Of a DNA stretch of 64,000 bases, positions 1 to 64,000 are shown piece after piece; position 1 is the stretch's first letter; each line of letters starts with the position of its first letter. The translations under genes and the position numbers were made by a program. The notes under the pieces were generated by a model. That model was not told where the DNA came from. It searched no databases and saw only the letters and a program-made list of their open reading frames with translations. The stretch comes from Ruania suaedae (GTDB lineage Bacteria > Actinomycetota > Actinomycetes > Actinomycetales > Beutenbergiaceae), in assembly GCF_021049265.1 (NCBI RefSeq), contig NZ_CP088018.1:186001-250000 (forward strand), read 5' to 3'.

Positions 1-43
1 CGGCCCCGTCACCTCGCCGGCCGTCCCTGCGTACGCTGGCACG

Positions 44-1825
44 GTGACGTTCACCACCCGCCCCGAGCTCGTCGGCACCCACGGCATGGTCGCCTCCACC
101 CACTGGCTCGCCTCGGCGAGCGGAATGGCCGTCCTGGAAGCAGGCGGCAACGCGTTCGACGCGGCCGTCGCCTCCGGGCTGGTGCTGCACGTGGTCGAAC
201 CGCACCTGAACGGCCTCGGCGGGGACATGCCTGTGCTGTGTCACGAGGCGTCCACGGGCCGCACCTTCACCGTCTGCGGCCAGGGGGTGGCGCCGTCGTC
301 GGCCACGGCGGCGGCCTACGACGCCCTGGGGATCGAGGAGATCCCGGGCACCGGCCTGCTCGCCGCGACCGTCCCGGGCACCTTCGGCGCGTGGGTGCTC
401 ATGCTGGAGCGGTACGGCACCATGCGGCTGCGGGACGTGGCCGGCTACGCCATCGGCTACGCCCGCGGCGGGTACCCCTTCCTCGCCCAGGCCGCGGCCG
501 CCGTCGCGAACCTGGAGGACGTCTTCCGTGGGCACTGGCACGCCTCCGCCGAGATCTATCTGCCGGGTGGGCGGCCCCCGGAGGCGGGGGACCGGTTCCG
601 CAACCCGGCGCTCGCGGACACCCTGGAGCGCCTCGTCGCCGAGGGTGAGGCCGCCGGGGACGGCCGCGAGCAGCAGATCGAGGGCGCCCGGCGGGCGTTC
701 TACTCAGGGTTCGTGGCCGAGCAGCTCGCGGCGTTCGCCGCCACCGAGCAGTACGACGGCGTGGGTTCCGGGGCCCATCGCGGCTTCCTCACCGGGGCCG
801 ACCTCGCGGCCTGGCACGCCACCGAGGAGGAGCCGGCCACCTTGGACTTCGCCGGGGTGCAGGTGGCCAAGACCCAGGCCTGGGGCCAGGGACCGGTGCT
901 GCTGCAGCAGCTCGCGATGCTGGACACCTTCGACCTCGAGGAGATGCCCACCGCGGACCTCGTGCACACCGTCACCGAGGTGGCCAAGCTCGCCTTCGCT
1001 GACCGCGAGGCCTGGTACGGGGATCCTGAGCACAGCGACGTCCCGATCGATGAACTGCTGAGCACGGACTACGCCGCCGAGCGCGCCGGCCTGGTCGGCC
1101 GCGAGGCGAGTGGGGAACTGCGTCCGGGCAGCCCGGCCGGCCGCACGCCGCGCCTGCCGGCGCGGGTGGTCGCCGCGATGGCCGACGGCGGAGCCTGGTC
1201 CGACGGCCTGGCCACCCCCGGCCAGGGGGAGCCCACGGTCGCCCGGGGTGACACCTGCCACCTGGACGTGGCCGACCGCTGGGGCAACGTGGTGGCGGCC
1301 ACGCCGTCGGGCGGGTGGTTGCAGTCCTCCCCGACGATCCCCGGCCTCGGGTTCGCCCTGGGCACACGGGCACAGATGTTCTGGCTGGAGCAGGGCCTGC
1401 CCTCCTCACTCGTTCCCGGCGCCCGCCCCCGCACCACCCTCAGCCCGGGGCTGGTGCTCGGGGAGGGCAGGACGCTCGGGTTCGGCACGCCGGGCGGGGA
1501 CCAGCAGGACCAGTGGACCGTGCCCTTCCTCATCAACCACCTGGTGCTCGGGATGGGGCTGCAGGAGGCGATCGACGCGCCCTCCTGGCACTCCACTCAC
1601 TGGCCCAGTTCGTTCGCCCCACGGGTGGCCCAGCCGCGCGGGATGCGCATCGAGGGCCGTATCGGGGACGAGGTGGTGGCCCAGCTGCGCCGCCGCGGAC
1701 ACGAGGTGGAGGTGGCCGGCGACTGGTCGCTCGGCCGGATCAGCGCCGCCGGCCTGCACACCGACGGGATGCTGCACGCGGCGGCGAACGCCCGGGGGAT
1801 GCAGGGCTACGCCTCCGGGCGCTGA
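44..1825 (+). CDS. Gamma-glutamyltranspeptidase family protein
   Basis: This 593-residue protein belongs to the gamma-glutamyltranspeptidase (Ntn-hydrolase) family, whose members cleave gamma-glutamyl amides such as glutathione after autocatalytic processing. The N-terminal half carries the family signature around AVLEAGGNAFDAAVA and HLNGLGGDM. The likely processing and catalytic threonine is T404 in GDTCHLDVADRWGN, which corresponds to the TTHLSV motif of classical enzymes; the second position is Cys instead of Thr. A GG-x-QQ-like oxyanion and substrate stretch (GTPGGDQQDQW) lies near residue 485. No signal peptide is visible, so this is probably the cytoplasmic YwrD-like branch. The GTG start has only 43 bases before it in the window and no clear ribosome binding site, so a leaderless transcript or an upstream start cannot be excluded. 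The substrate is unknown. Confidence 0.85.
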   Translation: MTFTTRPELVGTHGMVASTHWLASASGMAVLEAGGNAFDAAVASGLVLHVVEPHLNGLGGDMPVLCHEASTGRTFTVCGQGVAPSSATAAAYDALGIEEIPGTGLLAATVPGTFGAWVLMLERYGTMRLRDVAGYAIGYARGGYPFLAQAAAAVANLEDVFRGHWHASAEIYLPGGRPPEAGDRFRNPALADTLERLVAEGEAAGDGREQQIEGARRAFYSGFVAEQLAAFAATEQYDGVGSGAHRGFLTGADLAAWHATEEEPATLDFAGVQVAKTQAWGQGPVLLQQLAMLDTFDLEEMPTADLVHTVTEVAKLAFADREAWYGDPEHSDVPIDELLSTDYAAERAGLVGREASGELRPGSPAGRTPRLPARVVAAMADGGAWSDGLATPGQGEPTVARGDTCHLDVADRWGNVVAATPSGGWLQSSPTIPGLGFALGTRAQMFWLEQGLPSSLVPGARPRTTLSPGLVLGEGRTLGFGTPGGDQQDQWTVPFLINHLVLGMGLQEAIDAPSWHSTHWPSSFAPRVAQPRGMRIEGRIGDEVVAQLRRRGHEVEVAGDWSLGRISAAGLHTDGMLHAAANARGMQGYASGR

Positions 1826-1903
1826 GGGCTCTGTGGGCGCTGTGGGCCCGGCACCCCGGCGGGCCGATTCGGTGCTCGCCGGTGCCGCTGGGAGAATGAG
1901 GAC

Positions 1904-2413
1904 ATGACACACACCCCCAGGCACATCGTGGTGATGGGCGTCTCCGGCAACGGCAAGAGCACGATCGGTGCGGCGCTCGCGGCGGATCTCGGCGCCGTCT
2001 TCCTCGAGGGAGACGCCTTCCACTCCGAGACCAACGTGGCGAAGATGAGCGCGGGAACGCCTCTGACCGACGAGGATCGGTGGCCATGGCTGGATGCCCT
2101 GGCCGCCGAGGTCGAAGCCCGCGACGCGGCGGGCGAGGGCACCGTGCTCGCCTGCTCGGCGCTGCGCCGCAGCTACCGGGACCGGCTCCGCGCCCGGGTG
2201 CCTGGCCTGTACTTCGTGCTGCTCTCGGCGTCCTACGAGACGATCCTCACCCGGATGCAGGCGCGCCAGCACTTCATGCCACCGGCCCTGCTGCGCTCGC
2301 AGGTCGACACCCTCGAGACGTTGGCTCCCGACGAGGCCGGTGCCGTGGTCGATGCCTCGGTGTCCCCCGAGCAGGTTCTCAGCGCCTCACTGGCGGCGCT
2401 GCGCACGAACTGA
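1904..2413 (+). CDS. gntK: Gluconokinase (GntK family)
   Basis: A 169-residue P-loop kinase that phosphorylates D-gluconate to 6-phosphogluconate in the cytoplasm, feeding the pentose phosphate or Entner-Doudoroff route. The Walker A motif is GVSGNGKST at residues 12-20, followed by the family-typical stretch LEGDAFHSETNVAKMSAGTPLTDEDRWPWL, which binds gluconate, and by ACSALRRSYRDRLR. Length and motif order match short bacterial GntK enzymes (about 165-180 residues). It follows the gamma-glutamyltranspeptidase gene by 78 bases on the same strand; no gluconate permease or dehydrogenase is adjacent, so it seems to stand alone. The ATG is preceded by a GGGAGAATGAGGAC stretch acting as ribosome binding site. 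Confidence 0.92.
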   Translation: MTHTPRHIVVMGVSGNGKSTIGAALAADLGAVFLEGDAFHSETNVAKMSAGTPLTDEDRWPWLDALAAEVEARDAAGEGTVLACSALRRSYRDRLRARVPGLYFVLLSASYETILTRMQARQHFMPPALLRSQVDTLETLAPDEAGAVVDASVSPEQVLSASLAALRTN

Positions 2414-2463
2414 CGTGCAGGGGCGCTGCCGTGCCGGATATGGCACGGCACTGCCCAGGCCCG

Positions 2464-3411
2464 TCAGTTGCGTCCGGCGACGGCGCGGGCCGCGTCGGCC
2501 ATCACCATGTCGGCGTTGATCATCGCGCCCGCCTGACCGCCCGCCGCAGCGGCCGGTCCGACCTGGGCGGCCATGTCGGTGACGTTGCCGGCCGCCCAGA
2601 CCCCCGGCACGTCGGTCCTCCCGGTCATCGCCTCGGCCGGGATGTGCACCCCCATGCCGCTCGGGTGCTCGACCGGCGTGAGTCCCAGGCCGGCCAGGAA
2701 GCCCGCCCGGGCCACCATCCGGGTGGCCACGGCGATGGCCTCCCGAGGCACGAGCGTGCCGTCGGCGAGGCGGACGCCGGTGATCAGGCCCGCCGCCTGC
2801 TCCACCGCGGCCACCTGGCCCGCCACGACCCGGATGCCGACGGCGGCCAGCTTCTCGCGCTCCTCCTCACCGAGCGCGGCGTCGTGGCTGAAGACCACGA
2901 CGTCATCGGAGAGCTGGTGAAACAGCAGCGCCTGGTGCGCGGTCATCGGACCGGTGGCGAGCACGCCGATCGCGCGGTCACGCACCTCCCAGCCGTGGCA
3001 GTAGGGACAGTGCACCACGCCGCGCCCCCACTGCTCGGCCAGGCCCGGCACCGCCGGCAGCACGTCGACCACCCCCGCGGTGACGAGGATGCGCCGCGCC
3101 CGGCTGGTGCGGCCGTCGGCCAGGCGGACCTCGAAGTCGTCCACGCTCCCGGCGACGGCGGCCACCTCCCCGGCGATCACTTCACCGCCGTAGCTGCGCA
3201 CCTCCTCCTGGCCGCGGGCGATGAGCTCGGCCGGGGGCGTGCCCTCGCGGGCGAAGAGCCCGTGCACCGCCTCGGCCGGTGCGTTGCGCGGCCGACCGGC
3301 ATCGATCACGGCCACGCTGCGGCGCGAGCGCGCCAGCATCAGCGCCCCGTTGAGTCCCGCGGCGCCGCCGCCGATCACGATCACGTCGTATGAGTCCTGC
3401 AGTTCGGTCAC
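2464..3411 (-). CDS. NAD(P)/FAD-dependent oxidoreductase, thioredoxin-reductase-like
   Basis: A 315-residue two-dinucleotide-binding-domain flavoprotein. The N-terminus has the FAD Rossmann motif VIGGGAAGLNGAL, and the central part contains CPYCHGWEV, a CxxC pair in the position of the redox-active disulfide of thioredoxin reductases; a C-terminal GVWAAGNVTD motif completes the FAD site. Many actinobacterial homologues of this kind sit beside XRE-cupin regulators, exactly as here, and their electron acceptor is not known. The open frame extends 18 codons upstream, but AGGAGG in front of GTG at 3411 gives a well spaced start and keeps the promoter palindrome (3458-3471) outside the gene. It is divergent from the regulator at 3492 and probably controlled by it. 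It could equally reduce thioredoxin, mycoredoxin or a small molecule. Confidence 0.85.
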   Translation of the reverse strand: MTELQDSYDVIVIGGGAAGLNGALMLARSRRSVAVIDAGRPRNAPAEAVHGLFAREGTPPAELIARGQEEVRSYGGEVIAGEVAAVAGSVDDFEVRLADGRTSRARRILVTAGVVDVLPAVPGLAEQWGRGVVHCPYCHGWEVRDRAIGVLATGPMTAHQALLFHQLSDDVVVFSHDAALGEEEREKLAAVGIRVVAGQVAAVEQAAGLITGVRLADGTLVPREAIAVATRMVARAGFLAGLGLTPVEHPSGMGVHIPAEAMTGRTDVPGVWAAGNVTDMAAQVGPAAAAGGQAGAMINADMVMADAARAVAGRN

Positions 3412-3454
3412 GGTGACCACCTCCTGCCGACAGCATCCGGCTCCTTGGCGTTCG

Positions 3455-3484
3455 GTGGCAAACATGTTTGCTGCTGTGGCAAAC
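3455..3484. promoter_or_regulatory. Probable operator between divergent oxidoreductase and XRE-cupin genes
   Basis: The 81-base divergent region holds a perfect 14-base palindrome, GCAAACATGTTTGC (3458-3471), and a direct repeat GTGGCAAAC at 3455-3463 and 3476-3484, spaced 21 bases (about two helical turns). It is A/T-rich against a GC-rich background. This is what a dimeric HTH regulator site looks like, most simply autoregulation by the adjacent XRE protein plus control of the oxidoreductase. Confidence 0.6.
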
Positions 3485-3491
3485 TAACCGG

Positions 3492-4079
3492 ATGGATGAG
3501 CTCGAGCAGGCCCTGGAAGGCGTCGGACCGCGGCTACGGGGGTTGCGCAGCGAGCGCGAGCTGACGCTCTCCGAGCTGGCCGCCGGCACCGGGATCTCGG
3601 TGAGCACGCTCTCGCGCCTGGAGTCCGGCGCGCGTAAGCCGACCCTGGAGTTGCTGCTGCCCCTGGCCCGCGTCTACGGCGTCTCGCTGGATGAGCTGGT
3701 GGACGCTCCTCCGACGGGGGACCCGAGAATCCACCTGAAGCCGATGAAGGCGCACGGGATGACGATGCTGCCGCTGACCCGCCGGCCCGGCGGGATCCAG
3801 GCGTACAAGCTCGTGATCGCGGCGGGGCCGCTGAAGAAGCCGGAGCCGAAGACGCACGAGGGCTACGAGTGGATGTACGTGCTCAACGGGCGGCTGCGGG
3901 TGGTGCTCGGCGAACACGATCTGGTGATGAAGCCCGGCGAGGCGGCCGAGTTCGACACCCGGGTGCCGCACTGGTTCGGATCGGCGGACGGGGAGGCGGT
4001 GGAGTTCCTCAGCCTGTTCGGCACACAGGGGGAGCGAGCGCACCTGCGTGCGGCTCCGCGCAAGCGCTCCGGGGACTAG
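3492..4079 (+). CDS. XRE-family regulator with C-terminal cupin sensor domain
   Basis: A 195-residue two-domain transcription factor. Residues about 8-65 form a lambda-repressor-like helix-turn-helix (LRSERELTLSELAAGTGISVSTLSRLESGARKPTLELL). Residues about 90-185 form a small beta-barrel cupin (HEGYEWMYVLNGRLRVVLGEHDLVMKPGEAAEFDTRVPHWFG) which in such proteins binds a small ligand or metal. The family acts as ligand-responsive repressors or activators of a neighbouring gene, and the divergent flavoprotein is the obvious target. I chose ATG at 3492 rather than 3468 because the upstream start lies inside the palindromic operator; no good ribosome binding site precedes 3492, so the mRNA may be leaderless or nearly so. 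Effector unknown. Confidence 0.88.
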   Translation: MDELEQALEGVGPRLRGLRSERELTLSELAAGTGISVSTLSRLESGARKPTLELLLPLARVYGVSLDELVDAPPTGDPRIHLKPMKAHGMTMLPLTRRPGGIQAYKLVIAAGPLKKPEPKTHEGYEWMYVLNGRLRVVLGEHDLVMKPGEAAEFDTRVPHWFGSADGEAVEFLSLFGTQGERAHLRAAPRKRSGD

Positions 4080-4133
4080 GTTCGCTCGGTTCCGCATCCC
4101 TCCGCGCGCAGGCCCCTTCCCGCTAGCGTGTAT

Positions 4134-4151
4134 CAGACCGGCCGCGGTCTG
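4134..4151. other. Short hairpin between XRE-cupin gene and lipoprotein gene
   Basis: CAGACCG and CGGTCTG form a 7-base-pair inverted repeat around a 4-base loop in the 132-base gap. It may be a weak terminator for the XRE gene or part of the leader of the lipoprotein gene; there is no T-run, so I do not call it a terminator. Confidence 0.3.
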
Positions 4152-4211
4152 TACCTGAGCGGTAGGTGGCTCCGGCACACGGGGCCTCACTGATCCGGAG
4201 GGAATGGCTTC

Positions 4212-4733
4212 ATGAGGCGTCACGGCGGTAGGACGGGCAAGGCATGTGCAGTGGTGGCAGCGATCGCGCTGGCCAGCGTGACCGGCTGCAGCGTCGAGAG
4301 CTTGGTGGAGGAGGGGTTCGAGCGCGCCGTCGAGCAGGGCAACGACGGCGAGAACGTCGACATCGACCTCGACTCCGAGAACGGCGGCTTCGTGGTGGAG
4401 AGCGATGAGGGCTCGTTCTCGGTGGGCGGTGACCTGCCCGCCGACTTCCCAGCCGACATCCCGCTGATCGAGGGCGAGATCCTCAGCGCCTCCTCGATGC
4501 AGTCCGCGGACGCCTCCGGCTGGGCGGTGCAGATCCAGGCCGAGGGCGAGGGCGCCTTCGACCGCGCCGAGCAGGCGTTGCGAGACGCCGGCTTCACCGA
4601 GGGCGAGGAGTCACTCTCGGTGGCCGCGGGCGATCTCGTCATGGCGGGTCTGGTCAATGATCGCTGGCAGGTGCTGCTGAGCGCGATCGACACCGAGGGT
4701 GTGGTGAGCTACACGGTGACCGAGCTGTCCTAG
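4212..4733 (+). CDS. Hypothetical lipoprotein
   Basis: A 173-residue exported lipoprotein of unknown function. It starts with a basic n-region (MRRHGGRTGK), a hydrophobic core (ACAVVAAIALASVTG) and the lipobox VTGC, so the mature protein would begin at Cys26 and be tethered to the outer face of the membrane. The mature part is acidic (many D/E, for example NVDIDLDSENGGFVVESDEGS) and ends in a compact domain with DLPADFPADIPLIEGEI and a repeated pattern of alternating strands. Similar small actinobacterial lipoproteins are annotated as hypothetical. GGAGGGAA precedes the ATG by about eight bases. It may form a unit with the lipoprotein at 4821 but a promoter-like sequence lies between them. 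Confidence 0.8.
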   Translation: MRRHGGRTGKACAVVAAIALASVTGCSVESLVEEGFERAVEQGNDGENVDIDLDSENGGFVVESDEGSFSVGGDLPADFPADIPLIEGEILSASSMQSADASGWAVQIQAEGEGAFDRAEQALRDAGFTEGEESLSVAAGDLVMAGLVNDRWQVLLSAIDTEGVVSYTVTELS

Positions 4734-4791
4734 CCGCCTCCGGGTACACCCAGGGGCCGGCGTCTCCCGCGCGGACCGACCCGGGCAAACC

Positions 4792-4797
4792 TATGAT
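4792..4797 (+). promoter_or_regulatory. Possible -10 promoter element
   Basis: TATGAT stands out in the GC-rich 87-base gap in front of the lipoprotein gene at 4821 and would place a transcript start near 4803-4805, just before the AGGAGGT ribosome binding site. No convincing -35 hexamer is seen 17 bases upstream, so this is a weak call. Confidence 0.35.
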
Positions 4798-4820
4798 GGG
4801 GGCCTCAGGAGGTGCGGCCC

Positions 4821-5297
4821 ATGCGCCAGATGCTCGCCGGTGTTGCTGCGGCAGCCCTGCTCGTGCTGACCGCGTGCGGCGCGAGCGAAGAGCCCGGCAG
4901 TCCGGCCACGACGACGCCGGCGCCGGACGGGAGCGGGCAGGGCGCCGATCCCACGCTCGAGCCCTCGGCTGATCCGGACGAGGACGAGACCGGCTCCGAC
5001 TCGGATGACCTCTCCGAGGAGCAGACCGCCGCCGTCGCCGACCTTGCGGAGCGGCTCGACGTCGGCACCGAGGAGATCTCGGCGGGTCCGCTCGAGCAGG
5101 TCACCTGGCCCGACGGCGCGCTCGGTTGCCCCGCGGCGGGGCAGTCGTACACCCAGGCGCTGGTGGAGGGATACCGGCTGATCCTCACCCACGAGGGTGA
5201 GGAGTACGCCTACCACGCGGGCGAGGACGGTGAGCTGGCCTACTGCGCCGACCCGGTCGATCCGGCTGCGCCCGGGACCGAGGTCGAGACCGAGTAG
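4821..5297 (+). CDS. Hypothetical lipoprotein with acidic linker
   Basis: A 158-residue exported lipoprotein. The signal peptide MRQMLAGVAAAALLVLTACG ends in the lipobox LTAC, placing the lipidated cysteine at about residue 19. A low-complexity Ser/Thr/Pro/Asp/Glu-rich spacer follows (to about residue 65) and then a small folded domain with VTWPDGALGCPAAGQSYTQALVEGYRLIL and a second cysteine near YCADP, which may form a disulfide. The C-terminal domain resembles small actinobacterial proteins of unknown function. ATG at 4821 is preferred over the in-frame GTG at 4812 because AGGAGGT overlaps the latter and is well spaced for the former, and because it gives a proper signal peptide. Confidence 0.8.
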   Translation: MRQMLAGVAAAALLVLTACGASEEPGSPATTTPAPDGSGQGADPTLEPSADPDEDETGSDSDDLSEEQTAAVADLAERLDVGTEEISAGPLEQVTWPDGALGCPAAGQSYTQALVEGYRLILTHEGEEYAYHAGEDGELAYCADPVDPAAPGTEVETE

Positions 5298-5495
5298 CCG
5301 GACGGCGGATCCCGCCGCTGTGGGCGTGAGGTGGAACCAATCTCACACGGGCCCGCTCCGAGGGATCCCTCACGTGTCGGTAGTGTTGTTCTCTGGTGCG
5401 TCCGGAAGAGCGGATGACCGAGCGTGGCTGCGGCCGGCGCCCATCAACCCTCGCCGCGAGCTGCGGCGCCGACACCAGGAGGCGGTCTGACCAGC

Positions 5496-7082
5496 GTGAC
5501 CACACAGCGGACCGACGATGCGCTGAGCGAGGCGGCCCACCGCCGCACCATCGCCGTCATCTCCCACCCCGACGCAGGAAAGTCCACGCTCACCGAGGCC
5601 CTGGCCCTGCATGCCCAGGTGATCGGCGAGGCAGGCGCCGTGCACGGCAAGGGGAACCGGTCCGGCGTCGTCTCGGACTGGTTGGAGATGGAGCGCAAGC
5701 GCGGTATCTCCATCACCTCGGCCGCCCTGCAGTTCGCCTGGGGAGACCTGACGATCAACCTGCTCGACACCCCCGGGCACGCCGACTTCTCCGAGGACAC
5801 CTACCGGGTGCTCACGGCCGTGGACTGCGCGGTGATGCTCATCGACTCCGCGAAGGGCCTGGAACCACAGACCTTCAAGCTGTTCGAGGTGTGCAAGCGC
5901 CGGGGCGTCCCGGTGATCGCGTTCATCAACAAGTGGGACCGGCCCGGGCGGGAAGCGCTCGAGCTGATCGACGAGATCACCGAGCGGCTCGATCGGGAGC
6001 CGCAGCTGGTGACCTGGCCCGTCGGGATCGGGGGGCCGGAGTTCGGACTGCTCGACGTGGCCACCGGAACGGTGCACGTCTACCGCAAGGCACCCGGCGG
6101 CGCACAGCTCGCCGAGGACGACGAACTCGGGCCCGACGCGGCCGCCGACCGGTTCGGGGAGGACGACACCCGCGCTCGGGAAGAGGCGGGCCTCCTCCCG
6201 GAGCTGGATCCGCAGGCGCCCAAGACCGAGGTCATGCCGATCCTGTTCGGTGCCGCGCTCAGCAACATCGGAGTCCGCCAGCTCTTCGAGACCATCCATC
6301 GGTGGGCGCCCGCCCCCGGGGACCGGGACGCCCGCGACGGAGGCGAGCGGCAGGTCGACTCCCCGTTCTCCGGCTTCGTGTTCAAGATGCAGGCAGGCAT
6401 GGACCCCAAGCACCGCGACCACGTCGCCTACGTGCGTGTCTGCTCAGGTGTGTTCGAGCGGGGCATGGTCCTCACCCACCAGCCCTCCAAGCGAGCCTTC
6501 GCCACCAAGCACGCGCTCTCGATCTTCGGCCGTGACCGGGAGGTGACCGACCGCGCCTACCCGGGGGACGTCGTCGGCCTGGTCAACGCCGCGAACCTCG
6601 CGGTCGGAGACACCCTCTACGACCCCGAAGGTCCTGCGGTGGAGTTCCCGCCGATGCCGGTCTTCGAGCCCGAGCACTTCGCCTCCGCGCGGGTGGCCGA
6701 CCCGAGCGCGTCGAAGAAATTCCGCCGCGGGATGGACAAGCTGGTCCAGGAGGGCGTGGTGCAGCGCCTGGTCTCGGACCTGCGCGGAGACGGCAACCCG
6801 ATCCTGGCCGCCGTCGGGCCGCTGCAGTTCGAGGTGGCCGCGGACCGGATGGAGCACGAGTTCGGGGCCCGGCTGGTGCTGGACACGCTCCCGTACTCCC
6901 TCGCCCGGAAGATCGACGAGGCCGGCGCGGCCCAGATCTCCGGGATGCACGGGGTGGAGATCGTCCGCCGCCACGACGGCGTCCGGTTGGCGCTGCTGCG
7001 CGACATCTACCTGGCCCGCTCGATCGGGCGCACCCACCCCGACGTCGTCCTCACGCCGCTGCTCGCCGACGCCTCCGTCTGA
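5496..7082 (+). CDS. prfC: Peptide chain release factor 3
   Basis: A 528-residue translational GTPase that removes class I release factors from the ribosome after termination. The G1 loop is HPDAGKST at residues 24-31, the switch II motif is DTPGHADF, the NKWD-type G4 motif is FINKWDRPG, and the RF3-specific GISITSAALQF and C-terminal domains are present. Length equals that of the Escherichia coli protein (529). The open frame continues 24 codons upstream, but GTG at 5496 is preferred because AGGAGG lies 13 bases before it and family alignment starts just before AHRRTIAVISHPDAGKST. It is preceded by about 200 bases without a gene and appears monocistronic. Confidence 0.95.
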   Translation: MTTQRTDDALSEAAHRRTIAVISHPDAGKSTLTEALALHAQVIGEAGAVHGKGNRSGVVSDWLEMERKRGISITSAALQFAWGDLTINLLDTPGHADFSEDTYRVLTAVDCAVMLIDSAKGLEPQTFKLFEVCKRRGVPVIAFINKWDRPGREALELIDEITERLDREPQLVTWPVGIGGPEFGLLDVATGTVHVYRKAPGGAQLAEDDELGPDAAADRFGEDDTRAREEAGLLPELDPQAPKTEVMPILFGAALSNIGVRQLFETIHRWAPAPGDRDARDGGERQVDSPFSGFVFKMQAGMDPKHRDHVAYVRVCSGVFERGMVLTHQPSKRAFATKHALSIFGRDREVTDRAYPGDVVGLVNAANLAVGDTLYDPEGPAVEFPPMPVFEPEHFASARVADPSASKKFRRGMDKLVQEGVVQRLVSDLRGDGNPILAAVGPLQFEVAADRMEHEFGARLVLDTLPYSLARKIDEAGAAQISGMHGVEIVRRHDGVRLALLRDIYLARSIGRTHPDVVLTPLLADASV

Positions 7083-7169
7083 TCGAGCGGTCGCGCTCCC
7101 GGCGACTTGCCGCATTCTGTCGGCTCGCGCCGGGCGCATGCGACAGATCGGGGCAACGCGCGGGCGTGC

Positions 7170-7898
7170 CTACAGCTGGATCGAGGATCCCTGCGGCAGC
7201 ACCGGCTTGAGGGTGTAGCGCGAGTTCCCCCACGTCACGTACAGCAGCGGCGTCGCCGCCAGCCCGACGGCGACCGCCGGCTGGGCCACGAACAGGCCCG
7301 CCAGCAGCGCCAGCACCACGAACGATCCGATCGTCAGGTACCAGCGCCGTACGCCGAGGTAGAGCGAGGCGCGCAGCACGTCGCGCAGGCGGGCCTCCGG
7401 CCGCTCGACGCTGGCCACCAGGGCGAGCAACGCCGTCGCCGCGGCGAGGGCCAGCAGCACCGCCAGCAGCGGCGTCAGGACCGCGCCCCAGCGCGAGCCC
7501 CACAGGGCGAGCACGTCCACGACGAGCACCACGGCGGCGCCGGCGAGCATCGCCCCGAGGGCGAGCGAGCGCCGCAGGTGCCGCGCCCAGGAGCGCCAGA
7601 AGGTCCGCACCACCTCGGTGCCCTTCGTAGTGGAGTAGTGACTGAAGACGGCGAACGCGGCCGTGAGTGCGGGTGTGGCGAGCACACCCGCACCCAGCAG
7701 CGCCGGCCAGGAGGTGCGCGGGTCGGTGCTGACGAGCAGCACCAGCAGCGGGAGGGTGGCGAGCAGGAGCATGGCGTTGGTGCCGAGCACCAGGTACCCG
7801 ACGCCGATCACCGTCTCCCAGGTGTCGGCCGAGGGCATGCGCAGCAGACGCCTGCGCGCCGGCTGCCCGCCTCGCCCCGTGCCCACCATGGCCGCCAT
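7170..7898 (-). CDS. DUF624 (YesL-like) membrane protein
   Basis: A 242-residue integral membrane protein of the DUF624 or YesL type. Hydrophobic segments are visible near residues 25-55 (VIGVGYLVLGTNAMLLLATLPLLVLLV), 60-80, 110-135, 140-165 and 190-225. Members of this family are almost always encoded with CUT1 sugar ABC transporters, and their role (possibly an accessory to uptake or sensing) is not established. It is the last gene of the minus-strand sugar operon: ATG at 7898 comes two bases after the stop of the upstream permease, so translation is probably coupled. The longer open frame upstream of this ATG overlaps the permease and is not used. Confidence 0.85.
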   Translation of the reverse strand: MAAMVGTGRGGQPARRRLLRMPSADTWETVIGVGYLVLGTNAMLLLATLPLLVLLVSTDPRTSWPALLGAGVLATPALTAAFAVFSHYSTTKGTEVVRTFWRSWARHLRRSLALGAMLAGAAVVLVVDVLALWGSRWGAVLTPLLAVLLALAAATALLALVASVERPEARLRDVLRASLYLGVRRWYLTIGSFVVLALLAGLFVAQPAVAVGLAATPLLYVTWGNSRYTLKPVLPQGSSIQL

Positions 7899-7900
7899 TG

Positions 7901-8791
7901 TCAGCCCTTGAGGCCGGCGGTGGCGATCCCCTGCACGAAGTAGCGCTGCCCGAGCATGAAGATCAGCGCGATCGGCAGGACCGAGATCACCGAGCCGGTC
8001 ATGATGAGGGCGTACTCGGCGTTGTACTGGGAGACGAAGGACTTCAGTCCGATCTGGATCGTCCACAGGTCCCGGTCACGCAGGTAGATCAGCGGGCCGA
8101 GGTAGTCGTTCCAGGTGTTGACGAAGGTCAGCAGCGTCAGCGTCGCCACGGCCGGGCCGGACAGCGGCAGCACGATCCGGCGCCAGATCGAGTACTCGGA
8201 CAGCCCGTCGATACGGGCGGCCTCCGAGAGCTCCTCCGGGATGGACTCGTAGTACTGCTTCATCAGGAACACCCCGAAGGCGCTGAAGGTCTGCAGCGCC
8301 AGGATGGACCAGAGGGTGTTCGACAGGCCTACCCGCGAGAGCATGATGAACTGCGGGATCATGTACGCCTGCCACGGCACGGCGATGGTGGCCACGTAGG
8401 TCAGGAACAGCACGTCCCGGCCCGGGAAGCGCATCTTCGAGAAGCCGTAGGCGGCGAAACTGCCGGTGAGCACCTGCAGGAAGGTCACGCCCACCGAGAG
8501 GATCAGGGTGTTCTTGACCCAGGTGAGCATGTCCGCGCGCGCCCAGATGTCGATGTAGTTGCGCCAGACCACCGGATCGGGCAGCCACTGGATCGGCACG
8601 GAGAAGACCTGGTTGTTGGTCTTCAGCGAGGAGGTGACCATCCAGAAGAAGGGCAGCATGATCGCCGCAGCGGCCACGATCATCGCCACGTAGAGCAGCA
8701 CCCGGCCGACGATCTTGCGCCCCTGACGGGGGTCCTTGCGCAGCTGCGGCGGCGCGGTGGCGCTCGGGCGATCGAGGGTCACGGTCGCCAT
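7901..8791 (-). CDS. Carbohydrate ABC transporter permease (CUT1, MalG-like)
   Basis: A 296-residue inner-membrane permease of the CUT1 family, importing a mono- or oligosaccharide. Six transmembrane helices are apparent, starting with IVGRVLLYVAMIVAAAAIMLPFFWMV, and the cytoplasmic EAA loop that contacts the ATPase reads EELSEAARIDGLSEYSIWRRIVLPLSGPAVATL. Its ATG shares one base with the stop of the partner permease, so the two are translationally coupled. No ATPase gene is in the operon; in actinobacteria a shared MsiK-like ATPase elsewhere usually serves such transporters. The substrate should be related to whatever the DUF2264 enzyme and the dehydrogenase in the operon act on. Confidence 0.92.
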   Translation of the reverse strand: MATVTLDRPSATAPPQLRKDPRQGRKIVGRVLLYVAMIVAAAAIMLPFFWMVTSSLKTNNQVFSVPIQWLPDPVVWRNYIDIWARADMLTWVKNTLILSVGVTFLQVLTGSFAAYGFSKMRFPGRDVLFLTYVATIAVPWQAYMIPQFIMLSRVGLSNTLWSILALQTFSAFGVFLMKQYYESIPEELSEAARIDGLSEYSIWRRIVLPLSGPAVATLTLLTFVNTWNDYLGPLIYLRDRDLWTIQIGLKSFVSQYNAEYALIMTGSVISVLPIALIFMLGQRYFVQGIATAGLKG

Positions 8792-9717
8792 CAGACTTCC
8801 TTCCTCTTGTTCAGCAGGAACTGCACGACCGTGAGTCCGAGGCAGATGAAGAACAGCACCACGGCCACGGCGGAGGCGTAACCGAAGTCGTTCTCCTCGA
8901 AGCCCTTGCGGTAGATGTACTGGGCGAGGACGAGGGTGGAGGTGCCCGGGCCGCCGTCGGTCATCACCAGGATCAGGTCGAGGACCTTGAAGCTCTGGAT
9001 CGTCAGGATCACGGTCACGAAGAACGTGGTCGGACGCAGGCTCGGCACGGTGACGTTCCAGAAGCGCTGGACGGCGTTCGCGCCATCCACCCGGGCGGCC
9101 TCGTAGAGCTCACGCGGGATGGCCTGCAGGCCGGCGAGGAAGAGCAGCATGTAGTAGCCCATCTCGCGCCACACGCTGGTCAGCACCACGGCCGGCATCG
9201 CCCACGTCGAGGAGGTCGTCCACCCCGGCGGGTTGTCGAGGCCCAGCGCCATCAGGAATTGGTTGATCGGCCCGGAGTCGGGCGAGAAGAGCATGTTCCA
9301 CACCACCGCGATCGCCACGATCGAGGTGATGTAGGGGAAGAAGGCGACCGTGCGGAAGAAGGCGATGCCGCGCATCTTGTGGTTGAGCAGCAGCGCCAGC
9401 CCGAGCGAGGCGGCCAGCGTCAGCGGGATGTGCAGGGCGGCGTAGTAGCCGGTGTTGAACAGGGCCGTGTGGAACGTGCCGTCGGTCAGCAGCCGGGAGA
9501 AGTTCTCCAGGCCGATCCAGTTCGCCTGCCCGAACGCGTTCCACGAGGTGAACGCGATGTAGAACAGGGCGATCACCGGCACCAGCGTCAGCACGGCGAA
9601 GCCGATGAAGTTCGGGAGGATGAAGGTCCACCCGATGAAGGTGTTGCGCAGCGTCAACCGGCTGCGGTTCCGGCGCGGGGGCGTCGGCGCAGCGGGGGCG
9701 TCCACGGCTGTCGCCAT
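8791..9717 (-). CDS. Sugar ABC transporter permease (CUT1, UgpA/MalF-like)
   Basis: A 308-residue permease forming the other half of the membrane channel with the gene at 7901. After a basic N-terminus it has six helices, beginning FIGWTFILPNFIGFAVLTLVPVIALFYIAF, and the EAA loop PRELYEAARVDGANAVQRFWNVTVPSLRPT. The ATG at 9717 has GAGGAGGA directly upstream. The 68-base gap between this gene and the solute-binding protein gene is the largest in the operon and could hold an mRNA-processing hairpin: two inverted GCCGGCC-type runs lie at about 9745-9770. Confidence 0.92.
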   Translation of the reverse strand: MATAVDAPAAPTPPRRNRSRLTLRNTFIGWTFILPNFIGFAVLTLVPVIALFYIAFTSWNAFGQANWIGLENFSRLLTDGTFHTALFNTGYYAALHIPLTLAASLGLALLLNHKMRGIAFFRTVAFFPYITSIVAIAVVWNMLFSPDSGPINQFLMALGLDNPPGWTTSSTWAMPAVVLTSVWREMGYYMLLFLAGLQAIPRELYEAARVDGANAVQRFWNVTVPSLRPTTFFVTVILTIQSFKVLDLILVMTDGGPGTSTLVLAQYIYRKGFEENDFGYASAVAVVLFFICLGLTVVQFLLNKRKEV

Positions 9718-9785
9718 GGTTCTCCTCCTCGATCAGTGGTGCCGGCCGGCCCATGCGGGCCGGCCGGCACCGGTAACAGGGTGGG

Positions 9786-11084
9786 TCAGCCGAGAACCTC
9801 GGACTGCGCCCGGTCCATCGCGTCGGCGATGGCGTCCTCCGGGGAGGATCCACCGGAGAGGATCTCCGAGTGCGCGTCGTTCAGGATGTTCTGCAGCGTG
9901 GCGGTGTCGGCCGAGACCGGGTTCTCCGGGAGCACCTCGTGGGTGGAGAAGGTGAACTGCGAGGTCTCGTCGGTGGGGATGCCCTCGATGGAGAAGAAGG
10001 TCTCCGTGACGGCCTCGTTGGTGACGGCCGGGGTGATGCCGATCTCGGCGAGCGCCGTGGCGGCGTCCTCACTGGCCACGAACGCCAGGAAGTCCTTCGC
10101 GGCAGCAGCGGTGTCGGCGTCGACGGCCGGGTTGACGCCGATACCGGTCGGGTCGGCGAAGGTGACGGGCGTCTCGGTGGTGCTGGCGTCCATCTGCGGT
10201 GCCGGGGCGAAGCCCCAGTCGAACTCCTCCGCGTCGCCGCTCTCCTGCTGGGCGAGCAGCGTGGCCACGTACCAGGAACCCATCGGCATCATCGCGGCCT
10301 GCTGGGTGCCGAACTGGGACTGGTAGGTCACCGAGTTGGTGGTGATCGCACCGAAGCTCATCTGCGCGTCGTTCTCCTGCAGCTCGAGCACGCGCTCGTA
10401 CCAGGGCACCAGGTACTCCCAGTTGCCGGAGAGCACATCGGCCTCGGGGTCCTGCGCGTTGGCGAAGCCCTGGAGCGTGGACTGCCAGCTGTGCTGGTAG
10501 GTCCCGAGCGCATCGCCGCCGAGCGCGTCGGAGAGCTCCTCGGCGTTCTCGGCGTAGTCGTCCCACGTCCACGAGCCGTCGGGGTAGTCCACGCCGGCCT
10601 CGTCGAAGAGGTCCTTGTTGTAGTACAGGTACCAGGCGTCCTGGCGGTAGGGCACCGCGTAGGTGGTGCCGTCCACGGTGTAGGCGTCGATCCCGGCCAG
10701 GTCCCCGTCGATCTCCGAGACCACGTCGCTGACGTCGAGCAGCTGCCCGCCGTCCTCGTAGGTGACGAAGTTCTTGAGGTTCTTCAGCACGTACATGTCC
10801 GGGGCCGAGCCCGCAGCCAGGTCCGCCACCATCTGGGTGTCGTACTCGGTGGCGTCGTACTCCTTGAGCTCGACCGTGACGTCCGGGTTCTGCTCGTTGT
10901 AGGCGTCGGCCAGCACCTGGAACTCAGGGGTGGTGCTCAGGCTCCAGCCGGCGAGGCTGATGGAGTCGACGTTCGACGCATCCCCCTCACCGCCGCTCCC
11001 GGTGTCGTCGCCGCCGCTGCAGGCGGTCAGGGTCAGTGCTGTGGCAGCCAGGGCGGCTGCGCCGGTCAGCATGGTGCGCTTCAT
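9786..11084 (-). CDS. Sugar ABC transporter solute-binding lipoprotein
   Basis: A 432-residue extracellular sugar-binding lipoprotein of cluster B/CUT1 type. The signal sequence MKRTMLTGAAALAATALTLTACSGG contains the lipobox LTAC, and a Gly/Asp/Ser-rich tether follows. The mature domain has typical family stretches such as EFQVLADAYNEQNPDVTVELKEYD near the start, NKDLFDEAGVDYPDGSWTWDDYAENAEEL, and GSWYVATLLAQQ. I placed the start at 11084 because it directly gives the signal peptide, has GAGAGGA upstream and overlaps the preceding DUF2264 stop as ATGA; the open frame otherwise runs 37 codons further upstream. Acidic residues on the surface and Trp/Tyr clusters fit carbohydrate binding; the sugar is unknown. 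Confidence 0.92.
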   Translation of the reverse strand: MKRTMLTGAAALAATALTLTACSGGDDTGSGGEGDASNVDSISLAGWSLSTTPEFQVLADAYNEQNPDVTVELKEYDATEYDTQMVADLAAGSAPDMYVLKNLKNFVTYEDGGQLLDVSDVVSEIDGDLAGIDAYTVDGTTYAVPYRQDAWYLYYNKDLFDEAGVDYPDGSWTWDDYAENAEELSDALGGDALGTYQHSWQSTLQGFANAQDPEADVLSGNWEYLVPWYERVLELQENDAQMSFGAITTNSVTYQSQFGTQQAAMMPMGSWYVATLLAQQESGDAEEFDWGFAPAPQMDASTTETPVTFADPTGIGVNPAVDADTAAAAKDFLAFVASEDAATALAEIGITPAVTNEAVTETFFSIEGIPTDETSQFTFSTHEVLPENPVSADTATLQNILNDAHSEILSGGSSPEDAIADAMDRAQSEVLG

Positions 11085-13081
11085 TGCGTGATCCTCTCCT
11101 TGAGGTCTCGTGCCCGGATGGGCGTGGGGGTGTTTTTCGTGGTGTCCGTGGGTGCCCCGCCGAGATCGACGGTGGTACCGGAGCCGTCCGCCCACTCGAT
11201 CCGGGCTGTCAGGCTCGGCTCGAGACGGACGGAGGGTGGCGGCGGCAGCTGGTCGCTACCGGCCAGACCGAGCGCGAGGGCGTACCAGCCCGGCGCCGGT
11301 GCAGTACTGAGGATGCCGACGCAGGTGTGCGCGCCGAGGGGGGTGACGTCGTCGTGGTGCTCGGTGCGGTGCGCCGTCCAGCCGTGCAGGCCGAGCAGGG
11401 CGGCCTCGTGGGCGGTGCTGCGCAGCAGATTCCCGACGGCGGGGGGTGCGTCCGCGCTCTGCCCCGGCGTGGGCAGGGCCTGGGTCTGGACGCCGGAGTC
11501 GTCCGAGAGCGCCCAGCCGCCCGCCTCGAGCGCGCTCGCCTCGGGGGCGGGGCTCTCGAGGTGGATCAGGCGCACCTCCCAGGCCCCGTGCAGGACCGAG
11601 ATGGTGGTGATCGTCCCGGCGTCGGTGGCCTCTCCCTGGGCGCCGGAGCCGTGCAGCTGCTGCTGCTCGGCGGGGCGCAACCAGTGGGCGTTCGCGCGGG
11701 AGGCGGCCACGGTGGCCACCGTGCTGTCCGAGGCGTCCACCTCCAGGGCGGTCATGCCGCTGCGGTGGCTGCGACGGCCGGAGCCGTCGGTGAGCACCAC
11801 GGACTGGTCGGCCGGGTTCTGCCAGGCATCGGCGTGCAGCATCGGGAAGGTCGCGGTGGAGTAGGCCAGGCGCGCGTACAGCGGCGAGTCGCCACCGGTG
11901 CTGCCCGGCAGGGCGTGGTCGGTGCCGTGGTTGGCCAGGCGCACCACGCCGTCGGCGGCGGTGGCGCTGACCGCCCAGCCCGGGGCGGCGATGGTGCGCA
12001 GGGTGTCCGACTCCTCGTGCGGGAGCGGGTGCTCCGGGGCGCTCCACACCGGGTGATCGGCGGGCAGGGCCAGCCCGAGCAGGCCTTTGCTCGCCCAGTA
12101 GGGGGAGCCGGTTCCGGAGTAGGACTGGGCCAGGGCGCGCCACGGGCGGTGCCAGCCCAGGTCGAGCAGGCCGCGTTCGTTCGGCACGTGGGCGGCGAAG
12201 TGGTCCACCACCGCGAGGCCGGCGCGGCGCAGGGTGCCCAGCGGCACCGAGGGCACCTGCGCCAGGGCGCCGGCCCAGAACGGCCCGGCCGCGGCGAAGC
12301 GGTAGATGAGGCTGCGGCCCTGGATCAGGGGGGCGCCGTCGGTGCCGATCAGGTGCACGGCGTCGGTGAGGAAGCGGTCCAGACGCTCGCGGTCGACCTC
12401 GGCGCGGGGTGCGGCCAGGTCCTCGGCGCCGGCCATGCGCGCCCACAGGGTGGGGTACAGGTGCATGGCCCAGCCGATGTAGTGGTCGTAGGAGCGTTCG
12501 TCGCCGTCGCGGTACCAGCCCTCGCGCTCGTAGAACTCCTCGTGCAGGGCGAGATCGTCCTGGATGTCGGAGAGCCGGTGGGGCCCGTCGACCGAGCGTA
12601 GGAAGGTCTCGACGGCGATGCGGAACCACAGCCAGTTGCAGCGCGGGTAGGTCTCGTCCCCGACCACCTCGGCGAGGTAGTCGACGACCTGCTCCTGGGT
12701 GCGCGCGTCGAGGCTGTCCCACAGCCAGGGACGGGTCAGGTCCAGGATCAGGGCGAGCGAGGCGGCCTCGACCTTGGCCTGCGGGTGCTCGGTGGGCCGG
12801 ACCCAGCGCTGGGGGTGGTGCGGGTCGGTCCCGGCGGCCAGGCCGCGGGCGTACGGCTCGAGCCGGGCGCCGTCGTCGTGACCGTCTCCCGCAGCACGGA
12901 AGCCGGCCGCCAGGAGGGTGCGGGCGAAGCCTTCCAGGCCGTCCACGGCGGTGCCGTACCCGCCGGGGGTGCCCGGCAGGGTGATCAGCGAGCCGGCGGG
13001 GGAGCGGTACGGCTCGACGGCGGCCAGCAGCCGGTCGGTGAAGGCGACCAGCTCGGCGCGGGTACGGACGCGGTTGCTCAT
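11081..13081 (-). CDS. DUF2264-family protein (putative intracellular glycoside hydrolase)
   Basis: A 666-residue cytoplasmic protein without signal peptide. The N-terminal two thirds (about residues 10-400) look like an alpha/alpha-barrel (repeated helices with FARTLLAAGFRAAG, NWLWFRIAVETFLRSV, YDHYIGWAMHLYPTLWARM, FLTDAVHLIGTDGAPLIQGRSLIYRFA), the layout of DUF2264 proteins; some members of that family have been classed as glycoside hydrolases (GH154). The last 250 residues are beta-rich. Its start ATG overlaps the dehydrogenase stop (ATGA) and its stop overlaps the solute-binding protein start (ATGA), so all three are translationally coupled. An uronic-acid or glucuronide substrate is possible but not shown by the sequence. 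Confidence 0.8.
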   Translation of the reverse strand: MSNRVRTRAELVAFTDRLLAAVEPYRSPAGSLITLPGTPGGYGTAVDGLEGFARTLLAAGFRAAGDGHDDGARLEPYARGLAAGTDPHHPQRWVRPTEHPQAKVEAASLALILDLTRPWLWDSLDARTQEQVVDYLAEVVGDETYPRCNWLWFRIAVETFLRSVDGPHRLSDIQDDLALHEEFYEREGWYRDGDERSYDHYIGWAMHLYPTLWARMAGAEDLAAPRAEVDRERLDRFLTDAVHLIGTDGAPLIQGRSLIYRFAAAGPFWAGALAQVPSVPLGTLRRAGLAVVDHFAAHVPNERGLLDLGWHRPWRALAQSYSGTGSPYWASKGLLGLALPADHPVWSAPEHPLPHEESDTLRTIAAPGWAVSATAADGVVRLANHGTDHALPGSTGGDSPLYARLAYSTATFPMLHADAWQNPADQSVVLTDGSGRRSHRSGMTALEVDASDSTVATVAASRANAHWLRPAEQQQLHGSGAQGEATDAGTITTISVLHGAWEVRLIHLESPAPEASALEAGGWALSDDSGVQTQALPTPGQSADAPPAVGNLLRSTAHEAALLGLHGWTAHRTEHHDDVTPLGAHTCVGILSTAPAPGWYALALGLAGSDQLPPPPSVRLEPSLTARIEWADGSGTTVDLGGAPTDTTKNTPTPIRARDLKERITQ

Positions 13082-14091
13082 GCGCTCACCGCCGCGGTCT
13101 CGCCGGTGACGGCGCCGGGCAGCGGCCGGCCGGCGGCCAGGGCCTCGAGGCCGTCGAGGGCGAACTGGGCCAGCCGGCGGGTCTCGGTACCGAGCGAGCC
13201 GGCCAGGTGCGGGGTGACGGTGACGTTGCCCAGTCCCAGCAGGGGGTGCTCGGCGGGCAGGGGCTCGGGGTCGGTCACGTCGAGGATCGCGTCCAGCCGG
13301 CCGGCCATGCACTCCACCAGCAGGGCGTCGTGATCGATCAGCGCGCCGCGGGCGGTGTTGATGACGGTCGCGCCGTCGGGGAGCAGGCCCAGCTCGGCGG
13401 CGCCGATCATGTGATGGGTCGAGGGCAGCAGCGGGGCGTGCAGCGAGAGGATCTCGGCGCGCGTCAGGACGTCGTGCAGCGGCAGCAGCTCGGCGCCGAG
13501 CCGGCGCACCTCGGCGGGGTCGGCGCACGGGTCGGCCACCAGGACCGGGCCGTGGTCGAGCACGCGGAGCAGATCCAGCACGCGGCGGCCGATCTTCGAC
13601 AGACCCACCAGGCCGATGGTGCGGCCGTAGTTGGAGAGGGAGTCGTCGCCGAAGGAGCTCTCCCAGGTGCCGGGGTGGAGCCGGCCGTGCGCGGCGAGCG
13701 GGAGGGCTCGCTTGCCGGCGAGGATGATCGCGGCGAGGGTGTACTCGGCCACCGGCACCGCGTTCATCTCGGCGGCGGAGGTGACGGTGATGCCGCGGGC
13801 GTGCACGCTGTCGGGGACCAGTCCGCGGACGCTGCCGGCGGCGTGGATGATCGCGCGCAGGCGCGGGGCGGCGTCGAGCTGGGCGTCGGTGATCGGCGGG
13901 CATCCCCAGGAGGTGAGCAGCACCTCGGTCTCGGCGAGGCGCTCGGCGCCGATCGCCTCGATGCTCTCGACGCAGACCGGGTCAGCGAGAATGGCGAGGT
14001 CGCTCAGACGCTGCAGCTCGGCTCGTGCGAACTGTCGCCGGAAGGTTGCCGGTGCCATCACCGCAGCGGTGAGGGGGCGGATGGTCGCCAC
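13078..14091 (-). CDS. D-isomer-specific 2-hydroxyacid dehydrogenase
   Basis: A 337-residue NAD-dependent dehydrogenase of the D-2-hydroxyacid family. The catalytic and cofactor motifs appear in order: an N-terminal flavodoxin-like lobe, GRTIGLVGLSKIGRRVLDLLRV (nucleotide-binding glycine motif, with Ser replacing one Gly), LLPDGATVINTARGALIDHDALL with the catalytic Arg, a DVTDPEPLPAEHPLLGLGNVTVTPHLAG end with the Glu-His pair. It is the first gene of the sugar operon; the GTG start at 14091 has GGAG six bases upstream. The operon setting suggests that it oxidises or reduces a sugar-derived acid rather than serine or glycerate, but its substrate cannot be read from sequence. Confidence 0.88.
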   Translation of the reverse strand: MATIRPLTAAVMAPATFRRQFARAELQRLSDLAILADPVCVESIEAIGAERLAETEVLLTSWGCPPITDAQLDAAPRLRAIIHAAGSVRGLVPDSVHARGITVTSAAEMNAVPVAEYTLAAIILAGKRALPLAAHGRLHPGTWESSFGDDSLSNYGRTIGLVGLSKIGRRVLDLLRVLDHGPVLVADPCADPAEVRRLGAELLPLHDVLTRAEILSLHAPLLPSTHHMIGAAELGLLPDGATVINTARGALIDHDALLVECMAGRLDAILDVTDPEPLPAEHPLLGLGNVTVTPHLAGSLGTETRRLAQFALDGLEALAAGRPLPGAVTGETAAVSA

Positions 14092-14110
14092 GGCAACTCC
14101 TTTGGGTCCG

Positions 14111-14167
14111 ACACGATCGAAATCCGATCAAAACAACCTCGTACGATCGGTTACAGTAAGTTCGATC
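14111..14167. promoter_or_regulatory. Promoter/operator region between DUF2264 operon and its regulator
   Basis: This A/T-rich stretch contains four GATC-centred elements (GATC at 14115, 14126, 14145 and 14164). The first two form an inverted repeat, GATCG-5 bases-CGATC (14115-14129); spacings of 11, 19 and 19 bases put the sites roughly on one DNA face. It lies just upstream of the dehydrogenase GTG and about 100 bases before the divergent regulator, so it is the likely binding site of that regulator. Confidence 0.5.
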
Positions 14168-14265
14168 AACTCGAGATGTCAACCGGACACGGCACGGCGC
14201 TCGTGCAGGCAGCCGGACCCGCCGCCGCGGGCTCTACGCTGACGGACCAGAGACGAGGAACGATC

Positions 14266-15378
14266 GTGGCGAGGGATGTGATGGCGCAGACGTCGAACGA
14301 GGGACGACGGCCCCCGATGGGGTCGCGCCAGGCCGAGGTGCTGGCGGCGGTCTCGGACCGGGGAACGGTCCGGGTGACCGAGCTCGCCGAGGAGCTCGGC
14401 GTCACTCCGGTGACGGTGCGCCGCGCCGTCTCGGACCTGGCCGATGCCGGGCTGGTTCGCCGCGTGCACGGGGGAGCGACCGCCGTCGGGCCCCGGGTCT
14501 CGAACGGATCCGCCGGACCGGTGGGCGCCACCGTCGGGATGCTGGTGCCCTCACTCGATTACTACTGGCCGGACGTGGCGCGCGGCGCCGAGGAGGAGGC
14601 CAAGCGTCTCGGCCTGCGGGTGCGCCTGCGCGGCTCGGTCTACCAGGCGGCCGACGAGCGCGGTGATCTGGAGCGACTCGTGGAGGCCGGCGCCGACGGC
14701 CTGCTCATCGCGCCGACCCTCGACGGCCCCGGCGGTGAGCTCGTGCGGGAGTGGCTCGCGGACGCGCCGGTGCCGGTGGTGCTGATGGAGCGCACCGCCT
14801 CGGTGGGGGCGGTGCAGCGCTCGGTGGAGTCGGTGATCACCGACCACTCCGACGGCATCACGATGGCCGTCCATCACCTGGTGGGCCAGGGGCATCGCAC
14901 GATCGGGGTGGCGCTGAGCCAGGACTCCCCGCACGCGCCGCGGTTGCGCACGGACTGGCTGGCGGCCTGTGCGGATCACGGGCTGGATGCCCCGGCTGCG
15001 GTGGACCGGCGGATCCCCGACCGGCGCGAACCCGACTTCGATTCGACGATCGAGTCGATCGTGGCGGACGTGATCGCCACCGGCACTACGGCGCTGCTCG
15101 TGCACTCCGACCCCGAGGCCATCCGGTTGATCCAGTGCGCGCAGGAGCGCGGCCTGAGCGTGCCCGGTGACCTGTCGGTGATCTCCTACGACGACCAGGT
15201 GGCCGCGATGTCCGCGCCGGCGCTGACGGCCGTGCGCCCGCCCCGGCGCACGATCGGACGCACGGCGGTGGGTCTGCTCGCGGCGCGGATGGCGGATGCC
15301 GGACGGCCGGTGCACCGGGTGCTCGTGAGCCCGACGCTGATGGTGCGGGACTCGAGCGGGCCGCCGAACGAGGCCTGA
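14266..15378 (+). CDS. Transcriptional regulator: DeoR-type HTH fused to LacI-type sugar sensor
   Basis: A 370-residue regulator with an uncommon domain pairing. Residues about 20-75 are a DeoR/GntR-like winged helix (RQAEVLAAVSDRGTVRVTELAEELGVTPVTVRRAVSDLADAGLVRRVHGGA) instead of the LacI hinge-helix domain, whereas residues about 90-365 form a periplasmic-binding-protein-like sensor (GATVGMLVPSLDYYWPDVARGAEEEAKRLG, ALLVHSDPEAIRLIQCAQERGLSVPGDLSVISYDD). The GTG at 14266 is supported by GAGGAA five bases upstream; an ATG at 14281 is an alternative, and the much longer upstream frame overlaps the operon promoter and is rejected. It probably represses the divergent sugar operon and is released by the imported sugar. 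Confidence 0.88.
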   Translation: MARDVMAQTSNEGRRPPMGSRQAEVLAAVSDRGTVRVTELAEELGVTPVTVRRAVSDLADAGLVRRVHGGATAVGPRVSNGSAGPVGATVGMLVPSLDYYWPDVARGAEEEAKRLGLRVRLRGSVYQAADERGDLERLVEAGADGLLIAPTLDGPGGELVREWLADAPVPVVLMERTASVGAVQRSVESVITDHSDGITMAVHHLVGQGHRTIGVALSQDSPHAPRLRTDWLAACADHGLDAPAAVDRRIPDRREPDFDSTIESIVADVIATGTTALLVHSDPEAIRLIQCAQERGLSVPGDLSVISYDDQVAAMSAPALTAVRPPRRTIGRTAVGLLAARMADAGRPVHRVLVSPTLMVRDSSGPPNEA

Positions 15379-15489
15379 CGCGGGCCGGCCGCCACGGACA
15401 CAGGTTCCGGGTGCGGAGCCGCTCTCCAGGCGCCGACACGGGCTGGAACCTGGGGTGGTGCCGGGAAGTGGGGTCGGCGCGAGTGGAGT

Positions 15490-16230
15490 TCAGTCGGGGT
15501 GGGCGACGTCGACCACCACGCGGGTCGGATCAGTGAGGGAGAAGACGCGGAAGTCGGCGCGATCGTGGCCGACGCCGAGGTGAAGAACGTGAGAGCCGCC
15601 GGTCTGTTCCTGGTAGTCGATGTCGGTGATGGCGGCCCCGGGAGCGTCGATCTCGGGTGTCTCTGCCCAGACTCCGTCGTCCGAGACGCGCGGGGAGGCG
15701 CCGATGATGGACACCTGCAGGATGTCGGTACCGGTGATGGGAATCTCCCCAACCGGTCCTTGCGAGCCCGCGCAGTCGACGTAGGCCACGTAGAGGCCCG
15801 GGTCGCCGCTGTAGCCATGAGGAAGGACGTACTCGGCGACGAACCGGTCGAACCCGTCGTGCGCCGCGGCCCGGAGGTCGAGTAGTTCGAGGCCACCGCC
15901 ACTCTGCTCCTGAATCTGACTGGCATAGTCGTAGGGCACGAACGCGCCGGGCTCGGGCCTCGGGAGCGAGTAGTCCATGTCGTCGGCGTAGGTGAGACCG
16001 CCTCGACATCCGGAGCCCGAGTCATCGGGAGGCGCTGGTGAAGTCGGGGCGGCTCCTGGGTCTGTGGCTTCCCCCGACGTCCCCGACGCGTCCGGCACGC
16101 TCGGCCCCGGCGGCGCGGTGGGTGTAGCGGAGTTCGACGACGATGAAGGCGCAGGCTCGACCGAGCCTGTGCACCCGACGGCCAGCACAGCGACGACAGC
16201 CGCGGATGTGATGATCCGGACCCCTCGCAT
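15490..16230 (-). CDS. AMIN-like domain lipoprotein
   Basis: A 246-residue exported lipoprotein. MRGVRIITSAAVVAVLAVGC is a lipoprotein signal peptide (lipobox AVGC, lipidated Cys20), followed by a Ser/Pro/Asp-rich linker to about residue 75. The folded part (about 100-246) has the features of the actinobacterial AMIN-like domain: AAHDGFDRFVAEYV near its start, a hydrophobic ILQVSIIGAS strand and the closing FRVFSLTDPTRVVVDVAHPD. AMIN domains bind cell-wall or envelope components in other proteins, but the role of these lipoproteins is unknown. It stands alone on the minus strand, back-to-back with the toxin-antitoxin pair. Confidence 0.82.
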   Translation of the reverse strand: MRGVRIITSAAVVAVLAVGCTGSVEPAPSSSSNSATPTAPPGPSVPDASGTSGEATDPGAAPTSPAPPDDSGSGCRGGLTYADDMDYSLPRPEPGAFVPYDYASQIQEQSGGGLELLDLRAAAHDGFDRFVAEYVLPHGYSGDPGLYVAYVDCAGSQGPVGEIPITGTDILQVSIIGASPRVSDDGVWAETPEIDAPGAAITDIDYQEQTGGSHVLHLGVGHDRADFRVFSLTDPTRVVVDVAHPD

Positions 16231-16308
16231 GGCATCCCCCTTCGCCGGCCCCTCGTCCAGCCACGGTAGGTCGCCGCGCTCGGCCTGTCGACCGCAGGAT
16301 CGTCAAGG

Positions 16309-16332
16309 ATACACATGATACTGTATGTGTAT
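16309..16332 (+). promoter_or_regulatory. Palindromic autoregulatory operator of vapBC
   Basis: ATACACAT and ATGTGTAT form a perfect 8-base inverted repeat around an 8-base spacer. It is A/T-rich and overlaps the first possible start codons of the antitoxin gene (ATG at 16325 and 16331). Toxin-antitoxin operons are normally repressed by their own antitoxin or complex at such palindromes. Confidence 0.65.
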
Positions 16333-16600
16333 GTCAGGGATGGAGCGCCGTCTGCAGTTGCTGCTCGATCGTGCACGCTATGAGCGGGTCGCCGCCGAGG
16401 CAGCGCGCTCACAGCGCAGTGTGGCGGCCGTCATTCGCGAAGCCATCGACCTGCAGTTCCCCGACGATCAGGACGATGAGCGCGCGCGGGCGGCGCAGGC
16501 ATTCCTTGCCCTGCACACCGATGCTGGACCCGGCGAGGATGCCGCGGAGCTGAAGCAGCGGATGGCCGAAGAGACGGCTGGGAAGATCGACGCCCTGTGA
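16325..16600 (+). CDS. Ribbon-helix-helix antitoxin (VapB-like)
   Basis: A 91-residue small protein whose N-terminal half (MERRLQLLLDRARYERVAAEAARSQRSVAAVIREAIDLQF) fits a ribbon-helix-helix DNA-binding domain, and whose C-terminal half (AFLALHTDAGPGEDAAELKQRMAEE) would wrap and inhibit the toxin. It is directly followed by a PIN-domain gene with a GTGA overlap, the typical toxin-antitoxin layout. Three in-frame ATGs (16325, 16331, 16340) compete as start; the protein from 16340 would still contain the whole DNA-binding domain, and no start has a good ribosome binding site, so the first is given provisionally. The palindrome covering the start region points to autorepression. Confidence 0.82.
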   Translation: MCMSGMERRLQLLLDRARYERVAAEAARSQRSVAAVIREAIDLQFPDDQDDERARAAQAFLALHTDAGPGEDAAELKQRMAEETAGKIDAL

Positions 16601-17025
16601 CGCCGCTCTTCCTGGACCCGGCGATCCTGTTGCTCGCCATCGGTGGCGAGCACCCGGACCGAGACCCCTGCCGAAGGATCGTCGAGAGTGCTGCGGCCGG
16701 CAGGCTGCGGCTGCACATGAGCGTCGAAGGCGGGCAGGAGTTCCTCTTCCACCGGATGAGGCGTGGTGATCGTGGCCAGGCGCTTGCCGCCTTTGATACC
16801 ATCCGGTCGATGGTGATCTGGCACGACTTCACCTCGGAGGTCCTGCTGGCTGCCCGGGACCTGGTCGCCGCCTCGCCGATACGGGGGCGTGACGCGGTCC
16901 ACGCCGCCACCGCTGCGAACGCCGGCTTCACCCGCATCGTCTCGACCGATGCGGACTTCGACGCCCTGCCGGCACTGGTGCGGGTCCACCCCGCGGACCT
17001 CGAGTCTCCAGCAGCCGGTATGTGA
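16597..17025 (+). CDS. PIN-domain ribonuclease toxin (VapC-like)
   Basis: A 142-residue PIN-domain protein, by family a metal-dependent endoribonuclease acting on tRNA or rRNA. The acidic active-site residues are visible: D7 (TPLFLDPAI), E44 or E48 (SVEGGQEF), D99 (GRDAVHAATA) and D118/D120 (STDADFD). It begins with GTG that shares four bases (GTGA) with the antitoxin stop, giving coupled synthesis. The catalytic set looks intact, so the toxin is probably active when the antitoxin is lost. The neighbouring genes are unrelated, so the module may have arrived by transfer, but base composition is not obviously different. Confidence 0.88.
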   Translation: MTPLFLDPAILLLAIGGEHPDRDPCRRIVESAAAGRLRLHMSVEGGQEFLFHRMRRGDRGQALAAFDTIRSMVIWHDFTSEVLLAARDLVAASPIRGRDAVHAATAANAGFTRIVSTDADFDALPALVRVHPADLESPAAGM

Positions 17026-17223
17026 CTTACGTGCGGCAGTCCGAACCATCGCGAGGTGGGTCAGGCTGCCGGAGGTGGGTCGGGCGGGTGATCAGTCCGG
17101 GTGGGTCCGGTCCGTGAGGGAGGAGACCCGACGCCGCACCCCGCTCGACCCACCGTCCAGGCGTGGACCTGGCTTGCACCTGATGTCGATGCCGGGAAAG
17201 TAGGTCCGCGGGCGGGGAGAGCC

Positions 17224-18498
17224 CTATTCCGGCTCGTCGGTCGGCGCCAGGTACTCGATCTGCGGCACCCCGTGCGTGCCGGCGTGGTGCACCGACACCC
17301 CCGCCAACGCCGACCCCTCGCCCACGCAGGTCACGCGCAGCCGCTGCGCCGTCACAGGCGGATGGGCGTGCAGCCGGCGATGCCCGACCGTGCCGGCCTC
17401 GGCCAGCAGCACGTCGCCGTCGAGGTCGGCGCCCTCCACGCTCACGCGATGCGCCGTGACGCGCTGGCCCGCGCTCAGCTCCTCCGCGAGATCCAGGTGA
17501 TCGAAGGTCACGGGAGCCTGGAAGTCGACCTGCCAGACGCCGTCGGCCATCTGCGTCAGCACCCCGGCCACGGGCGAGCCGAAGCGGGAGTCCAGCGCGG
17601 CGCGCAACTCCCGCAGCCGCTCGACATCGGCGTCGTCGAGCAACCCGCGCGTATCCGGCGGCACGTTCAGCAGCAGGTTCGCTCCCAGCCCGACCGACCG
17701 GTAGTAGACCGCGAGCAGGTGCTCCACGCTCTTCGGGCCATCATCGGCCGCCCAGAACCAGCCGCGCCGGATGGAGACGTCCGCTTCCGGTGGCACATAG
17801 CGCGCCTCGCCCAGCCGGATGACGGTCTCGGTGTAGTTGTCCAGGCTGGCGGTGTCGACGGCGTAGCGCACCGGATCGGCGGCCAGTCCGTCCTCGTTCC
17901 CGATCCACCGGATTGTCGGCGTGCCCATGTTGAACACCATCGCGTCCGGCTGCAGCTCGGCCACCAGCGCCATGATCGCGTCCCAGTCATAGCTGCGACC
18001 CGCCGAGCCGGCGCCGTCGAACCACAGTTCCACCAGATCGCCGTAGCCCGTGCACAGCTCGCGCAGCTGGGCGAGGTAGAGCGCGTCGTAGGCCTGCGGG
18101 TCCGGGTACTCCGGGGCGTGCCGGTCCCACGGGGACAGGTACAGCCCGAGCCCGACGCCCTCGGCCCGGCAGGCCTCGGCCACCTCGGCCACCAGGTCGC
18201 CCTGCCCGCCCCGCCAGGGAGAGGACGCCACCGAGTAGTCGGTGGTGGCGGTGGGCCAGAGGCAGAACCCGTCGTGGTGCTTGGCGGTGAGCACCACGTA
18301 CCGGGCCCCGGCTTCCTTGGCGGTGCGCACCCACTGGCCGGCGTCGAGGTCGGTGGGGTCGAAGGAGGAGGCGGGCAGGGTGCCGTCGCTCCATTCCTTG
18401 CCCGCGAAGGTGTTGACCCCCACGTGGAAGAAGAGGCCGAGCTCGAGGCGCTGCCAGGCGAGCTGGGCGAGCGAGGGGGAGGGGTGGTGGACTGTCAC
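17224..18498 (-). CDS. GH29 alpha-L-fucosidase
   Basis: A 424-residue intracellular glycoside hydrolase family 29 enzyme that removes alpha-linked L-fucose by a retaining mechanism. The (beta/alpha)8 catalytic domain shows FFHVGVNTFAGKEWSDG, the characteristic YVVLTAKHHDGFCLWPT, and YGDLVELWFDGAG with the expected nucleophile D161. A C-terminal beta-sandwich (about residues 320-424) follows. No signal peptide is present. The open frame can be extended to 18534, but this would overlap the divergent serine hydrolase gene, so GTG at 18498 was selected. The fucosidase stands alone rather than in a transport operon, although sugar permeases occur a few kilobases away. Confidence 0.9.
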   Translation of the reverse strand: MTVHHPSPSLAQLAWQRLELGLFFHVGVNTFAGKEWSDGTLPASSFDPTDLDAGQWVRTAKEAGARYVVLTAKHHDGFCLWPTATTDYSVASSPWRGGQGDLVAEVAEACRAEGVGLGLYLSPWDRHAPEYPDPQAYDALYLAQLRELCTGYGDLVELWFDGAGSAGRSYDWDAIMALVAELQPDAMVFNMGTPTIRWIGNEDGLAADPVRYAVDTASLDNYTETVIRLGEARYVPPEADVSIRRGWFWAADDGPKSVEHLLAVYYRSVGLGANLLLNVPPDTRGLLDDADVERLRELRAALDSRFGSPVAGVLTQMADGVWQVDFQAPVTFDHLDLAEELSAGQRVTAHRVSVEGADLDGDVLLAEAGTVGHRRLHAHPPVTAQRLRVTCVGEGSALAGVSVHHAGTHGVPQIEYLAPTDEPE

Positions 18499-18512
18499 CG
18501 GTCCAGTCCAGC

Positions 18513-19676
18513 ATGGGCGGTATGGATCGCGCACTTCTGGAGCACCGGCTCGCCGCCCACATCGGCCCCGGCGCCATCCCCGGCCTGACCTGGTACGTCC
18601 GCGACGGTGACCAGGTGCTCACCGGCGCGCTCGGTCACCGCGACCTCGACGCCGCCGCACCGATCGGCACCGACGAGGCGTTCCGTATCGCCTCGATGAC
18701 CAAACCGGTGACGGCGGCCCTCGCCCTGGTGCTGGTGGGCGACGGTGCCGTAGGGCTCGCCGAGCCCGTCGACGCCCATCTGCCCGAGCTCGCCGACCGG
18801 CGGGTGCTGCGCCATCCGCACGCGCAGATCGAGGACACGGTGCCGGCCGCTCGTCCCATCACCCTCGCCGACCTGCTGACCGGCACCAGCGGTTGGGGGA
18901 TGGACTTCACCGACTTCAGCCCCACCCCGCTCGACGCCGCCTGGGCCGAGCGCGGCATCGTCCCTGGTCCGCCCGCGCCGGCCGGTGACCTCAGCATCGA
19001 CGCCTGGCTCACCGCCGCCGCCGATCTCCCGCTGCGGCATCAGCCGGGCGAACGCTGGCTCTACAACACGCCCTCGCTCCTCACCGGCCTGCTGATCGAG
19101 CGGGTCACCGGCGCCCGGCTCGGGGAGGTGATGGTCGAGCGCCTCCTCGAGCCCCTCGGCATGACCGACACCGGCTTCTGGGTGCCGCCCGCGCGCCGGG
19201 ACAGGTTCGGCGCCTGCTTCGGCGCCGGCACCGACGTCTACGACCCCGCCGACGGTCAGTGGGCTGCGATCCCACCCCGCGACGGCGGTGACGCCGGCCT
19301 GGTCTCCACGGTCAGCGACTACGGACGCTTCGCCGATCTGATCCGGGCCGGGGGCGCCGTCGGGAAGCGCCGGCTGATCCCGGAGGAGCTCGTGCGGGCG
19401 ATGATCACGAACCAGCTCCCTGCCCACGTGCTCGCGCGCGGCGGCCCATCCCCCGAGCCGGGCGCGGGCTGGGGCTACGGCTGTGAGGTGCGCACCACCC
19501 GGGCAGCCAGCGGCCTGGCGGCCGGCAGCTACGGCTGGAACGGCGGCCTCGGCTCGCGCTGGTTCACCGACCCCTCCCGCGGCCGCACCGGCATCCTGCT
19601 GACCAACCGGATGTGGACCTCGCCCGAGCTGCCGCCGGTGTTCGAGGAGTTCGAGGCGATGGTGGCCGCGGCGTGA
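18513..19676 (+). CDS. Serine hydrolase of the beta-lactamase class C / esterase family
   Basis: A 387-residue hydrolase of the penicillin-binding-protein-like family (Beta-lactamase domain). The nucleophile motif SMTK is at residues 61-64 and a YNT motif at about residue 187 supplies the catalytic tyrosine; the third motif is less clear, near NGGLGSRW. Members include esterases, D-aminopeptidases and beta-lactamase-like proteins; no signal peptide is visible, so a cytoplasmic esterase-type role is more likely than cell-wall work. Two starts, 18513 and 18522, are possible and neither has a good ribosome binding site. The gene is divergent from the fucosidase with about 14 bases between starts, so the two may share control. 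Confidence 0.85.
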   Translation: MGGMDRALLEHRLAAHIGPGAIPGLTWYVRDGDQVLTGALGHRDLDAAAPIGTDEAFRIASMTKPVTAALALVLVGDGAVGLAEPVDAHLPELADRRVLRHPHAQIEDTVPAARPITLADLLTGTSGWGMDFTDFSPTPLDAAWAERGIVPGPPAPAGDLSIDAWLTAAADLPLRHQPGERWLYNTPSLLTGLLIERVTGARLGEVMVERLLEPLGMTDTGFWVPPARRDRFGACFGAGTDVYDPADGQWAAIPPRDGGDAGLVSTVSDYGRFADLIRAGGAVGKRRLIPEELVRAMITNQLPAHVLARGGPSPEPGAGWGYGCEVRTTRAASGLAAGSYGWNGGLGSRWFTDPSRGRTGILLTNRMWTSPELPPVFEEFEAMVAAA

Positions 19677-19683
19677 GCCCACC

Positions 19684-20649
19684 TCACGACGGCGGCCCTA
19701 CGGCCTGGGTGAACCGGCCCGCCCAGGTGCGCATCACCTCGCGCACCTCGGCCGGCTCCACCGAGAGGATCTCGCCGCCGGTGTGAGCCAGGGCGAAGGC
19801 CATCCACTCCGGGTCCACCCCGTCGGCATGCACCCGGCACCGGCCCGGGCCGGATGCGGTGACCTCGAACCAGCGCCCGATCTGCTCGCGTACGCGATCA
19901 GCGTCGGCGACGAGCTCGGCGCTCGCCTGCGGGCCCGGGCTCCCGCGGCGCAGGCCGTCGCGCACATACGCGGCGGCGTCCCCACCGGGGACCTCGCGCG
20001 GTCGGAACCAGGACCCGGTGGGTAAGGGTTCGCGCACCCGGTCCAGCCGGAAGCTGCGCCAGTCGGCGCGGTCGAGGTCGTAACCCAGGAGGTAGTAGCG
20101 CCGCCCCACCGTGACCAGGCGCACGGGCTCTACGTGCCGGTGGGTGGCCTCGCCGGAGGCGCTGGAGTAGCCGAAACGTACCCGCTCGGCATCCCGGCAC
20201 GCCTGCGCGAGCACCACGAGCGTGGCGGGGTCGGTCGCCTCGCCCGCGGGGGCGTCCGGGCGGAGGGAGTCCGTGGTGGCCCCGATCGCCTCCACCTGCC
20301 GCCGGAGCCGGGTGGGCAGCACCGGGACGACGGTGGCCAGTGCGCGCACCGAGGCCTCCGCCACGTTCGCCAGCCCGGAGTGGGCAGCGGACTGCAGGCC
20401 CACCACGAGAGCGACCGCTTCGTCGTCGTCGAGCACCAGCGGCGGCAGCGCCGCCCCGGGCGCCAGTTGATAGCCGCCACCCACGCCGCGGCCGGACTGC
20501 ACCGGGTAGCCGAGATCGCGCAGCCGGTCGACGTCCCGTCGCAGGGTGCGGAGGGAGACACCCAATCGTTCGGCCAGTTCGTCCCCGGCCCAGTAGCGGT
20601 GGGCCTGCAGCAGGGACAGCAGGCGGAGGGTCCGCGAGCTGGTGGTCAT
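19684..20649 (-). CDS. WYL-domain transcriptional regulator (YafY family)
   Basis: A 321-residue regulator with an N-terminal winged helix (residues about 1-60, LLQAHRYWAGDELAERLGVSLRTLRRDVDRLRDLGYPVQSGRGVGGGYQL) and a WYL ligand-sensing domain (about 135-220, RVRFGYSSASGEATHRHVEPVRLVTVGRRYYLLGYDLDRADWRSFRLDRVREP) plus a C-terminal WCX-like extension. The ATG at 20649 is preferred over GTG at 20658 because GGAGGG lies at the right distance for the former and overlaps the latter. It is divergent from the DinB-family gene with a 110-base gap, a pairing common in actinobacteria, and most likely controls it. Confidence 0.88.
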   Translation of the reverse strand: MTTSSRTLRLLSLLQAHRYWAGDELAERLGVSLRTLRRDVDRLRDLGYPVQSGRGVGGGYQLAPGAALPPLVLDDDEAVALVVGLQSAAHSGLANVAEASVRALATVVPVLPTRLRRQVEAIGATTDSLRPDAPAGEATDPATLVVLAQACRDAERVRFGYSSASGEATHRHVEPVRLVTVGRRYYLLGYDLDRADWRSFRLDRVREPLPTGSWFRPREVPGGDAAAYVRDGLRRGSPGPQASAELVADADRVREQIGRWFEVTASGPGRCRVHADGVDPEWMAFALAHTGGEILSVEPAEVREVMRTWAGRFTQAVGPPS

Positions 20650-20759
20650 GGATGTCACCCTCCCTGCGATAGCGGCCAGAATCTGACACTAATGCCTTCT
20701 AGCGTGGAGATACCAACCACGAGCGGCGGCCGCGAGCCGCCGGAGGAAGGACGACGATC

Positions 20760-21311
20760 ATGACCGAGTCCACGATGGCCACCGTCACCACCGCACTGAC
20801 CGGCGAGCGCGGTGATCTGCTGCATGCCCTGACCAACGCCCGGCACTTCCTGCGCTTCACCGCCCGCGAGCTCACCGACGAGCAGGCCCGCACGCGGACC
20901 ACGGCGAGTGAGCTGACGATCGGTGGACTGATCAAGCACGTCAGCGCTGCGGAGCTGAACTGGCGCGAGTTCGTGCGGCGCGGCCGGTCGGCGCTGCCGT
21001 GGGACGGAATCGACTTCGCCGACCCCGCACCGGGGCTGTACGAGGACTGGGCCGGCGAGTTCCGGCTGTTGCCGGGGGAGAGGCTCGCGGAGGTGCTGGA
21101 CCGCTACGCCGAGATCGCTGCCGCTACCGACCAGGCGCTCGCCGAGGCAGACCTCGATCTCATCCAGGACCTCCCGCAGGCGCCCTGGTTCAACGACACG
21201 GCATGGTCGAACCGGCGAGCGTTCCTGCACATCATCGCCGAGACGGCCCAGCACGCCGGGCACGCCGACATCATCCGCGAGTCCCTGGACGGGGCGAAGA
21301 GCATGGGGTGA
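20760..21311 (+). CDS. DinB/DUF664 family metal-binding protein
   Basis: A 183-residue four-helix-bundle protein of the DinB-like (DUF664) superfamily, which contains mycothiol- and bacillithiol-dependent transferases. The three metal-binding histidines expected for the family are placed at H61 (GGLIKHVSAAELNW) and in the C-terminal HIIAETAQHAGHAD segment. In mycothiol-producing actinobacteria such proteins usually act in detoxification or maleylpyruvate-type isomerisation. A strong ribosome binding site, GGAGGAAGG, precedes the ATG. The divergent WYL regulator is probably its controller, and the signal is unknown. Confidence 0.88.
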   Translation: MTESTMATVTTALTGERGDLLHALTNARHFLRFTARELTDEQARTRTTASELTIGGLIKHVSAAELNWREFVRRGRSALPWDGIDFADPAPGLYEDWAGEFRLLPGERLAEVLDRYAEIAAATDQALAEADLDLIQDLPQAPWFNDTAWSNRRAFLHIIAETAQHAGHADIIRESLDGAKSMG

Positions 21312-21323
21312 CCAGCCGGCGCG

Positions 21324-22214
21324 TCAGCGCACCCCCGTCACCCCGAGGGAGGACGTGATCTGCTTCTGGAAGATCACGAACAGCGTCACCAGTGGCGCGA
21401 TCGCGATCGTGGTGGCGGCCATCACCAGTGTCCAGTTGCCGGCGTACTGGGTCTGCAGCGCCGCCGTCGCCACGGTGATCACGTTCCATTCCTCGGCCGG
21501 GGCGATGATCAGCGGCCACATGAAGTTGTTCCACTGCGTCACCACCGTGATCAGCAGCAACGTGGCCAGGATCGGCGTGTTCATCGGCACCATGATCTGC
21601 CACAGCCGCCGCCACACGCCGGCGCCGTCGATGATGGCGGCGTCGAGCACGTCGGCCGGGGTGGACCGGAAGTTCTCCCGCAGCAGGAAGATCGCGTACG
21701 GGGAGCCGAACATGAAGGGCAGGACGAGCCCGGCGAAGGTGTTCTTCAGGTCCAGCGAGGTCATCATCGAGTACAGCGGGATGATGGTCACCACCGCCGG
21801 GATCATCAACGTGGCCACGTAGACCCAGAACAGCGTGTCCCGGCCGGGGAAGCGCAACTGCGCGAAGGCGTAGGCCGCCAGCACCGAGCACAGCATCTGC
21901 CCGGCCACCAGCACCAGCACCACCTGCGCCGTCACCGCGATCGGGACGACGAAGTTGTACTGCTCGGAGAACAGCGACGTGAAGTTCTGTGCGGTCACCG
22001 GGTCCGGCAGGCTGACCGGCCAGCTGGTGTTGAACTGCTGCGGCGTCTTCAGGGACGTGATCAGCGAGAACAGGAACGGCCCCAGCATCAGGGCCGCTCC
22101 GGCGATCAGGAACGCGTAGGTGAGCGTGTTCGCGAGCAGGCGGGAGGCCCGGGCCGACGGCGTCCGGCGGGCTCGGGCGGGGGAGGTGACAGTGGCCACG
22201 GGCTGCTCCGTCAT
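21324..22214 (-). CDS. Carbohydrate ABC transporter permease (CUT1, MalG-like)
   Basis: A 296-residue CUT1 permease with six transmembrane helices starting at about residue 28 (ANTLTYAFLIAGAALMLGPFLFSLI) and the EAA loop PADVLDAAIIDGAGVWRRLWQIMVPMNTPIL. The ATG at 22214 overlaps the stop of the upstream permease gene (ATGA), so the pair is coupled; the longer frame upstream is a shadow of that permease. Together the two genes form a complete channel, but no binding-protein or hydrolase gene belongs to this unit, which is unusual. It ends 12 bases after the DinB-family stop on the other strand. Confidence 0.92.
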   Translation of the reverse strand: MTEQPVATVTSPARARRTPSARASRLLANTLTYAFLIAGAALMLGPFLFSLITSLKTPQQFNTSWPVSLPDPVTAQNFTSLFSEQYNFVVPIAVTAQVVLVLVAGQMLCSVLAAYAFAQLRFPGRDTLFWVYVATLMIPAVVTIIPLYSMMTSLDLKNTFAGLVLPFMFGSPYAIFLLRENFRSTPADVLDAAIIDGAGVWRRLWQIMVPMNTPILATLLLITVVTQWNNFMWPLIIAPAEEWNVITVATAALQTQYAGNWTLVMAATTIAIAPLVTLFVIFQKQITSSLGVTGVR

Positions 22215-23083
22215 GACATGTCGTAGGTGATCCGGCGCCGGAAGTAGCGCTGCTGGATGAGGGTGATCGCCACGAGCACCAGGAAGAGCACCACCGCCAT
22301 CGCCGCGGCCCGGCCCAGGCGCAGGTTCACGAAGGCCTCGTCGTAGATGCGCGAGGCGATCACGTCGGTGCGGAAGGCCGGGCCGCCGCGGGTCATCGCG
22401 TACACGGTGTCGAACACCTGGAACGAGGCGATCACCGAGGTGACGGTGACGAAGAACATCGTCGGTCGCAACAACGGCAGCGTGATGGCGACCAGCGTGC
22501 GCACGGCCGCGGCGCCGTCGAGCTTGGCGGCCTCGTAGACCGCCACCGGGATCTGCTGCAGGCCGGCCAGGAAGAACAGCGAGATGTAGCCCACTGTCGA
22601 CCAGATCTGCACGAAGACCACGGCGGGCAGTGCGAGCTGAGGATCGGTCAGCCACTCCACCCGCTCACCGATCAGCGCGTTCAGCACGCCGTAGGAGGGG
22701 TCGAGTATCCACTTCCACACCACGCCCAGGGCCAGCGGGGCACTGACCCACGGCAGCACGTAGAGCACCCGCAGCCAGCTGGTGCCGGGCAGGCCGCGAT
22801 TGATCGCGATCGCCAGCAGCAGGCCGAGGGCGATCGAGGTCGGGATGGCGAGCAGGGTGAAGACGGCGGTGACCCACAGCGAGTTCGCGAACCGTTCCGA
22901 GCTGAGCAGGTAGGCGTAGTTCTCCAGCCCCACCCATTCCGGGGCGGAGATCAGGTCCCACCGCATGAAGGACAGCGCCAGCACCACGATCACCGGCAGG
23001 AGGAGGAATCCGCCCACGCCCACGAAGCTGGGCAGCAGCAACGCATAGGCGGCTCTGGCCTCGTGCCGCTCCCGTGCCTTCAT
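22211..23083 (-). CDS. Sugar ABC transporter permease (CUT1, MalF-like)
   Basis: A 290-residue permease, the partner of the gene at 21324. Six helices begin with YALLLPSFVGVGGFLLLPVIVVLALSFM, and the EAA loop reads PVAVYEAAKLDGAAAVRTLVAITLPLLRPTMFFV. GGAGGAGGCG is placed directly before the ATG at 23083. This is the first gene of the transcript: nothing in the 323 bases upstream encodes a binding protein. It either works with a binding protein elsewhere or is the remnant of a larger operon. The substrate is not recognisable. Confidence 0.92.
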   Translation of the reverse strand: MKARERHEARAAYALLLPSFVGVGGFLLLPVIVVLALSFMRWDLISAPEWVGLENYAYLLSSERFANSLWVTAVFTLLAIPTSIALGLLLAIAINRGLPGTSWLRVLYVLPWVSAPLALGVVWKWILDPSYGVLNALIGERVEWLTDPQLALPAVVFVQIWSTVGYISLFFLAGLQQIPVAVYEAAKLDGAAAVRTLVAITLPLLRPTMFFVTVTSVIASFQVFDTVYAMTRGGPAFRTDVIASRIYDEAFVNLRLGRAAAMAVVLFLVLVAITLIQQRYFRRRITYDMS

Positions 23084-23342
23084 CCGCGCCTCCTCCCGGT
23101 GCCCTGCGGGTGACCTTAGTCCCGCCTGGCCGTCGGCGCGGGCAGCGGCGGCGAGCGTGCCGCGTCCTGGACGGGAGCCGCGGCGTCGTGTCTAATCGTC
23201 ATCGGGCCGCACCGGACGCGTCGCTGGCATCCGCTGGACGTCGCGGCCGGCCCACGGGGGCTCGAGGAGGGGTTCGCTCGATCGTCTGCGTGCCTCACAG
23301 GCTGACGGCTGCTGCACCTGCCCCTAGTAGCGGTCGTCACAC
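23084..23342. other. Gene-free stretch upstream of orphan permease pair
   Basis: About 260 bases with no supported gene on either strand, between the permease promoter side and the gcvP terminator. It should contain the promoter for the permeases. I see no tRNA, no conserved RNA fold and no remnant of a solute-binding protein reading frame. Confidence 0.5.
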
Positions 23343-23387
23343 GATCCGGCCCCGGACCAGCTCCCCTGCTTGGTCCGGGGCCGGATC
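23343..23387 (-). terminator. Strong hairpin terminator after gcvP
   Basis: Two perfectly complementary 17-base arms (23343-23359 and 23371-23387) flank an 11-base loop, 19 bases beyond the gcvP stop. GC-rich and without a T-run, as usual for actinobacterial terminators. It would end the sdaA-gcvTHP transcript. Confidence 0.75.
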
Positions 23388-23406
23388 TCTGCCGGCTCAG
23401 TGGGGC

Positions 23407-26349
23407 TCAGGAGCTGAATGCCTCGATCGGCGGGCACGAGCACATGAGGTTGCGGTCCCCGTGCGCCTGGTCGATGCGGCGCACCGGCGGCCAGTACTTG
23501 GCCGTGCTACCGGCGGGGAACACGGCCACCTCGCGGGAGTAGGGGTGGGCCCATTCGGTGGCGATCGAGGCCGCCGTGTGCGGGGCGTTGACGAGCGGGT
23601 TGTCCTGCGCCGGCCACACCCCGGCGGCCACCCGGTCGGCCTCGGCCTTGATCGAGGCCATGGCGGCCACGAACCGGTCGAGCTCGGCCAGGTCCTCGGA
23701 CTCGGTCGGCTCCACCATCAGCGTTCCCGCCACCGGGAAGCTCATCGTCGGCGCGTGGAAGCCGTAGTCGATGAGCCGCTTGGCCACGTCGTCCACCGTG
23801 ATCCCGGTGGCCTCCTTCAGCGGCCGCAGGTCCACGATGCACTCGTGCGCCACGCGCCCGTGCTCTCCGGTGTAGAGGATCGGGAAGTGCTCACCCAGCC
23901 TCGTGGCGAGGTAGTTGGCCGCCAGCACCGCGGCGTCGGTGGCCTCGGTCAGGCCTTCCAGGCCGAGCATCCGGATGTAGGCCCAGGAGATCGGCAGGAT
24001 CCCGGCCGATCCGTACGGCGCCGCTGCGATAGGACCAGCACCAGCACCAGCAGCAGCACTGCCCGATCCGGTCGTGGCCCGTGCCGGCCCCTGCGCGCGC
24101 TCGTGCGAGGGCAGGAAGGGTGCCAGGTGCGCCTTCGCGGCCACCGGCCCGACGCCGGGCCCGCCACCGCCGTGCGGGATCGCGAACGTCTTGTGCAGGT
24201 TCAGGTGCGAGACGTCCCCGCCGAGATCGCCGAAGCGGGCGTGCCCGAGGAGGGCGTTGAGATTGGCGCCGTCGATGTAGACCTGCCCGCCGGCCTCGTG
24301 CACCGCGGCGGTGATGTCGAGGACGTCGTGCTCGTACACCCCGTGGGTGGAGGGGTAGGTGATCATCAGGGCCGAGAGCGTCTCGCGGTGCTCGGCGATC
24401 CGGGCCCGCAGGTCACCCAGGTCCACATTGCCCCTCTCGTCGCACGCGACCACCACCACGCGCATCCCGGCCAGCACCGCGGAGGCGGCGTTCGTGCCGT
24501 GGGCCGAGCTCGGGATGAGGCACACGTCCCGGCCGAGGTCCCCGCGGGAGCGGTGGTAGCCGCGGATGGCGAGCAGCCCCGCCAGCTCGCCCTGCGAGCC
24601 GGCGTTGGGCTGCAGGGAGACGGCGTCGTAGCCGGTCAGGTCGGCCAGCCAGTGCTCCAGCTGCTCGATGAGCTCGAGGTAGCCGCCGACGTCGCCCGCC
24701 GGCGCGAACGGGTGGATCCGGGAGAACTCGGGCCAGCTGATCGCGGCCATCGCCGAGGCGGCGTTGAGCTTCATCGTGCACGAGCCGAGCGGGATCATGC
24801 CCCGGTCGAGCGCGTAGTCGGAATCGGCCAGGCGCTTGAGGTAGCGCATCATCGCGGTCTCGCTGTGGTGATCGGCGAAGACCGGGTGCTGCAGGTAGTC
24901 CACGTCCCGGCGCAGGCCGGCCGGCACCGGCGAGTCCTGCGTGCCGGCGGGCAGGTGCCCGACCGTGGCGAACGCGCGCTCGGTGGGCCCGCCGAAGGCC
25001 ACGGCCACCCGGTGCAGGTCGGTGTGCGTGGTGGCCTCGCCCACCGAGATCCCGACGGTGTCGCCGTCCACGAGCAACAGCTGCACGCCCAGGTCGTGCG
25101 CGGCGGCGACGATCTCGTCAGCCCGGCCCGGGACGCGTACGCGCAGGGTGTCGAAGAAGGCGCCCTCGAGCACCTGCCCGTCGCCGTCTGCCAGCGCCTC
25201 GACCAGCCACGAGCACAGCAGTGCCGTCTTGCCCAGCACGTCCTCACCGATGGCCCGCAGCCCTGCGGGGCCGTGGAAGACGGCGTACATCCCCGCCATG
25301 ACGGCGAGCAGCACCTGCGCGGTGCAGATGTTCGACGTCGCCTTCTCCCGGCGGATGTGCTGTTCGCGGGTCTGCAGGGCGAGCCGGTAGGCGAGGTGGC
25401 CGTCGGCGTCCTTGGACACTCCCACCAGGCGGCCGGGGAGCTGACGCTCCAGGCCCTGACGCACCACCATGTAGCCCGCGTGCGGCCCGCCGAAGCCGAG
25501 CGGGACGCCGAAGCGCTGCGTGGACCCGATCACCACGTCCGCGCCCATCTCACCGGGCGCGGTGAGCAGCGTCAGGGCGAGCGGGTCGGCAGCCACCACG
25601 GCCTGGCCGCCGGCGGCGTGCATGGCGTCGATGGCCCCGCGGGGGTCCCACACCCGGCCGGAGGCGCCCGGGTACTGGATCAGCCCGCCGAAAATCTGCG
25701 CGGGCAGCGACTCGCCGCCGGCCAGGTCCACGTCGACGAGCTCGATGCCGACCGCCTCGGCCCGGACCGCGAGCACAGCGCGGGTCTGCGGGAGCACATC
25801 GGCATCCACGACGAAGACCTCGCCGCTGCGCTTGACGGCGCGGCGCGCCAGCAGCATCGCCTCCACGGCCGCGGTCGCCTCGTCCAGCAGGGAGGCGTTC
25901 GCCGTCGGCAGGCCGGCCAGATCCGCCACCATCGTCTGGAAGTTCAGCAGTGCCTCGAGTCGGCCCTGGGAGATCTCCGGCTGATAGGGCGTGTAGGCGG
26001 TGTACCAGGAAGGGTTCTCCAGCACGTTGCGCCCGATGACCGAGGGCGTGAGCGTGTCGGAGTAGCCGAGGCCGATCATCGGGGTCAGCACGCGGTTGCG
26101 CGCGGCCAGGTCCCGCAGCTCGGCCAGCGTCTCGGCCTCGCTCGCCCCGGCGGTGGGCACGGTGGTCCCGCGGGTGCCGAGGTTGCGGATGGCCGGCGGC
26201 AGGGCGGAGTCCACGACGGCGTCCGCTGCGTCCGCGGTCTCGTCGCGGCCCTCAGCCAGGCCGAGGGCCGCGCCCATCGCGGCCTGGTCGGCCGCCGAGG
26301 TGCCGATGTGACGGGCGGCGTATCCGCCGTCCACGACGGAGTGGCTCAA
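23407..26349 (-). CDS. gcvP: Glycine dehydrogenase (decarboxylating), P protein
   Basis: A 980-residue PLP enzyme, the P protein of the glycine cleavage system, which decarboxylates glycine and transfers the aminomethyl group to the lipoyl arm of GcvH. The N-terminal part starts at [62 protein letters not shown] is canonical, and the PLP lysine is K720 in [17 protein letters not shown] Gly/Ala/Ser-rich stretch at about residues 748-775 replaces the usual loop before [14 protein letters not shown] and is about ten residues longer than in Escherichia coli. I placed the start at TTG 26349, which overlaps the gcvH stop as TTGA; GTG at 26334 is a possible alternative. It is the last gene of the glycine operon. 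Confidence 0.95.
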
Positions 26350-26726
26350 GACTGTGCCCCCGTCATCGCCACGTAGGCATCGCGGTCCAGCAGCCCGGCG
26401 GCCACGTCCGTGACGCGGATCCTGAGCAGCCATCCGTCCTCGAACGGGGAGGAGTTGACCAGGTCGGGTCCGGCGTCGACGGCGTCGTTGATCTCGATCA
26501 CCTCGCCGGAGACCGGCGCGTAGAGCTCGGAGACGGACTTGGTGGACTCGATCTCGCCGATCGCCTCACCGGTCGTGACCGTACTGCCCACGTCCGGCAG
26601 GTCCACGAAGACCACGTCACCGAGCTGCTCGGCGGCGTAGTCGGTGATGCCGAGCGTGGCGACGTCGTCGACGATCTCGAGCCACTCGTGCTGACTCGTG
26701 TACTGCAGGCTGGACAGGTCGGTCAT
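26346..26726 (-). CDS. gcvH: Glycine cleavage system H protein
   Basis: A 126-residue lipoyl carrier that shuttles the aminomethyl intermediate between GcvP, GcvT and the L protein. The lipoylated lysine is K63 in [20 protein letters not shown], flanked by the typical strands [21 protein letters not shown]. Length is standard. Its ATG overlaps the gcvT stop (ATGA) and its stop overlaps the gcvP TTG start, so all three subunits are translationally coupled. The lipoamide dehydrogenase (L protein) gene is not in the window, as is usual because it is shared with other complexes. Confidence 0.96.
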
Positions 26727-28111
26727 GACTTCCTCCGGTAGAAGGGCGGGGTGGTGAGGGTCGCGGGCACGGGCGTCCCACGCACGTCGATGGTCAGTGC
26801 GGCGTCGGGATCGGCGGCGACGTCGCTGTCCACGTAGGCCAGTGCGATCGGGTGGCCGAGGGTGGGACTGAGGGCACCGCTGGTGATCTCCCCGACGGCG
26901 TGCTCGCCGCGGCGCACCGCGTAACCGGCCCGCCCGGCGCGCCGGCCCTCGCTCACGAGGCCGACGAGCACGCGAGCCTCCGGGCGTGGCTCCAGGGCCG
27001 CCTTGCCGACGAAGTCACCCTTGTCGGCGGGCACGATCCGGCCGAGCCCGGCCTGCGCCGGGACGACGTCGGTGGAGAGCTCGTGGCCGTACAGCGGCAT
27101 CCCGGCCTCCAGGCGCAGCGTGTCCCGGGCGGCAAGGCCGGCCGGGACCAGGCCGTGAGGTTCACCGGCGGACAGCAGCAGCCGCCACAGCGCCGCGGCA
27201 TGCTCGGCCGGGACGTAGAGCTCGAACCCGTCCTCCCCGGTGTAGCCGGTGCGCGCGAGCAGCAGCGGGGTGGTCTCGAACTCGCTGCCGCCGCCGGTCG
27301 TGCCGGCACCGGCCTCACCCGTGGCGGGCTGACCGCCGGTGCGGGCGCCGGCAGTGCCCTGGTGGGCGCCCTCGGTGAGGGTGCCGTGGGCGGACTCCGG
27401 CTCGCCCACCACCAGCGGGGCCGGGCTGAGCGGTCCGGAGACCTCCGGCGCGTCCTCGGCCTCGCCCTCGGTGGCGGTGAGCACCAGGTCGTTGCGGTGG
27501 CCGGCGGTGCCCACGTCCTCACCGGGCAGGAAGTACGCGCTCGTCCAGGCGTAGTTCTTCACCTCCGCGAGCGGCAGGCCCAGGTCGCGGATCGCGCCGG
27601 TGGTGATCACGTCCTCGAGGATCGCCACCGCCGCGGGGCCCTGCAGGGCGAGCAGTGCGTAGGTGTCGGAGTCGTCGGTGACGCTCACCTCGAATGCCCC
27701 GGCGCGCTCCTGCAGGTGCGCCGCCACCGTCTCGCGATTCGCGGCGTTGGCGATGACCAGGAACTCCTCCTCGCCGAGCCGGTACACCACCAGGTCGTCG
27801 AGGATGCCGCCGTCCTCAGCGAGCAGCATCGTGTACTTGGCCCGGCCGATCGTCACCGCCGAGAGCCGGCCGGCGAGCGCGAAGTCGAGGAACTCTCCGG
27901 CCTGCCGCCCGGTCACCACGATCTCGCCCATGTGGGAGATGTCGAACAACCCGGCGGCCTCCCGGACGGCGGTGTGCTCGGCCCGGTCGGAGGAGTACCG
28001 CACCGGCATCCACCATCCGCCGAAGTCGGTGAAGGTGGCACCCAACGCCTCGTGCTCGGCACGCAACGGGGTGCTCCGGGGGTCTGTCGTCGAGGTCGTC
28101 ACAGCATCCAT
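26723..28111 (-). CDS. gcvT: Aminomethyltransferase, T protein, with a large insertion
   Basis: A 462-residue T protein that transfers the methylene group from aminomethyl-GcvH to tetrahydrofolate and releases ammonia. Family hallmarks are FTDFGGWWMPVRYSSDRAEHTAVREAAGLFDISHMGEI at the N-terminus, GRAKYTMLLAEDGGILDDLVVYRLGEEEFLVIANA, ARTGYTGEDGFELYVPAEHA and ARDTLRLEAGMPLYGHEL. The usual length is about 365-375 residues; the excess is a low-complexity Gly/Thr/Ala/Glu-rich segment at about residues 197-280 between YFLPGED and LLLARTGYTGED. The frame stays open and the codon pattern is normal, so it is a true insertion and not a frameshift. The ATG at 28111 lies two bases after the sdaA stop. 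Confidence 0.94.
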   Translation of the reverse strand: MDAVTTSTTDPRSTPLRAEHEALGATFTDFGGWWMPVRYSSDRAEHTAVREAAGLFDISHMGEIVVTGRQAGEFLDFALAGRLSAVTIGRAKYTMLLAEDGGILDDLVVYRLGEEEFLVIANAANRETVAAHLQERAGAFEVSVTDDSDTYALLALQGPAAVAILEDVITTGAIRDLGLPLAEVKNYAWTSAYFLPGEDVGTAGHRNDLVLTATEGEAEDAPEVSGPLSPAPLVVGEPESAHGTLTEGAHQGTAGARTGGQPATGEAGAGTTGGGSEFETTPLLLARTGYTGEDGFELYVPAEHAAALWRLLLSAGEPHGLVPAGLAARDTLRLEAGMPLYGHELSTDVVPAQAGLGRIVPADKGDFVGKAALEPRPEARVLVGLVSEGRRAGRAGYAVRRGEHAVGEITSGALSPTLGHPIALAYVDSDVAADPDAALTIDVRGTPVPATLTTPPFYRRKS

Positions 28112-28113
28112 AG

Positions 28114-29535
28114 TCAGCACTCGACCACGTTGACGGCGAGTCCGCCAGTGGCCGTCTCCTTGTACTTGTCGCTCATGTCCCGGCCGGTCTGGCGCATCGT
28201 CTCGATCACCTGGTCCAGCGACACCCGGTGGGTGCCGTCTCCCCACATCGCCATCTTCGCGGCGTTGACCGCCTTCCCGGCCGCGATCGCGTTGCGTTCG
28301 ATGCAGGGGATCTGCACCAGCCCGCCGACCGGATCGCACGTCAGCCCCAGGTTGTGCTCCATCGCGATCTCGGCCGCGTTCTCCACCTGCTCCGGGGTTC
28401 CGCCGAGCACGGCGGCCAGGCCCCCGGCCGCCATCGAGGACGCCGATCCCACCTCGCCCTGGCACCCCACCTCCGCACCGGAGATCGAGGCCCGGGCCTT
28501 GTACAGCGAACCGATGGCGGCGGCCGTGAGCAGGAAGGTGACGGCGATCCGGTCCAAGGCCGCGGCGTCCTCGGCCGCACGTGCGGCGGGGGAGTAGTGG
28601 GTGGCGTACTCCAGCACCGCGGGGATCACCCCGGCCGCACCGTTCGTGGGGGCGGTGACCACCCGCCCGCCGTCGGCGTTCTCCTCGTTCACGGCCAGCG
28701 CCACGAGGTTCACCCAGTCCTGGGAGTAGGCCGCATCGCGGTCGGGGTCCTCCTCCCGTAGCCGTGCGGCCCAGGCGGGCGCCCGACGGCGTACACCCAG
28801 CCCACCGGGAAGCTCACCCGAGCTCGTGGTCCCGCACGCCACGCACTCGGTCATCGCGTCCCGGATGCCCAGCACCCCGGCGCGCACCTCGGTCTCGGTG
28901 CGGGTGGCCAGCTCGTTGCGCAGCGCCACCTCGGCGATGCTCAGGCGCTCGCGGGTGCACACGTCCAGGAGCTCGGCGGCCGTGCCGAACGGGAGGGGCA
29001 CCTGCCCGGCCGCGTCGCGTTGGTGACGTGCACGCACGGGCTCGTGGCCGCCGTCGACCTCGCGGACGACGAACCCGCCGCCGACGGAGAAGTAGGTCTC
29101 CTCGGCCACCGGAGCGCCCGCGCCGTCGTGGGCTGTCAGGCGCAGGCCGTTGGTGTGGTGGGCGAGCACGGTGTGGGGGCTCATGACGATGTCCTCGGCG
29201 GTGTAGGCCACCCGGATCGCGTCACCCAGCCGGATGGCTCGCTCGCGTTCCATCCGGTCGGTGCGCTCACGCACCTCAGCGGTGCTGACCTGGTCCGGGG
29301 CGCAGCCCTCGAGGCCGAGCAGCACGGCGTGCGGGGTGCCGTGGCCGCGGCCGGTGGCGGCGAGGGAGCCGAACAACTCGACCTCGAGGCCGGCGACGTC
29401 GGGAAGGCTCTCACCGATGCGGTCGACGAAGTCGCGGGCCGCTCGCATCGGGCCGACCGTGTGCGAGCTCGATGGCCCGATCCCGACCGTGAACAGGTCG
29501 AGCACGCCCACGTAGGTGGTGTGCGGTGACGTCAT
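28114..29535 (-). CDS. sdaA: L-serine ammonia-lyase, iron-sulfur type
   Basis: A 473-residue cytoplasmic enzyme that deaminates L-serine to pyruvate. The single-chain form is shown by an N-terminal beta domain ([26 protein letters not shown]) and a C-terminal alpha domain with the conserved motifs [55 protein letters not shown]; the cysteines in GCQGE, LTCDP and PCIER are candidates for binding the 4Fe-4S cluster. It is the first gene of the operon with gcvT-gcvH-gcvP, downstream of the tandem glycine riboswitch, so serine breakdown is apparently induced when glycine accumulates. CAGGAGTTCCTCG precedes the ATG at 29535. No glyA (serine hydroxymethyltransferase) is in the window. Confidence 0.95.
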
Positions 29536-29574
29536 CGAGGAACTCCTGGTTCGGGGGCGCAGCGGCGCCGAGCT

Positions 29575-29762
29575 CCTCCCGCTCTGTCTTGTGCCTGAGA
29601 GATTGGGCGAGGCCTCGCGGCCGCGCTTGCCCCGTCGGCGGGCGCCCTGGCCGGAACCAGGCGCCGCTCTCCAGAGTGACCTGCCGCCACGGTGCGTGGG
29701 CCTGAGAGTTTCCCGGGAGGATTTGCTCCTACGGCAGCCGCGTGCAGCGGCGTTCTCCCATG
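29575..29762 (-). ncRNA. Tandem glycine riboswitch
   Basis: Read on the minus strand, two glycine aptamers follow each other. The first (about 29762-29680) has GGGAGA, CCGTAGGAGCAAATCC, AAACTCTCAGGCCC and CACTCTGGAGAGC; the second (about 29665-29575) has CGCCGACGGGGCAAGC, AATCTCTCAGGCAC and AAGACAGAGCGGGAGG. These are the conserved cores of the gcvT-type glycine aptamer, and their double arrangement is typical of the cooperative form. The mRNA continues into sdaA only 40 bases later, whose ribosome binding site could be masked by the expression platform. Binding of glycine should switch expression on, as in most tandem glycine riboswitches. Confidence 0.93.
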
Positions 29763-29816
29763 GCGGGTGGACGGTCGATGATGTTGTGCGGCCAGTCTAG
29801 CGGGAGGGTGCGGGCG

Positions 29817-30233
29817 TCACGATCCCTCGCCCGAGAACCAGGCCCGGTGCTGCCACAGCAGGGCGCTGCCGACGCCGATCCAGAGCACGGCCACGATCAC
29901 CTGCGGGCCGAGGACCTGATAGACCAGCGCCAGCACGCATCCGAATGTGGTCGCGGCCCCGAGGGCGAGCAGCCCGACCATTGCGCCGCGGCGGCGCCGG
30001 AGCGCCCCGATGGCTCCCGCGATCGCGAGGGCCGCGGTGAGCAGGATCGCTGCGCCGGCGGCCGGGACGGCGGTGCGCGAGCCCAGCTCGCCCAGCTCCT
30101 CCGGGGCGACGCTGCGCAGAGCCAGCAGTCCGGCGCCCACCAGCGTCATGCCGAACGCGCCCAGGAGGGTCATCACGGCCGCGGCGGTGACGGCACCGGG
30201 GCGGGTGGGTCGGCTGGGTCGGCGGGTGGTCAT
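29817..30233 (-). CDS. Small four-helix membrane protein of unknown function
   Basis: A 138-residue predicted integral membrane protein. After a basic N-terminus (MTTRRPSRPTRP), hydrophobic stretches occur at about residues 14-40, 53-77, 83-107 and 109-128, suggesting four transmembrane helices with short loops, the second followed by a basic RRRRG turn. It resembles small DUF4064-like membrane proteins in layout, but I cannot assign a family. GAGGGGAGCG precedes the ATG at 30233. It stands alone, back-to-back with the surface-protein gene at 30423. Confidence 0.7.
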   Translation of the reverse strand: MTTRRPSRPTRPGAVTAAAVMTLLGAFGMTLVGAGLLALRSVAPEELGELGSRTAVPAAGAAILLTAALAIAGAIGALRRRRGAMVGLLALGAATTFGCVLALVYQVLGPQVIVAVLWIGVGSALLWQHRAWFSGEGS

Positions 30234-30362
30234 CGCTCCCCTCGAGGATGGTGGAGGCCGAGTGTATCGACGCCCTGCGTCCCCCGGGATCGTCGCCTGC
30301 TCGGGACCCGGCGGCGGAACAGGTCTTGTCCTCGACTTCGGGAAGGACTACTGTCGGCGTCA

Positions 30363-30383
30363 GACAACGTTGTCCCAACGTTG
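30363..30383 (+). promoter_or_regulatory. Double LacI-type operator upstream of first surface protein
   Basis: A perfect 12-base palindrome GACAACGTTGTC (30363-30374) is followed by a second core CAACGTTG (30376-30383); their centres are 11 bases apart, one helical turn. The same core occurs at 42793 and 45992 in front of the other units of the locus. The LacI regulator encoded at 44932 is the obvious ligand. The sites end 39 bases before the ATG. Confidence 0.75.
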
Positions 30384-30422
30384 TGCGTGGTCACGAAGAG
30401 GTGGCAGAGAGAGGAGATGTTC

Positions 30423-33400
30423 ATGCGGAGGTTATCCGCGGTGGTGTTGCCCGGCGTCTTGGTGCTGGGCGTGATCGGTCCGGTGGCGGGTGCTGCGGCT
30501 GCTCCTGGTGTGGTGGATCCGTTGGATCTGGCGTTGAGTGGTCCTGATCAGCAGCGGTCGATGAGTGTGCCGGAGTCGCGGTTGGTGTTGAACCCGCAGA
30601 ATTTCTATCTTCCGGAGTCGGAGGTGGAGCAGAGTACGGGTCCGTCGATGCCGTTGGGTGCGGGGTATTACGCCAATGATGAGGCGGTGACGATGCCGGC
30701 GTTCTTCGAGTTGTTCGAGGGTGTGGCGGGTGAGCCGCCGTTGTCGGCTGATGATCCGAGCGGGATCGAGGTCGGGTTCGCTGATGAGTTCGAGGAGTTC
30801 TCGGATGAGTGGGTGCCTGAGCCGGGTCTGGATGTGAGCATCGTTGATGGGGTGGCGCATCTGTCGGTGTTGCCGGATTCGCCGGTTCCGTGGCCTGCGA
30901 TGGCGCGTGAGGTGACGGTGGACATGGACCTCACGCCGGTGCTGCGGGTGGCGTTGCCGTCGGTGAGTGGGCAGTGGGCGCTCAAGCTCAATGATGGCGC
31001 GGATGTGGACATCGAGGTTCAGCCTGGTTCTTCTGCTGGTGGTGTGCACAGTTTCGACTTGGCCTCGATCACGGGGTGGAGTGGTGAGCAGACGTTCACG
31101 ATCAAGATGTTCGCGGTCGGTGGGGATGCGCAGATCCAGATGGATAGTCTGCGGCTGCAGGGTCAGCAGGCCGGGTTTGTGGATAACTTCACCTCCGAGA
31201 CGCTGGAGTGGGATGTCGGTGCGGGTATGGGGGCTGAGGTTGCTGATGGTGCGTTGACGTTGTCGGTGCTGGCCGAGAATCAGTACGGCTATGGCGCGAT
31301 TCAGCGTGGGGTCGATGTGGATCTGGATGAGTTCCCGGTGCTGCGTCTGGCGTTGCCGAGCACGTCCGGGGATTGGGTGCTCAAGGTCAGTGCTGGTGGC
31401 GGGGCTGATATCGATCTGGAGCCGGGGTCGAATGAGTCCGGTGTGCACAGTTTCGATGTGGCGGCTGCGACCGGGTGGTCTGGTTCGACCTCGTTCACGA
31501 TCAAGCTTTTCGCTGTCGGTGGTGGCGCGCAGGTGGTTGTTGACAGTGTGCGGATGGTCTCTGCCGCGCAGGGTCAGCAGTGGGTCCATGGTGCTGAGGA
31601 GTTCGAGAACTTCTGGTCCCCGGCCTCGCTGGACTTCACCGCGACCTATCCGGGCGGAACGCTCGTGCAGGGCGCCGACACCATGGTCGGCCACGACGCG
31701 ATCGTGCGAGAGATCGACATCGAGGAGCCGGCCGGAGATGGCCAGGTACTCCGCGTGGGTGGCTCGTTCGTGGGCTCGGTCGAGGTCGACGCCGAGGCCG
31801 AGGTGGTGACCGTGGTGGGTGAACACATGCGTTACGCGGTGGCACTGCCGGGTCTGGGAGAGGTCTTTTTCTTCGAGTCGCGCGAGGAGATGCTCGCCGG
31901 TGGTCCCGCCTCGAGTGAGCCCACCTCCCGCATGGGAGTCTGGGCAGCAGCGGTCGAGCCGGGGACGTCGTCCTTGCGGGTCGGTGCCGGCTTCTCGGTG
32001 GGGGACACCGCCGAGGCCGTGGCGCGTGCGCAGCAAGCGGCGAACACTCCGGTTGCCGACGCCCGTCAGACCCTGGTCGACTTCTGGGCCGAGGCGCTGG
32101 CCGGGGTTCCGCACCCGCAGGACTTCGAGCTGCGCGCGCTGCCCGACGACGGTGGCGTGGGTGAGCAGGAAGTCCACAGTGCGTACTACCGGGCGTTCGT
32201 GGCGTTGTATTCGAACGTGTTGCCCCCGCAGCCCGAGACCGGGTACGGGTATCGCACCGTGGCCACCGGTAAGCCGTCGATGTGGAACCACGGGGCTGAC
32301 GGTGCGCGATCGGCGGCGGCGTGGGAGAGCTTCATCGGCGTGCAGCTGCTGGCCTATATCGATCCCGAGGCCGCGTGGGACTCCTTCAACGGTCTGATGT
32401 CGCTGGTCGATGAGGAAGGAACCCTGGGCGGGGAGAGCCTGCCCAGCCGTAAGGCTCAGGCCGCCTGGGTGCTGTATGCGATGACCGGGGATCAGGAGCA
32501 GCTGGCCACCAGCTATGACGCGTTGATCCGGTTGCTGCAGTGGCAGGCCGAGAACCCCCGCTGGGTCTACGGTGCCTATGACTATCCGGGTGAGCGGGAT
32601 GCCGAGTTCGTCACCTCGCTGATCGTCGACGTCGACTTCGGTATCCAGATCGCCGAGGTACTCGATCACAGCGACGACATCCCGATGCTGCAGGACCTCC
32701 GCGAGGAGCTCCTCACCGGATACCAGGAGGACTACTGGGACACCCCGAGTCAGAGTCCTCCGAGGCAGTACTACTTCCCGGGTGACCCGGAGTGCGGGTT
32801 CCGCAGTGGCTGCTACGGCAACCTGTTCCAGACCGCCATGGCACTGCACGTGGACGGCCTCGACGACGAACGCATCGACGCTCTGAAGGCGTTCGTGAGT
32901 GCGTCCTACGACCCGGCCGAGCAGTTCGCCGGATTCGCGGATGTCAAGTACACCAACATGTCCTACACCCTGTACGGCCTGCTGGAGAACGATGAGGCCG
33001 AGCAGGCGGAGACGTTGGCCAATGCGGTGCTGCGCGAGATCATCAGCAGCGGTTCCTTCGCGGAGGCCTACAACCCCTCACCCGAGGGCCCGGTACCGGT
33101 CGGCGTGCGTCCGTCCATCTTCGGGCTGGCAGCAGTGATCGACTCGGTCTGGATCAACAACGGGTACCGGATGGACCTGGGAGGACCGCACGCGGTCATC
33201 ACCCCCGGCGTCGACGGCGCGGTGCACGGTATCTCCTACCGAGGTCAGGAGCTGAACGTGGCTGCTGATGCCGCGGCCCAGGACGTGGTCTTCTCCGGTG
33301 CCGCCGTCGCGGCGACCGCGGGCTGCAACACGATCACCGGCGTCCAGATCGGTGAGACCGTCGCCCTGCCCACCGAGTGCGAGGGCGGCACCGACCCGGA

Positions 33401-33908
33401 CCCGACGAACCCGACGGATCCGGACCCGACCGATCCTGACCCGACCGACCCCGGGGCCGGGCCTGTGCCCGCCCCGGACGAGGACCTGGGTGAGGACGTG
33501 CGTGGTGACGTGAGCGTGCCGGCCTCGGCCGAGCGGGGCGAGACGATCGAGGTCCGCGTCCCGAGCGCGGCCGGAGACGACGTCCACGTCTGGTTGCAGT
33601 CGGAACCGGTGCTGCTGGCCTCGGGGCCGGTCTCGGCTGCGGGCATCATCAGCGTCACCATCCCGGCCGATGCCGAGCTCGGTGATCACAGGATCGTCGT
33701 CCAGACCGACGACGGGGCGCTGATCGGCTGGGCGCCGCTGGAGATCGTCGAGGCACCCACCACCGGTGGGAGCGCCGATGGTGATCACGACGGGCTGGCC
33801 GACACCGGAGCCGGTGGCTTGCCGCTGGCCCTGGTGGCACTGAGCGCACTGATGCTCGGAGGCCTCGTGCTGCTCGCGCGTCGCCGGGCGGTCGCCGCTC
33901 GTCACTGA
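30423..33908 (+). CDS. Large cell-wall-anchored putative glycan-active protein, copy 1
   Basis: A 1161-residue secreted surface protein. The signal peptide (MRRLSAVVLPGVLVLGVIGPVAGAAAA) is followed by a conserved block around LVLNPQNFYLPESEVEQ, two similar beta-sandwich-like modules (about 117-245 and 250-380), a further beta-rich domain (about 385-550) and a helical domain from about 580 with YYRAFVALYSNVLPPQPE, SMWNHGADGARSAAAWESF and SLPSRKAQAAWVLY, whose repeating helices resemble an (alpha/alpha)6 glycosidase barrel. Pro-Asp-Thr linkers and an extra Ig-like domain (about 1020-1110) precede the LADTG sortase signal (1125-1129), a hydrophobic helix and a basic tail. Function is inferred from context as glycan hydrolysis. 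The ATG at 30423 has GAGGAG six bases upstream. DNA of its first third is virtually identical to the gene at 34052 and richer in A/T at third positions than its surroundings. Confidence 0.85.
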   Translation: MRRLSAVVLPGVLVLGVIGPVAGAAAAPGVVDPLDLALSGPDQQRSMSVPESRLVLNPQNFYLPESEVEQSTGPSMPLGAGYYANDEAVTMPAFFELFEGVAGEPPLSADDPSGIEVGFADEFEEFSDEWVPEPGLDVSIVDGVAHLSVLPDSPVPWPAMAREVTVDMDLTPVLRVALPSVSGQWALKLNDGADVDIEVQPGSSAGGVHSFDLASITGWSGEQTFTIKMFAVGGDAQIQMDSLRLQGQQAGFVDNFTSETLEWDVGAGMGAEVADGALTLSVLAENQYGYGAIQRGVDVDLDEFPVLRLALPSTSGDWVLKVSAGGGADIDLEPGSNESGVHSFDVAAATGWSGSTSFTIKLFAVGGGAQVVVDSVRMVSAAQGQQWVHGAEEFENFWSPASLDFTATYPGGTLVQGADTMVGHDAIVREIDIEEPAGDGQVLRVGGSFVGSVEVDAEAEVVTVVGEHMRYAVALPGLGEVFFFESREEMLAGGPASSEPTSRMGVWAAAVEPGTSSLRVGAGFSVGDTAEAVARAQQAANTPVADARQTLVDFWAEALAGVPHPQDFELRALPDDGGVGEQEVHSAYYRAFVALYSNVLPPQPETGYGYRTVATGKPSMWNHGADGARSAAAWESFIGVQLLAYIDPEAAWDSFNGLMSLVDEEGTLGGESLPSRKAQAAWVLYAMTGDQEQLATSYDALIRLLQWQAENPRWVYGAYDYPGERDAEFVTSLIVDVDFGIQIAEVLDHSDDIPMLQDLREELLTGYQEDYWDTPSQSPPRQYYFPGDPECGFRSGCYGNLFQTAMALHVDGLDDERIDALKAFVSASYDPAEQFAGFADVKYTNMSYTLYGLLENDEAEQAETLANAVLREIISSGSFAEAYNPSPEGPVPVGVRPSIFGLAAVIDSVWINNGYRMDLGGPHAVITPGVDGAVHGISYRGQELNVAADAAAQDVVFSGAAVAATAGCNTITGVQIGETVALPTECEGGTDPDPTNPTDPDPTDPDPTDPGAGPVPAPDEDLGEDVRGDVSVPASAERGETIEVRVPSAAGDDVHVWLQSEPVLLASGPVSAAGIISVTIPADAELGDHRIVVQTDDGALIGWAPLEIVEAPTTGGSADGDHDGLADTGAGGLPLALVALSALMLGGLVLLARRRAVAARH
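30478..31724 (+). repeat. Long direct repeat, copy 1 (within surface protein gene)
   Basis: 1247 bases identical to 34113-35359 apart from one base that I can see (T at 31378 against C in the other copy, Val/Ala at residue 319). Shorter identical blocks follow further on: 31869-31954, 32181-32560, 32602-32728 and about 33231-33327. The pattern indicates recent duplication or gene conversion. Confidence 0.93.
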
Positions 33909-33913
33909 GCAGA

Positions 33914-33953
33914 TCCGGCGTCGACCCGGCCGCGCGGCCGGGTCGACGCCGGA
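33914..33953 (+). terminator. Terminator hairpin after first surface protein gene
   Basis: A 40-base stretch that is a complete palindrome (arms of 18 bases around GCGC), six bases after the stop codon. GC-rich with no T-run, but long enough to act as an intrinsic terminator. The related hairpin after the second copy shares the outer arm sequence TCCGGCGTCGA. Confidence 0.8.
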
Positions 33954-34051
33954 GCCCTGAGGTGATCCGAGAGCACGCTCGCCGTAGTGCTGTACAGGTC
34001 GTTCCATCGTCGGTCGAAGCCACGCTGGTGTGGCAGGAAGGAGAGTCCCGC

Positions 34052-37000
34052 ATGCGCAGGCTCTCTGCAGTGGTGTTGCCCGGGGTGCTCGTGACGAGCC
34101 TGCTTGCTGCGGGTCCGGTGGCGGGTGCTGCGGCTGCTCCTGGTGTGGTGGATCCGTTGGATCTGGCGTTGAGTGGTCCTGATCAGCAGCGGTCGATGAG
34201 TGTGCCGGAGTCGCGGTTGGTGTTGAACCCGCAGAATTTCTATCTTCCGGAGTCGGAGGTGGAGCAGAGTACGGGTCCGTCGATGCCGTTGGGTGCGGGG
34301 TATTACGCCAATGATGAGGCGGTGACGATGCCGGCGTTCTTCGAGTTGTTCGAGGGTGTGGCGGGTGAGCCGCCGTTGTCGGCTGATGATCCGAGCGGGA
34401 TCGAGGTCGGGTTCGCTGATGAGTTCGAGGAGTTCTCGGATGAGTGGGTGCCTGAGCCGGGTCTGGATGTGAGCATCGTTGATGGGGTGGCGCATCTGTC
34501 GGTGTTGCCGGATTCGCCGGTTCCGTGGCCTGCGATGGCGCGTGAGGTGACGGTGGACATGGACCTCACGCCGGTGCTGCGGGTGGCGTTGCCGTCGGTG
34601 AGTGGGCAGTGGGCGCTCAAGCTCAATGATGGCGCGGATGTGGACATCGAGGTTCAGCCTGGTTCTTCTGCTGGTGGTGTGCACAGTTTCGACTTGGCCT
34701 CGATCACGGGGTGGAGTGGTGAGCAGACGTTCACGATCAAGATGTTCGCGGTCGGTGGGGATGCGCAGATCCAGATGGATAGTCTGCGGCTGCAGGGTCA
34801 GCAGGCCGGGTTTGTGGATAACTTCACCTCCGAGACGCTGGAGTGGGATGTCGGTGCGGGTATGGGGGCTGAGGTTGCTGATGGTGCGTTGACGTTGTCG
34901 GTGCTGGCCGAGAATCAGTACGGCTATGGCGCGATTCAGCGTGGGGTCGATGTGGATCTGGATGAGTTCCCGGTGCTGCGTCTGGCGTTGCCGAGCACGT
35001 CCGGGGATTGGGCGCTCAAGGTCAGTGCTGGTGGCGGGGCTGATATCGATCTGGAGCCGGGGTCGAATGAGTCCGGTGTGCACAGTTTCGATGTGGCGGC
35101 TGCGACCGGGTGGTCTGGTTCGACCTCGTTCACGATCAAGCTTTTCGCTGTCGGTGGTGGCGCGCAGGTGGTTGTTGACAGTGTGCGGATGGTCTCTGCC
35201 GCGCAGGGTCAGCAGTGGGTCCATGGTGCTGAGGAGTTCGAGAACTTCTGGTCCCCGGCCTCGCTGGACTTCACCGCGACCTATCCGGGCGGAACGCTCG
35301 TGCAGGGCGCCGACACCATGGTCGGCCACGACGCGATCGTGCGAGAGATCGACATCGAGCGCGACGCTGCTGTGGATGACGTGCTGCGGGTGGCAGGCAG
35401 CTTCGTCGGAGAGGTCGGTGTCGATACCGACGCCGGGGTACTCACTGTCGAGGGCGAGTACTTCACCTACGCCGTCGCAGGGCTTGCAGACGTCTTCTTC
35501 TTCGAGTCGCGCGAGGAGATGCTCGCCGGTGGTCCCGCCTCGAGTGAGCCCACCTCCCGCATGGGAGTCTGGGCAGCAGCGGTGCCCACATCGGCCACTC
35601 AGGTGCGCATCGGCGCCGGCTTCTCCGTCGACGACGGGAACGAGGCGGCGGCCCGCGCGGTGATGGCCGCGGGCACGCCCGTGGCGGATGCCCGCGCCGA
35701 CCTGATCGACTTCTGGACGGGCGCGCTGGCCGGGGTTCCGCACCCGCGGGACTTCTCCCTGCTCGGGGTCTCCGATGATCGCGGACTCACCGACGAGCAG
35801 GTTCGCAGCGCGTACTACCGGGCGTTCGTGGCGTTGTATTCGAACGTGTTGCCCCCGCAGCCCGAGACCGGGTACGGGTATCGCACCGTGGCCACCGGTA
35901 AGCCGTCGATGTGGAACCACGGGGCTGACGGTGCGCGATCGGCGGCGGCGTGGGAGAGCTTCATCGGCGTGCAGCTGCTGGCCTATATCGATCCCGAGGC
36001 CGCGTGGGACTCCTTCAACGGTCTGATGTCGCTGGTCGATGAGGAAGGAACCCTGGGCGGGGAGAGCCTGCCCAGCCGTAAGGCTCAGGCCGCCTGGGTG
36101 CTGTATGCGATGACCGGGGATCAGGAGCAGCTGGCCACCAGCTATGACGCGTTGATCCGGTTGCTGCAGTGGCAGGCCGAGAACCCCCGGTGGATCTACG
36201 GTGCCTACGATCACCCCGGCGAGCGGGACTCCGAGTTCGTCACCTCGCTGATCGTCGACGTCGACTTCGGTATCCAGATCGCCGAGGTACTCGATCACAG
36301 CGACGACATCCCGATGCTGCAGGACCTCCGCGAGGAGCTCCTCACCGGATACCAGGACGACTTCTGGGCCGCGCCCGGTGAGCACCCGGCACGGTGGTAC
36401 ATCCCGGGTGACCCGCAGTGCACGATCCTCGGGTCCTGCTTCGGCGATGAACTGCACGATCTGCAGACGTTGAGCTCGATGCACCTGGACGGTCTCGACG
36501 ACGAGCGTCGAGCCACCCTCGAGTCGTTCTTCGACTCGGTCTACCGGCCGCAGGCGCAGCTCGCCGGCTTCGCCGGAGTGAAGTACACGAGTCTGTCGTT
36601 CACCGCGTACGCGCTCTTCGACCACGGCCGGGGAGAGGCGGCCCAGACGCTGACGAGCACCCTGCTGCGTGACATCGTCGCCAGCGGGTCCTTCGCGGAG
36701 GCCTACAACCTCTCCGACGACGGACCCGTCCCGATGGGGGTGCGACCCTCGATCTTCGGGCTCGCCTCCGTCATCGACGCGGTCTGGCTCAACAACGGGT
36801 ACCGGATGGACCTGGGAGAGCCCCACGCGTTGCTGGCCCCCGGGGTCGACGGCGGCCTGACCGGCATCTCCTACCGAGGTCAGGAGCTGAACGTGGCTGC
36901 GGATGCCGCGGCCCAGGACGTGGTCTTCTCCGGTGCCGCCGTCGCGGCGACCGCGGGCTGCAACACGATCACTGATGTCCAGATCAGTGAGACCGTCGCC

Positions 37001-37276
37001 CTGCCCACCGCCTGCGAGGGCGACACCGACCCGGACCCGACCAACCCGACGAACCCGGCCGACCCGACCGATCCGGACCCGACCGACCCCGGGACCGGCC
37101 CCGCCCCGGAGGAGGACGTGTCCGAGCCACCCGCTCCCGGCGCCGACGGCGATCGCGACGGTCTGGCGGACACGGGAGTGAGTGGTGTCCACCTAATCCT
37201 GGTGGCCCTGAGCGCACTGCTCCTCGGGGTCCTGGTACTCCTCGCTCGTCACCGGGCACTCGCCGCTCGCCGCTGA
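34052..37276 (+). CDS. Large cell-wall-anchored putative glycan-active protein, copy 2
   Basis: A 1074-residue paralogue of the preceding gene with the same order: signal peptide (MRRLSAVVLPGVLVTSLLAAGPVAGAAAA), N-terminal block, two beta-sandwich modules, beta domain, helical putative catalytic domain, Pro/Thr/Asp linker, LADTG sorting signal (1038-1042), membrane helix and basic end. It lacks the extra Ig-like domain of copy 1. Residues about 20-435 are nearly identical to copy 1, then identity falls and rises in blocks; the part after about residue 770 (DDFWAAPGEHPARWYIPGDPQCT) is clearly diverged, which may give a different substrate preference. AGGAAGGAGAG precedes the ATG at 34052. No CAACGTTG operator is found in its own 143-base upstream gap, so it either depends on readthrough or has a different promoter. 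Confidence 0.85.
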   Translation: MRRLSAVVLPGVLVTSLLAAGPVAGAAAAPGVVDPLDLALSGPDQQRSMSVPESRLVLNPQNFYLPESEVEQSTGPSMPLGAGYYANDEAVTMPAFFELFEGVAGEPPLSADDPSGIEVGFADEFEEFSDEWVPEPGLDVSIVDGVAHLSVLPDSPVPWPAMAREVTVDMDLTPVLRVALPSVSGQWALKLNDGADVDIEVQPGSSAGGVHSFDLASITGWSGEQTFTIKMFAVGGDAQIQMDSLRLQGQQAGFVDNFTSETLEWDVGAGMGAEVADGALTLSVLAENQYGYGAIQRGVDVDLDEFPVLRLALPSTSGDWALKVSAGGGADIDLEPGSNESGVHSFDVAAATGWSGSTSFTIKLFAVGGGAQVVVDSVRMVSAAQGQQWVHGAEEFENFWSPASLDFTATYPGGTLVQGADTMVGHDAIVREIDIERDAAVDDVLRVAGSFVGEVGVDTDAGVLTVEGEYFTYAVAGLADVFFFESREEMLAGGPASSEPTSRMGVWAAAVPTSATQVRIGAGFSVDDGNEAAARAVMAAGTPVADARADLIDFWTGALAGVPHPRDFSLLGVSDDRGLTDEQVRSAYYRAFVALYSNVLPPQPETGYGYRTVATGKPSMWNHGADGARSAAAWESFIGVQLLAYIDPEAAWDSFNGLMSLVDEEGTLGGESLPSRKAQAAWVLYAMTGDQEQLATSYDALIRLLQWQAENPRWIYGAYDHPGERDSEFVTSLIVDVDFGIQIAEVLDHSDDIPMLQDLREELLTGYQDDFWAAPGEHPARWYIPGDPQCTILGSCFGDELHDLQTLSSMHLDGLDDERRATLESFFDSVYRPQAQLAGFAGVKYTSLSFTAYALFDHGRGEAAQTLTSTLLRDIVASGSFAEAYNLSDDGPVPMGVRPSIFGLASVIDAVWLNNGYRMDLGEPHALLAPGVDGGLTGISYRGQELNVAADAAAQDVVFSGAAVAATAGCNTITDVQISETVALPTACEGDTDPDPTNPTNPADPTDPDPTDPGTGPAPEEDVSEPPAPGADGDRDGLADTGVSGVHLILVALSALLLGVLVLLARHRALAARR
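34113..35359 (+). repeat. Long direct repeat, copy 2 (within second surface protein gene)
   Basis: Partner of 30478-31724 at an offset of 3635 bases with one visible mismatch (C at 35013). It covers the end of the signal peptide, the N-terminal block and both beta-sandwich modules, and stops abruptly at the codons after EIDIE. Confidence 0.93.
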
Positions 37277-37282
37277 CGCAGT

Positions 37283-37322
37283 TCCGGCGTCGATCCCGCC
37301 TCCCGGCCGGATCGACGCCGGA
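37283..37322. terminator. Bidirectional terminator between second surface gene and esterase
   Basis: Arms of 14 bases (37283-37296 and 37309-37322) around a 12-base loop, placed between two convergent stop codons at 37276 and 37331. It can serve both transcripts. Confidence 0.75.
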
Positions 37323-37330
37323 GCGCGAGG

Positions 37331-38302
37331 TCAGAGTCTGGCGCGCAGCCACTCCACCTGGCGGACCCAGTGGGTGGTGCCGCCACCTTCGTGCCCGTTG
37401 TAGGGGTAGACGGCCATCTCCTTGTCGGTGCTGGTCAGCCGGTGGTAGGCGGCGAAGACCGTCGAGGGCAGCGAGATCTCATCCATCAGGGCGACCGACA
37501 TCAGGACCGGAGCCCGCACGGAGCTCGCGAAGGAGACGCCGTCGAGGTAGGACAGCGTCCGCAGCACCTGGTCGCTGGAGCCGCGGTGGACCGACAGGTA
37601 CTGGCGTAGCTCGCCGGCTGCGTCGGGAGAGGCCAGCTGCAGATAGCGCTCGAGATGACACAGGAAGGGCACGTCGGGGAGCGCGGCGCGAACCAGGGGC
37701 GAGAGCCCCGCCGCGGCGAGGGCGACCCCGCCGCCCTGGCTGGTACCGGTGACGGCGATCCGGTCCGGATCGACGACGTCCAAGTGGGCCGCCGCTTCGA
37801 CGAGCAGGACGGCGTCGGTGTAGAGCCGCCGGTAATAGCTCGTGCTCGGGTCGGCGATGCCTCGGGACAGGAAGCCACCAGCTGCTGGACCGCTCCCGTG
37901 CGGGTCTGCGGTGGCGCCGGGCCCGGCGTTCGGCCACGCACTGCCCTGCCCGCGGGTGTCCATGACGAGGTGGGCGAACCCACTGGCGGACCAGCCCAGC
38001 CGATCGCTGGGCAGACCCCGACCGCCTCCGTAGCCGATGAACTCGACCACCAACGGGAACGGTCCGGCCCCGGCCGGGTGGAGCAACCAGGCCTTGATCG
38101 AGTCGCCGGCGAACCCCGAGAAGGTGACGTCCCAGGCCCGCAGCTCGGTGAGCGGGGTCTGGGCGGGCGACAGGATCGTGCGGTCGCTGAGCGCTCGTGC
38201 TTCCTGCAGCGTCGAGGACCAGAACTGCGTGAAGTCGGTCGGGCGAGTGACCTCGGGACGATACGTCCAGAGCTCGTCCAGTGGCAGGTCGGTGTACGGC
38301 AC
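37331..38302 (-). CDS. CE7-type acetyl esterase (acetylxylan esterase / cephalosporin-C deacetylase family)
   Basis: A 323-residue alpha/beta hydrolase of carbohydrate esterase family 7, which removes acetyl groups from sugars or short oligosaccharides in the cytoplasm. The opening VPYTDLPLDELWTYRPEVTRPTDFTQFWSSTL is characteristic, the nucleophile is in GTSQGGG, DTRGQGSAWPN is the family RGQ motif, and the acid and histidine appear in ALMDEISLPSTVFAAYH and NGHEGGG. Size matches the family. GTG at 38302 begins five bases after the GH38 stop and excludes a long upstream frame that lies across the mannosidase. Last gene of the minus-strand operon, it probably deacetylates imported oligosaccharides to make them accessible to the mannosidases. 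Confidence 0.88.
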   Translation of the reverse strand: MPYTDLPLDELWTYRPEVTRPTDFTQFWSSTLQEARALSDRTILSPAQTPLTELRAWDVTFSGFAGDSIKAWLLHPAGAGPFPLVVEFIGYGGGRGLPSDRLGWSASGFAHLVMDTRGQGSAWPNAGPGATADPHGSGPAAGGFLSRGIADPSTSYYRRLYTDAVLLVEAAAHLDVVDPDRIAVTGTSQGGGVALAAAGLSPLVRAALPDVPFLCHLERYLQLASPDAAGELRQYLSVHRGSSDQVLRTLSYLDGVSFASSVRAPVLMSVALMDEISLPSTVFAAYHRLTSTDKEMAVYPYNGHEGGGTTHWVRQVEWLRARL

Positions 38303-38307
38303 GGTCG

Positions 38308-40668
38308 CTAACTGCCGATGCGGAAGGTCTCCGCGCCGTCGGCCAGAGCGCTGACGTGCTCCAGCGCGTCGGTGACACTCATCTCGCCCCAGGTGACGTG
38401 GAACCGGAACTCGTGGAAGCCGCTGACATCGGCGCGGAAGTTTGTCTCCCAGGTCGTGTTCACGGCCCACGCGGCGAGCTCACGCTGGTTGGCCTCCTGG
38501 TCCGGGCCCGTATGCAACCGGATCGCCCGGTGGTCGATGCCACCGAGTGCGATCAACGGGGTGTCCGGTGTGGCGACCGCCACCGCATACCCTCCGGCCT
38601 CCTGGACGAAACCCCGCTGGAGGAGCAGGTAGTCCTGGAGCGTGCCGTGGATCTGATCGATCGCCGGGCGCAGCAGCGCACCGGTCTTCTCCACCCACAG
38701 CGTCCCCTCGCCCTCCGGTCCGAAGGGTAGGGGCAGGAGAAGGTTCTCGGCCGCCCAGCCGCCTGCGGCCCGGAACCGGACCGAGACGTTCAGCAGCGGC
38801 TCGATCATCGAGCACTCCACCTCGATCAGGAAGTGCTCGAAGCCGGGCAGGTCCAGCTGGAGCTCGGCTCTGCCGGCGATCGGGCCGCGGGCGGTCACCC
38901 GGGCGCCGATGACGTCGGCCACCGTGACCTGCGCCTGGGCCGGAGTCCTGTTTCGCCCGGATGTCATCCGGGGGCCCACCGGGTCGGATCCGCTCTGCCA
39001 TCGCGAGTGCACGGCGGCGAACGGTGCCCGGCCGGAGCCACGCAGGATGCTGCGCCCGGTGGCGGGGTCGGTGACCTCGACGATTCCTCGCGCGGGATCG
39101 AGGACGAGGCGTGCGCGTGCCCCCTCCAGGATGTGCTCGTCTGCGGTATCGATGCTGACGTCGGCGACCCGGTCCACACCGGCGATCCGGTCGGCGCGCC
39201 GGGGCTCTTCCCGCACCTCCACGACCGCCTCACTTCCCGGGCCCAGCTCGAGCTCGACGAGGAGCTCGACCCCGCGGGGGACGGTGCGGCTCTGAGAGCG
39301 CAGGACTGCGCCGTCGTGGTAGGCGACGGGCTCCGTTCCGTGCCGGGTGAAGAGCCAGTCGTCGATGTGCAGCCGCAGCATTCGCAGGGTGGACGAGGAC
39401 GTGTTCACGGCCCGGTAGCGCAGCGGTCGTGCTCGTGGCGGCAGGAACGTCTCGTCCGCTGCCGCGCGAGCACGGGTCAGTGCCGCCGTCGCCGCCGCAT
39501 GTGCCTGTGCCGCCACGGAGGTCTTCGCCACGTCCTGCGCGACCACGTCCGTCAACCACGGCATGAGCACCGAGTGGGAGTGGCCCCAGGTGTGCTCGGC
39601 GTAGAGCGCGAGCTGCTGGCGGGCCTCGGCGGTCTCGCTCGAGATGTCGGCGCCGGTGACGGCGGCCAGAGCCTCGGAGCGTTCCAGACGACGCTGTGCG
39701 TCGCGGGCGATCCTCAGCTCGCGGGGCGTGGAGGCGACGCCATCCGCCCACCAGTCGGTCCAGTCGCCACGTTCGGTGGGGAGGTCGCCGAAGGCGGGCT
39801 CGCGCCGGAGCGCGTCGAAGAACTCGTCGGCGGTGGAGAGCCGGACCTGCACACCGTCCGGATGCTGTGCGTTCCAGTCCCGGACGGCCTCGGTCAACGC
39901 GACGTCCGGGGGAGCGTTGTCGGAGGCGGCACCGGAGATGAGCGCCGGCACGACGGAGTACGGATAGTCGCGGCCGGCGAGCTCCTCGAGGTAGTCGGTC
40001 ATGCGATCCTGGCGCATCTGTGCCGAGGCGGAGGCGCCGTCCCGGTCGTGGGCGTCCCGGATCGTGTAGCTCATCGCGCCCCGGGGGCAGAACCCGAGGT
40101 CGTTGCCGAGCTGGTAGTGCGGCGCCACCCAGGCGAGCACCCGGCCGCCGGTCGGCCCCTCCCACCAGAACGCACGCTGGTCGCGGCCGTCCGGTGCGAG
40201 CCCGTGATGGGTGTGGATGCTCGAGAAGAGCTGCCGGACGCCGTGCCGGTCCAGGATATCGGCGTAACCCCACGAGTACCCGTTGATATCGGCCGTCAGA
40301 GCGGTGCGCAGCGGCCGCGCGTGCGCGGCGAACCAGTCGGTGGCGCGCGCGGTGACCGTGTCCAGGGTGGTGGCGTCGATGATCTCGGTCAGGTTGAGGT
40401 AGCTGGCCGAGCCGCCTACCTGCCCGGTGCGCAGCAGCGCGGCCAGTTCGTCGATCTCCTCGGACCCGGCGGTACCCAGGAACTGTTCCAGCTGCCAGAA
40501 GTTCTCCATCTGCCAGCGGTAGGTCGGCGACGACCGGCACGCCCGCACCACCTCCCGCAGGAAGTCCGCATGGGCACGTGCGACCTCCGGTCGAGGAGAG
40601 GTGTAGCCCAGATCGGTGTGCGAATGCGGGATCAGGTGAACGGTGAGCGGGCGTGCGGTCGGATGCAT
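38308..40668 (-). CDS. GH38-type alpha-mannosidase
   Basis: A 786-residue cytoplasmic glycoside hydrolase related to family 38 alpha-mannosidases. The zinc-binding N-terminal motif HLIPHSHTDLGYT (H17 and D19) is clear, the conserved TALTADINGYSWGYADIL carries the expected aspartate nucleophile, and HTWGHSHSVLMPW supplies a later histidine ligand. The remainder forms the helical bundle and beta-sandwich domains usual for the family. GAGAGG lies before the ATG at 40668. It is 20 bases downstream of the oxidoreductase stop and transcribed with the aldolase and esterase genes. A role in cleaving alpha-mannosides fits the adjacent mannose-6-phosphate isomerase domain, but some GH38-like proteins act on other sugars. 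Confidence 0.88.
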   Translation of the reverse strand: MHPTARPLTVHLIPHSHTDLGYTSPRPEVARAHADFLREVVRACRSSPTYRWQMENFWQLEQFLGTAGSEEIDELAALLRTGQVGGSASYLNLTEIIDATTLDTVTARATDWFAAHARPLRTALTADINGYSWGYADILDRHGVRQLFSSIHTHHGLAPDGRDQRAFWWEGPTGGRVLAWVAPHYQLGNDLGFCPRGAMSYTIRDAHDRDGASASAQMRQDRMTDYLEELAGRDYPYSVVPALISGAASDNAPPDVALTEAVRDWNAQHPDGVQVRLSTADEFFDALRREPAFGDLPTERGDWTDWWADGVASTPRELRIARDAQRRLERSEALAAVTGADISSETAEARQQLALYAEHTWGHSHSVLMPWLTDVVAQDVAKTSVAAQAHAAATAALTRARAAADETFLPPRARPLRYRAVNTSSSTLRMLRLHIDDWLFTRHGTEPVAYHDGAVLRSQSRTVPRGVELLVELELGPGSEAVVEVREEPRRADRIAGVDRVADVSIDTADEHILEGARARLVLDPARGIVEVTDPATGRSILRGSGRAPFAAVHSRWQSGSDPVGPRMTSGRNRTPAQAQVTVADVIGARVTARGPIAGRAELQLDLPGFEHFLIEVECSMIEPLLNVSVRFRAAGGWAAENLLLPLPFGPEGEGTLWVEKTGALLRPAIDQIHGTLQDYLLLQRGFVQEAGGYAVAVATPDTPLIALGGIDHRAIRLHTGPDQEANQRELAAWAVNTTWETNFRADVSGFHEFRFHVTWGEMSVTDALEHVSALADGAETFRIGS

Positions 40669-40688
40669 CGTCGAAGGCCTCTCGATCG

Positions 40689-41858
40689 TCAGGCGAGGGC
40701 GGGTTCAGCCACCAGGGAGACACCCCGCTGCTCCTGATGGGACTGCAGGGCGGCGGCCGCCAGCCGATGAGTCGTCGCCGCCTCGCTCGGGTGGGCGGTC
40801 GCGAACCGCGGCCCGAGCGCGCCTGCACGCTCGGCGAGGAAGCACGCCCACATCTGCAGGATCGCGTCGGAGAAGCCGAACTCGAAGATCCCGCCGGTGA
40901 CTGTCGGCCAGGCGGACTGGCTCCCGGCGTCGATCTGCTGCCAGGACTGCTCGCTGGTGCCACCAGCGAGCGGAACTCTCGCGAACAGCTCGACCCGCTT
41001 GGGGTTCTTCGTGCTGAAACGCACGCCACCGTCCATGCCGACCACCTCGAGGAGCCAGGTGTTCTTCTCGCCCGGGTCGATCCGCTTGGTCTCCACGGTC
41101 ATCGGGAAGGAGTAGTCGCCGGAGTCGACGCGGCAGTGCAGCACGGCGTTGTCCCAGGTGTCACAGGGGACGGGAGCGCCGTCGGGGCCGGGGCGTTCGG
41201 TGACGATGTTCTCCAGGTCGGCGTAGACCGTGCGCGGCGCCCAGCCGAGCCGGAGGGGCACGTGCCAGGCATGCAGCCCGAGATCGTTCATCACCCCGGC
41301 CGCACCGCATGTGGCGACCTGGCGCTTCCAGTTGATCGCCTTGTTCACGTCCAGATCGCTCGAGTGCAGGAACGCGCTGCGCACCGAGACGATCCGGCCC
41401 AGCTCACCAGAGGCGATCGTCCGGTAGGCGAGCTGCGCACCAGGGAAGTAGGGCATCTCGCTGGAGCAGCGCACGAACACCTCGGGGTGCTCGGCGCAGG
41501 TGCGCAGGATGGTCTCGGCGGCCGGAGCGTCGATGCCGAACGGCTTCTCGGCCAGGAGGTCCTTCCCGGCCGAGATGACGTCGGCGTAGATGCTCTCGTG
41601 CAGGTCGTGGCGCACGGCCACGTACACGACGTCGATCTCCTCCGAGGCGAGCATCTCGCGGTAGTCGGTGGTGAGCTGGGTGACCGTGTCGATCTGCCGG
41701 AACCACTCGAGGGCCTCGGGTCGGATGTCGCACACCGCCGTCAGTCGCGGTCGCACCGGGTGATCGATCAGCGCCGGCCATCGTCCGAGGGCCGCGGCGA
41801 GCTCGCGACCCATCAGGCCGCCACCGATGATCCCCACCCGCACGTCGGTGGCGCTCAT
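40689..41858 (-). CDS. Gfo/Idh/MocA family sugar oxidoreductase
   Basis: A 389-residue NAD(P)-dependent oxidoreductase. The Rossmann glycine motif VGIIGGGLMGRELAAAL is at residues 7-23, the family signature EKPFG follows in AGKDLLAEKPFGIDAPAAE, and the substrate-domain lysine/histidine region is at NDLGLHAWHVPLRLGW. These enzymes oxidise or epimerise sugars and inositols, or hydrolyse glycosides through a transient ketone. The ATG at 41858 overlaps the aldolase stop as ATGA. Together with the aldolase it hints that one sugar released by the locus is oxidised before cleavage, in parallel with the mannose-phosphate route. Confidence 0.88.
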   Translation of the reverse strand: MSATDVRVGIIGGGLMGRELAAALGRWPALIDHPVRPRLTAVCDIRPEALEWFRQIDTVTQLTTDYREMLASEEIDVVYVAVRHDLHESIYADVISAGKDLLAEKPFGIDAPAAETILRTCAEHPEVFVRCSSEMPYFPGAQLAYRTIASGELGRIVSVRSAFLHSSDLDVNKAINWKRQVATCGAAGVMNDLGLHAWHVPLRLGWAPRTVYADLENIVTERPGPDGAPVPCDTWDNAVLHCRVDSGDYSFPMTVETKRIDPGEKNTWLLEVVGMDGGVRFSTKNPKRVELFARVPLAGGTSEQSWQQIDAGSQSAWPTVTGGIFEFGFSDAILQMWACFLAERAGALGPRFATAHPSEAATTHRLAAAALQSHQEQRGVSLVAEPALA

Positions 41859-42697
41859 CGCGCGTGCTCCTCGATGATCGCCAGGGCCTCGTCGACGCCG
41901 GCGTCGGCGTGCACCGTGGCCATCAGCGCGGCGGTGATCCCGGCGGGGGTGCGGTGCTGGATGATGTTGCGGCCGTAGACGATGCCGCGTGCGCCGGCAC
42001 GAAGGACGGCATGAGTCCGCTCCAGCAGCGTGCGGTCGTCGACGCGGCCTCCGCCGCGGACGAGCACCGGAACCTCGCCGGCGACCTCGATGACGCGCCC
42101 GTACTCGGTGATGTCATCGGAAGGGTCGGCCTTGATCAGGTCCGCGCCGAGCTCGACGGCCTGGCGCACGAGAGTGGTGATGCGATCGATGTCCCCGTCG
42201 ACCATGTAGCCGCCGGCCTTCGCGTTGTCCTGCATCACCAGGGGCTCGATCATGAGCGGCATTCCGAGCCGGGTGGCTTCCTCGCGCAGGGCCATGATGG
42301 AGCGGATGTTGGCCTCGCGGATGTCGGGCCGTCCGGGCAGCTGCATCAGGTTGACGCACACCGCGACGGCGTCGAGCCGGACGGCGACCTCGATCGCGTT
42401 CGGGACATGATGGCTGAAGAGGTGCGCGTCCAACGGGTTGCCGTAGACGTTCGCGACGTCGGTGCGCATCACGAGCGCGGGCTTGTCCCGCTGCGGGATG
42501 CGCTGCAGCAGCGGAGCCTGCCCCATCGTCAGCTGGACGGCGTCCGGTGCGGCCTCCACGAGGGTCTTCACGGTCGCCGGCATGTCGGTGATACCGGCCA
42601 GGAAGGACGGTTCACCGAAGAACCCATGGTCCACGGCTACGTCGAGCGCGCGGCCGGAGGTCGGGTGGAACAGCCGGTTGAGGCGGTAGGCAGTCAC
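41855..42697 (-). CDS. Class I aldolase-like protein (LacD/DeoC-type barrel)
   Basis: A 280-residue (beta/alpha)8-barrel protein similar to class I sugar-phosphate aldolases. It starts VTAYRLNRLFHPTSGRALDVAVDHGFF, with DHG in the usual place, and the putative Schiff-base lysine is in GADLIKADPSDD; the phosphate-binding strands read VPVLVRGGGRVDD and GARGIVYGRNIIQ. GTG at 42697 is supported by AAGGA six bases before it and leaves room for the operator at 42793; the longer frame runs through the promoter. It heads the four-gene minus operon and probably cleaves a phosphorylated keto-sugar into trioses. Confidence 0.85.
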   Translation of the reverse strand: MTAYRLNRLFHPTSGRALDVAVDHGFFGEPSFLAGITDMPATVKTLVEAAPDAVQLTMGQAPLLQRIPQRDKPALVMRTDVANVYGNPLDAHLFSHHVPNAIEVAVRLDAVAVCVNLMQLPGRPDIREANIRSIMALREEATRLGMPLMIEPLVMQDNAKAGGYMVDGDIDRITTLVRQAVELGADLIKADPSDDITEYGRVIEVAGEVPVLVRGGGRVDDRTLLERTHAVLRAGARGIVYGRNIIQHRTPAGITAALMATVHADAGVDEALAIIEEHAR

Positions 42698-42792
42698 GTG
42701 CGGTCCTTGTCCATCGTTGGGGGATCGCGGCTGAACGCCACGATGTCGATAGGTGCGATATGGCCAGCCGTGTGCCAGAGTAGACCTGCGAA

Positions 42793-42802
42793 ACAACGTT
42801 GT
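42793..42802. promoter_or_regulatory. LacI-type operator between divergent units
   Basis: ACAACGTTGT, the common core of the locus, is placed 24 bases before the kinase-isomerase ATG and 96 bases before the aldolase GTG. One copy can therefore control both directions. The palindrome is 10 bases perfect, shorter than the one at 45992. Confidence 0.75.
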
Positions 42803-42826
42803 CTACCTGAACGAAGGAACCGCAGC

Positions 42827-44818
42827 ATGCGCAGAGTTGCCGTCGCTGGGCACGTGTGCCTCGACCTCCTCCCCCGGCAGTTGCCGCATGGCGGACTAGC
42901 ACCCGGATCGCTGGTCGAGGTCGGGCCGATGGACGTCTCGCTCGGAGGAAGTGTCGCGAACGCGGCCCGGACGCTGCAGCGCCTCGGGCACCCGGTCCAG
43001 GCCTGCGCCGTCGTCGGAGATGACGATCTGGCCGACGTTCTGCGACGGCAGATGGTCGGGCCGCTGCTGCAGGCCGACCTCATCCAGGTGCCCGGGACCA
43101 CGTCCTACAGCCTCGTGCTCGAGCCCGGCGGGCAGGACCGTGCATTCTGGCACCATGTCGGTGCGAACGCCGCTTTTGGGGCGGAAGCACTCGACCTCAC
43201 CGACGTCGATCTGCTGCATCTGGGGTACCCGTCGCTGCTGCCTGGACTGCTGGCCGGCGATGGTGCGCCACTCCTCGACCTGCTCCGCAGTGCCCGTCGG
43301 CAGGGCGTCACCACCTCGGTGGACCTGGCGGTCGTGAGTGCTGCCGACCTCGAGAGCGGACCCGACTGGCAACGACTGCTGCCGGCGCTGGCGGCCGAGT
43401 GCGACGTGCTCTCGCCGAGTCTGGCCGATCTGCAGTCGGTCCTGCCCGACGGCGAGGAGTTGGCCTCCTCGTTCGCCAAGCGCCTGGTGGAGTGGGGTGC
43501 TGGTGTGGTCGTGATCTCCGACGGTGACGATGGGCTGACGTTGCGGGCGGGTGAGCGTGCCCGGCTGCTGTCGGGAGGTGCCGCCCTCGCGCCGCTGGCC
43601 GACCTCTGGGCCGACGCCTCGCTTCATCAGCGGGCGGTCCCCATCGACCGGGTCGTGACCACCAACGGCGCCGGCGACGCCGTCAGCGCCGCGCTGCTCT
43701 ACGCGCTCTCCGTCGAGCTGGCACCTGCCGAGGCGGCGGAGCTGATGGCGACGGTCGCAGCGGCGGTGGTCTCCGGACTGAGCCCCGACGCCGATGCGAC
43801 GGCCACGCTGTGCCCGCAGCTGGCGGGCCTGGGACCGATCCCGATCGAGCGCAACCAGCCACCGGCGCGCTTCTACCGCGGCGGCGAGCAGATCGCGCGG
43901 TTCCGCGGCCAGCGGCACGTGTGCGCGAATACTCCGGAGGACTGGGTCGCCTCGACGGTCGAGGTGCGCGGCGACGAGCCCGCCGGTCTCACCACACTGC
44001 CCGACGGGACGCTGCTGCGCGAGGCAATCGCCGCCCGGCCCGAACGCTGGCTCGGCGCGGACCACGTGTCCCGCTTCGGCGAGGACACGAAGCTCCTGGT
44101 CAAGCTGCTCGACGCCGGCCAGCGCCTTCCGGTGCACGCCCACCCCGACGGCGAGTTCGCCCGCCGAGAGGTCGGCACCGCCCATGGGAAGGCGGAGGCC
44201 TGGTACATCCTGACTCCTGGCACCGTGCACCTGGGCCTGCGGACCGCCGTGACAGCCGAACAGATGACAGACCTGGTGGTTCGCCAGGACGTCGAGGCCA
44301 TGCTGGACCTGCTGCACGAGGTGCAGGTGCAGCCGGGGGACTGCGTGTTCGTGCCACCCGGGATGCTGCACGCCATCGGGGAGGGGATCCTCCTGGTCGA
44401 GGTGCAGGAGCCCGAGGACCTCTCCATCCTGCTGGAGTGGCGGGACTTCGATCTCGACGGCGCTGCGCACGGTCACCTCGGTCTCGGCTTCGATCGGGCC
44501 ATGGCGGCGGTGGATCTGACGGCGCTGGAGCAAGGGCGTCTCGCAGAGCTGGTGCGCTCTGCCGGCGCAGGTACGCCTCTACCGCGGGAGGCTGAGCGGT
44601 ACTTCCGGCTCGAGGTGATCTCGCTCGATGGAGTGGCGCCGCTCGCTCCGGGCTACAGCGTCATCGTGGGTCTTGAGGGCGAGGTGCAGGTCAGCGGGAC
44701 CGGCGGCACGCCGACCTCGGTGGCGGCGGGCCGGGTGGCCCTGGTGCCGGCGTTCGTGAGTGCTCCATGGCTGGCCGGGACCGGCCGCGTGATCGTGCTG
44801 CGCCCACCCGCACCCTGA
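42827..44818 (+). CDS. Fused PfkB-family sugar kinase and mannose-6-phosphate isomerase
   Basis: A 663-residue two-enzyme fusion. Residues about 1-325 are a ribokinase/PfkB kinase: the substrate-side motif is LGGSVANAARTLQRLG near residue 45 and the phosphate-transfer motif is TTNGAGDAVSAALLYALS with catalytic D284. Residues about 342-663 are a type I phosphomannose isomerase (cupin): LPVHAHPDGEFARREVGTAHGKAEAWYIL supplies the zinc ligands (H437, H439, the glutamate in KAEAW), and FVPPGMLHAIGEGILLVEVQEPEDLSI holds the further histidine and active-site residues. The likely reactions are phosphorylation of a hexose and interconversion of mannose-6-phosphate with fructose-6-phosphate. AAGGA precedes the ATG. 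The two parts are usually separate genes. The operator at 42793 lies just upstream. Confidence 0.88.
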   Translation: MRRVAVAGHVCLDLLPRQLPHGGLAPGSLVEVGPMDVSLGGSVANAARTLQRLGHPVQACAVVGDDDLADVLRRQMVGPLLQADLIQVPGTTSYSLVLEPGGQDRAFWHHVGANAAFGAEALDLTDVDLLHLGYPSLLPGLLAGDGAPLLDLLRSARRQGVTTSVDLAVVSAADLESGPDWQRLLPALAAECDVLSPSLADLQSVLPDGEELASSFAKRLVEWGAGVVVISDGDDGLTLRAGERARLLSGGAALAPLADLWADASLHQRAVPIDRVVTTNGAGDAVSAALLYALSVELAPAEAAELMATVAAAVVSGLSPDADATATLCPQLAGLGPIPIERNQPPARFYRGGEQIARFRGQRHVCANTPEDWVASTVEVRGDEPAGLTTLPDGTLLREAIAARPERWLGADHVSRFGEDTKLLVKLLDAGQRLPVHAHPDGEFARREVGTAHGKAEAWYILTPGTVHLGLRTAVTAEQMTDLVVRQDVEAMLDLLHEVQVQPGDCVFVPPGMLHAIGEGILLVEVQEPEDLSILLEWRDFDLDGAAHGHLGLGFDRAMAAVDLTALEQGRLAELVRSAGAGTPLPREAERYFRLEVISLDGVAPLAPGYSVIVGLEGEVQVSGTGGTPTSVAAGRVALVPAFVSAPWLAGTGRVIVLRPPAP

Positions 44819-44931
44819 GGAGCGCTCCGACAACGCCGGCCGCCAGCACCTGAGCGGGAGGGGAGGGCATCGCCGGGCGGAGCGGCTTGTGACTATAGGG
44901 TGTTGCCGGACCTGCCCGGAGGAGTCGCCCC

Positions 44932-45930
44932 ATGGATCGTGGCCCCACGATGAACGACGTCGCCGACGCGGCGTCGGTCTCCTTGAAGACCGTGTCGCGG
45001 TACGTCAACGGTGCGACGAACATCAACCCCGAGCTGGCCGAGCGGATCCGCGAAGCCGTCGAATCGCTCGGGTACCGGCGCAATCTCGCAGCCGCGAGCA
45101 TCCGGCCGGGCTGGACCAGCCGGATGCTCGGCTTGATCATCGGCGATCTGGGGAACCCGTACTACTCCACGCTGGCGCGAGGGGTCGAGCGGGAGGTGCA
45201 CGAGCGCGGGTACATCCTGACCACGGCGAGCTCGGACGAGGATGCCACGCGTAACGACGAGCTCGTCGAGCGCATGCTCGAGCAGCGGGTGGACGGACTG
45301 ATCATCGTGCCGCCCTACACCGGGGGCCGTTCGTGGGCCGACCTACCGCCCCCGCTGCCGCCGCGCGTGCTCGTCGACCGTCCGGCTCCTGAAGGTGGTG
45401 GATATGCCGTCCTCGCCGACAATGCCGCGGGGGCCTCGCGCGCGGTCGAACTGCTCCTGCAGCAGGGCGCCAGGCGCGTGGCCTTCGTCGGTGACTCCCA
45501 GCTGATCTCGACGATGGCCGAGCGCCGTCAGGGATATGAGTCAGCGCTGACGGCCGCCGGCCTGCATGCCGATCCCGAGCTCGTCGATCACGGCGTGCAC
45601 ACCGACGAGCAAGCCGAGCAGGCCGTCGCGCGGCTGCTCGCCGATCGTGGCGCCGACGCCGTGTTCGCGGCGAACAACCGAGCCTCGATCGGTGCGTTGA
45701 GGGCTTTCCAGGCCCGCGGGACCCGGGTACCGCTCATCGGCTTCGACGACTTCGAGTCGGCCGACCTGACGTCACCGGGGACGACCGTCGTCAGCCATGA
45801 CATCGCGCACATGGGCGCCATGGCGGCGCGGACGTTGCTCGCGCTGATCGACGGCGACGAGCCGGCTGAACGCACGACCGTGCTGCCCGTCTCGCTGCAT
45901 CGGCGCGGGTCGGAGGTACCGGCTCGGTAA
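44932..45930 (+). CDS. LacI-family transcriptional regulator of the glycan locus
   Basis: A 332-residue repressor-type regulator. The N-terminal helix-turn-helix is TMNDVADAASVSLKTVSRYVNGATNINPELAERIREAVESLGYRRNLAA, with a hinge region, followed by a sugar-binding sensor from about residue 62 (RMLGLIIGDLGNPYYSTLARGVEREVHERGYILTTASSDED) to the closing VSLHRRGS. GGAGGAG lies seven bases before ATG 44932 (ATG 44950 is also possible). It lies in the middle of the locus between the kinase-isomerase gene and the ABC operon. LacI proteins bind palindromes with a central CG, as in the three CAACGTTG sites here, and its inducer would be a mannose-type oligosaccharide or sugar phosphate (inference). 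Confidence 0.92.
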   Translation: MDRGPTMNDVADAASVSLKTVSRYVNGATNINPELAERIREAVESLGYRRNLAAASIRPGWTSRMLGLIIGDLGNPYYSTLARGVEREVHERGYILTTASSDEDATRNDELVERMLEQRVDGLIIVPPYTGGRSWADLPPPLPPRVLVDRPAPEGGGYAVLADNAAGASRAVELLLQQGARRVAFVGDSQLISTMAERRQGYESALTAAGLHADPELVDHGVHTDEQAEQAVARLLADRGADAVFAANNRASIGALRAFQARGTRVPLIGFDDFESADLTSPGTTVVSHDIAHMGAMAARTLLALIDGDEPAERTTVLPVSLHRRGSEVPAR

Positions 45931-45991
45931 CGTTCCGCCGCCGTTGACGACGAGGTGGTTGTCAAGATGTGGGGAAGCGGGTAACGTACCG

Positions 45992-46009
45992 CGAAACAAC
46001 GTTGTTTCG
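45992..46009 (+). promoter_or_regulatory. LacI-type operator of the transporter operon
   Basis: CGAAACAACGTTGTTTCG is an 18-base perfect palindrome, the longest version of the motif in the window. It lies just before the permease gene and close to the LacI stop codon, so it controls the transporter-hydrolase operon and not the regulator itself. Confidence 0.85.
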
Positions 46010-46034
46010 AGAGGGATGGGCGGTACGTCTCACC

Positions 46035-47000
46035 GTGTTGATCGAAGCCTCGCCGCGAAAGCCGCGGCGGACCCGGGGTCGCCCCCGATCGCGGGCGGTC
46101 CGCAGCGACAAGAGCATCCTGATCCTGGCCGTGCCGGCCCTGGCGTTCTTCGCCGTCTTCAGTTACGGACCGATGGTGGGCGTCATCGTCGCCTTCAAGG
46201 ACTTCAGCATCGTCGACGGGATCATCGGTAGCCCGTGGAACGGCCTCGAGAACTTCCGGTTCTTCTTCGAGTCCGGGAACGCCGCCCGGGTCGTGCGCAA
46301 TACGTTGATGCTGAACGCGCTCTTCATCGCCGGGACCCTCATCTCCGGTATGGCGCTGGCGATCATGATCAACGAGGTGCGGCTGCGGTTGCTCAAGCGG
46401 ACCGCGCAGTCGGTGGTCTTCCTGCCGTACTTCATCTCCCCGATCGTGATCAGCGTGATGCTGCAGGCGTTCCTGTCCGGTTTCGGTGGCAGCGGCGGCA
46501 TGGTCAACGGGCTGCTCGACGGCTTCGGCATCTCCCCCGTCTCCTGGTACACCGAACCCGGTGCCTGGCCGTGGATCCTGACGGTCGTCAAGATCTGGCA
46601 GATGGCGGGCTACACCTCGATCATCTATCTCGCTGCCATGACCGCGATACCCACCGATGTCTATGAGGCAGCCGTTCTCGACGGAGCCTCGCGCTGGAAG
46701 ATCGCGCTGCGCGTCACGATGCCCCTCATCCTGCCGGTGACGGTCATCCTGCTCGTCCTGCAGATCGGGCGGATCTTCATGGGTGACTTCGGCACCATCT
46801 ACGCGATCATCGGCGACAACGGCACGCTGTTCGAGACCACGGACGTGATCGACACCTTCGTGTTCCGGGCGCTGCGCACCAGCGGCGACCTGGGGATGAC
46901 GGCAGCCGTCGGTCTCTTCCAATCCGTCGTCGGATTCGTCCTCATCGCCACCACCGCCCTCATCGCCCGTCGAATCGCCCGAAAGTCCGGAGGGTTGTGA
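46035..47000 (+). CDS. Sugar ABC transporter permease (CUT1, LplB-like)
   Basis: A 321-residue permease. After a basic, Arg-rich N-terminus (PRKPRRTRGRPRSR) there are six helices beginning SILILAVPALAFFAVFSYGPMVGVIVAF, and the EAA loop is PTDVYEAAVLDGASRWKIALRVTMPLILPVTVILL. This LplB-like branch imports complex or polymeric sugar fragments. The open frame reaches back to 45969, but that would put the coding sequence through the operator palindrome, so GTG at 46035 (or TTG 46038) is more likely; neither has a strong ribosome binding site. First gene of a six-gene operon with the gene at 47002. Confidence 0.85.
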   Translation: MLIEASPRKPRRTRGRPRSRAVRSDKSILILAVPALAFFAVFSYGPMVGVIVAFKDFSIVDGIIGSPWNGLENFRFFFESGNAARVVRNTLMLNALFIAGTLISGMALAIMINEVRLRLLKRTAQSVVFLPYFISPIVISVMLQAFLSGFGGSGGMVNGLLDGFGISPVSWYTEPGAWPWILTVVKIWQMAGYTSIIYLAAMTAIPTDVYEAAVLDGASRWKIALRVTMPLILPVTVILLVLQIGRIFMGDFGTIYAIIGDNGTLFETTDVIDTFVFRALRTSGDLGMTAAVGLFQSVVGFVLIATTALIARRIARKSGGL

Positions 47001-47001
47001 G

Positions 47002-47952
47002 ATGACTGCCACCACGACCAGGAATGCCTCCACGCCTGCTGCCGCCGCCCCTGCATCACCGGTGCCGCGCCGTCCCGGACGGCTGCGACGCCTCCTGCGG
47101 GGGGACCCCTTCGTCGGGGTCAGTACGGTCGCCGTCACGGTGTACGCCCTGGCCTGCGTGATCCCGCTGTGGATCATCCTGGCCTCCTCGCTGACGGCGG
47201 AGCGCACGCTGGTCCAGACCGGATTCAGCCTGTGGCCCTCGGACTTCTCGCTGGAGGCCTACAAGGCCCTGTTCTCCGGGAACGACACCCTCGTCAACGC
47301 CTACTTCGCCACGCTGGTCATTACGGTGGTCGGTACGGCGGGCGCAGTGATCGCCACGCTCGGGATGGGATGGGTGATCTCGCGCCGGACGAGCCTGGCC
47401 CGGTGGTTAATGGTGGTGGTCTACATCCCCATGCTGTTCAACGGTGGCCTCGTCCCGCTGTACATCCTGGTCACTCAGGTGCTGCAGCTGCGCAACACCT
47501 ACTGGGCGGTGATCCTGCCCCTCCTGGTCTCACCGTTCCTGGTGTTCGTGGCCATGGCCTTCTTCCGCGACATCCCCGAGGCCGTGCTCGAGTCCGCGCG
47601 GATCGACGGCGCCAACGAGCTCCGGGCGTTCTTCTCGATCGTGCTCCCGATCGCGACTCCGATCGTGGCGGTGATCGCGCTCTTCTACGCCGTGGCCTAT
47701 TGGAATGAATGGTTCTTCCCACTGCTGTTCATCAATGACCCAGATCTACGACCACTTCAACTGCTCCTGCAGAACATGATCGGCAACCTCAATGCAGCAC
47801 AGGCGCTGCAGCCGACCTCGGGCGTCTCCGCGCCCGTCTACCAACTGAGGATGGCCCTGACCGTGGTCACCATCGGTCCGATCATCCTCGCCTACCCCTT
47901 CATCCAGCGCTTCTTCGTCACCGGGCTCACGCTCGGTGCGACCAAGGGCTGA
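47002..47952 (+). CDS. Carbohydrate ABC transporter permease (CUT1, YtcP-like)
   Basis: A 316-residue permease and partner of the preceding gene, starting one base after its stop. Six helices start at VAVTVYALACVIPLWIILASSL; the EAA loop reads PEAVLESARIDGANELRAFFSIVLPIATPIVAVIALF. It ends with FFVTGLTLGATKG, the common C-terminus of this branch. The pair forms the channel for the oligosaccharide delivered by the lipoprotein at 47981. The ATPase is again not encoded here. Confidence 0.92.
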   Translation: MTATTTRNASTPAAAAPASPVPRRPGRLRRLLRGDPFVGVSTVAVTVYALACVIPLWIILASSLTAERTLVQTGFSLWPSDFSLEAYKALFSGNDTLVNAYFATLVITVVGTAGAVIATLGMGWVISRRTSLARWLMVVVYIPMLFNGGLVPLYILVTQVLQLRNTYWAVILPLLVSPFLVFVAMAFFRDIPEAVLESARIDGANELRAFFSIVLPIATPIVAVIALFYAVAYWNEWFFPLLFINDPDLRPLQLLLQNMIGNLNAAQALQPTSGVSAPVYQLRMALTVVTIGPIILAYPFIQRFFVTGLTLGATKG

Positions 47953-47980
47953 TGGTCCTCCCCCAGAGATTGGAACCACC

Positions 47981-49522
47981 GTGGCACACTTCTCGACCCC
48001 GTCCGTCAACCGTCGCCGAATGCTGCAGGGCTCGCTCGCACTGGGCGGTGCCGGTCTGCTGGCTGCGCTGAGCGGCTGCCAGTCCGGCGGCGGCAGCAGC
48101 AATGGATCGGCGGCCACCACGCTCAAGTCGCTGCTGCCGGGCGACGTCCCCCAGCGGTGGACCGAGGTGCTGGCGGCCGTCAACACCAAGCTCGAGGCCG
48201 ACACCGGCCTGCGGCTGGACCCCGAGTTCATCTCGTGGACGAACTACGCCGAGCAGGAGATGCTCAAGTTCACGACCCAGGAGCCGTTCGACTCGGCCCT
48301 CGAGGCGACGTGGTTGAACCTGGCCCAGCTCCTGTCCGACGGCGCCCTCGCGGACATGACCGAACTCTGGGAGAGCGGCCGGTTCGAGAACCTGAACGCC
48401 ACGATCGATGAGCGCATGGTGGAGTACGCGAAGTACCAAGGGAGTCTCTACACGATTCCGCTGGTCGCCAACTTCACCAGCCCGCCCGGGTTCGTGGTCC
48501 GTCAGGATCTGGCCGACAAGTACGGCATCGGCGAGATCACCGACTACGAGGCGCTCGAGAAGTTCCTCTACGACGTCAAGCAGAAGGACCCGGACCTCAT
48601 CCCGTTCGGCCTCGATGCCGGGTATGTCAACAACACGGTGGTCCCGAACCCCGTCGCCTTGTTCAACGCCCAGTCGTGGGACAACCCGACCAAGTGCGTC
48701 CAGCTCCTGGGCACGCACTTCGATGGTTCCGATCTGACGCCGGTGCCGTTCTGGGACCAGCCGGACATCCTCGAATCGCTCGACCGGATGCGGCAGTACT
48801 ACCTCGACGGAATCCTGAACGAGGATGCGCTCACACTCGACATGAGCGCCGTCCGGAGCCTGTTCGCCCAGGGACGCTACGCCTCCACCACCGCCGGCGC
48901 GGACGGCCTGACCAGTCCCACCTTCGGCCCCGTCGCCGACAACGTCGAGGGCGCTGCGATCGCGCAGGTGTTCCCGTTCACGGCCGGCCTGGACGCCGTC
49001 ATCCCGGCCACCTTCCAGGCCGCGAACAACATGGTCGTGCCGGCCTACGCCGAGACGCTGGAGCAGGTCTTCGAGATGATGGACTGGCTCTCCGTCCAGG
49101 AGAACCATGACCTGCTCTCCTACGGCATCGAAGGAGAGGACTGGGAGGCGACGGGCGAGCACTCCTACGAGCAGATCAGCGGTTACGCATTCCCCGCCTT
49201 CGCGATGTCGTGGCGCACGCCGCTCGAGCGGGGGCTCGCCGGTGCGGTCGAGAGCGACAGCGCGTGGGTGGAGTGGACCCGGGACTTCGAGAACTTCACG
49301 GCCGACCACCTCGCGGGCTTCTACTTCGACTCCTCCACGGTGGCCTCGGAGCAGGCACAGGTGGGCGCCGTCTTCGACGAGTACGTCCTTCCGCTCTATG
49401 CGGGCGTCAAGGACGTCCAGTCGGGGCTGGACGAGGCACGCAGCGCGATGGAGGACGCCGGCTACGAGACGGTCGTCGAGGAGTACCGCCGGCAGGCGGG
49501 CGAGTACCTCGCCGGCTCCTGA
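47981..49522 (+). CDS. Extracellular solute-binding lipoprotein with Tat-type signal
   Basis: A 513-residue binding protein for oligosaccharides, of the LplA-like cluster. The signal VAHFSTPSVNRRRMLQGSLALGGAGLLAALSGC combines a twin-arginine motif (NRRRM) with a lipobox (LSGC), so it is probably exported folded by Tat and then lipidated. The mature part has LEADTGLRLDPEFISWTNYAEQEM and, near residue 190, TDYEALEKFLYDVKQKDPDLIPFGLDAG, typical of these proteins. The start GTG at 47981 fits the signal length; the longer frame overlaps the upstream permease. It is followed 45 bases later by the GH2 gene. Confidence 0.9.
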   Translation: MAHFSTPSVNRRRMLQGSLALGGAGLLAALSGCQSGGGSSNGSAATTLKSLLPGDVPQRWTEVLAAVNTKLEADTGLRLDPEFISWTNYAEQEMLKFTTQEPFDSALEATWLNLAQLLSDGALADMTELWESGRFENLNATIDERMVEYAKYQGSLYTIPLVANFTSPPGFVVRQDLADKYGIGEITDYEALEKFLYDVKQKDPDLIPFGLDAGYVNNTVVPNPVALFNAQSWDNPTKCVQLLGTHFDGSDLTPVPFWDQPDILESLDRMRQYYLDGILNEDALTLDMSAVRSLFAQGRYASTTAGADGLTSPTFGPVADNVEGAAIAQVFPFTAGLDAVIPATFQAANNMVVPAYAETLEQVFEMMDWLSVQENHDLLSYGIEGEDWEATGEHSYEQISGYAFPAFAMSWRTPLERGLAGAVESDSAWVEWTRDFENFTADHLAGFYFDSSTVASEQAQVGAVFDEYVLPLYAGVKDVQSGLDEARSAMEDAGYETVVEEYRRQAGEYLAGS

Positions 49523-49567
49523 TCACGGCGGCACCGACCTACGCACCCACCCACACGACAGGACATG

Positions 49568-51511
49568 ATGCACAGCACCATCTGGCTCGACGGCGAGGAC
49601 TGGACACTCCTCGGCTGGCGTCGCAACGACTGGGAGCTGGCGAGAACGCCGGCTGCGGGCAAGGTGACCAACCCCGACGTGGCTCCGGTGAGGATGCAGG
49701 TTCCGGGCTCGGTGCGTGGTGCGCTGGTCGGTGCCGGCGTGATCGCGGATCCGACCGTCGGACTGCAGTCGCGGGACGCGGAGTGGGTCGAGCATCGCGA
49801 CTGGGAGATCCGCCGCCGGCTCCCCGAGGGCGGGCTCGAGGGCGCCGGTCAGCTGTGGCTGACCTGTGCCGAGCTCGACTACGCCGGTGCGGTCCTCCTC
49901 GGCGACAGGGAGGTCGGACGCTTCCGCGGCAGCTTCACCCCGCACGAGTTCGACCTCACCGAGGCCTACCGAGCCGGTGAGCGGACGCTGCGGATCATCC
50001 TCACCGCAGCACCGGACGGTCTGGCGCAGAACGGGTGGACCTCCCGGATCCGGGCGTTCAAGCCGCGCTTCAGCTACGGCTGGGACTGGACCCCCCGCAT
50101 GGTCTCGGCCGGGATCCCCGGCCGGGTCCGGTTGGAGCAACGATCATCCGGCGCTCCCCGGCTGTCCGTCAGCGCCCGGGGCGACGTCGACCTCGAACGC
50201 GACACTGCGGTCCTGGAACTGTCGGCCCGTGCCGACGCTCCCGGGAGTCCAGACGACCCCGGTCTCACCGTCGAGGTTCTCCTCGACGGTGAGACCGTCG
50301 GGGTGGGACCGGCCCCTGGGCTCGACATCCGGGTCGACGTGCCGGTCGAGTACTGGCACCCGGCCGGCCGCGGTGGGCAACCGCTGTACGAGTGCCGGGT
50401 GCGCCTGCTCGGCCAGGACGGGACGCTCCTCGAAGAGGTCGTGCGGCGCCTCGGATTCCGGCACGTCTCCTGGTCCCTGCCGGAGGGTGCCCCGGCCGGG
50501 GCCGACACCTGGCTGTGCTCGGTGAACGGCGAACCGGTGTTCCTCGCCGGCGTCAACTGGGTGCCGATCCGCCCCGACTACGCCGACGTCACCGAGGCCG
50601 ACTACCGGCTCCGGCTCCAGCACTACCGGGACCTGGGCTTCGCGATGATCCGGGTCTGGGGCGGAGCAGGACTCGAGCGTCCGGTCTTCTACGACCTGTG
50701 CGACGAGCTGGGGCTGCTGGTCTGGCAGGAGTTCCCGCTGTGCTCCTCCGGTCTCGACAACGAACCTCCGAGCGACCCCGAGTTCGTCACCGAGCTGGTG
50801 GCGATCGCCGGCAGCTACGTGCAGCGGCTGGGCCACCACGCGTGCCTGGCATTGTGGGGCGGAGGCAACGAGCTCACCCAGGTCGACGAACCCGCCGTCC
50901 CGGGGACGCCGTTGACCAGTGATCACCCCACTCTCGCCGCCCTCCGTCAGGTGGTCGCCGCCGGCGACCCGAGCCGCAGGTTCGTCGCGACCTCACCGAC
51001 CGGACCACGCTTCGAGGCCGACGCCGCCGAGTTCGGGCTCGGCCTCCACCACGACGTCCACGGACCGTGGGAGTTCGACGGCACCGTCGATCAGTGGCAG
51101 CAGTACTGGGACGCCGACGATGCGCTGATGCGCTCCGAGGTGGGCGTCGTCGGTGCCTCCTCGATGGACCTGCTGGACCGGCACGGGCTGCTCGAGGCGA
51201 GCTCGGGAGCAGAGCTGCGGCAGCTGTGGACCCACTCCTCGGGGTGGTGGCTGGCCCCCCTCGACACCTGGCTGGCGCGCGGGCACCAGCTCGACGAACT
51301 GCCGCAATGGGTCGAGCAGAGCCGGCAGCGCCAGGCGCAGATGCTCGCCTACGCGGCACGGCGCAGCAAGGACCGGTTCCCGGAGTGCACCGGATTCTTC
51401 GTCTGGCTCGGCCACGACACCTTCCCCTGCGCGGTCAGCCTGTCGCTGCTCGACCACGACGGGGAACCGAAACCGGCCGCGTTGGCTCTCGGTGAGGTCT
51501 TCACCGTCTGA
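49568..51511 (+). CDS. GH2 beta-mannosidase
   Basis: A 647-residue intracellular glycoside hydrolase family 2 enzyme removing beta-linked mannose. The N-terminal sugar-binding domain (WLDGEDWTLLGWRRNDW and GSFTPHEFDLTEAY), an immunoglobulin-like domain and the TIM barrel are present in order. The acid/base is E435 in LWGGGNELTQ, and the nucleophile is E524 in MRSEVGVVG, as in family beta-mannosidases (WxxxNE and SEFG). It has FSYGWDWTPRMVSAGIPG, a stretch typical of beta-mannosidases. ATG at 49565 is also possible, but AGGA is better spaced for 49568. It is in the transport operon, so it works on imported oligosaccharides. Confidence 0.92.
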   Translation: MHSTIWLDGEDWTLLGWRRNDWELARTPAAGKVTNPDVAPVRMQVPGSVRGALVGAGVIADPTVGLQSRDAEWVEHRDWEIRRRLPEGGLEGAGQLWLTCAELDYAGAVLLGDREVGRFRGSFTPHEFDLTEAYRAGERTLRIILTAAPDGLAQNGWTSRIRAFKPRFSYGWDWTPRMVSAGIPGRVRLEQRSSGAPRLSVSARGDVDLERDTAVLELSARADAPGSPDDPGLTVEVLLDGETVGVGPAPGLDIRVDVPVEYWHPAGRGGQPLYECRVRLLGQDGTLLEEVVRRLGFRHVSWSLPEGAPAGADTWLCSVNGEPVFLAGVNWVPIRPDYADVTEADYRLRLQHYRDLGFAMIRVWGGAGLERPVFYDLCDELGLLVWQEFPLCSSGLDNEPPSDPEFVTELVAIAGSYVQRLGHHACLALWGGGNELTQVDEPAVPGTPLTSDHPTLAALRQVVAAGDPSRRFVATSPTGPRFEADAAEFGLGLHHDVHGPWEFDGTVDQWQQYWDADDALMRSEVGVVGASSMDLLDRHGLLEASSGAELRQLWTHSSGWWLAPLDTWLARGHQLDELPQWVEQSRQRQAQMLAYAARRSKDRFPECTGFFVWLGHDTFPCAVSLSLLDHDGEPKPAALALGEVFTV

Positions 51512-51571
51512 GCGCGCTACCCGCCCGAGGGGCGACGGATTCGGCATGACCGCAACAAGGAGAGATCGTCC

Positions 51572-54007
51572 ATGGACCCCACACCGGCCGGGCCCCCGGC
51601 TGCCACTGCGCTGCGCCAGAGCGGGCCCGAGCAGCAACGCTCGCTGAGCCTGCCCAGCAGCCGCATCGTGCTCAATCCGCAGAACTTCTTCGCCCAGTCG
51701 AGCGAGGTCGAGCAGAACTGTGCGCCGTCGCTGCCGCTCGGACTCGGCTACTTCGCCCACGATCAGGCGCTGGTGCTCTCGCGCTTCCTGACGCTGTGGG
51801 CGCCACCGGTCGCGCCTGCCACGCCGGCACCGGCGCCCGAAAGCCTCGACGTCGGACAGTGGCGAGCAGGCCCCGACATCGGGCTGCGCGCCGAGGGCGG
51901 CGCGCTCGAGGCTGCGCTCACGGCCCAGGACGCGCACGCCGGATCGATCCGGCGACGCCTCCGGTTCGATCCCGCGCGCCCGGTCCTGCGGGTGAGTATC
52001 GGCTCGGTGCACGGGCAGTGGGCGTTGCGGGTGCGCGATCGTGCGGGCCGGGCCATCACCGTGCAGGACGGCGCCGCCACGGTCGGCCTGCACCGCTACG
52101 ACCTCGCCTCACTCCTCGGCGACCCGCCGGGCGAGGAACTCGAGCTGTCGTTGGAACTCCTCAGTGCCGGGGCCTCGGTCCGCGTCGAGGAGATGGCCCT
52201 GCTCCCAGCCCGCGACGACACGCTCGCGGGGGCGCACCGCTTCACCACGGACTGGTCCCCGGGCGGCCTGGGTTTCACGGCGCAGTACCAGGGCGGGGGA
52301 GACCTGCACGGTCACGACGTCTTCGTCGACGAGCACAGCGTCCTGCGGGAGGTGACGATCGATGAGCCGCTGGGTGAGGAGCGCGCCCTGGTGGTCGCCG
52401 GGGAGTACGTCGGTGACGTCGAGCTCGATCGGGCGCTCGGCGTGCTGCGGATCCGGGCGCCCTACGCCCACCTGGCGGTGACCGTTCCGGACGGAGCGCA
52501 GATCCGCTACCACCCGGACGAGGCCTCGCTGCAGAGCGGCGCCGCCGGCTCGCCCGAACCGCTGTCGCGGACCGGGGTGTGGGCGCTCACCCTCGCACCG
52601 GGCACCCGGTCCTTCCGTCTCGGCTGCGGTTTCTCACCGACCGACGCCGAGGCGGCGCAGCGGACGGCCACCGCGGCCGCCGAGCACGGCGCGCAGGAGC
52701 GGTCCACGCACTGGCACGCCGTCTGGGACGACGTCCTCGCCCGGGTCCCGCACCCGCGCTCGTTCGAGCTGCTCGGTCTGGCCGACCACGAGGCGGTGAC
52801 GGCGCCGGACGTGCGGGCGGCCTACTACCGCGCCTTCCTCGGGCTGTACGCGAACGTCCTGCCGCCGCAGCCGGAGAGCGGATACCACTATCCCACCGTG
52901 GCCACGGGTAAAGGGTCGATGTGGAACTACGGGGCTCCGGGTGCTCGCACGGCCGCTGCGTGGGAGACCTTCCTGGCGATCCAGTTCCTCGCGTACCTGG
53001 ATCCGGACATCGCCTGGGCCTCGTTCCACGGTCTGATGGCGCTCGTGGTCGAGGACGGTTCGCTCGCCGGTGAAGGGCTGCCGAGCCGCAAGGCGCAGAC
53101 GGCGTGGATCCTGTTCTCACTCACCGGCGACCGGGAGGCTCTCGCGGGCGGCTACCCGCAGCTGCGACGACTGGTTCGATGGCAGGCCCAGCATCCGCGC
53201 TGGGTCTACGGCGACTACGACCACGCCGGAGAACAGGATGCGGAGTTCCTCACATCGGCGGTGATCGATCTCGGGTTCATCCGTCAGATCGCCGCCGAAC
53301 TCGGTGAGGACGGCGACCTCGCCATCTACGAGGAGCTGCGTGAGGCGTTGCTCGTCGACTATGCCGCTCGCTTCTTCCGAGGTGACGAGCGTGCGGCGGT
53401 CCAGCACTGGTTCCCGGCAGACCCTGGTTGCGGCCCGCGTGGAGGCTGTGAGGGACTCGGGTTGCAGGTCGCGATGGGGCTGGCGGTCCACGGCCTGGCG
53501 GACTGGCAGCGGACGGCCCTGCTCGCCCGGTTCGACACCCAGTTCGACGCCCAGGATCAGCTCGGGGGGTTCGATGTGGTCAAGCACTCCAACCTCGGGT
53601 ACACGGTGGACGGGCTGATGCTCAGCGGCCGATGGGACCAGGCGCAGACGCTGTCGAATCTCGCCCTCCGGGACGTGGTGCGCAGCGGTTCGTTCGCCGA
53701 GGTCTACGACCGCGGGCCGCAGGGGCCGCGACCGGGCGGCGTCCGGCCCTCGATCTTCGGTATGACGCAGGTCATCGACTCGGTGTGGCTGAACAACGGG
53801 TTCCGCATGGACCGTGGTGTTCCGGAGGTGATCGCAGGTCCGGGCGTGCGCGGCGGGCTCGACGGCGTCCGGTTGCGCTCGCGGACCCTGCAGGTCGAGG
53901 TGGACACGCCGCGCGGTACCGCACGGCTCACCGACACCGCCACCGGCCAACGGCAGGAGCTCACCCTCGGCCCGCAGGCCAGTCTTCCCCTGATCGCCGA
54001 CGAGTAG
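51572..54007 (+). CDS. Cytoplasmic paralogue of the surface proteins (putative glycosidase)
   Basis: An 811-residue protein without signal peptide or anchor, clearly homologous to the two surface proteins. Shared landmarks in order: LRQSGPEQQRSLSLPSSRIVLNPQNFF, SEVEQ, YFAHDQALVLSRFL, one beta-sandwich module (about 90-210; the surface proteins have two), GAHRFTTDWSPGGLGFTAQY, and the helical domain with YYRAFLGLYANVLPPQPES, SMWNYGAPGARTAAAWETF, EGLPSRKAQTAWILF and VRPSIFGMTQVIDSVWLNNGFRMD. The repeated helix pairs look like an (alpha/alpha)6 barrel. No catalytic residues can be assigned with certainty; invariant Asp/Glu in VVEDGSLAGEGLPSRK and DYDHAGEQDAEF are candidates. GGAGAG precedes the ATG. 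It follows the GH2 gene by 60 bases and probably finishes degradation inside the cell. Confidence 0.85.
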   Translation: MDPTPAGPPAATALRQSGPEQQRSLSLPSSRIVLNPQNFFAQSSEVEQNCAPSLPLGLGYFAHDQALVLSRFLTLWAPPVAPATPAPAPESLDVGQWRAGPDIGLRAEGGALEAALTAQDAHAGSIRRRLRFDPARPVLRVSIGSVHGQWALRVRDRAGRAITVQDGAATVGLHRYDLASLLGDPPGEELELSLELLSAGASVRVEEMALLPARDDTLAGAHRFTTDWSPGGLGFTAQYQGGGDLHGHDVFVDEHSVLREVTIDEPLGEERALVVAGEYVGDVELDRALGVLRIRAPYAHLAVTVPDGAQIRYHPDEASLQSGAAGSPEPLSRTGVWALTLAPGTRSFRLGCGFSPTDAEAAQRTATAAAEHGAQERSTHWHAVWDDVLARVPHPRSFELLGLADHEAVTAPDVRAAYYRAFLGLYANVLPPQPESGYHYPTVATGKGSMWNYGAPGARTAAAWETFLAIQFLAYLDPDIAWASFHGLMALVVEDGSLAGEGLPSRKAQTAWILFSLTGDREALAGGYPQLRRLVRWQAQHPRWVYGDYDHAGEQDAEFLTSAVIDLGFIRQIAAELGEDGDLAIYEELREALLVDYAARFFRGDERAAVQHWFPADPGCGPRGGCEGLGLQVAMGLAVHGLADWQRTALLARFDTQFDAQDQLGGFDVVKHSNLGYTVDGLMLSGRWDQAQTLSNLALRDVVRSGSFAEVYDRGPQGPRPGGVRPSIFGMTQVIDSVWLNNGFRMDRGVPEVIAGPGVRGGLDGVRLRSRTLQVEVDTPRGTARLTDTATGQRQELTLGPQASLPLIADE

Positions 54008-54019
54008 GACCTGCTGACC

Positions 54020-55468
54020 ATGACACTGACCGAGGCGGAGATCGCCGCGATCGAGACCGCCATGTCCACCGGAGCACCCGCGGGCCCGGCTTCGCCGGCT
54101 CGGCGTGCCCTGCCCACCCTGACGAGCTCGGCCCCGGGCATCGACAGTCTGTACGAGGCCGCACTCCTCAACGTCTTCGTGGTGAACACGCTGCGGGGCG
54201 AGCGCGGCCCGTTCGTGCGCGCCGGTGGTGGCTACCCCACGCCGTGGACACGGGACGCGGCGATCAACTCGTGGAGCGCGTTGTCGCTGCTCGCCCCCGG
54301 GCTCGCGGAATCGACCCTGCGTGCGGTCACCGAGGACGGCGACGCCGGCCCGATCGTGGCCCAGGACGACCAGTGGTGGGACCAGGCCATCTGGGTGGTG
54401 GCGGCACGGCGCCACGTCGCGCTGACCGGTGATGTCGACTTCGCCGCGTGGGCACACCAGGTGGGCCGCAACACCCTGGAGGCGTTGGAGGAACGACGCG
54501 ACCCGCGATGGAACCTGTACACCGGCCCGGCCGTCATGCAGGACGGCGTCGCGGGCTTTCCGATGCCGGACGGCGCCGAGGAGAGCACCGCCTTCGTCCT
54601 GGACTATCCGTGGGCAGGATCGCTGATGTGCCTGTCGACGAACCTCGTCTACGCCGCCGCCTTCGATGCGCTCGCCGCACTCGCCGACCGCATCGGAGAG
54701 CCGGCGGAGCAGGCGATCGCCCGCGCCGGCACCATCCGTGCAGCCATCGAGGAGCACCTGTGGACCGGCCAGGGGTACGCCTATCTGCGGCACACCGATG
54801 GCCGGCTCGAGCACCATCAGGAACTGCTCGGCCTGGCCCTGGCGCTGGAGCACGGCGGCATCGACGACGACCGGGTGCGCAGCGTCGTGGCGGGCCTGCA
54901 CCGCTCGGCGCACGGGATCGCTCTGGTCTGGCCGCACTTCCCGCGGTACTGCGACGAGCGGCCCGGCCGCCACAACGTGGCTCTCTGGCCGATGGCGATG
55001 GGCCAGTGGGCGGTCGCCGCGGCCGGTCGGGGGCAGATCGCCGCGTTCAGTGAGTCCTGGCATGACCTGTGCCGCCTGGTCGAGGGGTCCGGAAGGGAGT
55101 ACTTCGAGCTCTACTCCGCCACCGACGGCCAGGTGCACGGAGGGTGGCAGACCGGCCGGCTGTGGGCCTCGGAGCCGCACCAGACATGGAGCGCGACCGC
55201 GTTCCTGCGGATGGTGCACGAGGGTCTGCTCGGCATCAGGATGAGTGAGGACGGGCTGCGGCTGCGACCGACGCTGCCCGAGGGCGTCGAGGACGTCACC
55301 GTGCGCAACCTGCAGATCGGGCGGGCCCGTCTGACGGTCGAGGTGACCGGCCGTGGGAACCGGGTCGAGGAGGTTGTTCTGGACACGCAGACCCGTGCCG
55401 ACCCGGACCAGCCGATCCCGCTCGCCGAGCTCAGCGGCGATCACACGCTGCGCGTGCGGGTGTGGTGA
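54020..55468 (+). CDS. Putative six-hairpin glycosidase
   Basis: A 482-residue cytoplasmic protein with an (alpha/alpha)6-like arrangement. Motifs such as FVRAGGGYPTPWTRDAAINSWSALSLL, IVAQDDQWWDQAIWVVAARRHVALTGDVDF, FPMPDGAEESTAFVLDYPWAGSLMCLSTN and TWSATAFLRMVHEGLLGIR occur in glucoamylase- and amylo-1,6-glucosidase-like six-hairpin enzymes. The acidic residues of the TRDAAI and DDQWWD segments are candidate catalytic groups. A short beta domain closes the chain (about 400-482). I cannot give an exact GH family. It is the last gene of the operon, starting 12 bases after its neighbour, so it presumably removes a terminal sugar from the imported oligosaccharide. Confidence 0.8.
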   Translation: MTLTEAEIAAIETAMSTGAPAGPASPARRALPTLTSSAPGIDSLYEAALLNVFVVNTLRGERGPFVRAGGGYPTPWTRDAAINSWSALSLLAPGLAESTLRAVTEDGDAGPIVAQDDQWWDQAIWVVAARRHVALTGDVDFAAWAHQVGRNTLEALEERRDPRWNLYTGPAVMQDGVAGFPMPDGAEESTAFVLDYPWAGSLMCLSTNLVYAAAFDALAALADRIGEPAEQAIARAGTIRAAIEEHLWTGQGYAYLRHTDGRLEHHQELLGLALALEHGGIDDDRVRSVVAGLHRSAHGIALVWPHFPRYCDERPGRHNVALWPMAMGQWAVAAAGRGQIAAFSESWHDLCRLVEGSGREYFELYSATDGQVHGGWQTGRLWASEPHQTWSATAFLRMVHEGLLGIRMSEDGLRLRPTLPEGVEDVTVRNLQIGRARLTVEVTGRGNRVEEVVLDTQTRADPDQPIPLAELSGDHTLRVRVW

Positions 55469-55518
55469 CCACAGCCGGGAGACAGGGAGGCCCGGCGGAC
55501 GTAGCTAAGGTGGTCAGC

Positions 55519-58389
55519 ATGGCGAACCCGTCCTCAGCCGCAGCCACCCTCGAGCAGGTACGGGCCGCCGTCGCGCCGGACGCCTGGAGCACGGCCCCGG
55601 CGGACCTGGCCGGGATGGCGCACGACGCCTCGCACTACCTCCTGCGGCCCCGCGCCATCGTCACCCCGCAGACCTTCCCCGAGCTCGTCGCCGTCCTGAC
55701 CTCCGCCCACCGCGCCGGGCAGCCGGTCGCCTTCCGCGCCGGCGGCACCTCGCTGTCCGGCCAGGCCGGCACCGACGGGATCCTCATCGACGTGCGGCGG
55801 CACTTCGACTCGGTGGAGGTGCTCGACGGCGGCGAACGCGTGCGCTGCGGTCCGGGTGCGGTGCTGCGTCGGGTCAACGCGATGCTGGTGCGGCACGGGC
55901 GCAAGCTCGGCCCGGATCCGGCCAGTGAGATCGCCTGCACGATCGGTGGCGTGGTCGCCAACAACTCCTCCGGGATGACCAGCGGGATCGCGGCCACGGC
56001 CTACCACACCATGGAGTCGATCCGCTTCGTGCTGCCCGCCGGCACCGTGGTCGACACCGCCGATGCCGGCGCCGATGCCCACCTGCGCGAGCGCGAGCCC
56101 GAGCTGCACGCAGGGCTGCTCCGGCTGCGCGAGCAGATCCGCACCGCTCCCGCGCTGCGCCGGGTGATCGAGCACCAGTTCTCGATGAAGAACACCATGG
56201 GGTACGCCCTCAACGCCTTCCTCGACCACGACAGCCCGGCCCAGATCCTCGGCCACCTCATGGTCGGCTCGGAGGGCACCCTCGGCTACGTCGCCTCGGT
56301 GGTGCTGCGCACCGTCCCGGTGGCCACCGAGCACGCCACCGCCCTGATGGTGCTGGACTCGGTCGATCGCGCCACCGACGCCGTGGCCGACCTGCTCGGT
56401 GCCGGGGCGAAGGCCGTGGAGCTGATGGACGCCGCCGCGCTGCGGGTGGCGCAGGCGCTGCCCGCCGCCCCGGCCGTGATCCGCGACATCCAGGTGGCCC
56501 GCCACGCCGGCCTGCTGGTGGAGTTCCAGACCACCGACGCCGACGAGCTCGCCCAGCAGGTCGCCGCCGCCGGCCCGGTGATCGAGTCCCACCGGCCCAC
56601 CACCCCGGCCGCGCTGACGGCCGATCCGGCCCACCGCTCCGCGCTGTGGGTGGTGCGCAAGGGCCTGTACGCGGCGGTCGCCGGGGCACGCCGGCCCGGG
56701 ACCGTCAACCTGCTCGAGGACGTCGCCGTCCCGCCCGAGGCGCTGACGGGAACCGTGCAGGGCCTGATCGAGCTGTTCGGCCGCTACGACTACGACGACG
56801 CCGTCATCTTCGGCCACGCGCGCGACGCCAACCTGCACTTCATGATCACCCCGAACCTCGACGATCCCGGTGAGCTGGCCGGCTACGAGGCGTTCACCGA
56901 GGACATGGTCGACCTGGTCCTCGGCGCGGACGGCACCCTCAAGGCCGAGCACGGGACGGGGCGGATCATGTCGGCCTACGTGCGCCGCCAGTACGGGGAC
57001 GAGCTCTACGCCGTCATGGGCGAGATCAAGCGGCTGTGCGACCCGCGCGGGATCCTCGCCCCGGGGGTGGTCCTCGACGACGACCCACGCGCCCACGTGC
57101 GCAACCTCAAGGTGGTGCCCACCGTCAACGGCGCCGTGGACCGGTGCGTGGACTGCGGGTTCTGCGAACCGGCCTGCCCCTCCCGCAACACCACCACCAC
57201 CCCGCGGCGCCGCATCGCGCTGCTGCGCGAGGCCGAGGTGGCCCGGGCGCGCGGCGACCACGCCACCCAGGGTGCGATCGAGTCGACCTACGGCTACGAC
57301 GCCGTCGACACCTGCGCCGCGGACTCGCTGTGCGCCGGCGCCTGCCCGGTCGACATCGACACCGGTACCGTCATGAAGTCCTTCCGTGCCGAGCGCCACG
57401 GCGCCCTCGCCCAGCGGGCGGGCAGCGCGGTGGCCAGCGCGTGGGCGCCGGTCGGCTCCGCCCTGCGCGTGGGCCTCACGATCGCCGACGCCGTCCCCTC
57501 GCCCCTGCTCGCCGGCGTCACCTCCGCCGCGCGGACCGTGCTGCCGCACGAGCTGGTGCCCGCCGTCGGGGAGGACCTGCCGGGGCCTGGGCACCGGCGC
57601 AGCGACCTGGGCGTGCCCGAGACGAGCGGGGCCACGACGGCGGACGTCCTCTTCTTCCCCTCGTGCACCGGCGCCCTGTTCGGGCCCGCCGCGGGGGACG
57701 TGGGCGCCTCGGCGGCGATGCTCGAGGTGTGCGAGCGCGCCGGGCTGCGGGTCGAGCTCGTGCAGGGCATCGACGGCCTGTGCTGCGGCACGCCGTGGGC
57801 GTCGAAAGGCTTCACGCAGGGGCAGAACACGATGGCGGCCCGGGTGGCGGATGCGGTGATCGCGGCCACCGACGGCGGCCGGGTGCCGCTGGTCTGCGAT
57901 GCCGCCTCCTGTACGCACGGGATCGCCGACCTCGCCGCCCACCTGGATCCGGTGCGGGCCACGCTCTGGGGTGAGATCGAGGTGCTGGACGCCGTCACCT
58001 ACGTCCGCCGGGACGTGCTGCCGTTGCTGAGCGTGCCCGACGACGCCCGCCTCGACTCCCTGGTGCTGCACCCGACCTGCTCGACCGAGCACCTCGGCAC
58101 CGGATCGGACCTGGCCGCCGTGGGTGGTGCGGTGGCGCGGGAGGTGACCGTTCCGCCGTCGTGGGGGTGCTGTGGGTTCGCCGGCGACCGGGGGATGCTG
58201 CACCCGGAGCTGACCGAGGGCGCCACCGAGGCCGAGGCCGAGGAGATCGCCGGGATGGAGGACCAGCGCGGTGCCTTCGCGGCCTACGCCTCCTGCAACC
58301 GCACCTGCGAGATGGGGATGAGCCGGGCCACGGGCCGCACCTACGAGCATGTGCTCGAGGTGCTGGCCCGCGTGACGCGCCCGGCCTGA
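55519..58389 (+). CDS. FAD-linked D-lactate-type dehydrogenase fused to Fe-S subunit
   Basis: A 956-residue membrane-associated flavo-iron-sulfur protein. Residues about 20-500 are a GlcD/Dld-like FAD-binding (PCMH-type) domain with FRAGGTSLSGQAGTDGILID and ASEIACTIGGVVANNSSGM, and a C-terminal oxidase domain with FGHARDANLHFMITPNLDD. Residues about 540-640 carry two 4Fe-4S sets, CVDCGFCEPACPSRN and CAADSLCAGACPVDID. The end contains two CCG domains (GLCCGTPWASKG and WGCCGFAGDRG), as in GlcF. The usual role is oxidation of D-lactate or another 2-hydroxyacid with electrons passed to quinone. ATG at 55519 has AAGGTGG upstream; the earlier in-frame start overlaps the previous gene. Confidence 0.92.
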   Translation: MANPSSAAATLEQVRAAVAPDAWSTAPADLAGMAHDASHYLLRPRAIVTPQTFPELVAVLTSAHRAGQPVAFRAGGTSLSGQAGTDGILIDVRRHFDSVEVLDGGERVRCGPGAVLRRVNAMLVRHGRKLGPDPASEIACTIGGVVANNSSGMTSGIAATAYHTMESIRFVLPAGTVVDTADAGADAHLREREPELHAGLLRLREQIRTAPALRRVIEHQFSMKNTMGYALNAFLDHDSPAQILGHLMVGSEGTLGYVASVVLRTVPVATEHATALMVLDSVDRATDAVADLLGAGAKAVELMDAAALRVAQALPAAPAVIRDIQVARHAGLLVEFQTTDADELAQQVAAAGPVIESHRPTTPAALTADPAHRSALWVVRKGLYAAVAGARRPGTVNLLEDVAVPPEALTGTVQGLIELFGRYDYDDAVIFGHARDANLHFMITPNLDDPGELAGYEAFTEDMVDLVLGADGTLKAEHGTGRIMSAYVRRQYGDELYAVMGEIKRLCDPRGILAPGVVLDDDPRAHVRNLKVVPTVNGAVDRCVDCGFCEPACPSRNTTTTPRRRIALLREAEVARARGDHATQGAIESTYGYDAVDTCAADSLCAGACPVDIDTGTVMKSFRAERHGALAQRAGSAVASAWAPVGSALRVGLTIADAVPSPLLAGVTSAARTVLPHELVPAVGEDLPGPGHRRSDLGVPETSGATTADVLFFPSCTGALFGPAAGDVGASAAMLEVCERAGLRVELVQGIDGLCCGTPWASKGFTQGQNTMAARVADAVIAATDGGRVPLVCDAASCTHGIADLAAHLDPVRATLWGEIEVLDAVTYVRRDVLPLLSVPDDARLDSLVLHPTCSTEHLGTGSDLAAVGGAVAREVTVPPSWGCCGFAGDRGMLHPELTEGATEAEAEEIAGMEDQRGAFAAYASCNRTCEMGMSRATGRTYEHVLEVLARVTRPA

Positions 58390-58399
58390 CCTCACTCGG

Positions 58400-59143
58400 T
58401 CAGCGCCGCGGCTCCCAGGCGAACAGCCGGCGGGCCAGCATCACGGACAGGACCGTCCACCCGATCATCGGGCCGAGGAGCGGAAGCGTCTCGGGGAAGG
58501 TCGCGGTGCCGTTCCAGGCCGTGACCGCCAGTTCGGTGGCGGCACCACCGGGGAGCAGGCGCTTGAGCAGGCCCAGGCTCTCGGTGCCGGTGATCCCGAC
58601 CCAGCTGGCGACGGCGACCACCACAAGGCTCAGTGGCAGTGCGGTGACCTGGGCGTGCTCGGGTGAGTTGGTCAGGCCCGCCGTGGCCAGGGCGAGGGCG
58701 AGCATCATCAGGAAGGCCCCGGCGACGGCCACCACCACGAGCGGGGCCTGCCCGGGGGTCTGACCGACCACGGCGAAGATCGTCAGGATGGCCACCACCT
58801 GGATCACGGCGATGACCGTGACCGGCAACATCAGGCCGATGAGGATCGCGGCATCGCCGGCGGAGGTCGAGCGCAGCCGCTTGAGGAAGAGGGTCTGGCG
58901 CCGCGCGGCCAGGGTGGTCACCGCGGTGGAGTACAGGCTGAACGCCGCGATGGTGAACATGATGATCGCGGCGACGTAGCCGAAGCTTCCGATGGCGGCG
59001 AACTGATCGCTGAACCTGACGAAGAAGATGCTGGCGGCCACGGGCATGATCAGGCTGGTGATGAGCACGGCGCGGTTGCGCAGGATCTGGGTGAGTTCAC
59101 TACGGGCGATGGACAGCAACATCGAGAGGGGCCTTTCGGTCAT
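58400..59143 (-). CDS. ABC-2 type transporter permease
   Basis: A 247-residue integral membrane protein of the DrrB-like ABC-2 family with six helices, starting RNRAVLITSLIMPVAASIFFVRF and ending in GPMIGWTVLSVMLARRLFAW. With the ATPase encoded just upstream it forms an exporter for a lipophilic compound, antibiotic or lipid. The ATG at 59143 shares one base with the ATPase stop (TGATG), so translation is coupled. It is convergent with the dehydrogenase at 55519, with only ten bases between stops. Confidence 0.88.
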   Translation of the reverse strand: MTERPLSMLLSIARSELTQILRNRAVLITSLIMPVAASIFFVRFSDQFAAIGSFGYVAAIIMFTIAAFSLYSTAVTTLAARRQTLFLKRLRSTSAGDAAILIGLMLPVTVIAVIQVVAILTIFAVVGQTPGQAPLVVVAVAGAFLMMLALALATAGLTNSPEHAQVTALPLSLVVVAVASWVGITGTESLGLLKRLLPGGAATELAVTAWNGTATFPETLPLLGPMIGWTVLSVMLARRLFAWEPRR

Positions 59144-60030
59144 CACGCGGTGGGCTCGATGGCGCGGAACACGTCGTCGAGGCGGGTCGGGGCGGCGGAC
59201 AGGCCCTCGAGGGCCACGTCGTGAGTGCGTGCCCAGTCCATGAGGGCGGTGAGGTCGCGCTGCAGCTCGTGGGACTCGATCTGGAAGCTGGCCTCACCGA
59301 TGCGGGCGGCCTGCGCGGGTGGGGAGGGGGCCTCGGTGGGCAGCGAGAACGCGATCACCGCCGGCAGCGAGCGGGTCAGCTCGGCGACGGTCCCCTCGTG
59401 CCGGAACGTGCCCTGGTGCATCAGGCCGATCCGGTCGGCGCGCTGCTGCGCCTCCTCGAGGTAGTGCGTGGTCAGGATGACGGTGGAACCGGTCCGGCGC
59501 AGATCGTCGACCACCGACCACAACGCGTCACGCGAGGCGATGTCGAGCCCGGTGGTGGGCTCGTCGAGGAAGATCAGTTCCGGCGAGCCGTAGAGCGCGG
59601 TGGCGAAGTCCAGACGACGCTTCTCCCCGCCGGAGAGCTGGGAGACCCGGGTGCTCGCCTTATGGCGCAGATCGACCACCTCGAGCACCCGCTCGACCCG
59701 GTCCTCGCGCCCGGAGAGCCGGCCGAGCAGGGCCACCGTCTCGGTCACCGTCAGGTCCGGGGCGAAGCCGCTCTCCTGCAGCATGATGCCGGTGCGCGGG
59801 CGCAGGGCATGGCGGTCCCCGGGGTTCTCGCCGAGCACCGTGATGGTGCCCGAGGAGGCGGTGCGATGGCCCTCCATCACCTCCAGCGTGGAGGTCTTGC
59901 CGGCGCCGTTGGTGCCGAGCAGGGCATAGAGTTCGCCCCGCTCCACCTGGAAGGTCAGGTTCTTCACGGCGTGGAAATCGCCGTACCGGACGTTGAGATC
60001 GTGCACGTCGATCGCTGGTGTCGAAGTCAT
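59143..60030 (-). CDS. ABC transporter ATP-binding protein (drug/lipid exporter)
   Basis: A 295-residue ATPase. The Walker A motif is LGTNGAGKTST at about residues 38-48, signature LSGGEKRRLDFATAL, Walker B LIFLDEPTTGLD with the switch histidine in ILTTHYLEEAQ. The last 70 residues form the C-terminal extension typical of DrrA/CcmA-like exporters. It pairs with the permease at 58400. The adjacent divergent sensor kinase and response regulator make it look like a DesK/DesR- or LiaRS-type controlled membrane-stress exporter. Confidence 0.92.
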   Translation of the reverse strand: MTSTPAIDVHDLNVRYGDFHAVKNLTFQVERGELYALLGTNGAGKTSTLEVMEGHRTASSGTITVLGENPGDRHALRPRTGIMLQESGFAPDLTVTETVALLGRLSGREDRVERVLEVVDLRHKASTRVSQLSGGEKRRLDFATALYGSPELIFLDEPTTGLDIASRDALWSVVDDLRRTGSTVILTTHYLEEAQQRADRIGLMHQGTFRHEGTVAELTRSLPAVIAFSLPTEAPSPPAQAARIGEASFQIESHELQRDLTALMDWARTHDVALEGLSAAPTRLDDVFRAIEPTA

Positions 60031-60185
60031 GGCTCCATATGACCCCCCCGCTGTCGTCTTCGGCAGTGCGGGCTGTCACCAGTTCCGATGACGTCGTACC
60101 GGAGCCGGTATGACACAGCGTCACTGTCGCGGGGCTCCGGCTTGGTCGATACTGGATCGACCCCCGCCCCCGACGAGAGCGTGCG

Positions 60186-61397
60186 ATGAGTCCACCGGCC
60201 CTGCCGGCGCCCGCGGACGCCGTCACCGACCCGGCCAGGCCGAGCCCGGAGACCGCGCGACGGTCCCGGCGCCGGTTCCGGGCCCTGAACCTCGCGACCA
60301 CGGCCCCGATGCTCGTGGCGGTGGGGTCCCTGCTCGCCGTGCGGGAGGCGCAGACCTGGATCGACGGCGTGGTGCTCGGCCTGGGGGTCCTGGCGGTCCT
60401 GGTGGTGTTCGAGCGCTGGACCGCGGGCGAGGTGGGCCGGCTGGCCGTCCTGTGCCTGACGATCACGGCGGCGGTGTGGGCCTACGGCGCCCTGCTCATC
60501 GGTGCGGACGTGGTGGGCTCCTTCTACCCGGTGGTCGTGACCGGTCCGCTGGTGATCTCCCGGCTACGAGCACGTCGTCTCCTCGCGGGGGCGATCCTGA
60601 CCGGCTACGTCGCGGTGGTGGGGGTGCTCGGCCTGCTTCTCTCCGGCGGGACCAGCCCCGGCGCCGTCATCGGCTACGTCATCCTGCCGGTCGGGCTCGC
60701 CGCCATCCTGATCGGGCTGATGGTGCCCAACCAGGGCTTCTACGACGTGGTCGCCGATCTGGAGGAGGCCCGCGAGCGGGAGGCCGAGCTCGCCGTGGTG
60801 CGCGAGCGTGTGCGGTTCGCCAGCGAGCTGCACGACATCCAGGGTCATACCCTGCACGTGGTGAAGCTGAAGATTGCCCTGGCCGAGCGGCTGCTGGCCA
60901 CCGACGACGGTCGCGATGCCGCCCTGGCCGAGCTCGCGGAGGTACGGGCGCTGGTCGCCACGACGATCGAGGACACCCGCGATCTGGCCTACGGCCGGCG
61001 CCGGCTCAACCTCGTCGCCGAGCTGGAGAACGCCCGGCATCTCTTCGAGGCGACGGGGATCGCCGTCCGCGTCGAGCGCCGCGGCGAGGTCGACACCTCC
61101 TCGACCGAGCTGCTCGCGCAGGTGCTGCGCGAAGCCACGACGAACATCCTGCGCCACAGCCGGGCCCGCTCGGTGCGCATCGACCTCTCGGCGCGGGCGA
61201 TCAGCATCGTCAACGACGGCGCGGTGGTCGCGGATGAAGGATCCCCATCCGGCGACGGCGAGCTCGAGCTGCGCGGCCTGGCCACCTTGGCCGGCCGGGT
61301 CGCCGAGCAGGGCGGCCGGCTCGAGGTCGACCGCAGCGGTGACCACTTCCGCGTCGTGGCATCCTTCGCCGGGGTCGCCAGGGGTGGGTCCGCGTGA
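60186..61397 (+). CDS. Sensor histidine kinase (NarL/DesK type)
   Basis: A 403-residue membrane kinase. Hydrophobic segments between about residues 38 and 185 suggest five or six transmembrane helices with no large extracellular domain, so it senses the membrane itself or a partner. The HisKA_3 dimerisation domain has the phosphoacceptor H216 in ASELHDIQGHTLHVVKLKIAL. The ATPase domain has LREATTNILRHSRARSVRIDL (N box) and ELELRGLATLAGRVAEQGGRL, a degenerate G box. It overlaps the response regulator gene by four bases. It is divergent from the ABC exporter with a 155-base gap that probably holds both promoters. Confidence 0.9.
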   Translation: MSPPALPAPADAVTDPARPSPETARRSRRRFRALNLATTAPMLVAVGSLLAVREAQTWIDGVVLGLGVLAVLVVFERWTAGEVGRLAVLCLTITAAVWAYGALLIGADVVGSFYPVVVTGPLVISRLRARRLLAGAILTGYVAVVGVLGLLLSGGTSPGAVIGYVILPVGLAAILIGLMVPNQGFYDVVADLEEAREREAELAVVRERVRFASELHDIQGHTLHVVKLKIALAERLLATDDGRDAALAELAEVRALVATTIEDTRDLAYGRRRLNLVAELENARHLFEATGIAVRVERRGEVDTSSTELLAQVLREATTNILRHSRARSVRIDLSARAISIVNDGAVVADEGSPSGDGELELRGLATLAGRVAEQGGRLEVDRSGDHFRVVASFAGVARGGSA

Positions 61398-61996
61398 TCC
61401 GCGTGGTCCTCGCCGACGACGAGGCGCTGCTGCGTCGGGCGCTGGCCACCCTGCTGCCGCTCGAGGGTGATATCGAGGTGGTGGCCGAGGCCGTCGACGG
61501 GGCGGGCGCGGTGGCCGCGACGCTGCAGCATCGCCCCGACGTGCTGGTGATCGACCTGGAGATGCCCGGGGTGGACGGGCTCGGTGCTGTGGCCCGGATC
61601 CGCCGCGACCTGCCCGAGCAGGTGGTGCTGATGCTGACACGGCACGCCCGGCCGGGAGTGCTGCGCAGCGCGCTGCGCCTAGGAGTGCAGGGGTTCGCCA
61701 GCAAGTCGGCCGAGCCGGGCCAGATTGCCGAGGTGGTCGCCGCGGTGCATGCCGGCCGACGGTGGGTGGACGCCGACGTCTCAGCCGCGGCGCTGCTCGA
61801 CGACTGCCCCCTGAGCGAGCGCGAGCTCGACGTGCTGCGCGAGACCGGTCAGGGCTATGCGGTGGCCGAGATCGCCGGGCGTCTGCACCTGGCCCAGGGC
61901 ACGGTGCGCAACTACCTCTCCAGCGCCATGCAGAAGACGCAGACCCGGACCCGTCACGCGGCGGCGCGCTATGCGCGCGAGCACGACTGGCTGTGA
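61394..61996 (+). CDS. LuxR-family response regulator (DesR-like)
   Basis: A 200-residue response regulator and partner of the kinase at 60186. The receiver domain begins VIRVVLADDEALLRRAL, has phosphoacceptor D54 in VLVIDLEMPGVDGL and the conserved lysine in FASKSAEPGQIAEV. The C-terminal LuxR/NarL helix-turn-helix is LSERELDVLRETGQGYAVAEIAGRLHLAQGTVRNYLSSAMQKTQTRTRHAAARYA. GTG start at 61394 overlaps the kinase stop as GTGA. The most likely target is the divergent ABC exporter promoter. Confidence 0.92.
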   Translation: MIRVVLADDEALLRRALATLLPLEGDIEVVAEAVDGAGAVAATLQHRPDVLVIDLEMPGVDGLGAVARIRRDLPEQVVLMLTRHARPGVLRSALRLGVQGFASKSAEPGQIAEVVAAVHAGRRWVDADVSAAALLDDCPLSERELDVLRETGQGYAVAEIAGRLHLAQGTVRNYLSSAMQKTQTRTRHAAARYAREHDWL

Positions 61997-62035
61997 CAGG
62001 CCCGGTGCCTGCGTCCCCTGAGGCGAGGGTGGAGC

Positions 62036-62665
62036 TCAGACGGCGGTGCGGTCCCTGTCGTACCAGGACTTGGCGCGGAACAGCAGGGCGCACGCCACGA
62101 CGACCCAGACGATGCCCACCACTCCGGCGCCGCCGGCACCGGAGGCGATGCCGATGATGTTGAGGATCAGGTAGAGGGCGCCCAGCACCAGCAGACCGTA
62201 GAGCCCGACCTTGCTGCGCCGGAAGGCGAGCACGCCGAGCACGATCGCAATGATGGCGACGACCATCATGAACCCACCGAACACCGGCAGGATGTCCATG
62301 ACCTCCGAGGGGACGCCGGCGTCGGCCAGCTCGCTCTCCATACCCGAGGCAGCCAGCAGCAGGAACCCGAGCACGAGCATCAGCGCGCTCCCGACCCAGG
62401 TCATGATCGAGGCTGCCGTCACACCACCCGGGCGGGCGCCGGAGGCGCCGGGGCCGCCGTAGGAGGAGGACCCGCCGTAGGGGTCACCCGCGGTCGGCGC
62501 GATCGGCGGCTGCGTGCGCTCGGGGCCGGGCACGTGCGGGCCCATGTACGGCGGCGCCGTCGGCGGGGTCTGGTCGGACTGTGGCTGGTTCGGTGCGTAC
62601 GGCTGATCGGTGCCGTACGGCTGGTGCGGGTCCTGCGGCTGGTTCGGACTCTGCGGATACGACAT
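62036..62665 (-). CDS. Proline-rich membrane protein, DUF4064-like
   Basis: A 209-residue protein with a cytoplasmic low-complexity N-terminus rich in Pro, Gln, Tyr and Asn (repeats like PYGTDQPYAPNQPQ, about residues 1-75) and a membrane part with four helices (about 80-200), beginning GVTAASIMTWVGSALMLVLGFLLLAASG. The first half resembles the proline-rich tails of actinobacterial membrane proteins and the second the DUF4064 fold. ATG at 62665 is preferred over 62674 because GAGGAGG is directly attached to the latter. Function unknown. Confidence 0.78.
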   Translation of the reverse strand: MSYPQSPNQPQDPHQPYGTDQPYAPNQPQSDQTPPTAPPYMGPHVPGPERTQPPIAPTAGDPYGGSSSYGGPGASGARPGGVTAASIMTWVGSALMLVLGFLLLAASGMESELADAGVPSEVMDILPVFGGFMMVVAIIAIVLGVLAFRRSKVGLYGLLVLGALYLILNIIGIASGAGGAGVVGIVWVVVACALLFRAKSWYDRDRTAV

Positions 62666-62777
62666 CTGGGTCATCCTCCTCGTTCGACTCCTGCCACCGT
62701 ACGGCGGTGCGGGGCCCGCTGCCATCGGCGGCGCGGGGGAGAGGTGCCCATCGGTGCTCCATCGCAAGGAGGAGTCA

Positions 62778-63392
62778 TCACTCGCCCAGCGAGGCCTCGG
62801 GGTCCAGCAGCGGGACGAACCGGTACTGCCCGGCATGGCGGGTGCGGATGTGTCCGCCGGTGCGCTCGATGATCGTCATCGTGGTCCCGATGGGCACGAC
62901 CATCCTGCCGTCATCGGCGAGCTGGTCGATCAGTGACGCCGGGAGCCGGCCGGCGCTGGCGGAGACCAGGATCCGGTCGTACGGAGCGCCGTCCGGGAGA
63001 CCGAGCGTGGCCGGTGGCGCCTGGTGGATGCGTGCCCAGGGCAGGTGCGCACGCTCGAGGTTCGCCTGGCCCTGGGCCACCAGCGCCGGGCGGACCTCCA
63101 CGCCGTCGACACGGCCGCCCTCGCCCACCAGCTGCGCGAGCAGCGCGGTGGTCCAGCCGCTGCCGCTGCCGACGTCGAGCACGCGCGCACCGCGCGGGAC
63201 CGCCAGCAGGGAGAGCATCTGGTGCACCGTCGTCGGCTGGGAGCAGGTCTGGCCCTCGCGCAGGTGCACGGGACGGTCCTCACCCGCCTCGCGCTGCGCC
63301 TCCGGGGGCAGGAACCACTCGCGTGGTGTGGCCGCGAATGCGGCGTCCAGCGCCGCCTGCGGCGTGGTCTCGGCATCATCGGTGTCGTCCAT
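62778..63392 (-). CDS. pcm: Protein-L-isoaspartate O-methyltransferase family protein
   Basis: A 204-residue SAM-dependent methyltransferase which, in the family, methylates isoaspartyl residues in damaged proteins. REGQTCSQPTTVHQMLSLL matches the conserved substrate-side motif (GxxxSQPxxV), the SAM-binding motif I is ARVLDVGSGSGWTTALLAQL, and later motifs VDGVEVRPALV and PYDRILVSASAGRLPASLIDQL follow in order. ATG at 63392 gives a good GGGGGTG spacing; a GTG at 63398 is possible. It is alone on the minus strand. Confidence 0.85.
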   Translation of the reverse strand: MDDTDDAETTPQAALDAAFAATPREWFLPPEAQREAGEDRPVHLREGQTCSQPTTVHQMLSLLAVPRGARVLDVGSGSGWTTALLAQLVGEGGRVDGVEVRPALVAQGQANLERAHLPWARIHQAPPATLGLPDGAPYDRILVSASAGRLPASLIDQLADDGRMVVPIGTTMTIIERTGGHIRTRHAGQYRFVPLLDPEASLGE

Positions 63393-63681
63393 GCTCACCC
63401 CCTACCGCTCGTCTCCTCCCAGGCTAGTCAGCCCAGCGGCAGCCGCCTCTCGAGGGGATGGCGCCACTAGCCGGGTTGAGGGCGGGAGCACCGGCCGTTC
63501 AGCTTCCGGTGCACGTGTGGTCACCGGCCGGCGAGGTCGCGTTCACCCGGCGTCCCTAGCGTGCACTCGGTCGTGATCGGCGCCGTCGTGCCGGTATCGC
63601 GGTATCTCCCCTGACCCGGCAGCGCTCGCCCTGTCCGGTCTTGTCTGCTGTCCCCCGAAAGATGCCACATCGAGGAGTGAG

Positions 63682-64000
63682 ATGAAGTTGCCCACTGGTT
63701 CCCTTCGCGCGTGGGGAGCGGGCCTCGCCGGCCTCGCCCTCGTCGCGGCGGGACTCGGCGCCGGGATCGGTGGCGAGTCGGCATCGGCCGACACCGCCGC
63801 CGACGGCGCAGCCGTCGGAGAACCCCGGCCGGTCCTCATCGAGAGCGCCCACGCGGCCGGGAAGACGGCCGTGATCGGGGCGCAGGGCCTCCCGCTGTTC
63901 ACCCGCACGATCGCCACCGAGCCGGAGGCCCTGACCGCGCAGGCCGTCGTGATGTACTCCGTCGCGGGTGCCCCGGACACCGTCGTTCTCACGAGCGCAG
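63682..64000 (+). CDS. Secreted protein, 5' part (cut by window end)
   Basis: An open frame of 106 codons running to the window edge without stop. It starts MKLPTGSLRAWGAGLAGLALVAAGLGAGIG, a signal peptide, followed by ESASADTAADG (probable signal peptidase site after ASA) and a region beginning EPRPVLIESAHAAGKTAVIGAQGLPLF. The ATG has GAGGAG four bases upstream, so the start is well supported. I do not recognise a family from this fragment. The 289 bases before it contain no gene. Confidence 0.75.
   Translation, partial: MKLPTGSLRAWGAGLAGLALVAAGLGAGIGGESASADTAADGAAVGEPRPVLIESAHAAGKTAVIGAQGLPLFTRTIATEPEALTAQAVVMYSVAGAPDTVVLTSA

Follow-up and report, generated by a model that had tools for sequence, protein, structure and literature searches.

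Do three related proteins encoded in one locus of Ruania suaedae represent a glycoside hydrolase (GH) family without a name, and which glycan would such enzymes attack? Digestion of fungal mannans, N-glycans and microbial polysaccharides is the work of a small set of known families. A further one would close a gap in annotation and supply new tools for the analysis of mannans. The locus lies within a 64,000-nucleotide stretch of the genome, referred to here as the window, and an earlier note on this DNA had proposed that the three proteins may form an undescribed GH family. This proposal appears right in substance: the proteins are candidate members of such a family, probably directed at mannosides. 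The reading that we favour, with slightly more confidence than doubt, is an unnamed GH family within the (alpha/alpha)6 superfamily of six-hairpin enzymes, which would act on mannose-containing glycans by inversion, partly at the cell surface and partly in the cytoplasm.

Kinship, export signals and distribution of the family

Member A (30423-33908, plus strand, 1161 aa) comprises a signal-like N-terminus, two repeats resembling carbohydrate-binding modules (CBM-like) and predicted as beta-sandwiches, a further beta-sandwich, an (alpha/alpha)6 domain assigned by homology with C, and an anchor-like tail with the motif LADTG. Member B (34052-37276, plus strand, 1074 aa) has the same architecture and is a tandem paralogue of A, while member C (51572-54007, plus strand, 811 aa) has one CBM-like repeat and neither signal nor anchor. 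All three open reading frames are intact, and RBS-like purine stretches precede the starts of A and B. The A and B proteins share 858 of 1034 aligned residues (83%); in the main segment of A and C, 300 of 688 residues are identical (E = 0.0 in a single comparison), and C is approximately 44% identical to both A and B. The motifs NPQNF, SEVEQ, YYRAF, LPPQPE, SMWN, LPSRKAQ and VRPSIFG, named in the earlier note, are indeed common to the three proteins and fall in invariant alignment columns. The kinship of A, B and C is thus far beyond chance.

The DNA identity of A and B was measured in 50-codon windows within each of three genomes. It amounts to 93-100% across roughly the initial 400 codons of the mature part as well as codons 551-700, and falls to 60-83% in codons 401-550 and 61-71% in codons 751-850. 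Orthologues in the window genome and the other two genomes share 74-93% DNA identity over the first 950 codons. The presence of one and the same mosaic in all three genomes suggests ongoing gene conversion that spares two blocks, and these spared blocks may carry different specificities. The “three-member family” of the earlier note therefore holds in that the proteins are three true relatives, but since A and B are a gene-converted tandem duplication, the members count as two lineages, A/B and C.

Export and anchoring signals divide the family in the same manner. The best 15-residue Kyte-Doolittle mean at the N-terminus is 2.6 for A, 2.3 for B and 0.26 for C, and the C-termini of A and B carry LADTG followed by a hydrophobic segment and a basic tail, all absent from C. 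The LADTG motif would suit class E sortases. Two sortase-family proteins above the Pfam cut-off are encoded in the R. suaedae genome, while the anchor profile TIGR01167 of NCBIfam scores 12.1 bits for A, against a cut-off of 15.9, and does not list B. The claim of two wall-anchored proteins and a cytoplasmic one was therefore borne out as regards export- and anchor-like signals in A and B and their lack in C, but the TIGR01167 score of A is sub-threshold; judging from the tails, A and B may be anchored in the cell wall.

A model of the tandem CBM-like repeats of A reached a pLDDT of 91 and a pTM of 0.59. Its first Foldseek matches were large multi-domain proteins with low TM scores, and the best target-normalised TM among the best 50 rows was 0.60, to CBM29-2. 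For this reason the N-terminal repeats of A are named CBM-like and nothing more specific.

The family is rare and patchy. It occurs in three of 24 genomes of the Beutenbergiaceae, all of the window's genus and including the window genome, and, with the latter again counted, in seven of 297 genomes of the order, one of which (G266) gave a weak match. A class-wide profile search returned four of 296 genomes, three with weak partial matches and only the window genome with one near full length. In a collection of 84,980 species, each represented by one genome, 37 further loci were found by a scan with two peptide patterns, which misses members lacking both. They span Actinomycetota, Bacteroides nordii, Alistipes, Rikenellaceae, Marinilabiliaceae, Chloroflexi, Verrucomicrobia, Lentisphaerae and Planctomycetes, several of them being metagenome bins, and Rarobacter faecitabidus and Micrococcales KH10 have four loci each. 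Two haloarchaeal plasmids encode relatives of 34% identity, filed as “hypothetical protein”. The family is present in Rarobacter, Cellulosimicrobium, gut-type Bacteroides and Alistipes, and PVC bacteria. Rarobacter and Cellulosimicrobium are yeast-lytic.

A quick tree of 39 rows joined A, B and C in a single group (support 100), with C beside A+B; support was computed as SH-aLRT only, and A and C are among the rows flagged for odd amino-acid composition. A hydrophobic N-terminus is present in 14 of 16 other members checked. The two lacking it in the frame taken (L062 and L063) have uncertain starts. The cytoplasmic copy C thus seems to have arisen in, or to be confined to, the lineage of the window.

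Gene content of the locus and a shared palindrome

The earlier note placed the family in a locus with alpha- and beta-mannosidases, an esterase and transport genes, and all of these are present. Downstream of B, on the minus strand, lie genes for an AXE1-type (acetyl xylan) esterase (37331-38470; PF05448, 3.4e-97), whose true start is probably internal because its relatives align from residue 55-56, a GH38 alpha-mannosidase-like protein without a hydrophobic N-terminus (38308-40668; PF01074, 6.6e-24), a Gfo/Idh/MocA oxidoreductase (40689-41858; PF01408, 1.7e-17) and a DeoC/LacD-type aldolase (41855-42796; PF01791, 1.1e-29). The plus strand then encodes a fusion protein (42827-44818) that joins a PfkB-family kinase (PF00294, 8e-26) to a second half similar to type-I phosphomannose isomerase. 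For this second half Pfam gives only Cupin_2, below the cut-off; in a database of 38 loci it is 29-33% identical (E 5e-4 to 2e-3) to genes of loci L035, L037, L039 and L043, of which the L035 match is a Pfam phosphomannose isomerase and the others are its relatives.

A LacI-family regulator (44932-45930, plus strand; PF00356, 1.8e-13; PF13377, 2.4e-27) is followed on the same strand by two ABC permeases (45969-47000 and 47002-47952; PF00528), a solute-binding protein with a DUF3502 domain (47936-49522) and a GH2 protein nearest to beta-mannosidases (49565-51511; 5n6u, 2e-46), the last without a hydrophobic N-terminus. A lipobox-like LSGC was noticed by eye in the binding protein, and its nearest solved structures are 5swa, 5mlt and 5suo, which belong to NgtS, the binding protein of the pneumococcal N-glycan importer. 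Member C follows, and directly after it, in all three family-bearing genomes of the genus, stands a gene for a 482-aa protein (54020-55468, plus strand) with only a weak GH65C match. This protein was considered as a relative of the family and rejected, as the profile comparison, based on a single sequence, gave a probability of 0.3% and E 0.21.

An operator-like palindrome, ACAACGTTGT, accompanied by a second copy with one mismatch, was identified 50-60 bp before the start of A (30364-30384). A second site (42793-42802) lies between the divergent aldolase and kinase genes. A third (45996-46005) heads the operon of transporter, GH2, C and 482-aa genes; it falls 27 bases into the longest reading frame of the first permease, which may in truth begin further downstream. 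The exact sequence occurs three times in the 3,557,440-base genome, always in this locus, compared with no occurrence of the reversed-pattern control, and with one mismatch allowed it is found four times in the window versus 0.36 expected. A 12-base pattern with up to two mismatches gave four occurrences in the window versus 1.73 expected, which is not significant (9 of 100 shuffles reach four). Exact copies occupy the same three places in the stretches of genomes G017 and G019 that were searched. The window locus thus has the appearance of one regulon, for which the LacI protein at 44932 is the obvious candidate reader of the palindrome.

The NgtS-like binding protein, the phosphomannose isomerase-like half and the palindrome regulon point to mannose as the sugar gained. 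In the model that we propose, sortase would fix A and B to the cell surface, where they would cut or trim the polymer outside, and the resulting oligosaccharides would be imported by the NgtS-like binding protein and the two permeases. Cytoplasmic C would finish them together with the GH38 and GH2 beta-mannosidase-like enzymes and perhaps the 482-aa protein, the AXE1 esterase would strip acetyl groups, and the PfkB-phosphomannose isomerase fusion would feed mannose into glycolysis. The LacI protein would control the three transcription units through the one palindrome.

Neighbours of the relatives and candidate linkages

A sister species (G020) that lacks the family keeps much of the locus. 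Its genes follow the same order and are highly similar to those of the window (serine dehydratase 81%, AXE1 79%, GH38 78%, kinase 83%, LacI 86% and FAD/Fe-S protein 89% identity); the oxidoreductase and aldolase genes and the palindrome, in four copies in the stretch, are also retained. At the left of the locus the place of A and B is occupied by a beta-helix protein. Between the LacI and FAD genes there are a different binding protein, permeases that are 27-33% identical in part only, a GH2 protein (41% identity), a GH92 protein and a GH43-like gene. The GH92 gene directly follows GH2, as C does in the window, which makes C and GH92 positional counterparts; no signal peptide was seen by eye in the GH92 protein. 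An alpha-mannoside is accordingly the bond that C would most probably cleave, since a GH92 protein without an obvious signal peptide holds its place. Among the arguments for an alpha-mannosidase-like role of C, this swap is the strongest, though as one case it proves no particular bond. It can be viewed as an experiment of nature on glycosidases that are interchangeable under a single regulator.

Genes flanking the relatives (within approximately 10 kb) were compared with an expectation in which each genome's own number of such genes is placed at random, a null that ignores the relatedness of loci. GH130 was found near 13 of 35 counted loci (0.42 expected), GH92 near seven (1.33 expected) and GH38 near two (0.26 expected). 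At least one of the three accompanies 19 of the 37 loci, and none was found near the other 18, some of which are cut by contig ends. Relatives of phosphomannose isomerase flank five loci. The 28 genomes that hold the 35 loci encode GH92 in 21 cases, GH38 in 19 and GH130 in 26, as compared with 3, 4 and 4, respectively, of 14 unrelated control genomes that were not taxon-matched; GH76 is present in 17 of 32 genomes searched. Neither GH130 nor GH76 was found in the window genome, which counts against the favoured reading. Since GH130 neighbours act on beta-mannosides and GH92 and GH38 on alpha-mannosides, the neighbours fix no single linkage.

Some loci run against this trend. No GH38, GH92 or GH130 gene was found within 10 kb of loci L029-L032, of which L029 and L030 (Actinopolymorpha) lie closest to the window clade along the tree. 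In Actinopolymorpha rutila (L036) a family member stands beside a transporter whose components are 63%, 59% and 39% identical to the first and second permeases and the binding protein of the window. The Halomontanus plasmid genes sit among GH28-type and beta-helix genes, one of these loci also containing sulfatase, GH78 and “mannonate dehydratase” genes, and the neighbours in a Phycisphaerae locus are of GH123 and fucosidase-like type.

GH92, GH38 and GH76 are partners of GH130 in the yeast alpha-mannan loci of Bacteroides. In the window, ABC transport and an anchor-like tail take the place of the outer-membrane system of Bacteroides. The Bacteroides loci have partner families and a mannose glycan in common with the loci analyzed here, and they include GH130 beta-1,2-mannosidases, but the portion of the report available to us (PMC4599007) describes no partner resembling the present family.

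The strongest competing explanation is that the family cleaves beta-1,2-mannosides, as an endo- or exo-mannanase or by releasing mannobiose, and that GH130 phosphorolyses or GH2 hydrolyses the products. Besides the frequency of GH130 near the loci and the GH2 beta-mannosidase-like neighbour in the window, this explanation can draw on loci L062-L065 (Verrucomicrobia/PVC/Lentisphaerae), in which GH130 lies directly downstream of the family gene and is followed in at least three by an MFS-like gene, that of L062 scoring below the Pfam cut-off. The L062 GH130, the one PVC case tested, is nearest to Uhgb_MS (6.5e-155) and Lin0857, both beta-1,2-mannobiose enzymes, and (alpha/alpha)6 is also the fold of the beta-1,2-glucanases GH144, GH162 and GH192-194, according to PMC12102758. 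However, no GH130 was found in the window genome, it is GH92 that replaces C in the sister species, and in the one actinobacterial GH130 tested (L035) the best beta-1,2 match is limited to residues 312-426 of 427, with other GH130-type structures nearly equal. We consider a family devoted to beta-1,2-mannosides a minority prospect, clearly behind a mannoside-directed family in which an alpha-bond is the likeliest target.

A more far-reaching version of this favoured reading seems to us evenly poised between right and wrong. It would see a new mannoside-specific (alpha/alpha)6 GH family distributed over at least five bacterial phyla and the haloarchaea, interchangeable with GH92 in one locus and split between surface and cytoplasm, whose PVC members make the substrate of a beta-1,2-mannobiose phosphorylase.

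Predicted fold and relation to named families

An AlphaFold2 model of C, built from an alignment of 39 sequences, reached a mean pLDDT of 91.4 and a pTM of 0.90. In it, N-terminal beta-sandwich domains precede twelve main barrel helices (residues 411-741), with a very short extra helix at 663-666, and a small beta domain. The (alpha/alpha)6 barrel suggested in the earlier note is thus predicted both by the model and by Foldseek, which drew several GH families together, and the twelve-helix barrel with an N-terminal beta-sandwich that defines the superfamily is present in the model. Among the best 50 PDB rows, GH94, GH63 YgjK, GH116 ExoMA2, GH121, GH92, GH78, GH15 and GH65 appear and none dominates; E values range from about 1e-12 to 1e-8 (best 1.3e-12), TM scores are mostly 0.3-0.5 and identities 9-14%. 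All 50 are glycosidases, phosphorylases or related proteins of (alpha/alpha)6 type. The predicted fold gives no sign of lacking a catalytic pocket, and it places C in the six-hairpin (alpha/alpha)6 superfamily and in no single family.

Residues E501, D566 and E710 (C numbering) are invariant in all 39 aligned sequences, D556 is present in 38, and position 465 is acidic in 39. In the model E710 sits in the loop that joins helices 11 and 12, and D556 falls between helices 5 and 6; at these places inverting enzymes with this fold have their base and their acid, respectively. E501 precedes helix 4 within the signature GE-LPSRKAQ. These three are the candidate catalytic residues, E501 being the other acid candidate. 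Single-step inversion would be the likeliest chemistry, in which E710 would serve as the base and either D556 or E501 as the acid. Such named candidates make the role of the family directly testable.

The absence of a family name, as defined by Pfam 2025, NCBIfam 2026 and PDB sequences, agrees with the earlier note: no window protein reaches threshold for an established GH family in the first two, and no PDB sequence matches C significantly (best E 0.12). B has no Pfam match, A has a sub-threshold MalQ_N near its tail, and NCBIfam gave nothing relevant for the three; the 11 NCBIfam families listed for 39 relatives are anchor, sorting, Ig-like and binding modules plus chance-level names (best E 0.0014). 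MalQ_N, EndglycodaseB1 and XpsH were rejected as names for A, B and C, as their matches are sub-threshold or at chance level and cover short or tail stretches only. The ten Pfam families matched by 35 members at E <= 0.1 do not include GH94, GH63, GH65, GH15, GH37 or GH125, and MGH1-like PF22422 was matched by one member (E 3.9e-4). GH94, GH63, GH116 and GH121 (4zle, 3w7s, 8ic6 and 6m5a) are among the top Foldseek matches of C (E 1.3e-12 to 8.4e-11), yet differ from it in their TM scores of 0.33-0.47, identities of 9-12% and the lack of any Pfam match to these families in the 35 members. No description of the family was recognised among the open-access papers listed.

The fold of GH92 alpha-mannosidases is likewise a beta-sandwich plus (alpha/alpha)6. 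They resemble the present family in their co-occurrence with it and in the G020 swap, but no member among the 35 matched PF07971 or PF17678 at E <= 0.1, and an hhalign profile comparison with five GH92 rows was weak (E 3.6e-4, Prob 37%).

GH78 is the named family closest in sequence, which raises the alternative that our proteins are a divergent GH78 branch removing alpha-L-rhamnose or a related 6-deoxy sugar. Only one catalytic family, PF17389 (Bac_rhamnosid6H, the GH78 catalytic domain), was matched by a large share of the members, with E <= 0.1 for 19 of 35 in individual Pfam scans. The best E of 3.3e-7 corresponds by arithmetic to about 30 bits, so that the best-scoring relative probably passes the cut-off and one or a few distant members may do so. 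The profile of 35 relatives found 6i60 (GH78) among PDB sequences at E 0.001, plus one chance match, and one Halomontanus locus, as noted, includes a GH78 gene. A remote kinship with the GH78 barrel (6i60, 3cih) is therefore real, and it comprises sequence similarity around barrel helices 4-7 and the superfamily fold. The window proteins nevertheless differ: C scores 16.0 bits against the cut-off of 24.5, over 98 residues, A and B have no PF17389 match at E <= 1, Foldseek puts GH94, GH63, GH116, GH121 and GH92 ahead of the GH78 structures, which take the 25th and 32nd places, and the neighbourhood in the window is for mannose, not rhamnose. Membership in GH78 is for us improbable.

Least probable of all is a mannoside phosphorylase with a GH94/GH65-like mechanism, since, even though the top Foldseek match is a phosphorylase, as are many others among the first 30, and GH130, the partner, consists largely of phosphorylases, A, B and most relatives checked have a signal-like N-terminus, phosphate is scarce outside cells, and the invariant acid 710 occupies the base position of hydrolases.

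The fold of GH99 differs from (alpha/alpha)6. GH195, a recent mannan family of endo-alpha-1,3-mannanases that works with GH92 and is distantly related to GH99, was ruled out as a name for A, B and C, as PMC13063451 calls it GH99-like. The beta-1,2-glucanase clan (PMC12102758) was taken as a model only.

Genes adjoining the family within the window

In the window, as in G017 and G019, two genomes of the same genus that carry the candidate glycoside hydrolase family, family member C (51572-54007) is followed by a gene encoding a 482-aa protein (54020-55468 in the window; orthologues of 80-81% in the two other genomes). The sole match of this protein is a weak one to GH65C. Its relatives in genomes G011 (62%) and G022 (46-49%) are encoded near ABC permeases, with the family absent there. 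The 482-aa protein is perhaps one more glycosidase without an assigned family.

Genes for an FAD plus Fe-S oxidase adjoin the family gene both in the window (55462-58389) and on a plasmid of the haloarchaeon Halomontanus (L066:18539-21598), and the two oxidases are 27% identical. The sister species lacking the family (G020) still retains the oxidase gene, so this adjacency is possibly a coincidence.

Two further genes of the family locus (40689-42796), for an oxidoreductase of the Gfo/Idh/MocA type and an aldolase of the DeoC/LacD type, show 90-96% conservation across three sister genomes. Since both enzymes are dispensable for simple mannose use, the sugar handled by the locus may be modified.

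Tandem copies and their positional counterpart in the sister species

Members A and B (30423-37276) form a gene-converted mosaic, in which conserved and diverged blocks are alike in three genomes of the genus. Tandem pairs comparable to A/B were also found in other actinobacteria (L035, L046 and L054). In G020 the position of A and B is occupied by a gene encoding a pectate-lyase-like beta-helix protein (L086:6411-7841), the 5′ end of which bears the operator-like palindrome of the window locus.

Neighbours at other loci

At five loci (L043:13168-16251, and also L037, L046, L054 and L057) the family gene is adjoined by a frame of 874-1418 residues. In L043 and L057 the long N-terminal part of this frame has no match in Pfam, and the frame also contains F5/8-type (CBM32-like) domains. 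In Bacteroides nordii, a GH92 gene (L056:12738-14923) adjoins the family member; it is broken across two frames in the assembly examined. In Marinilabiliaceae, the immediate neighbour of the family gene encodes a 733-aa protein (L034:12777-14975) that gave zero matches in Pfam; the gene row there also carries genes for GH92, DUF2961 and GxGYxYP proteins.
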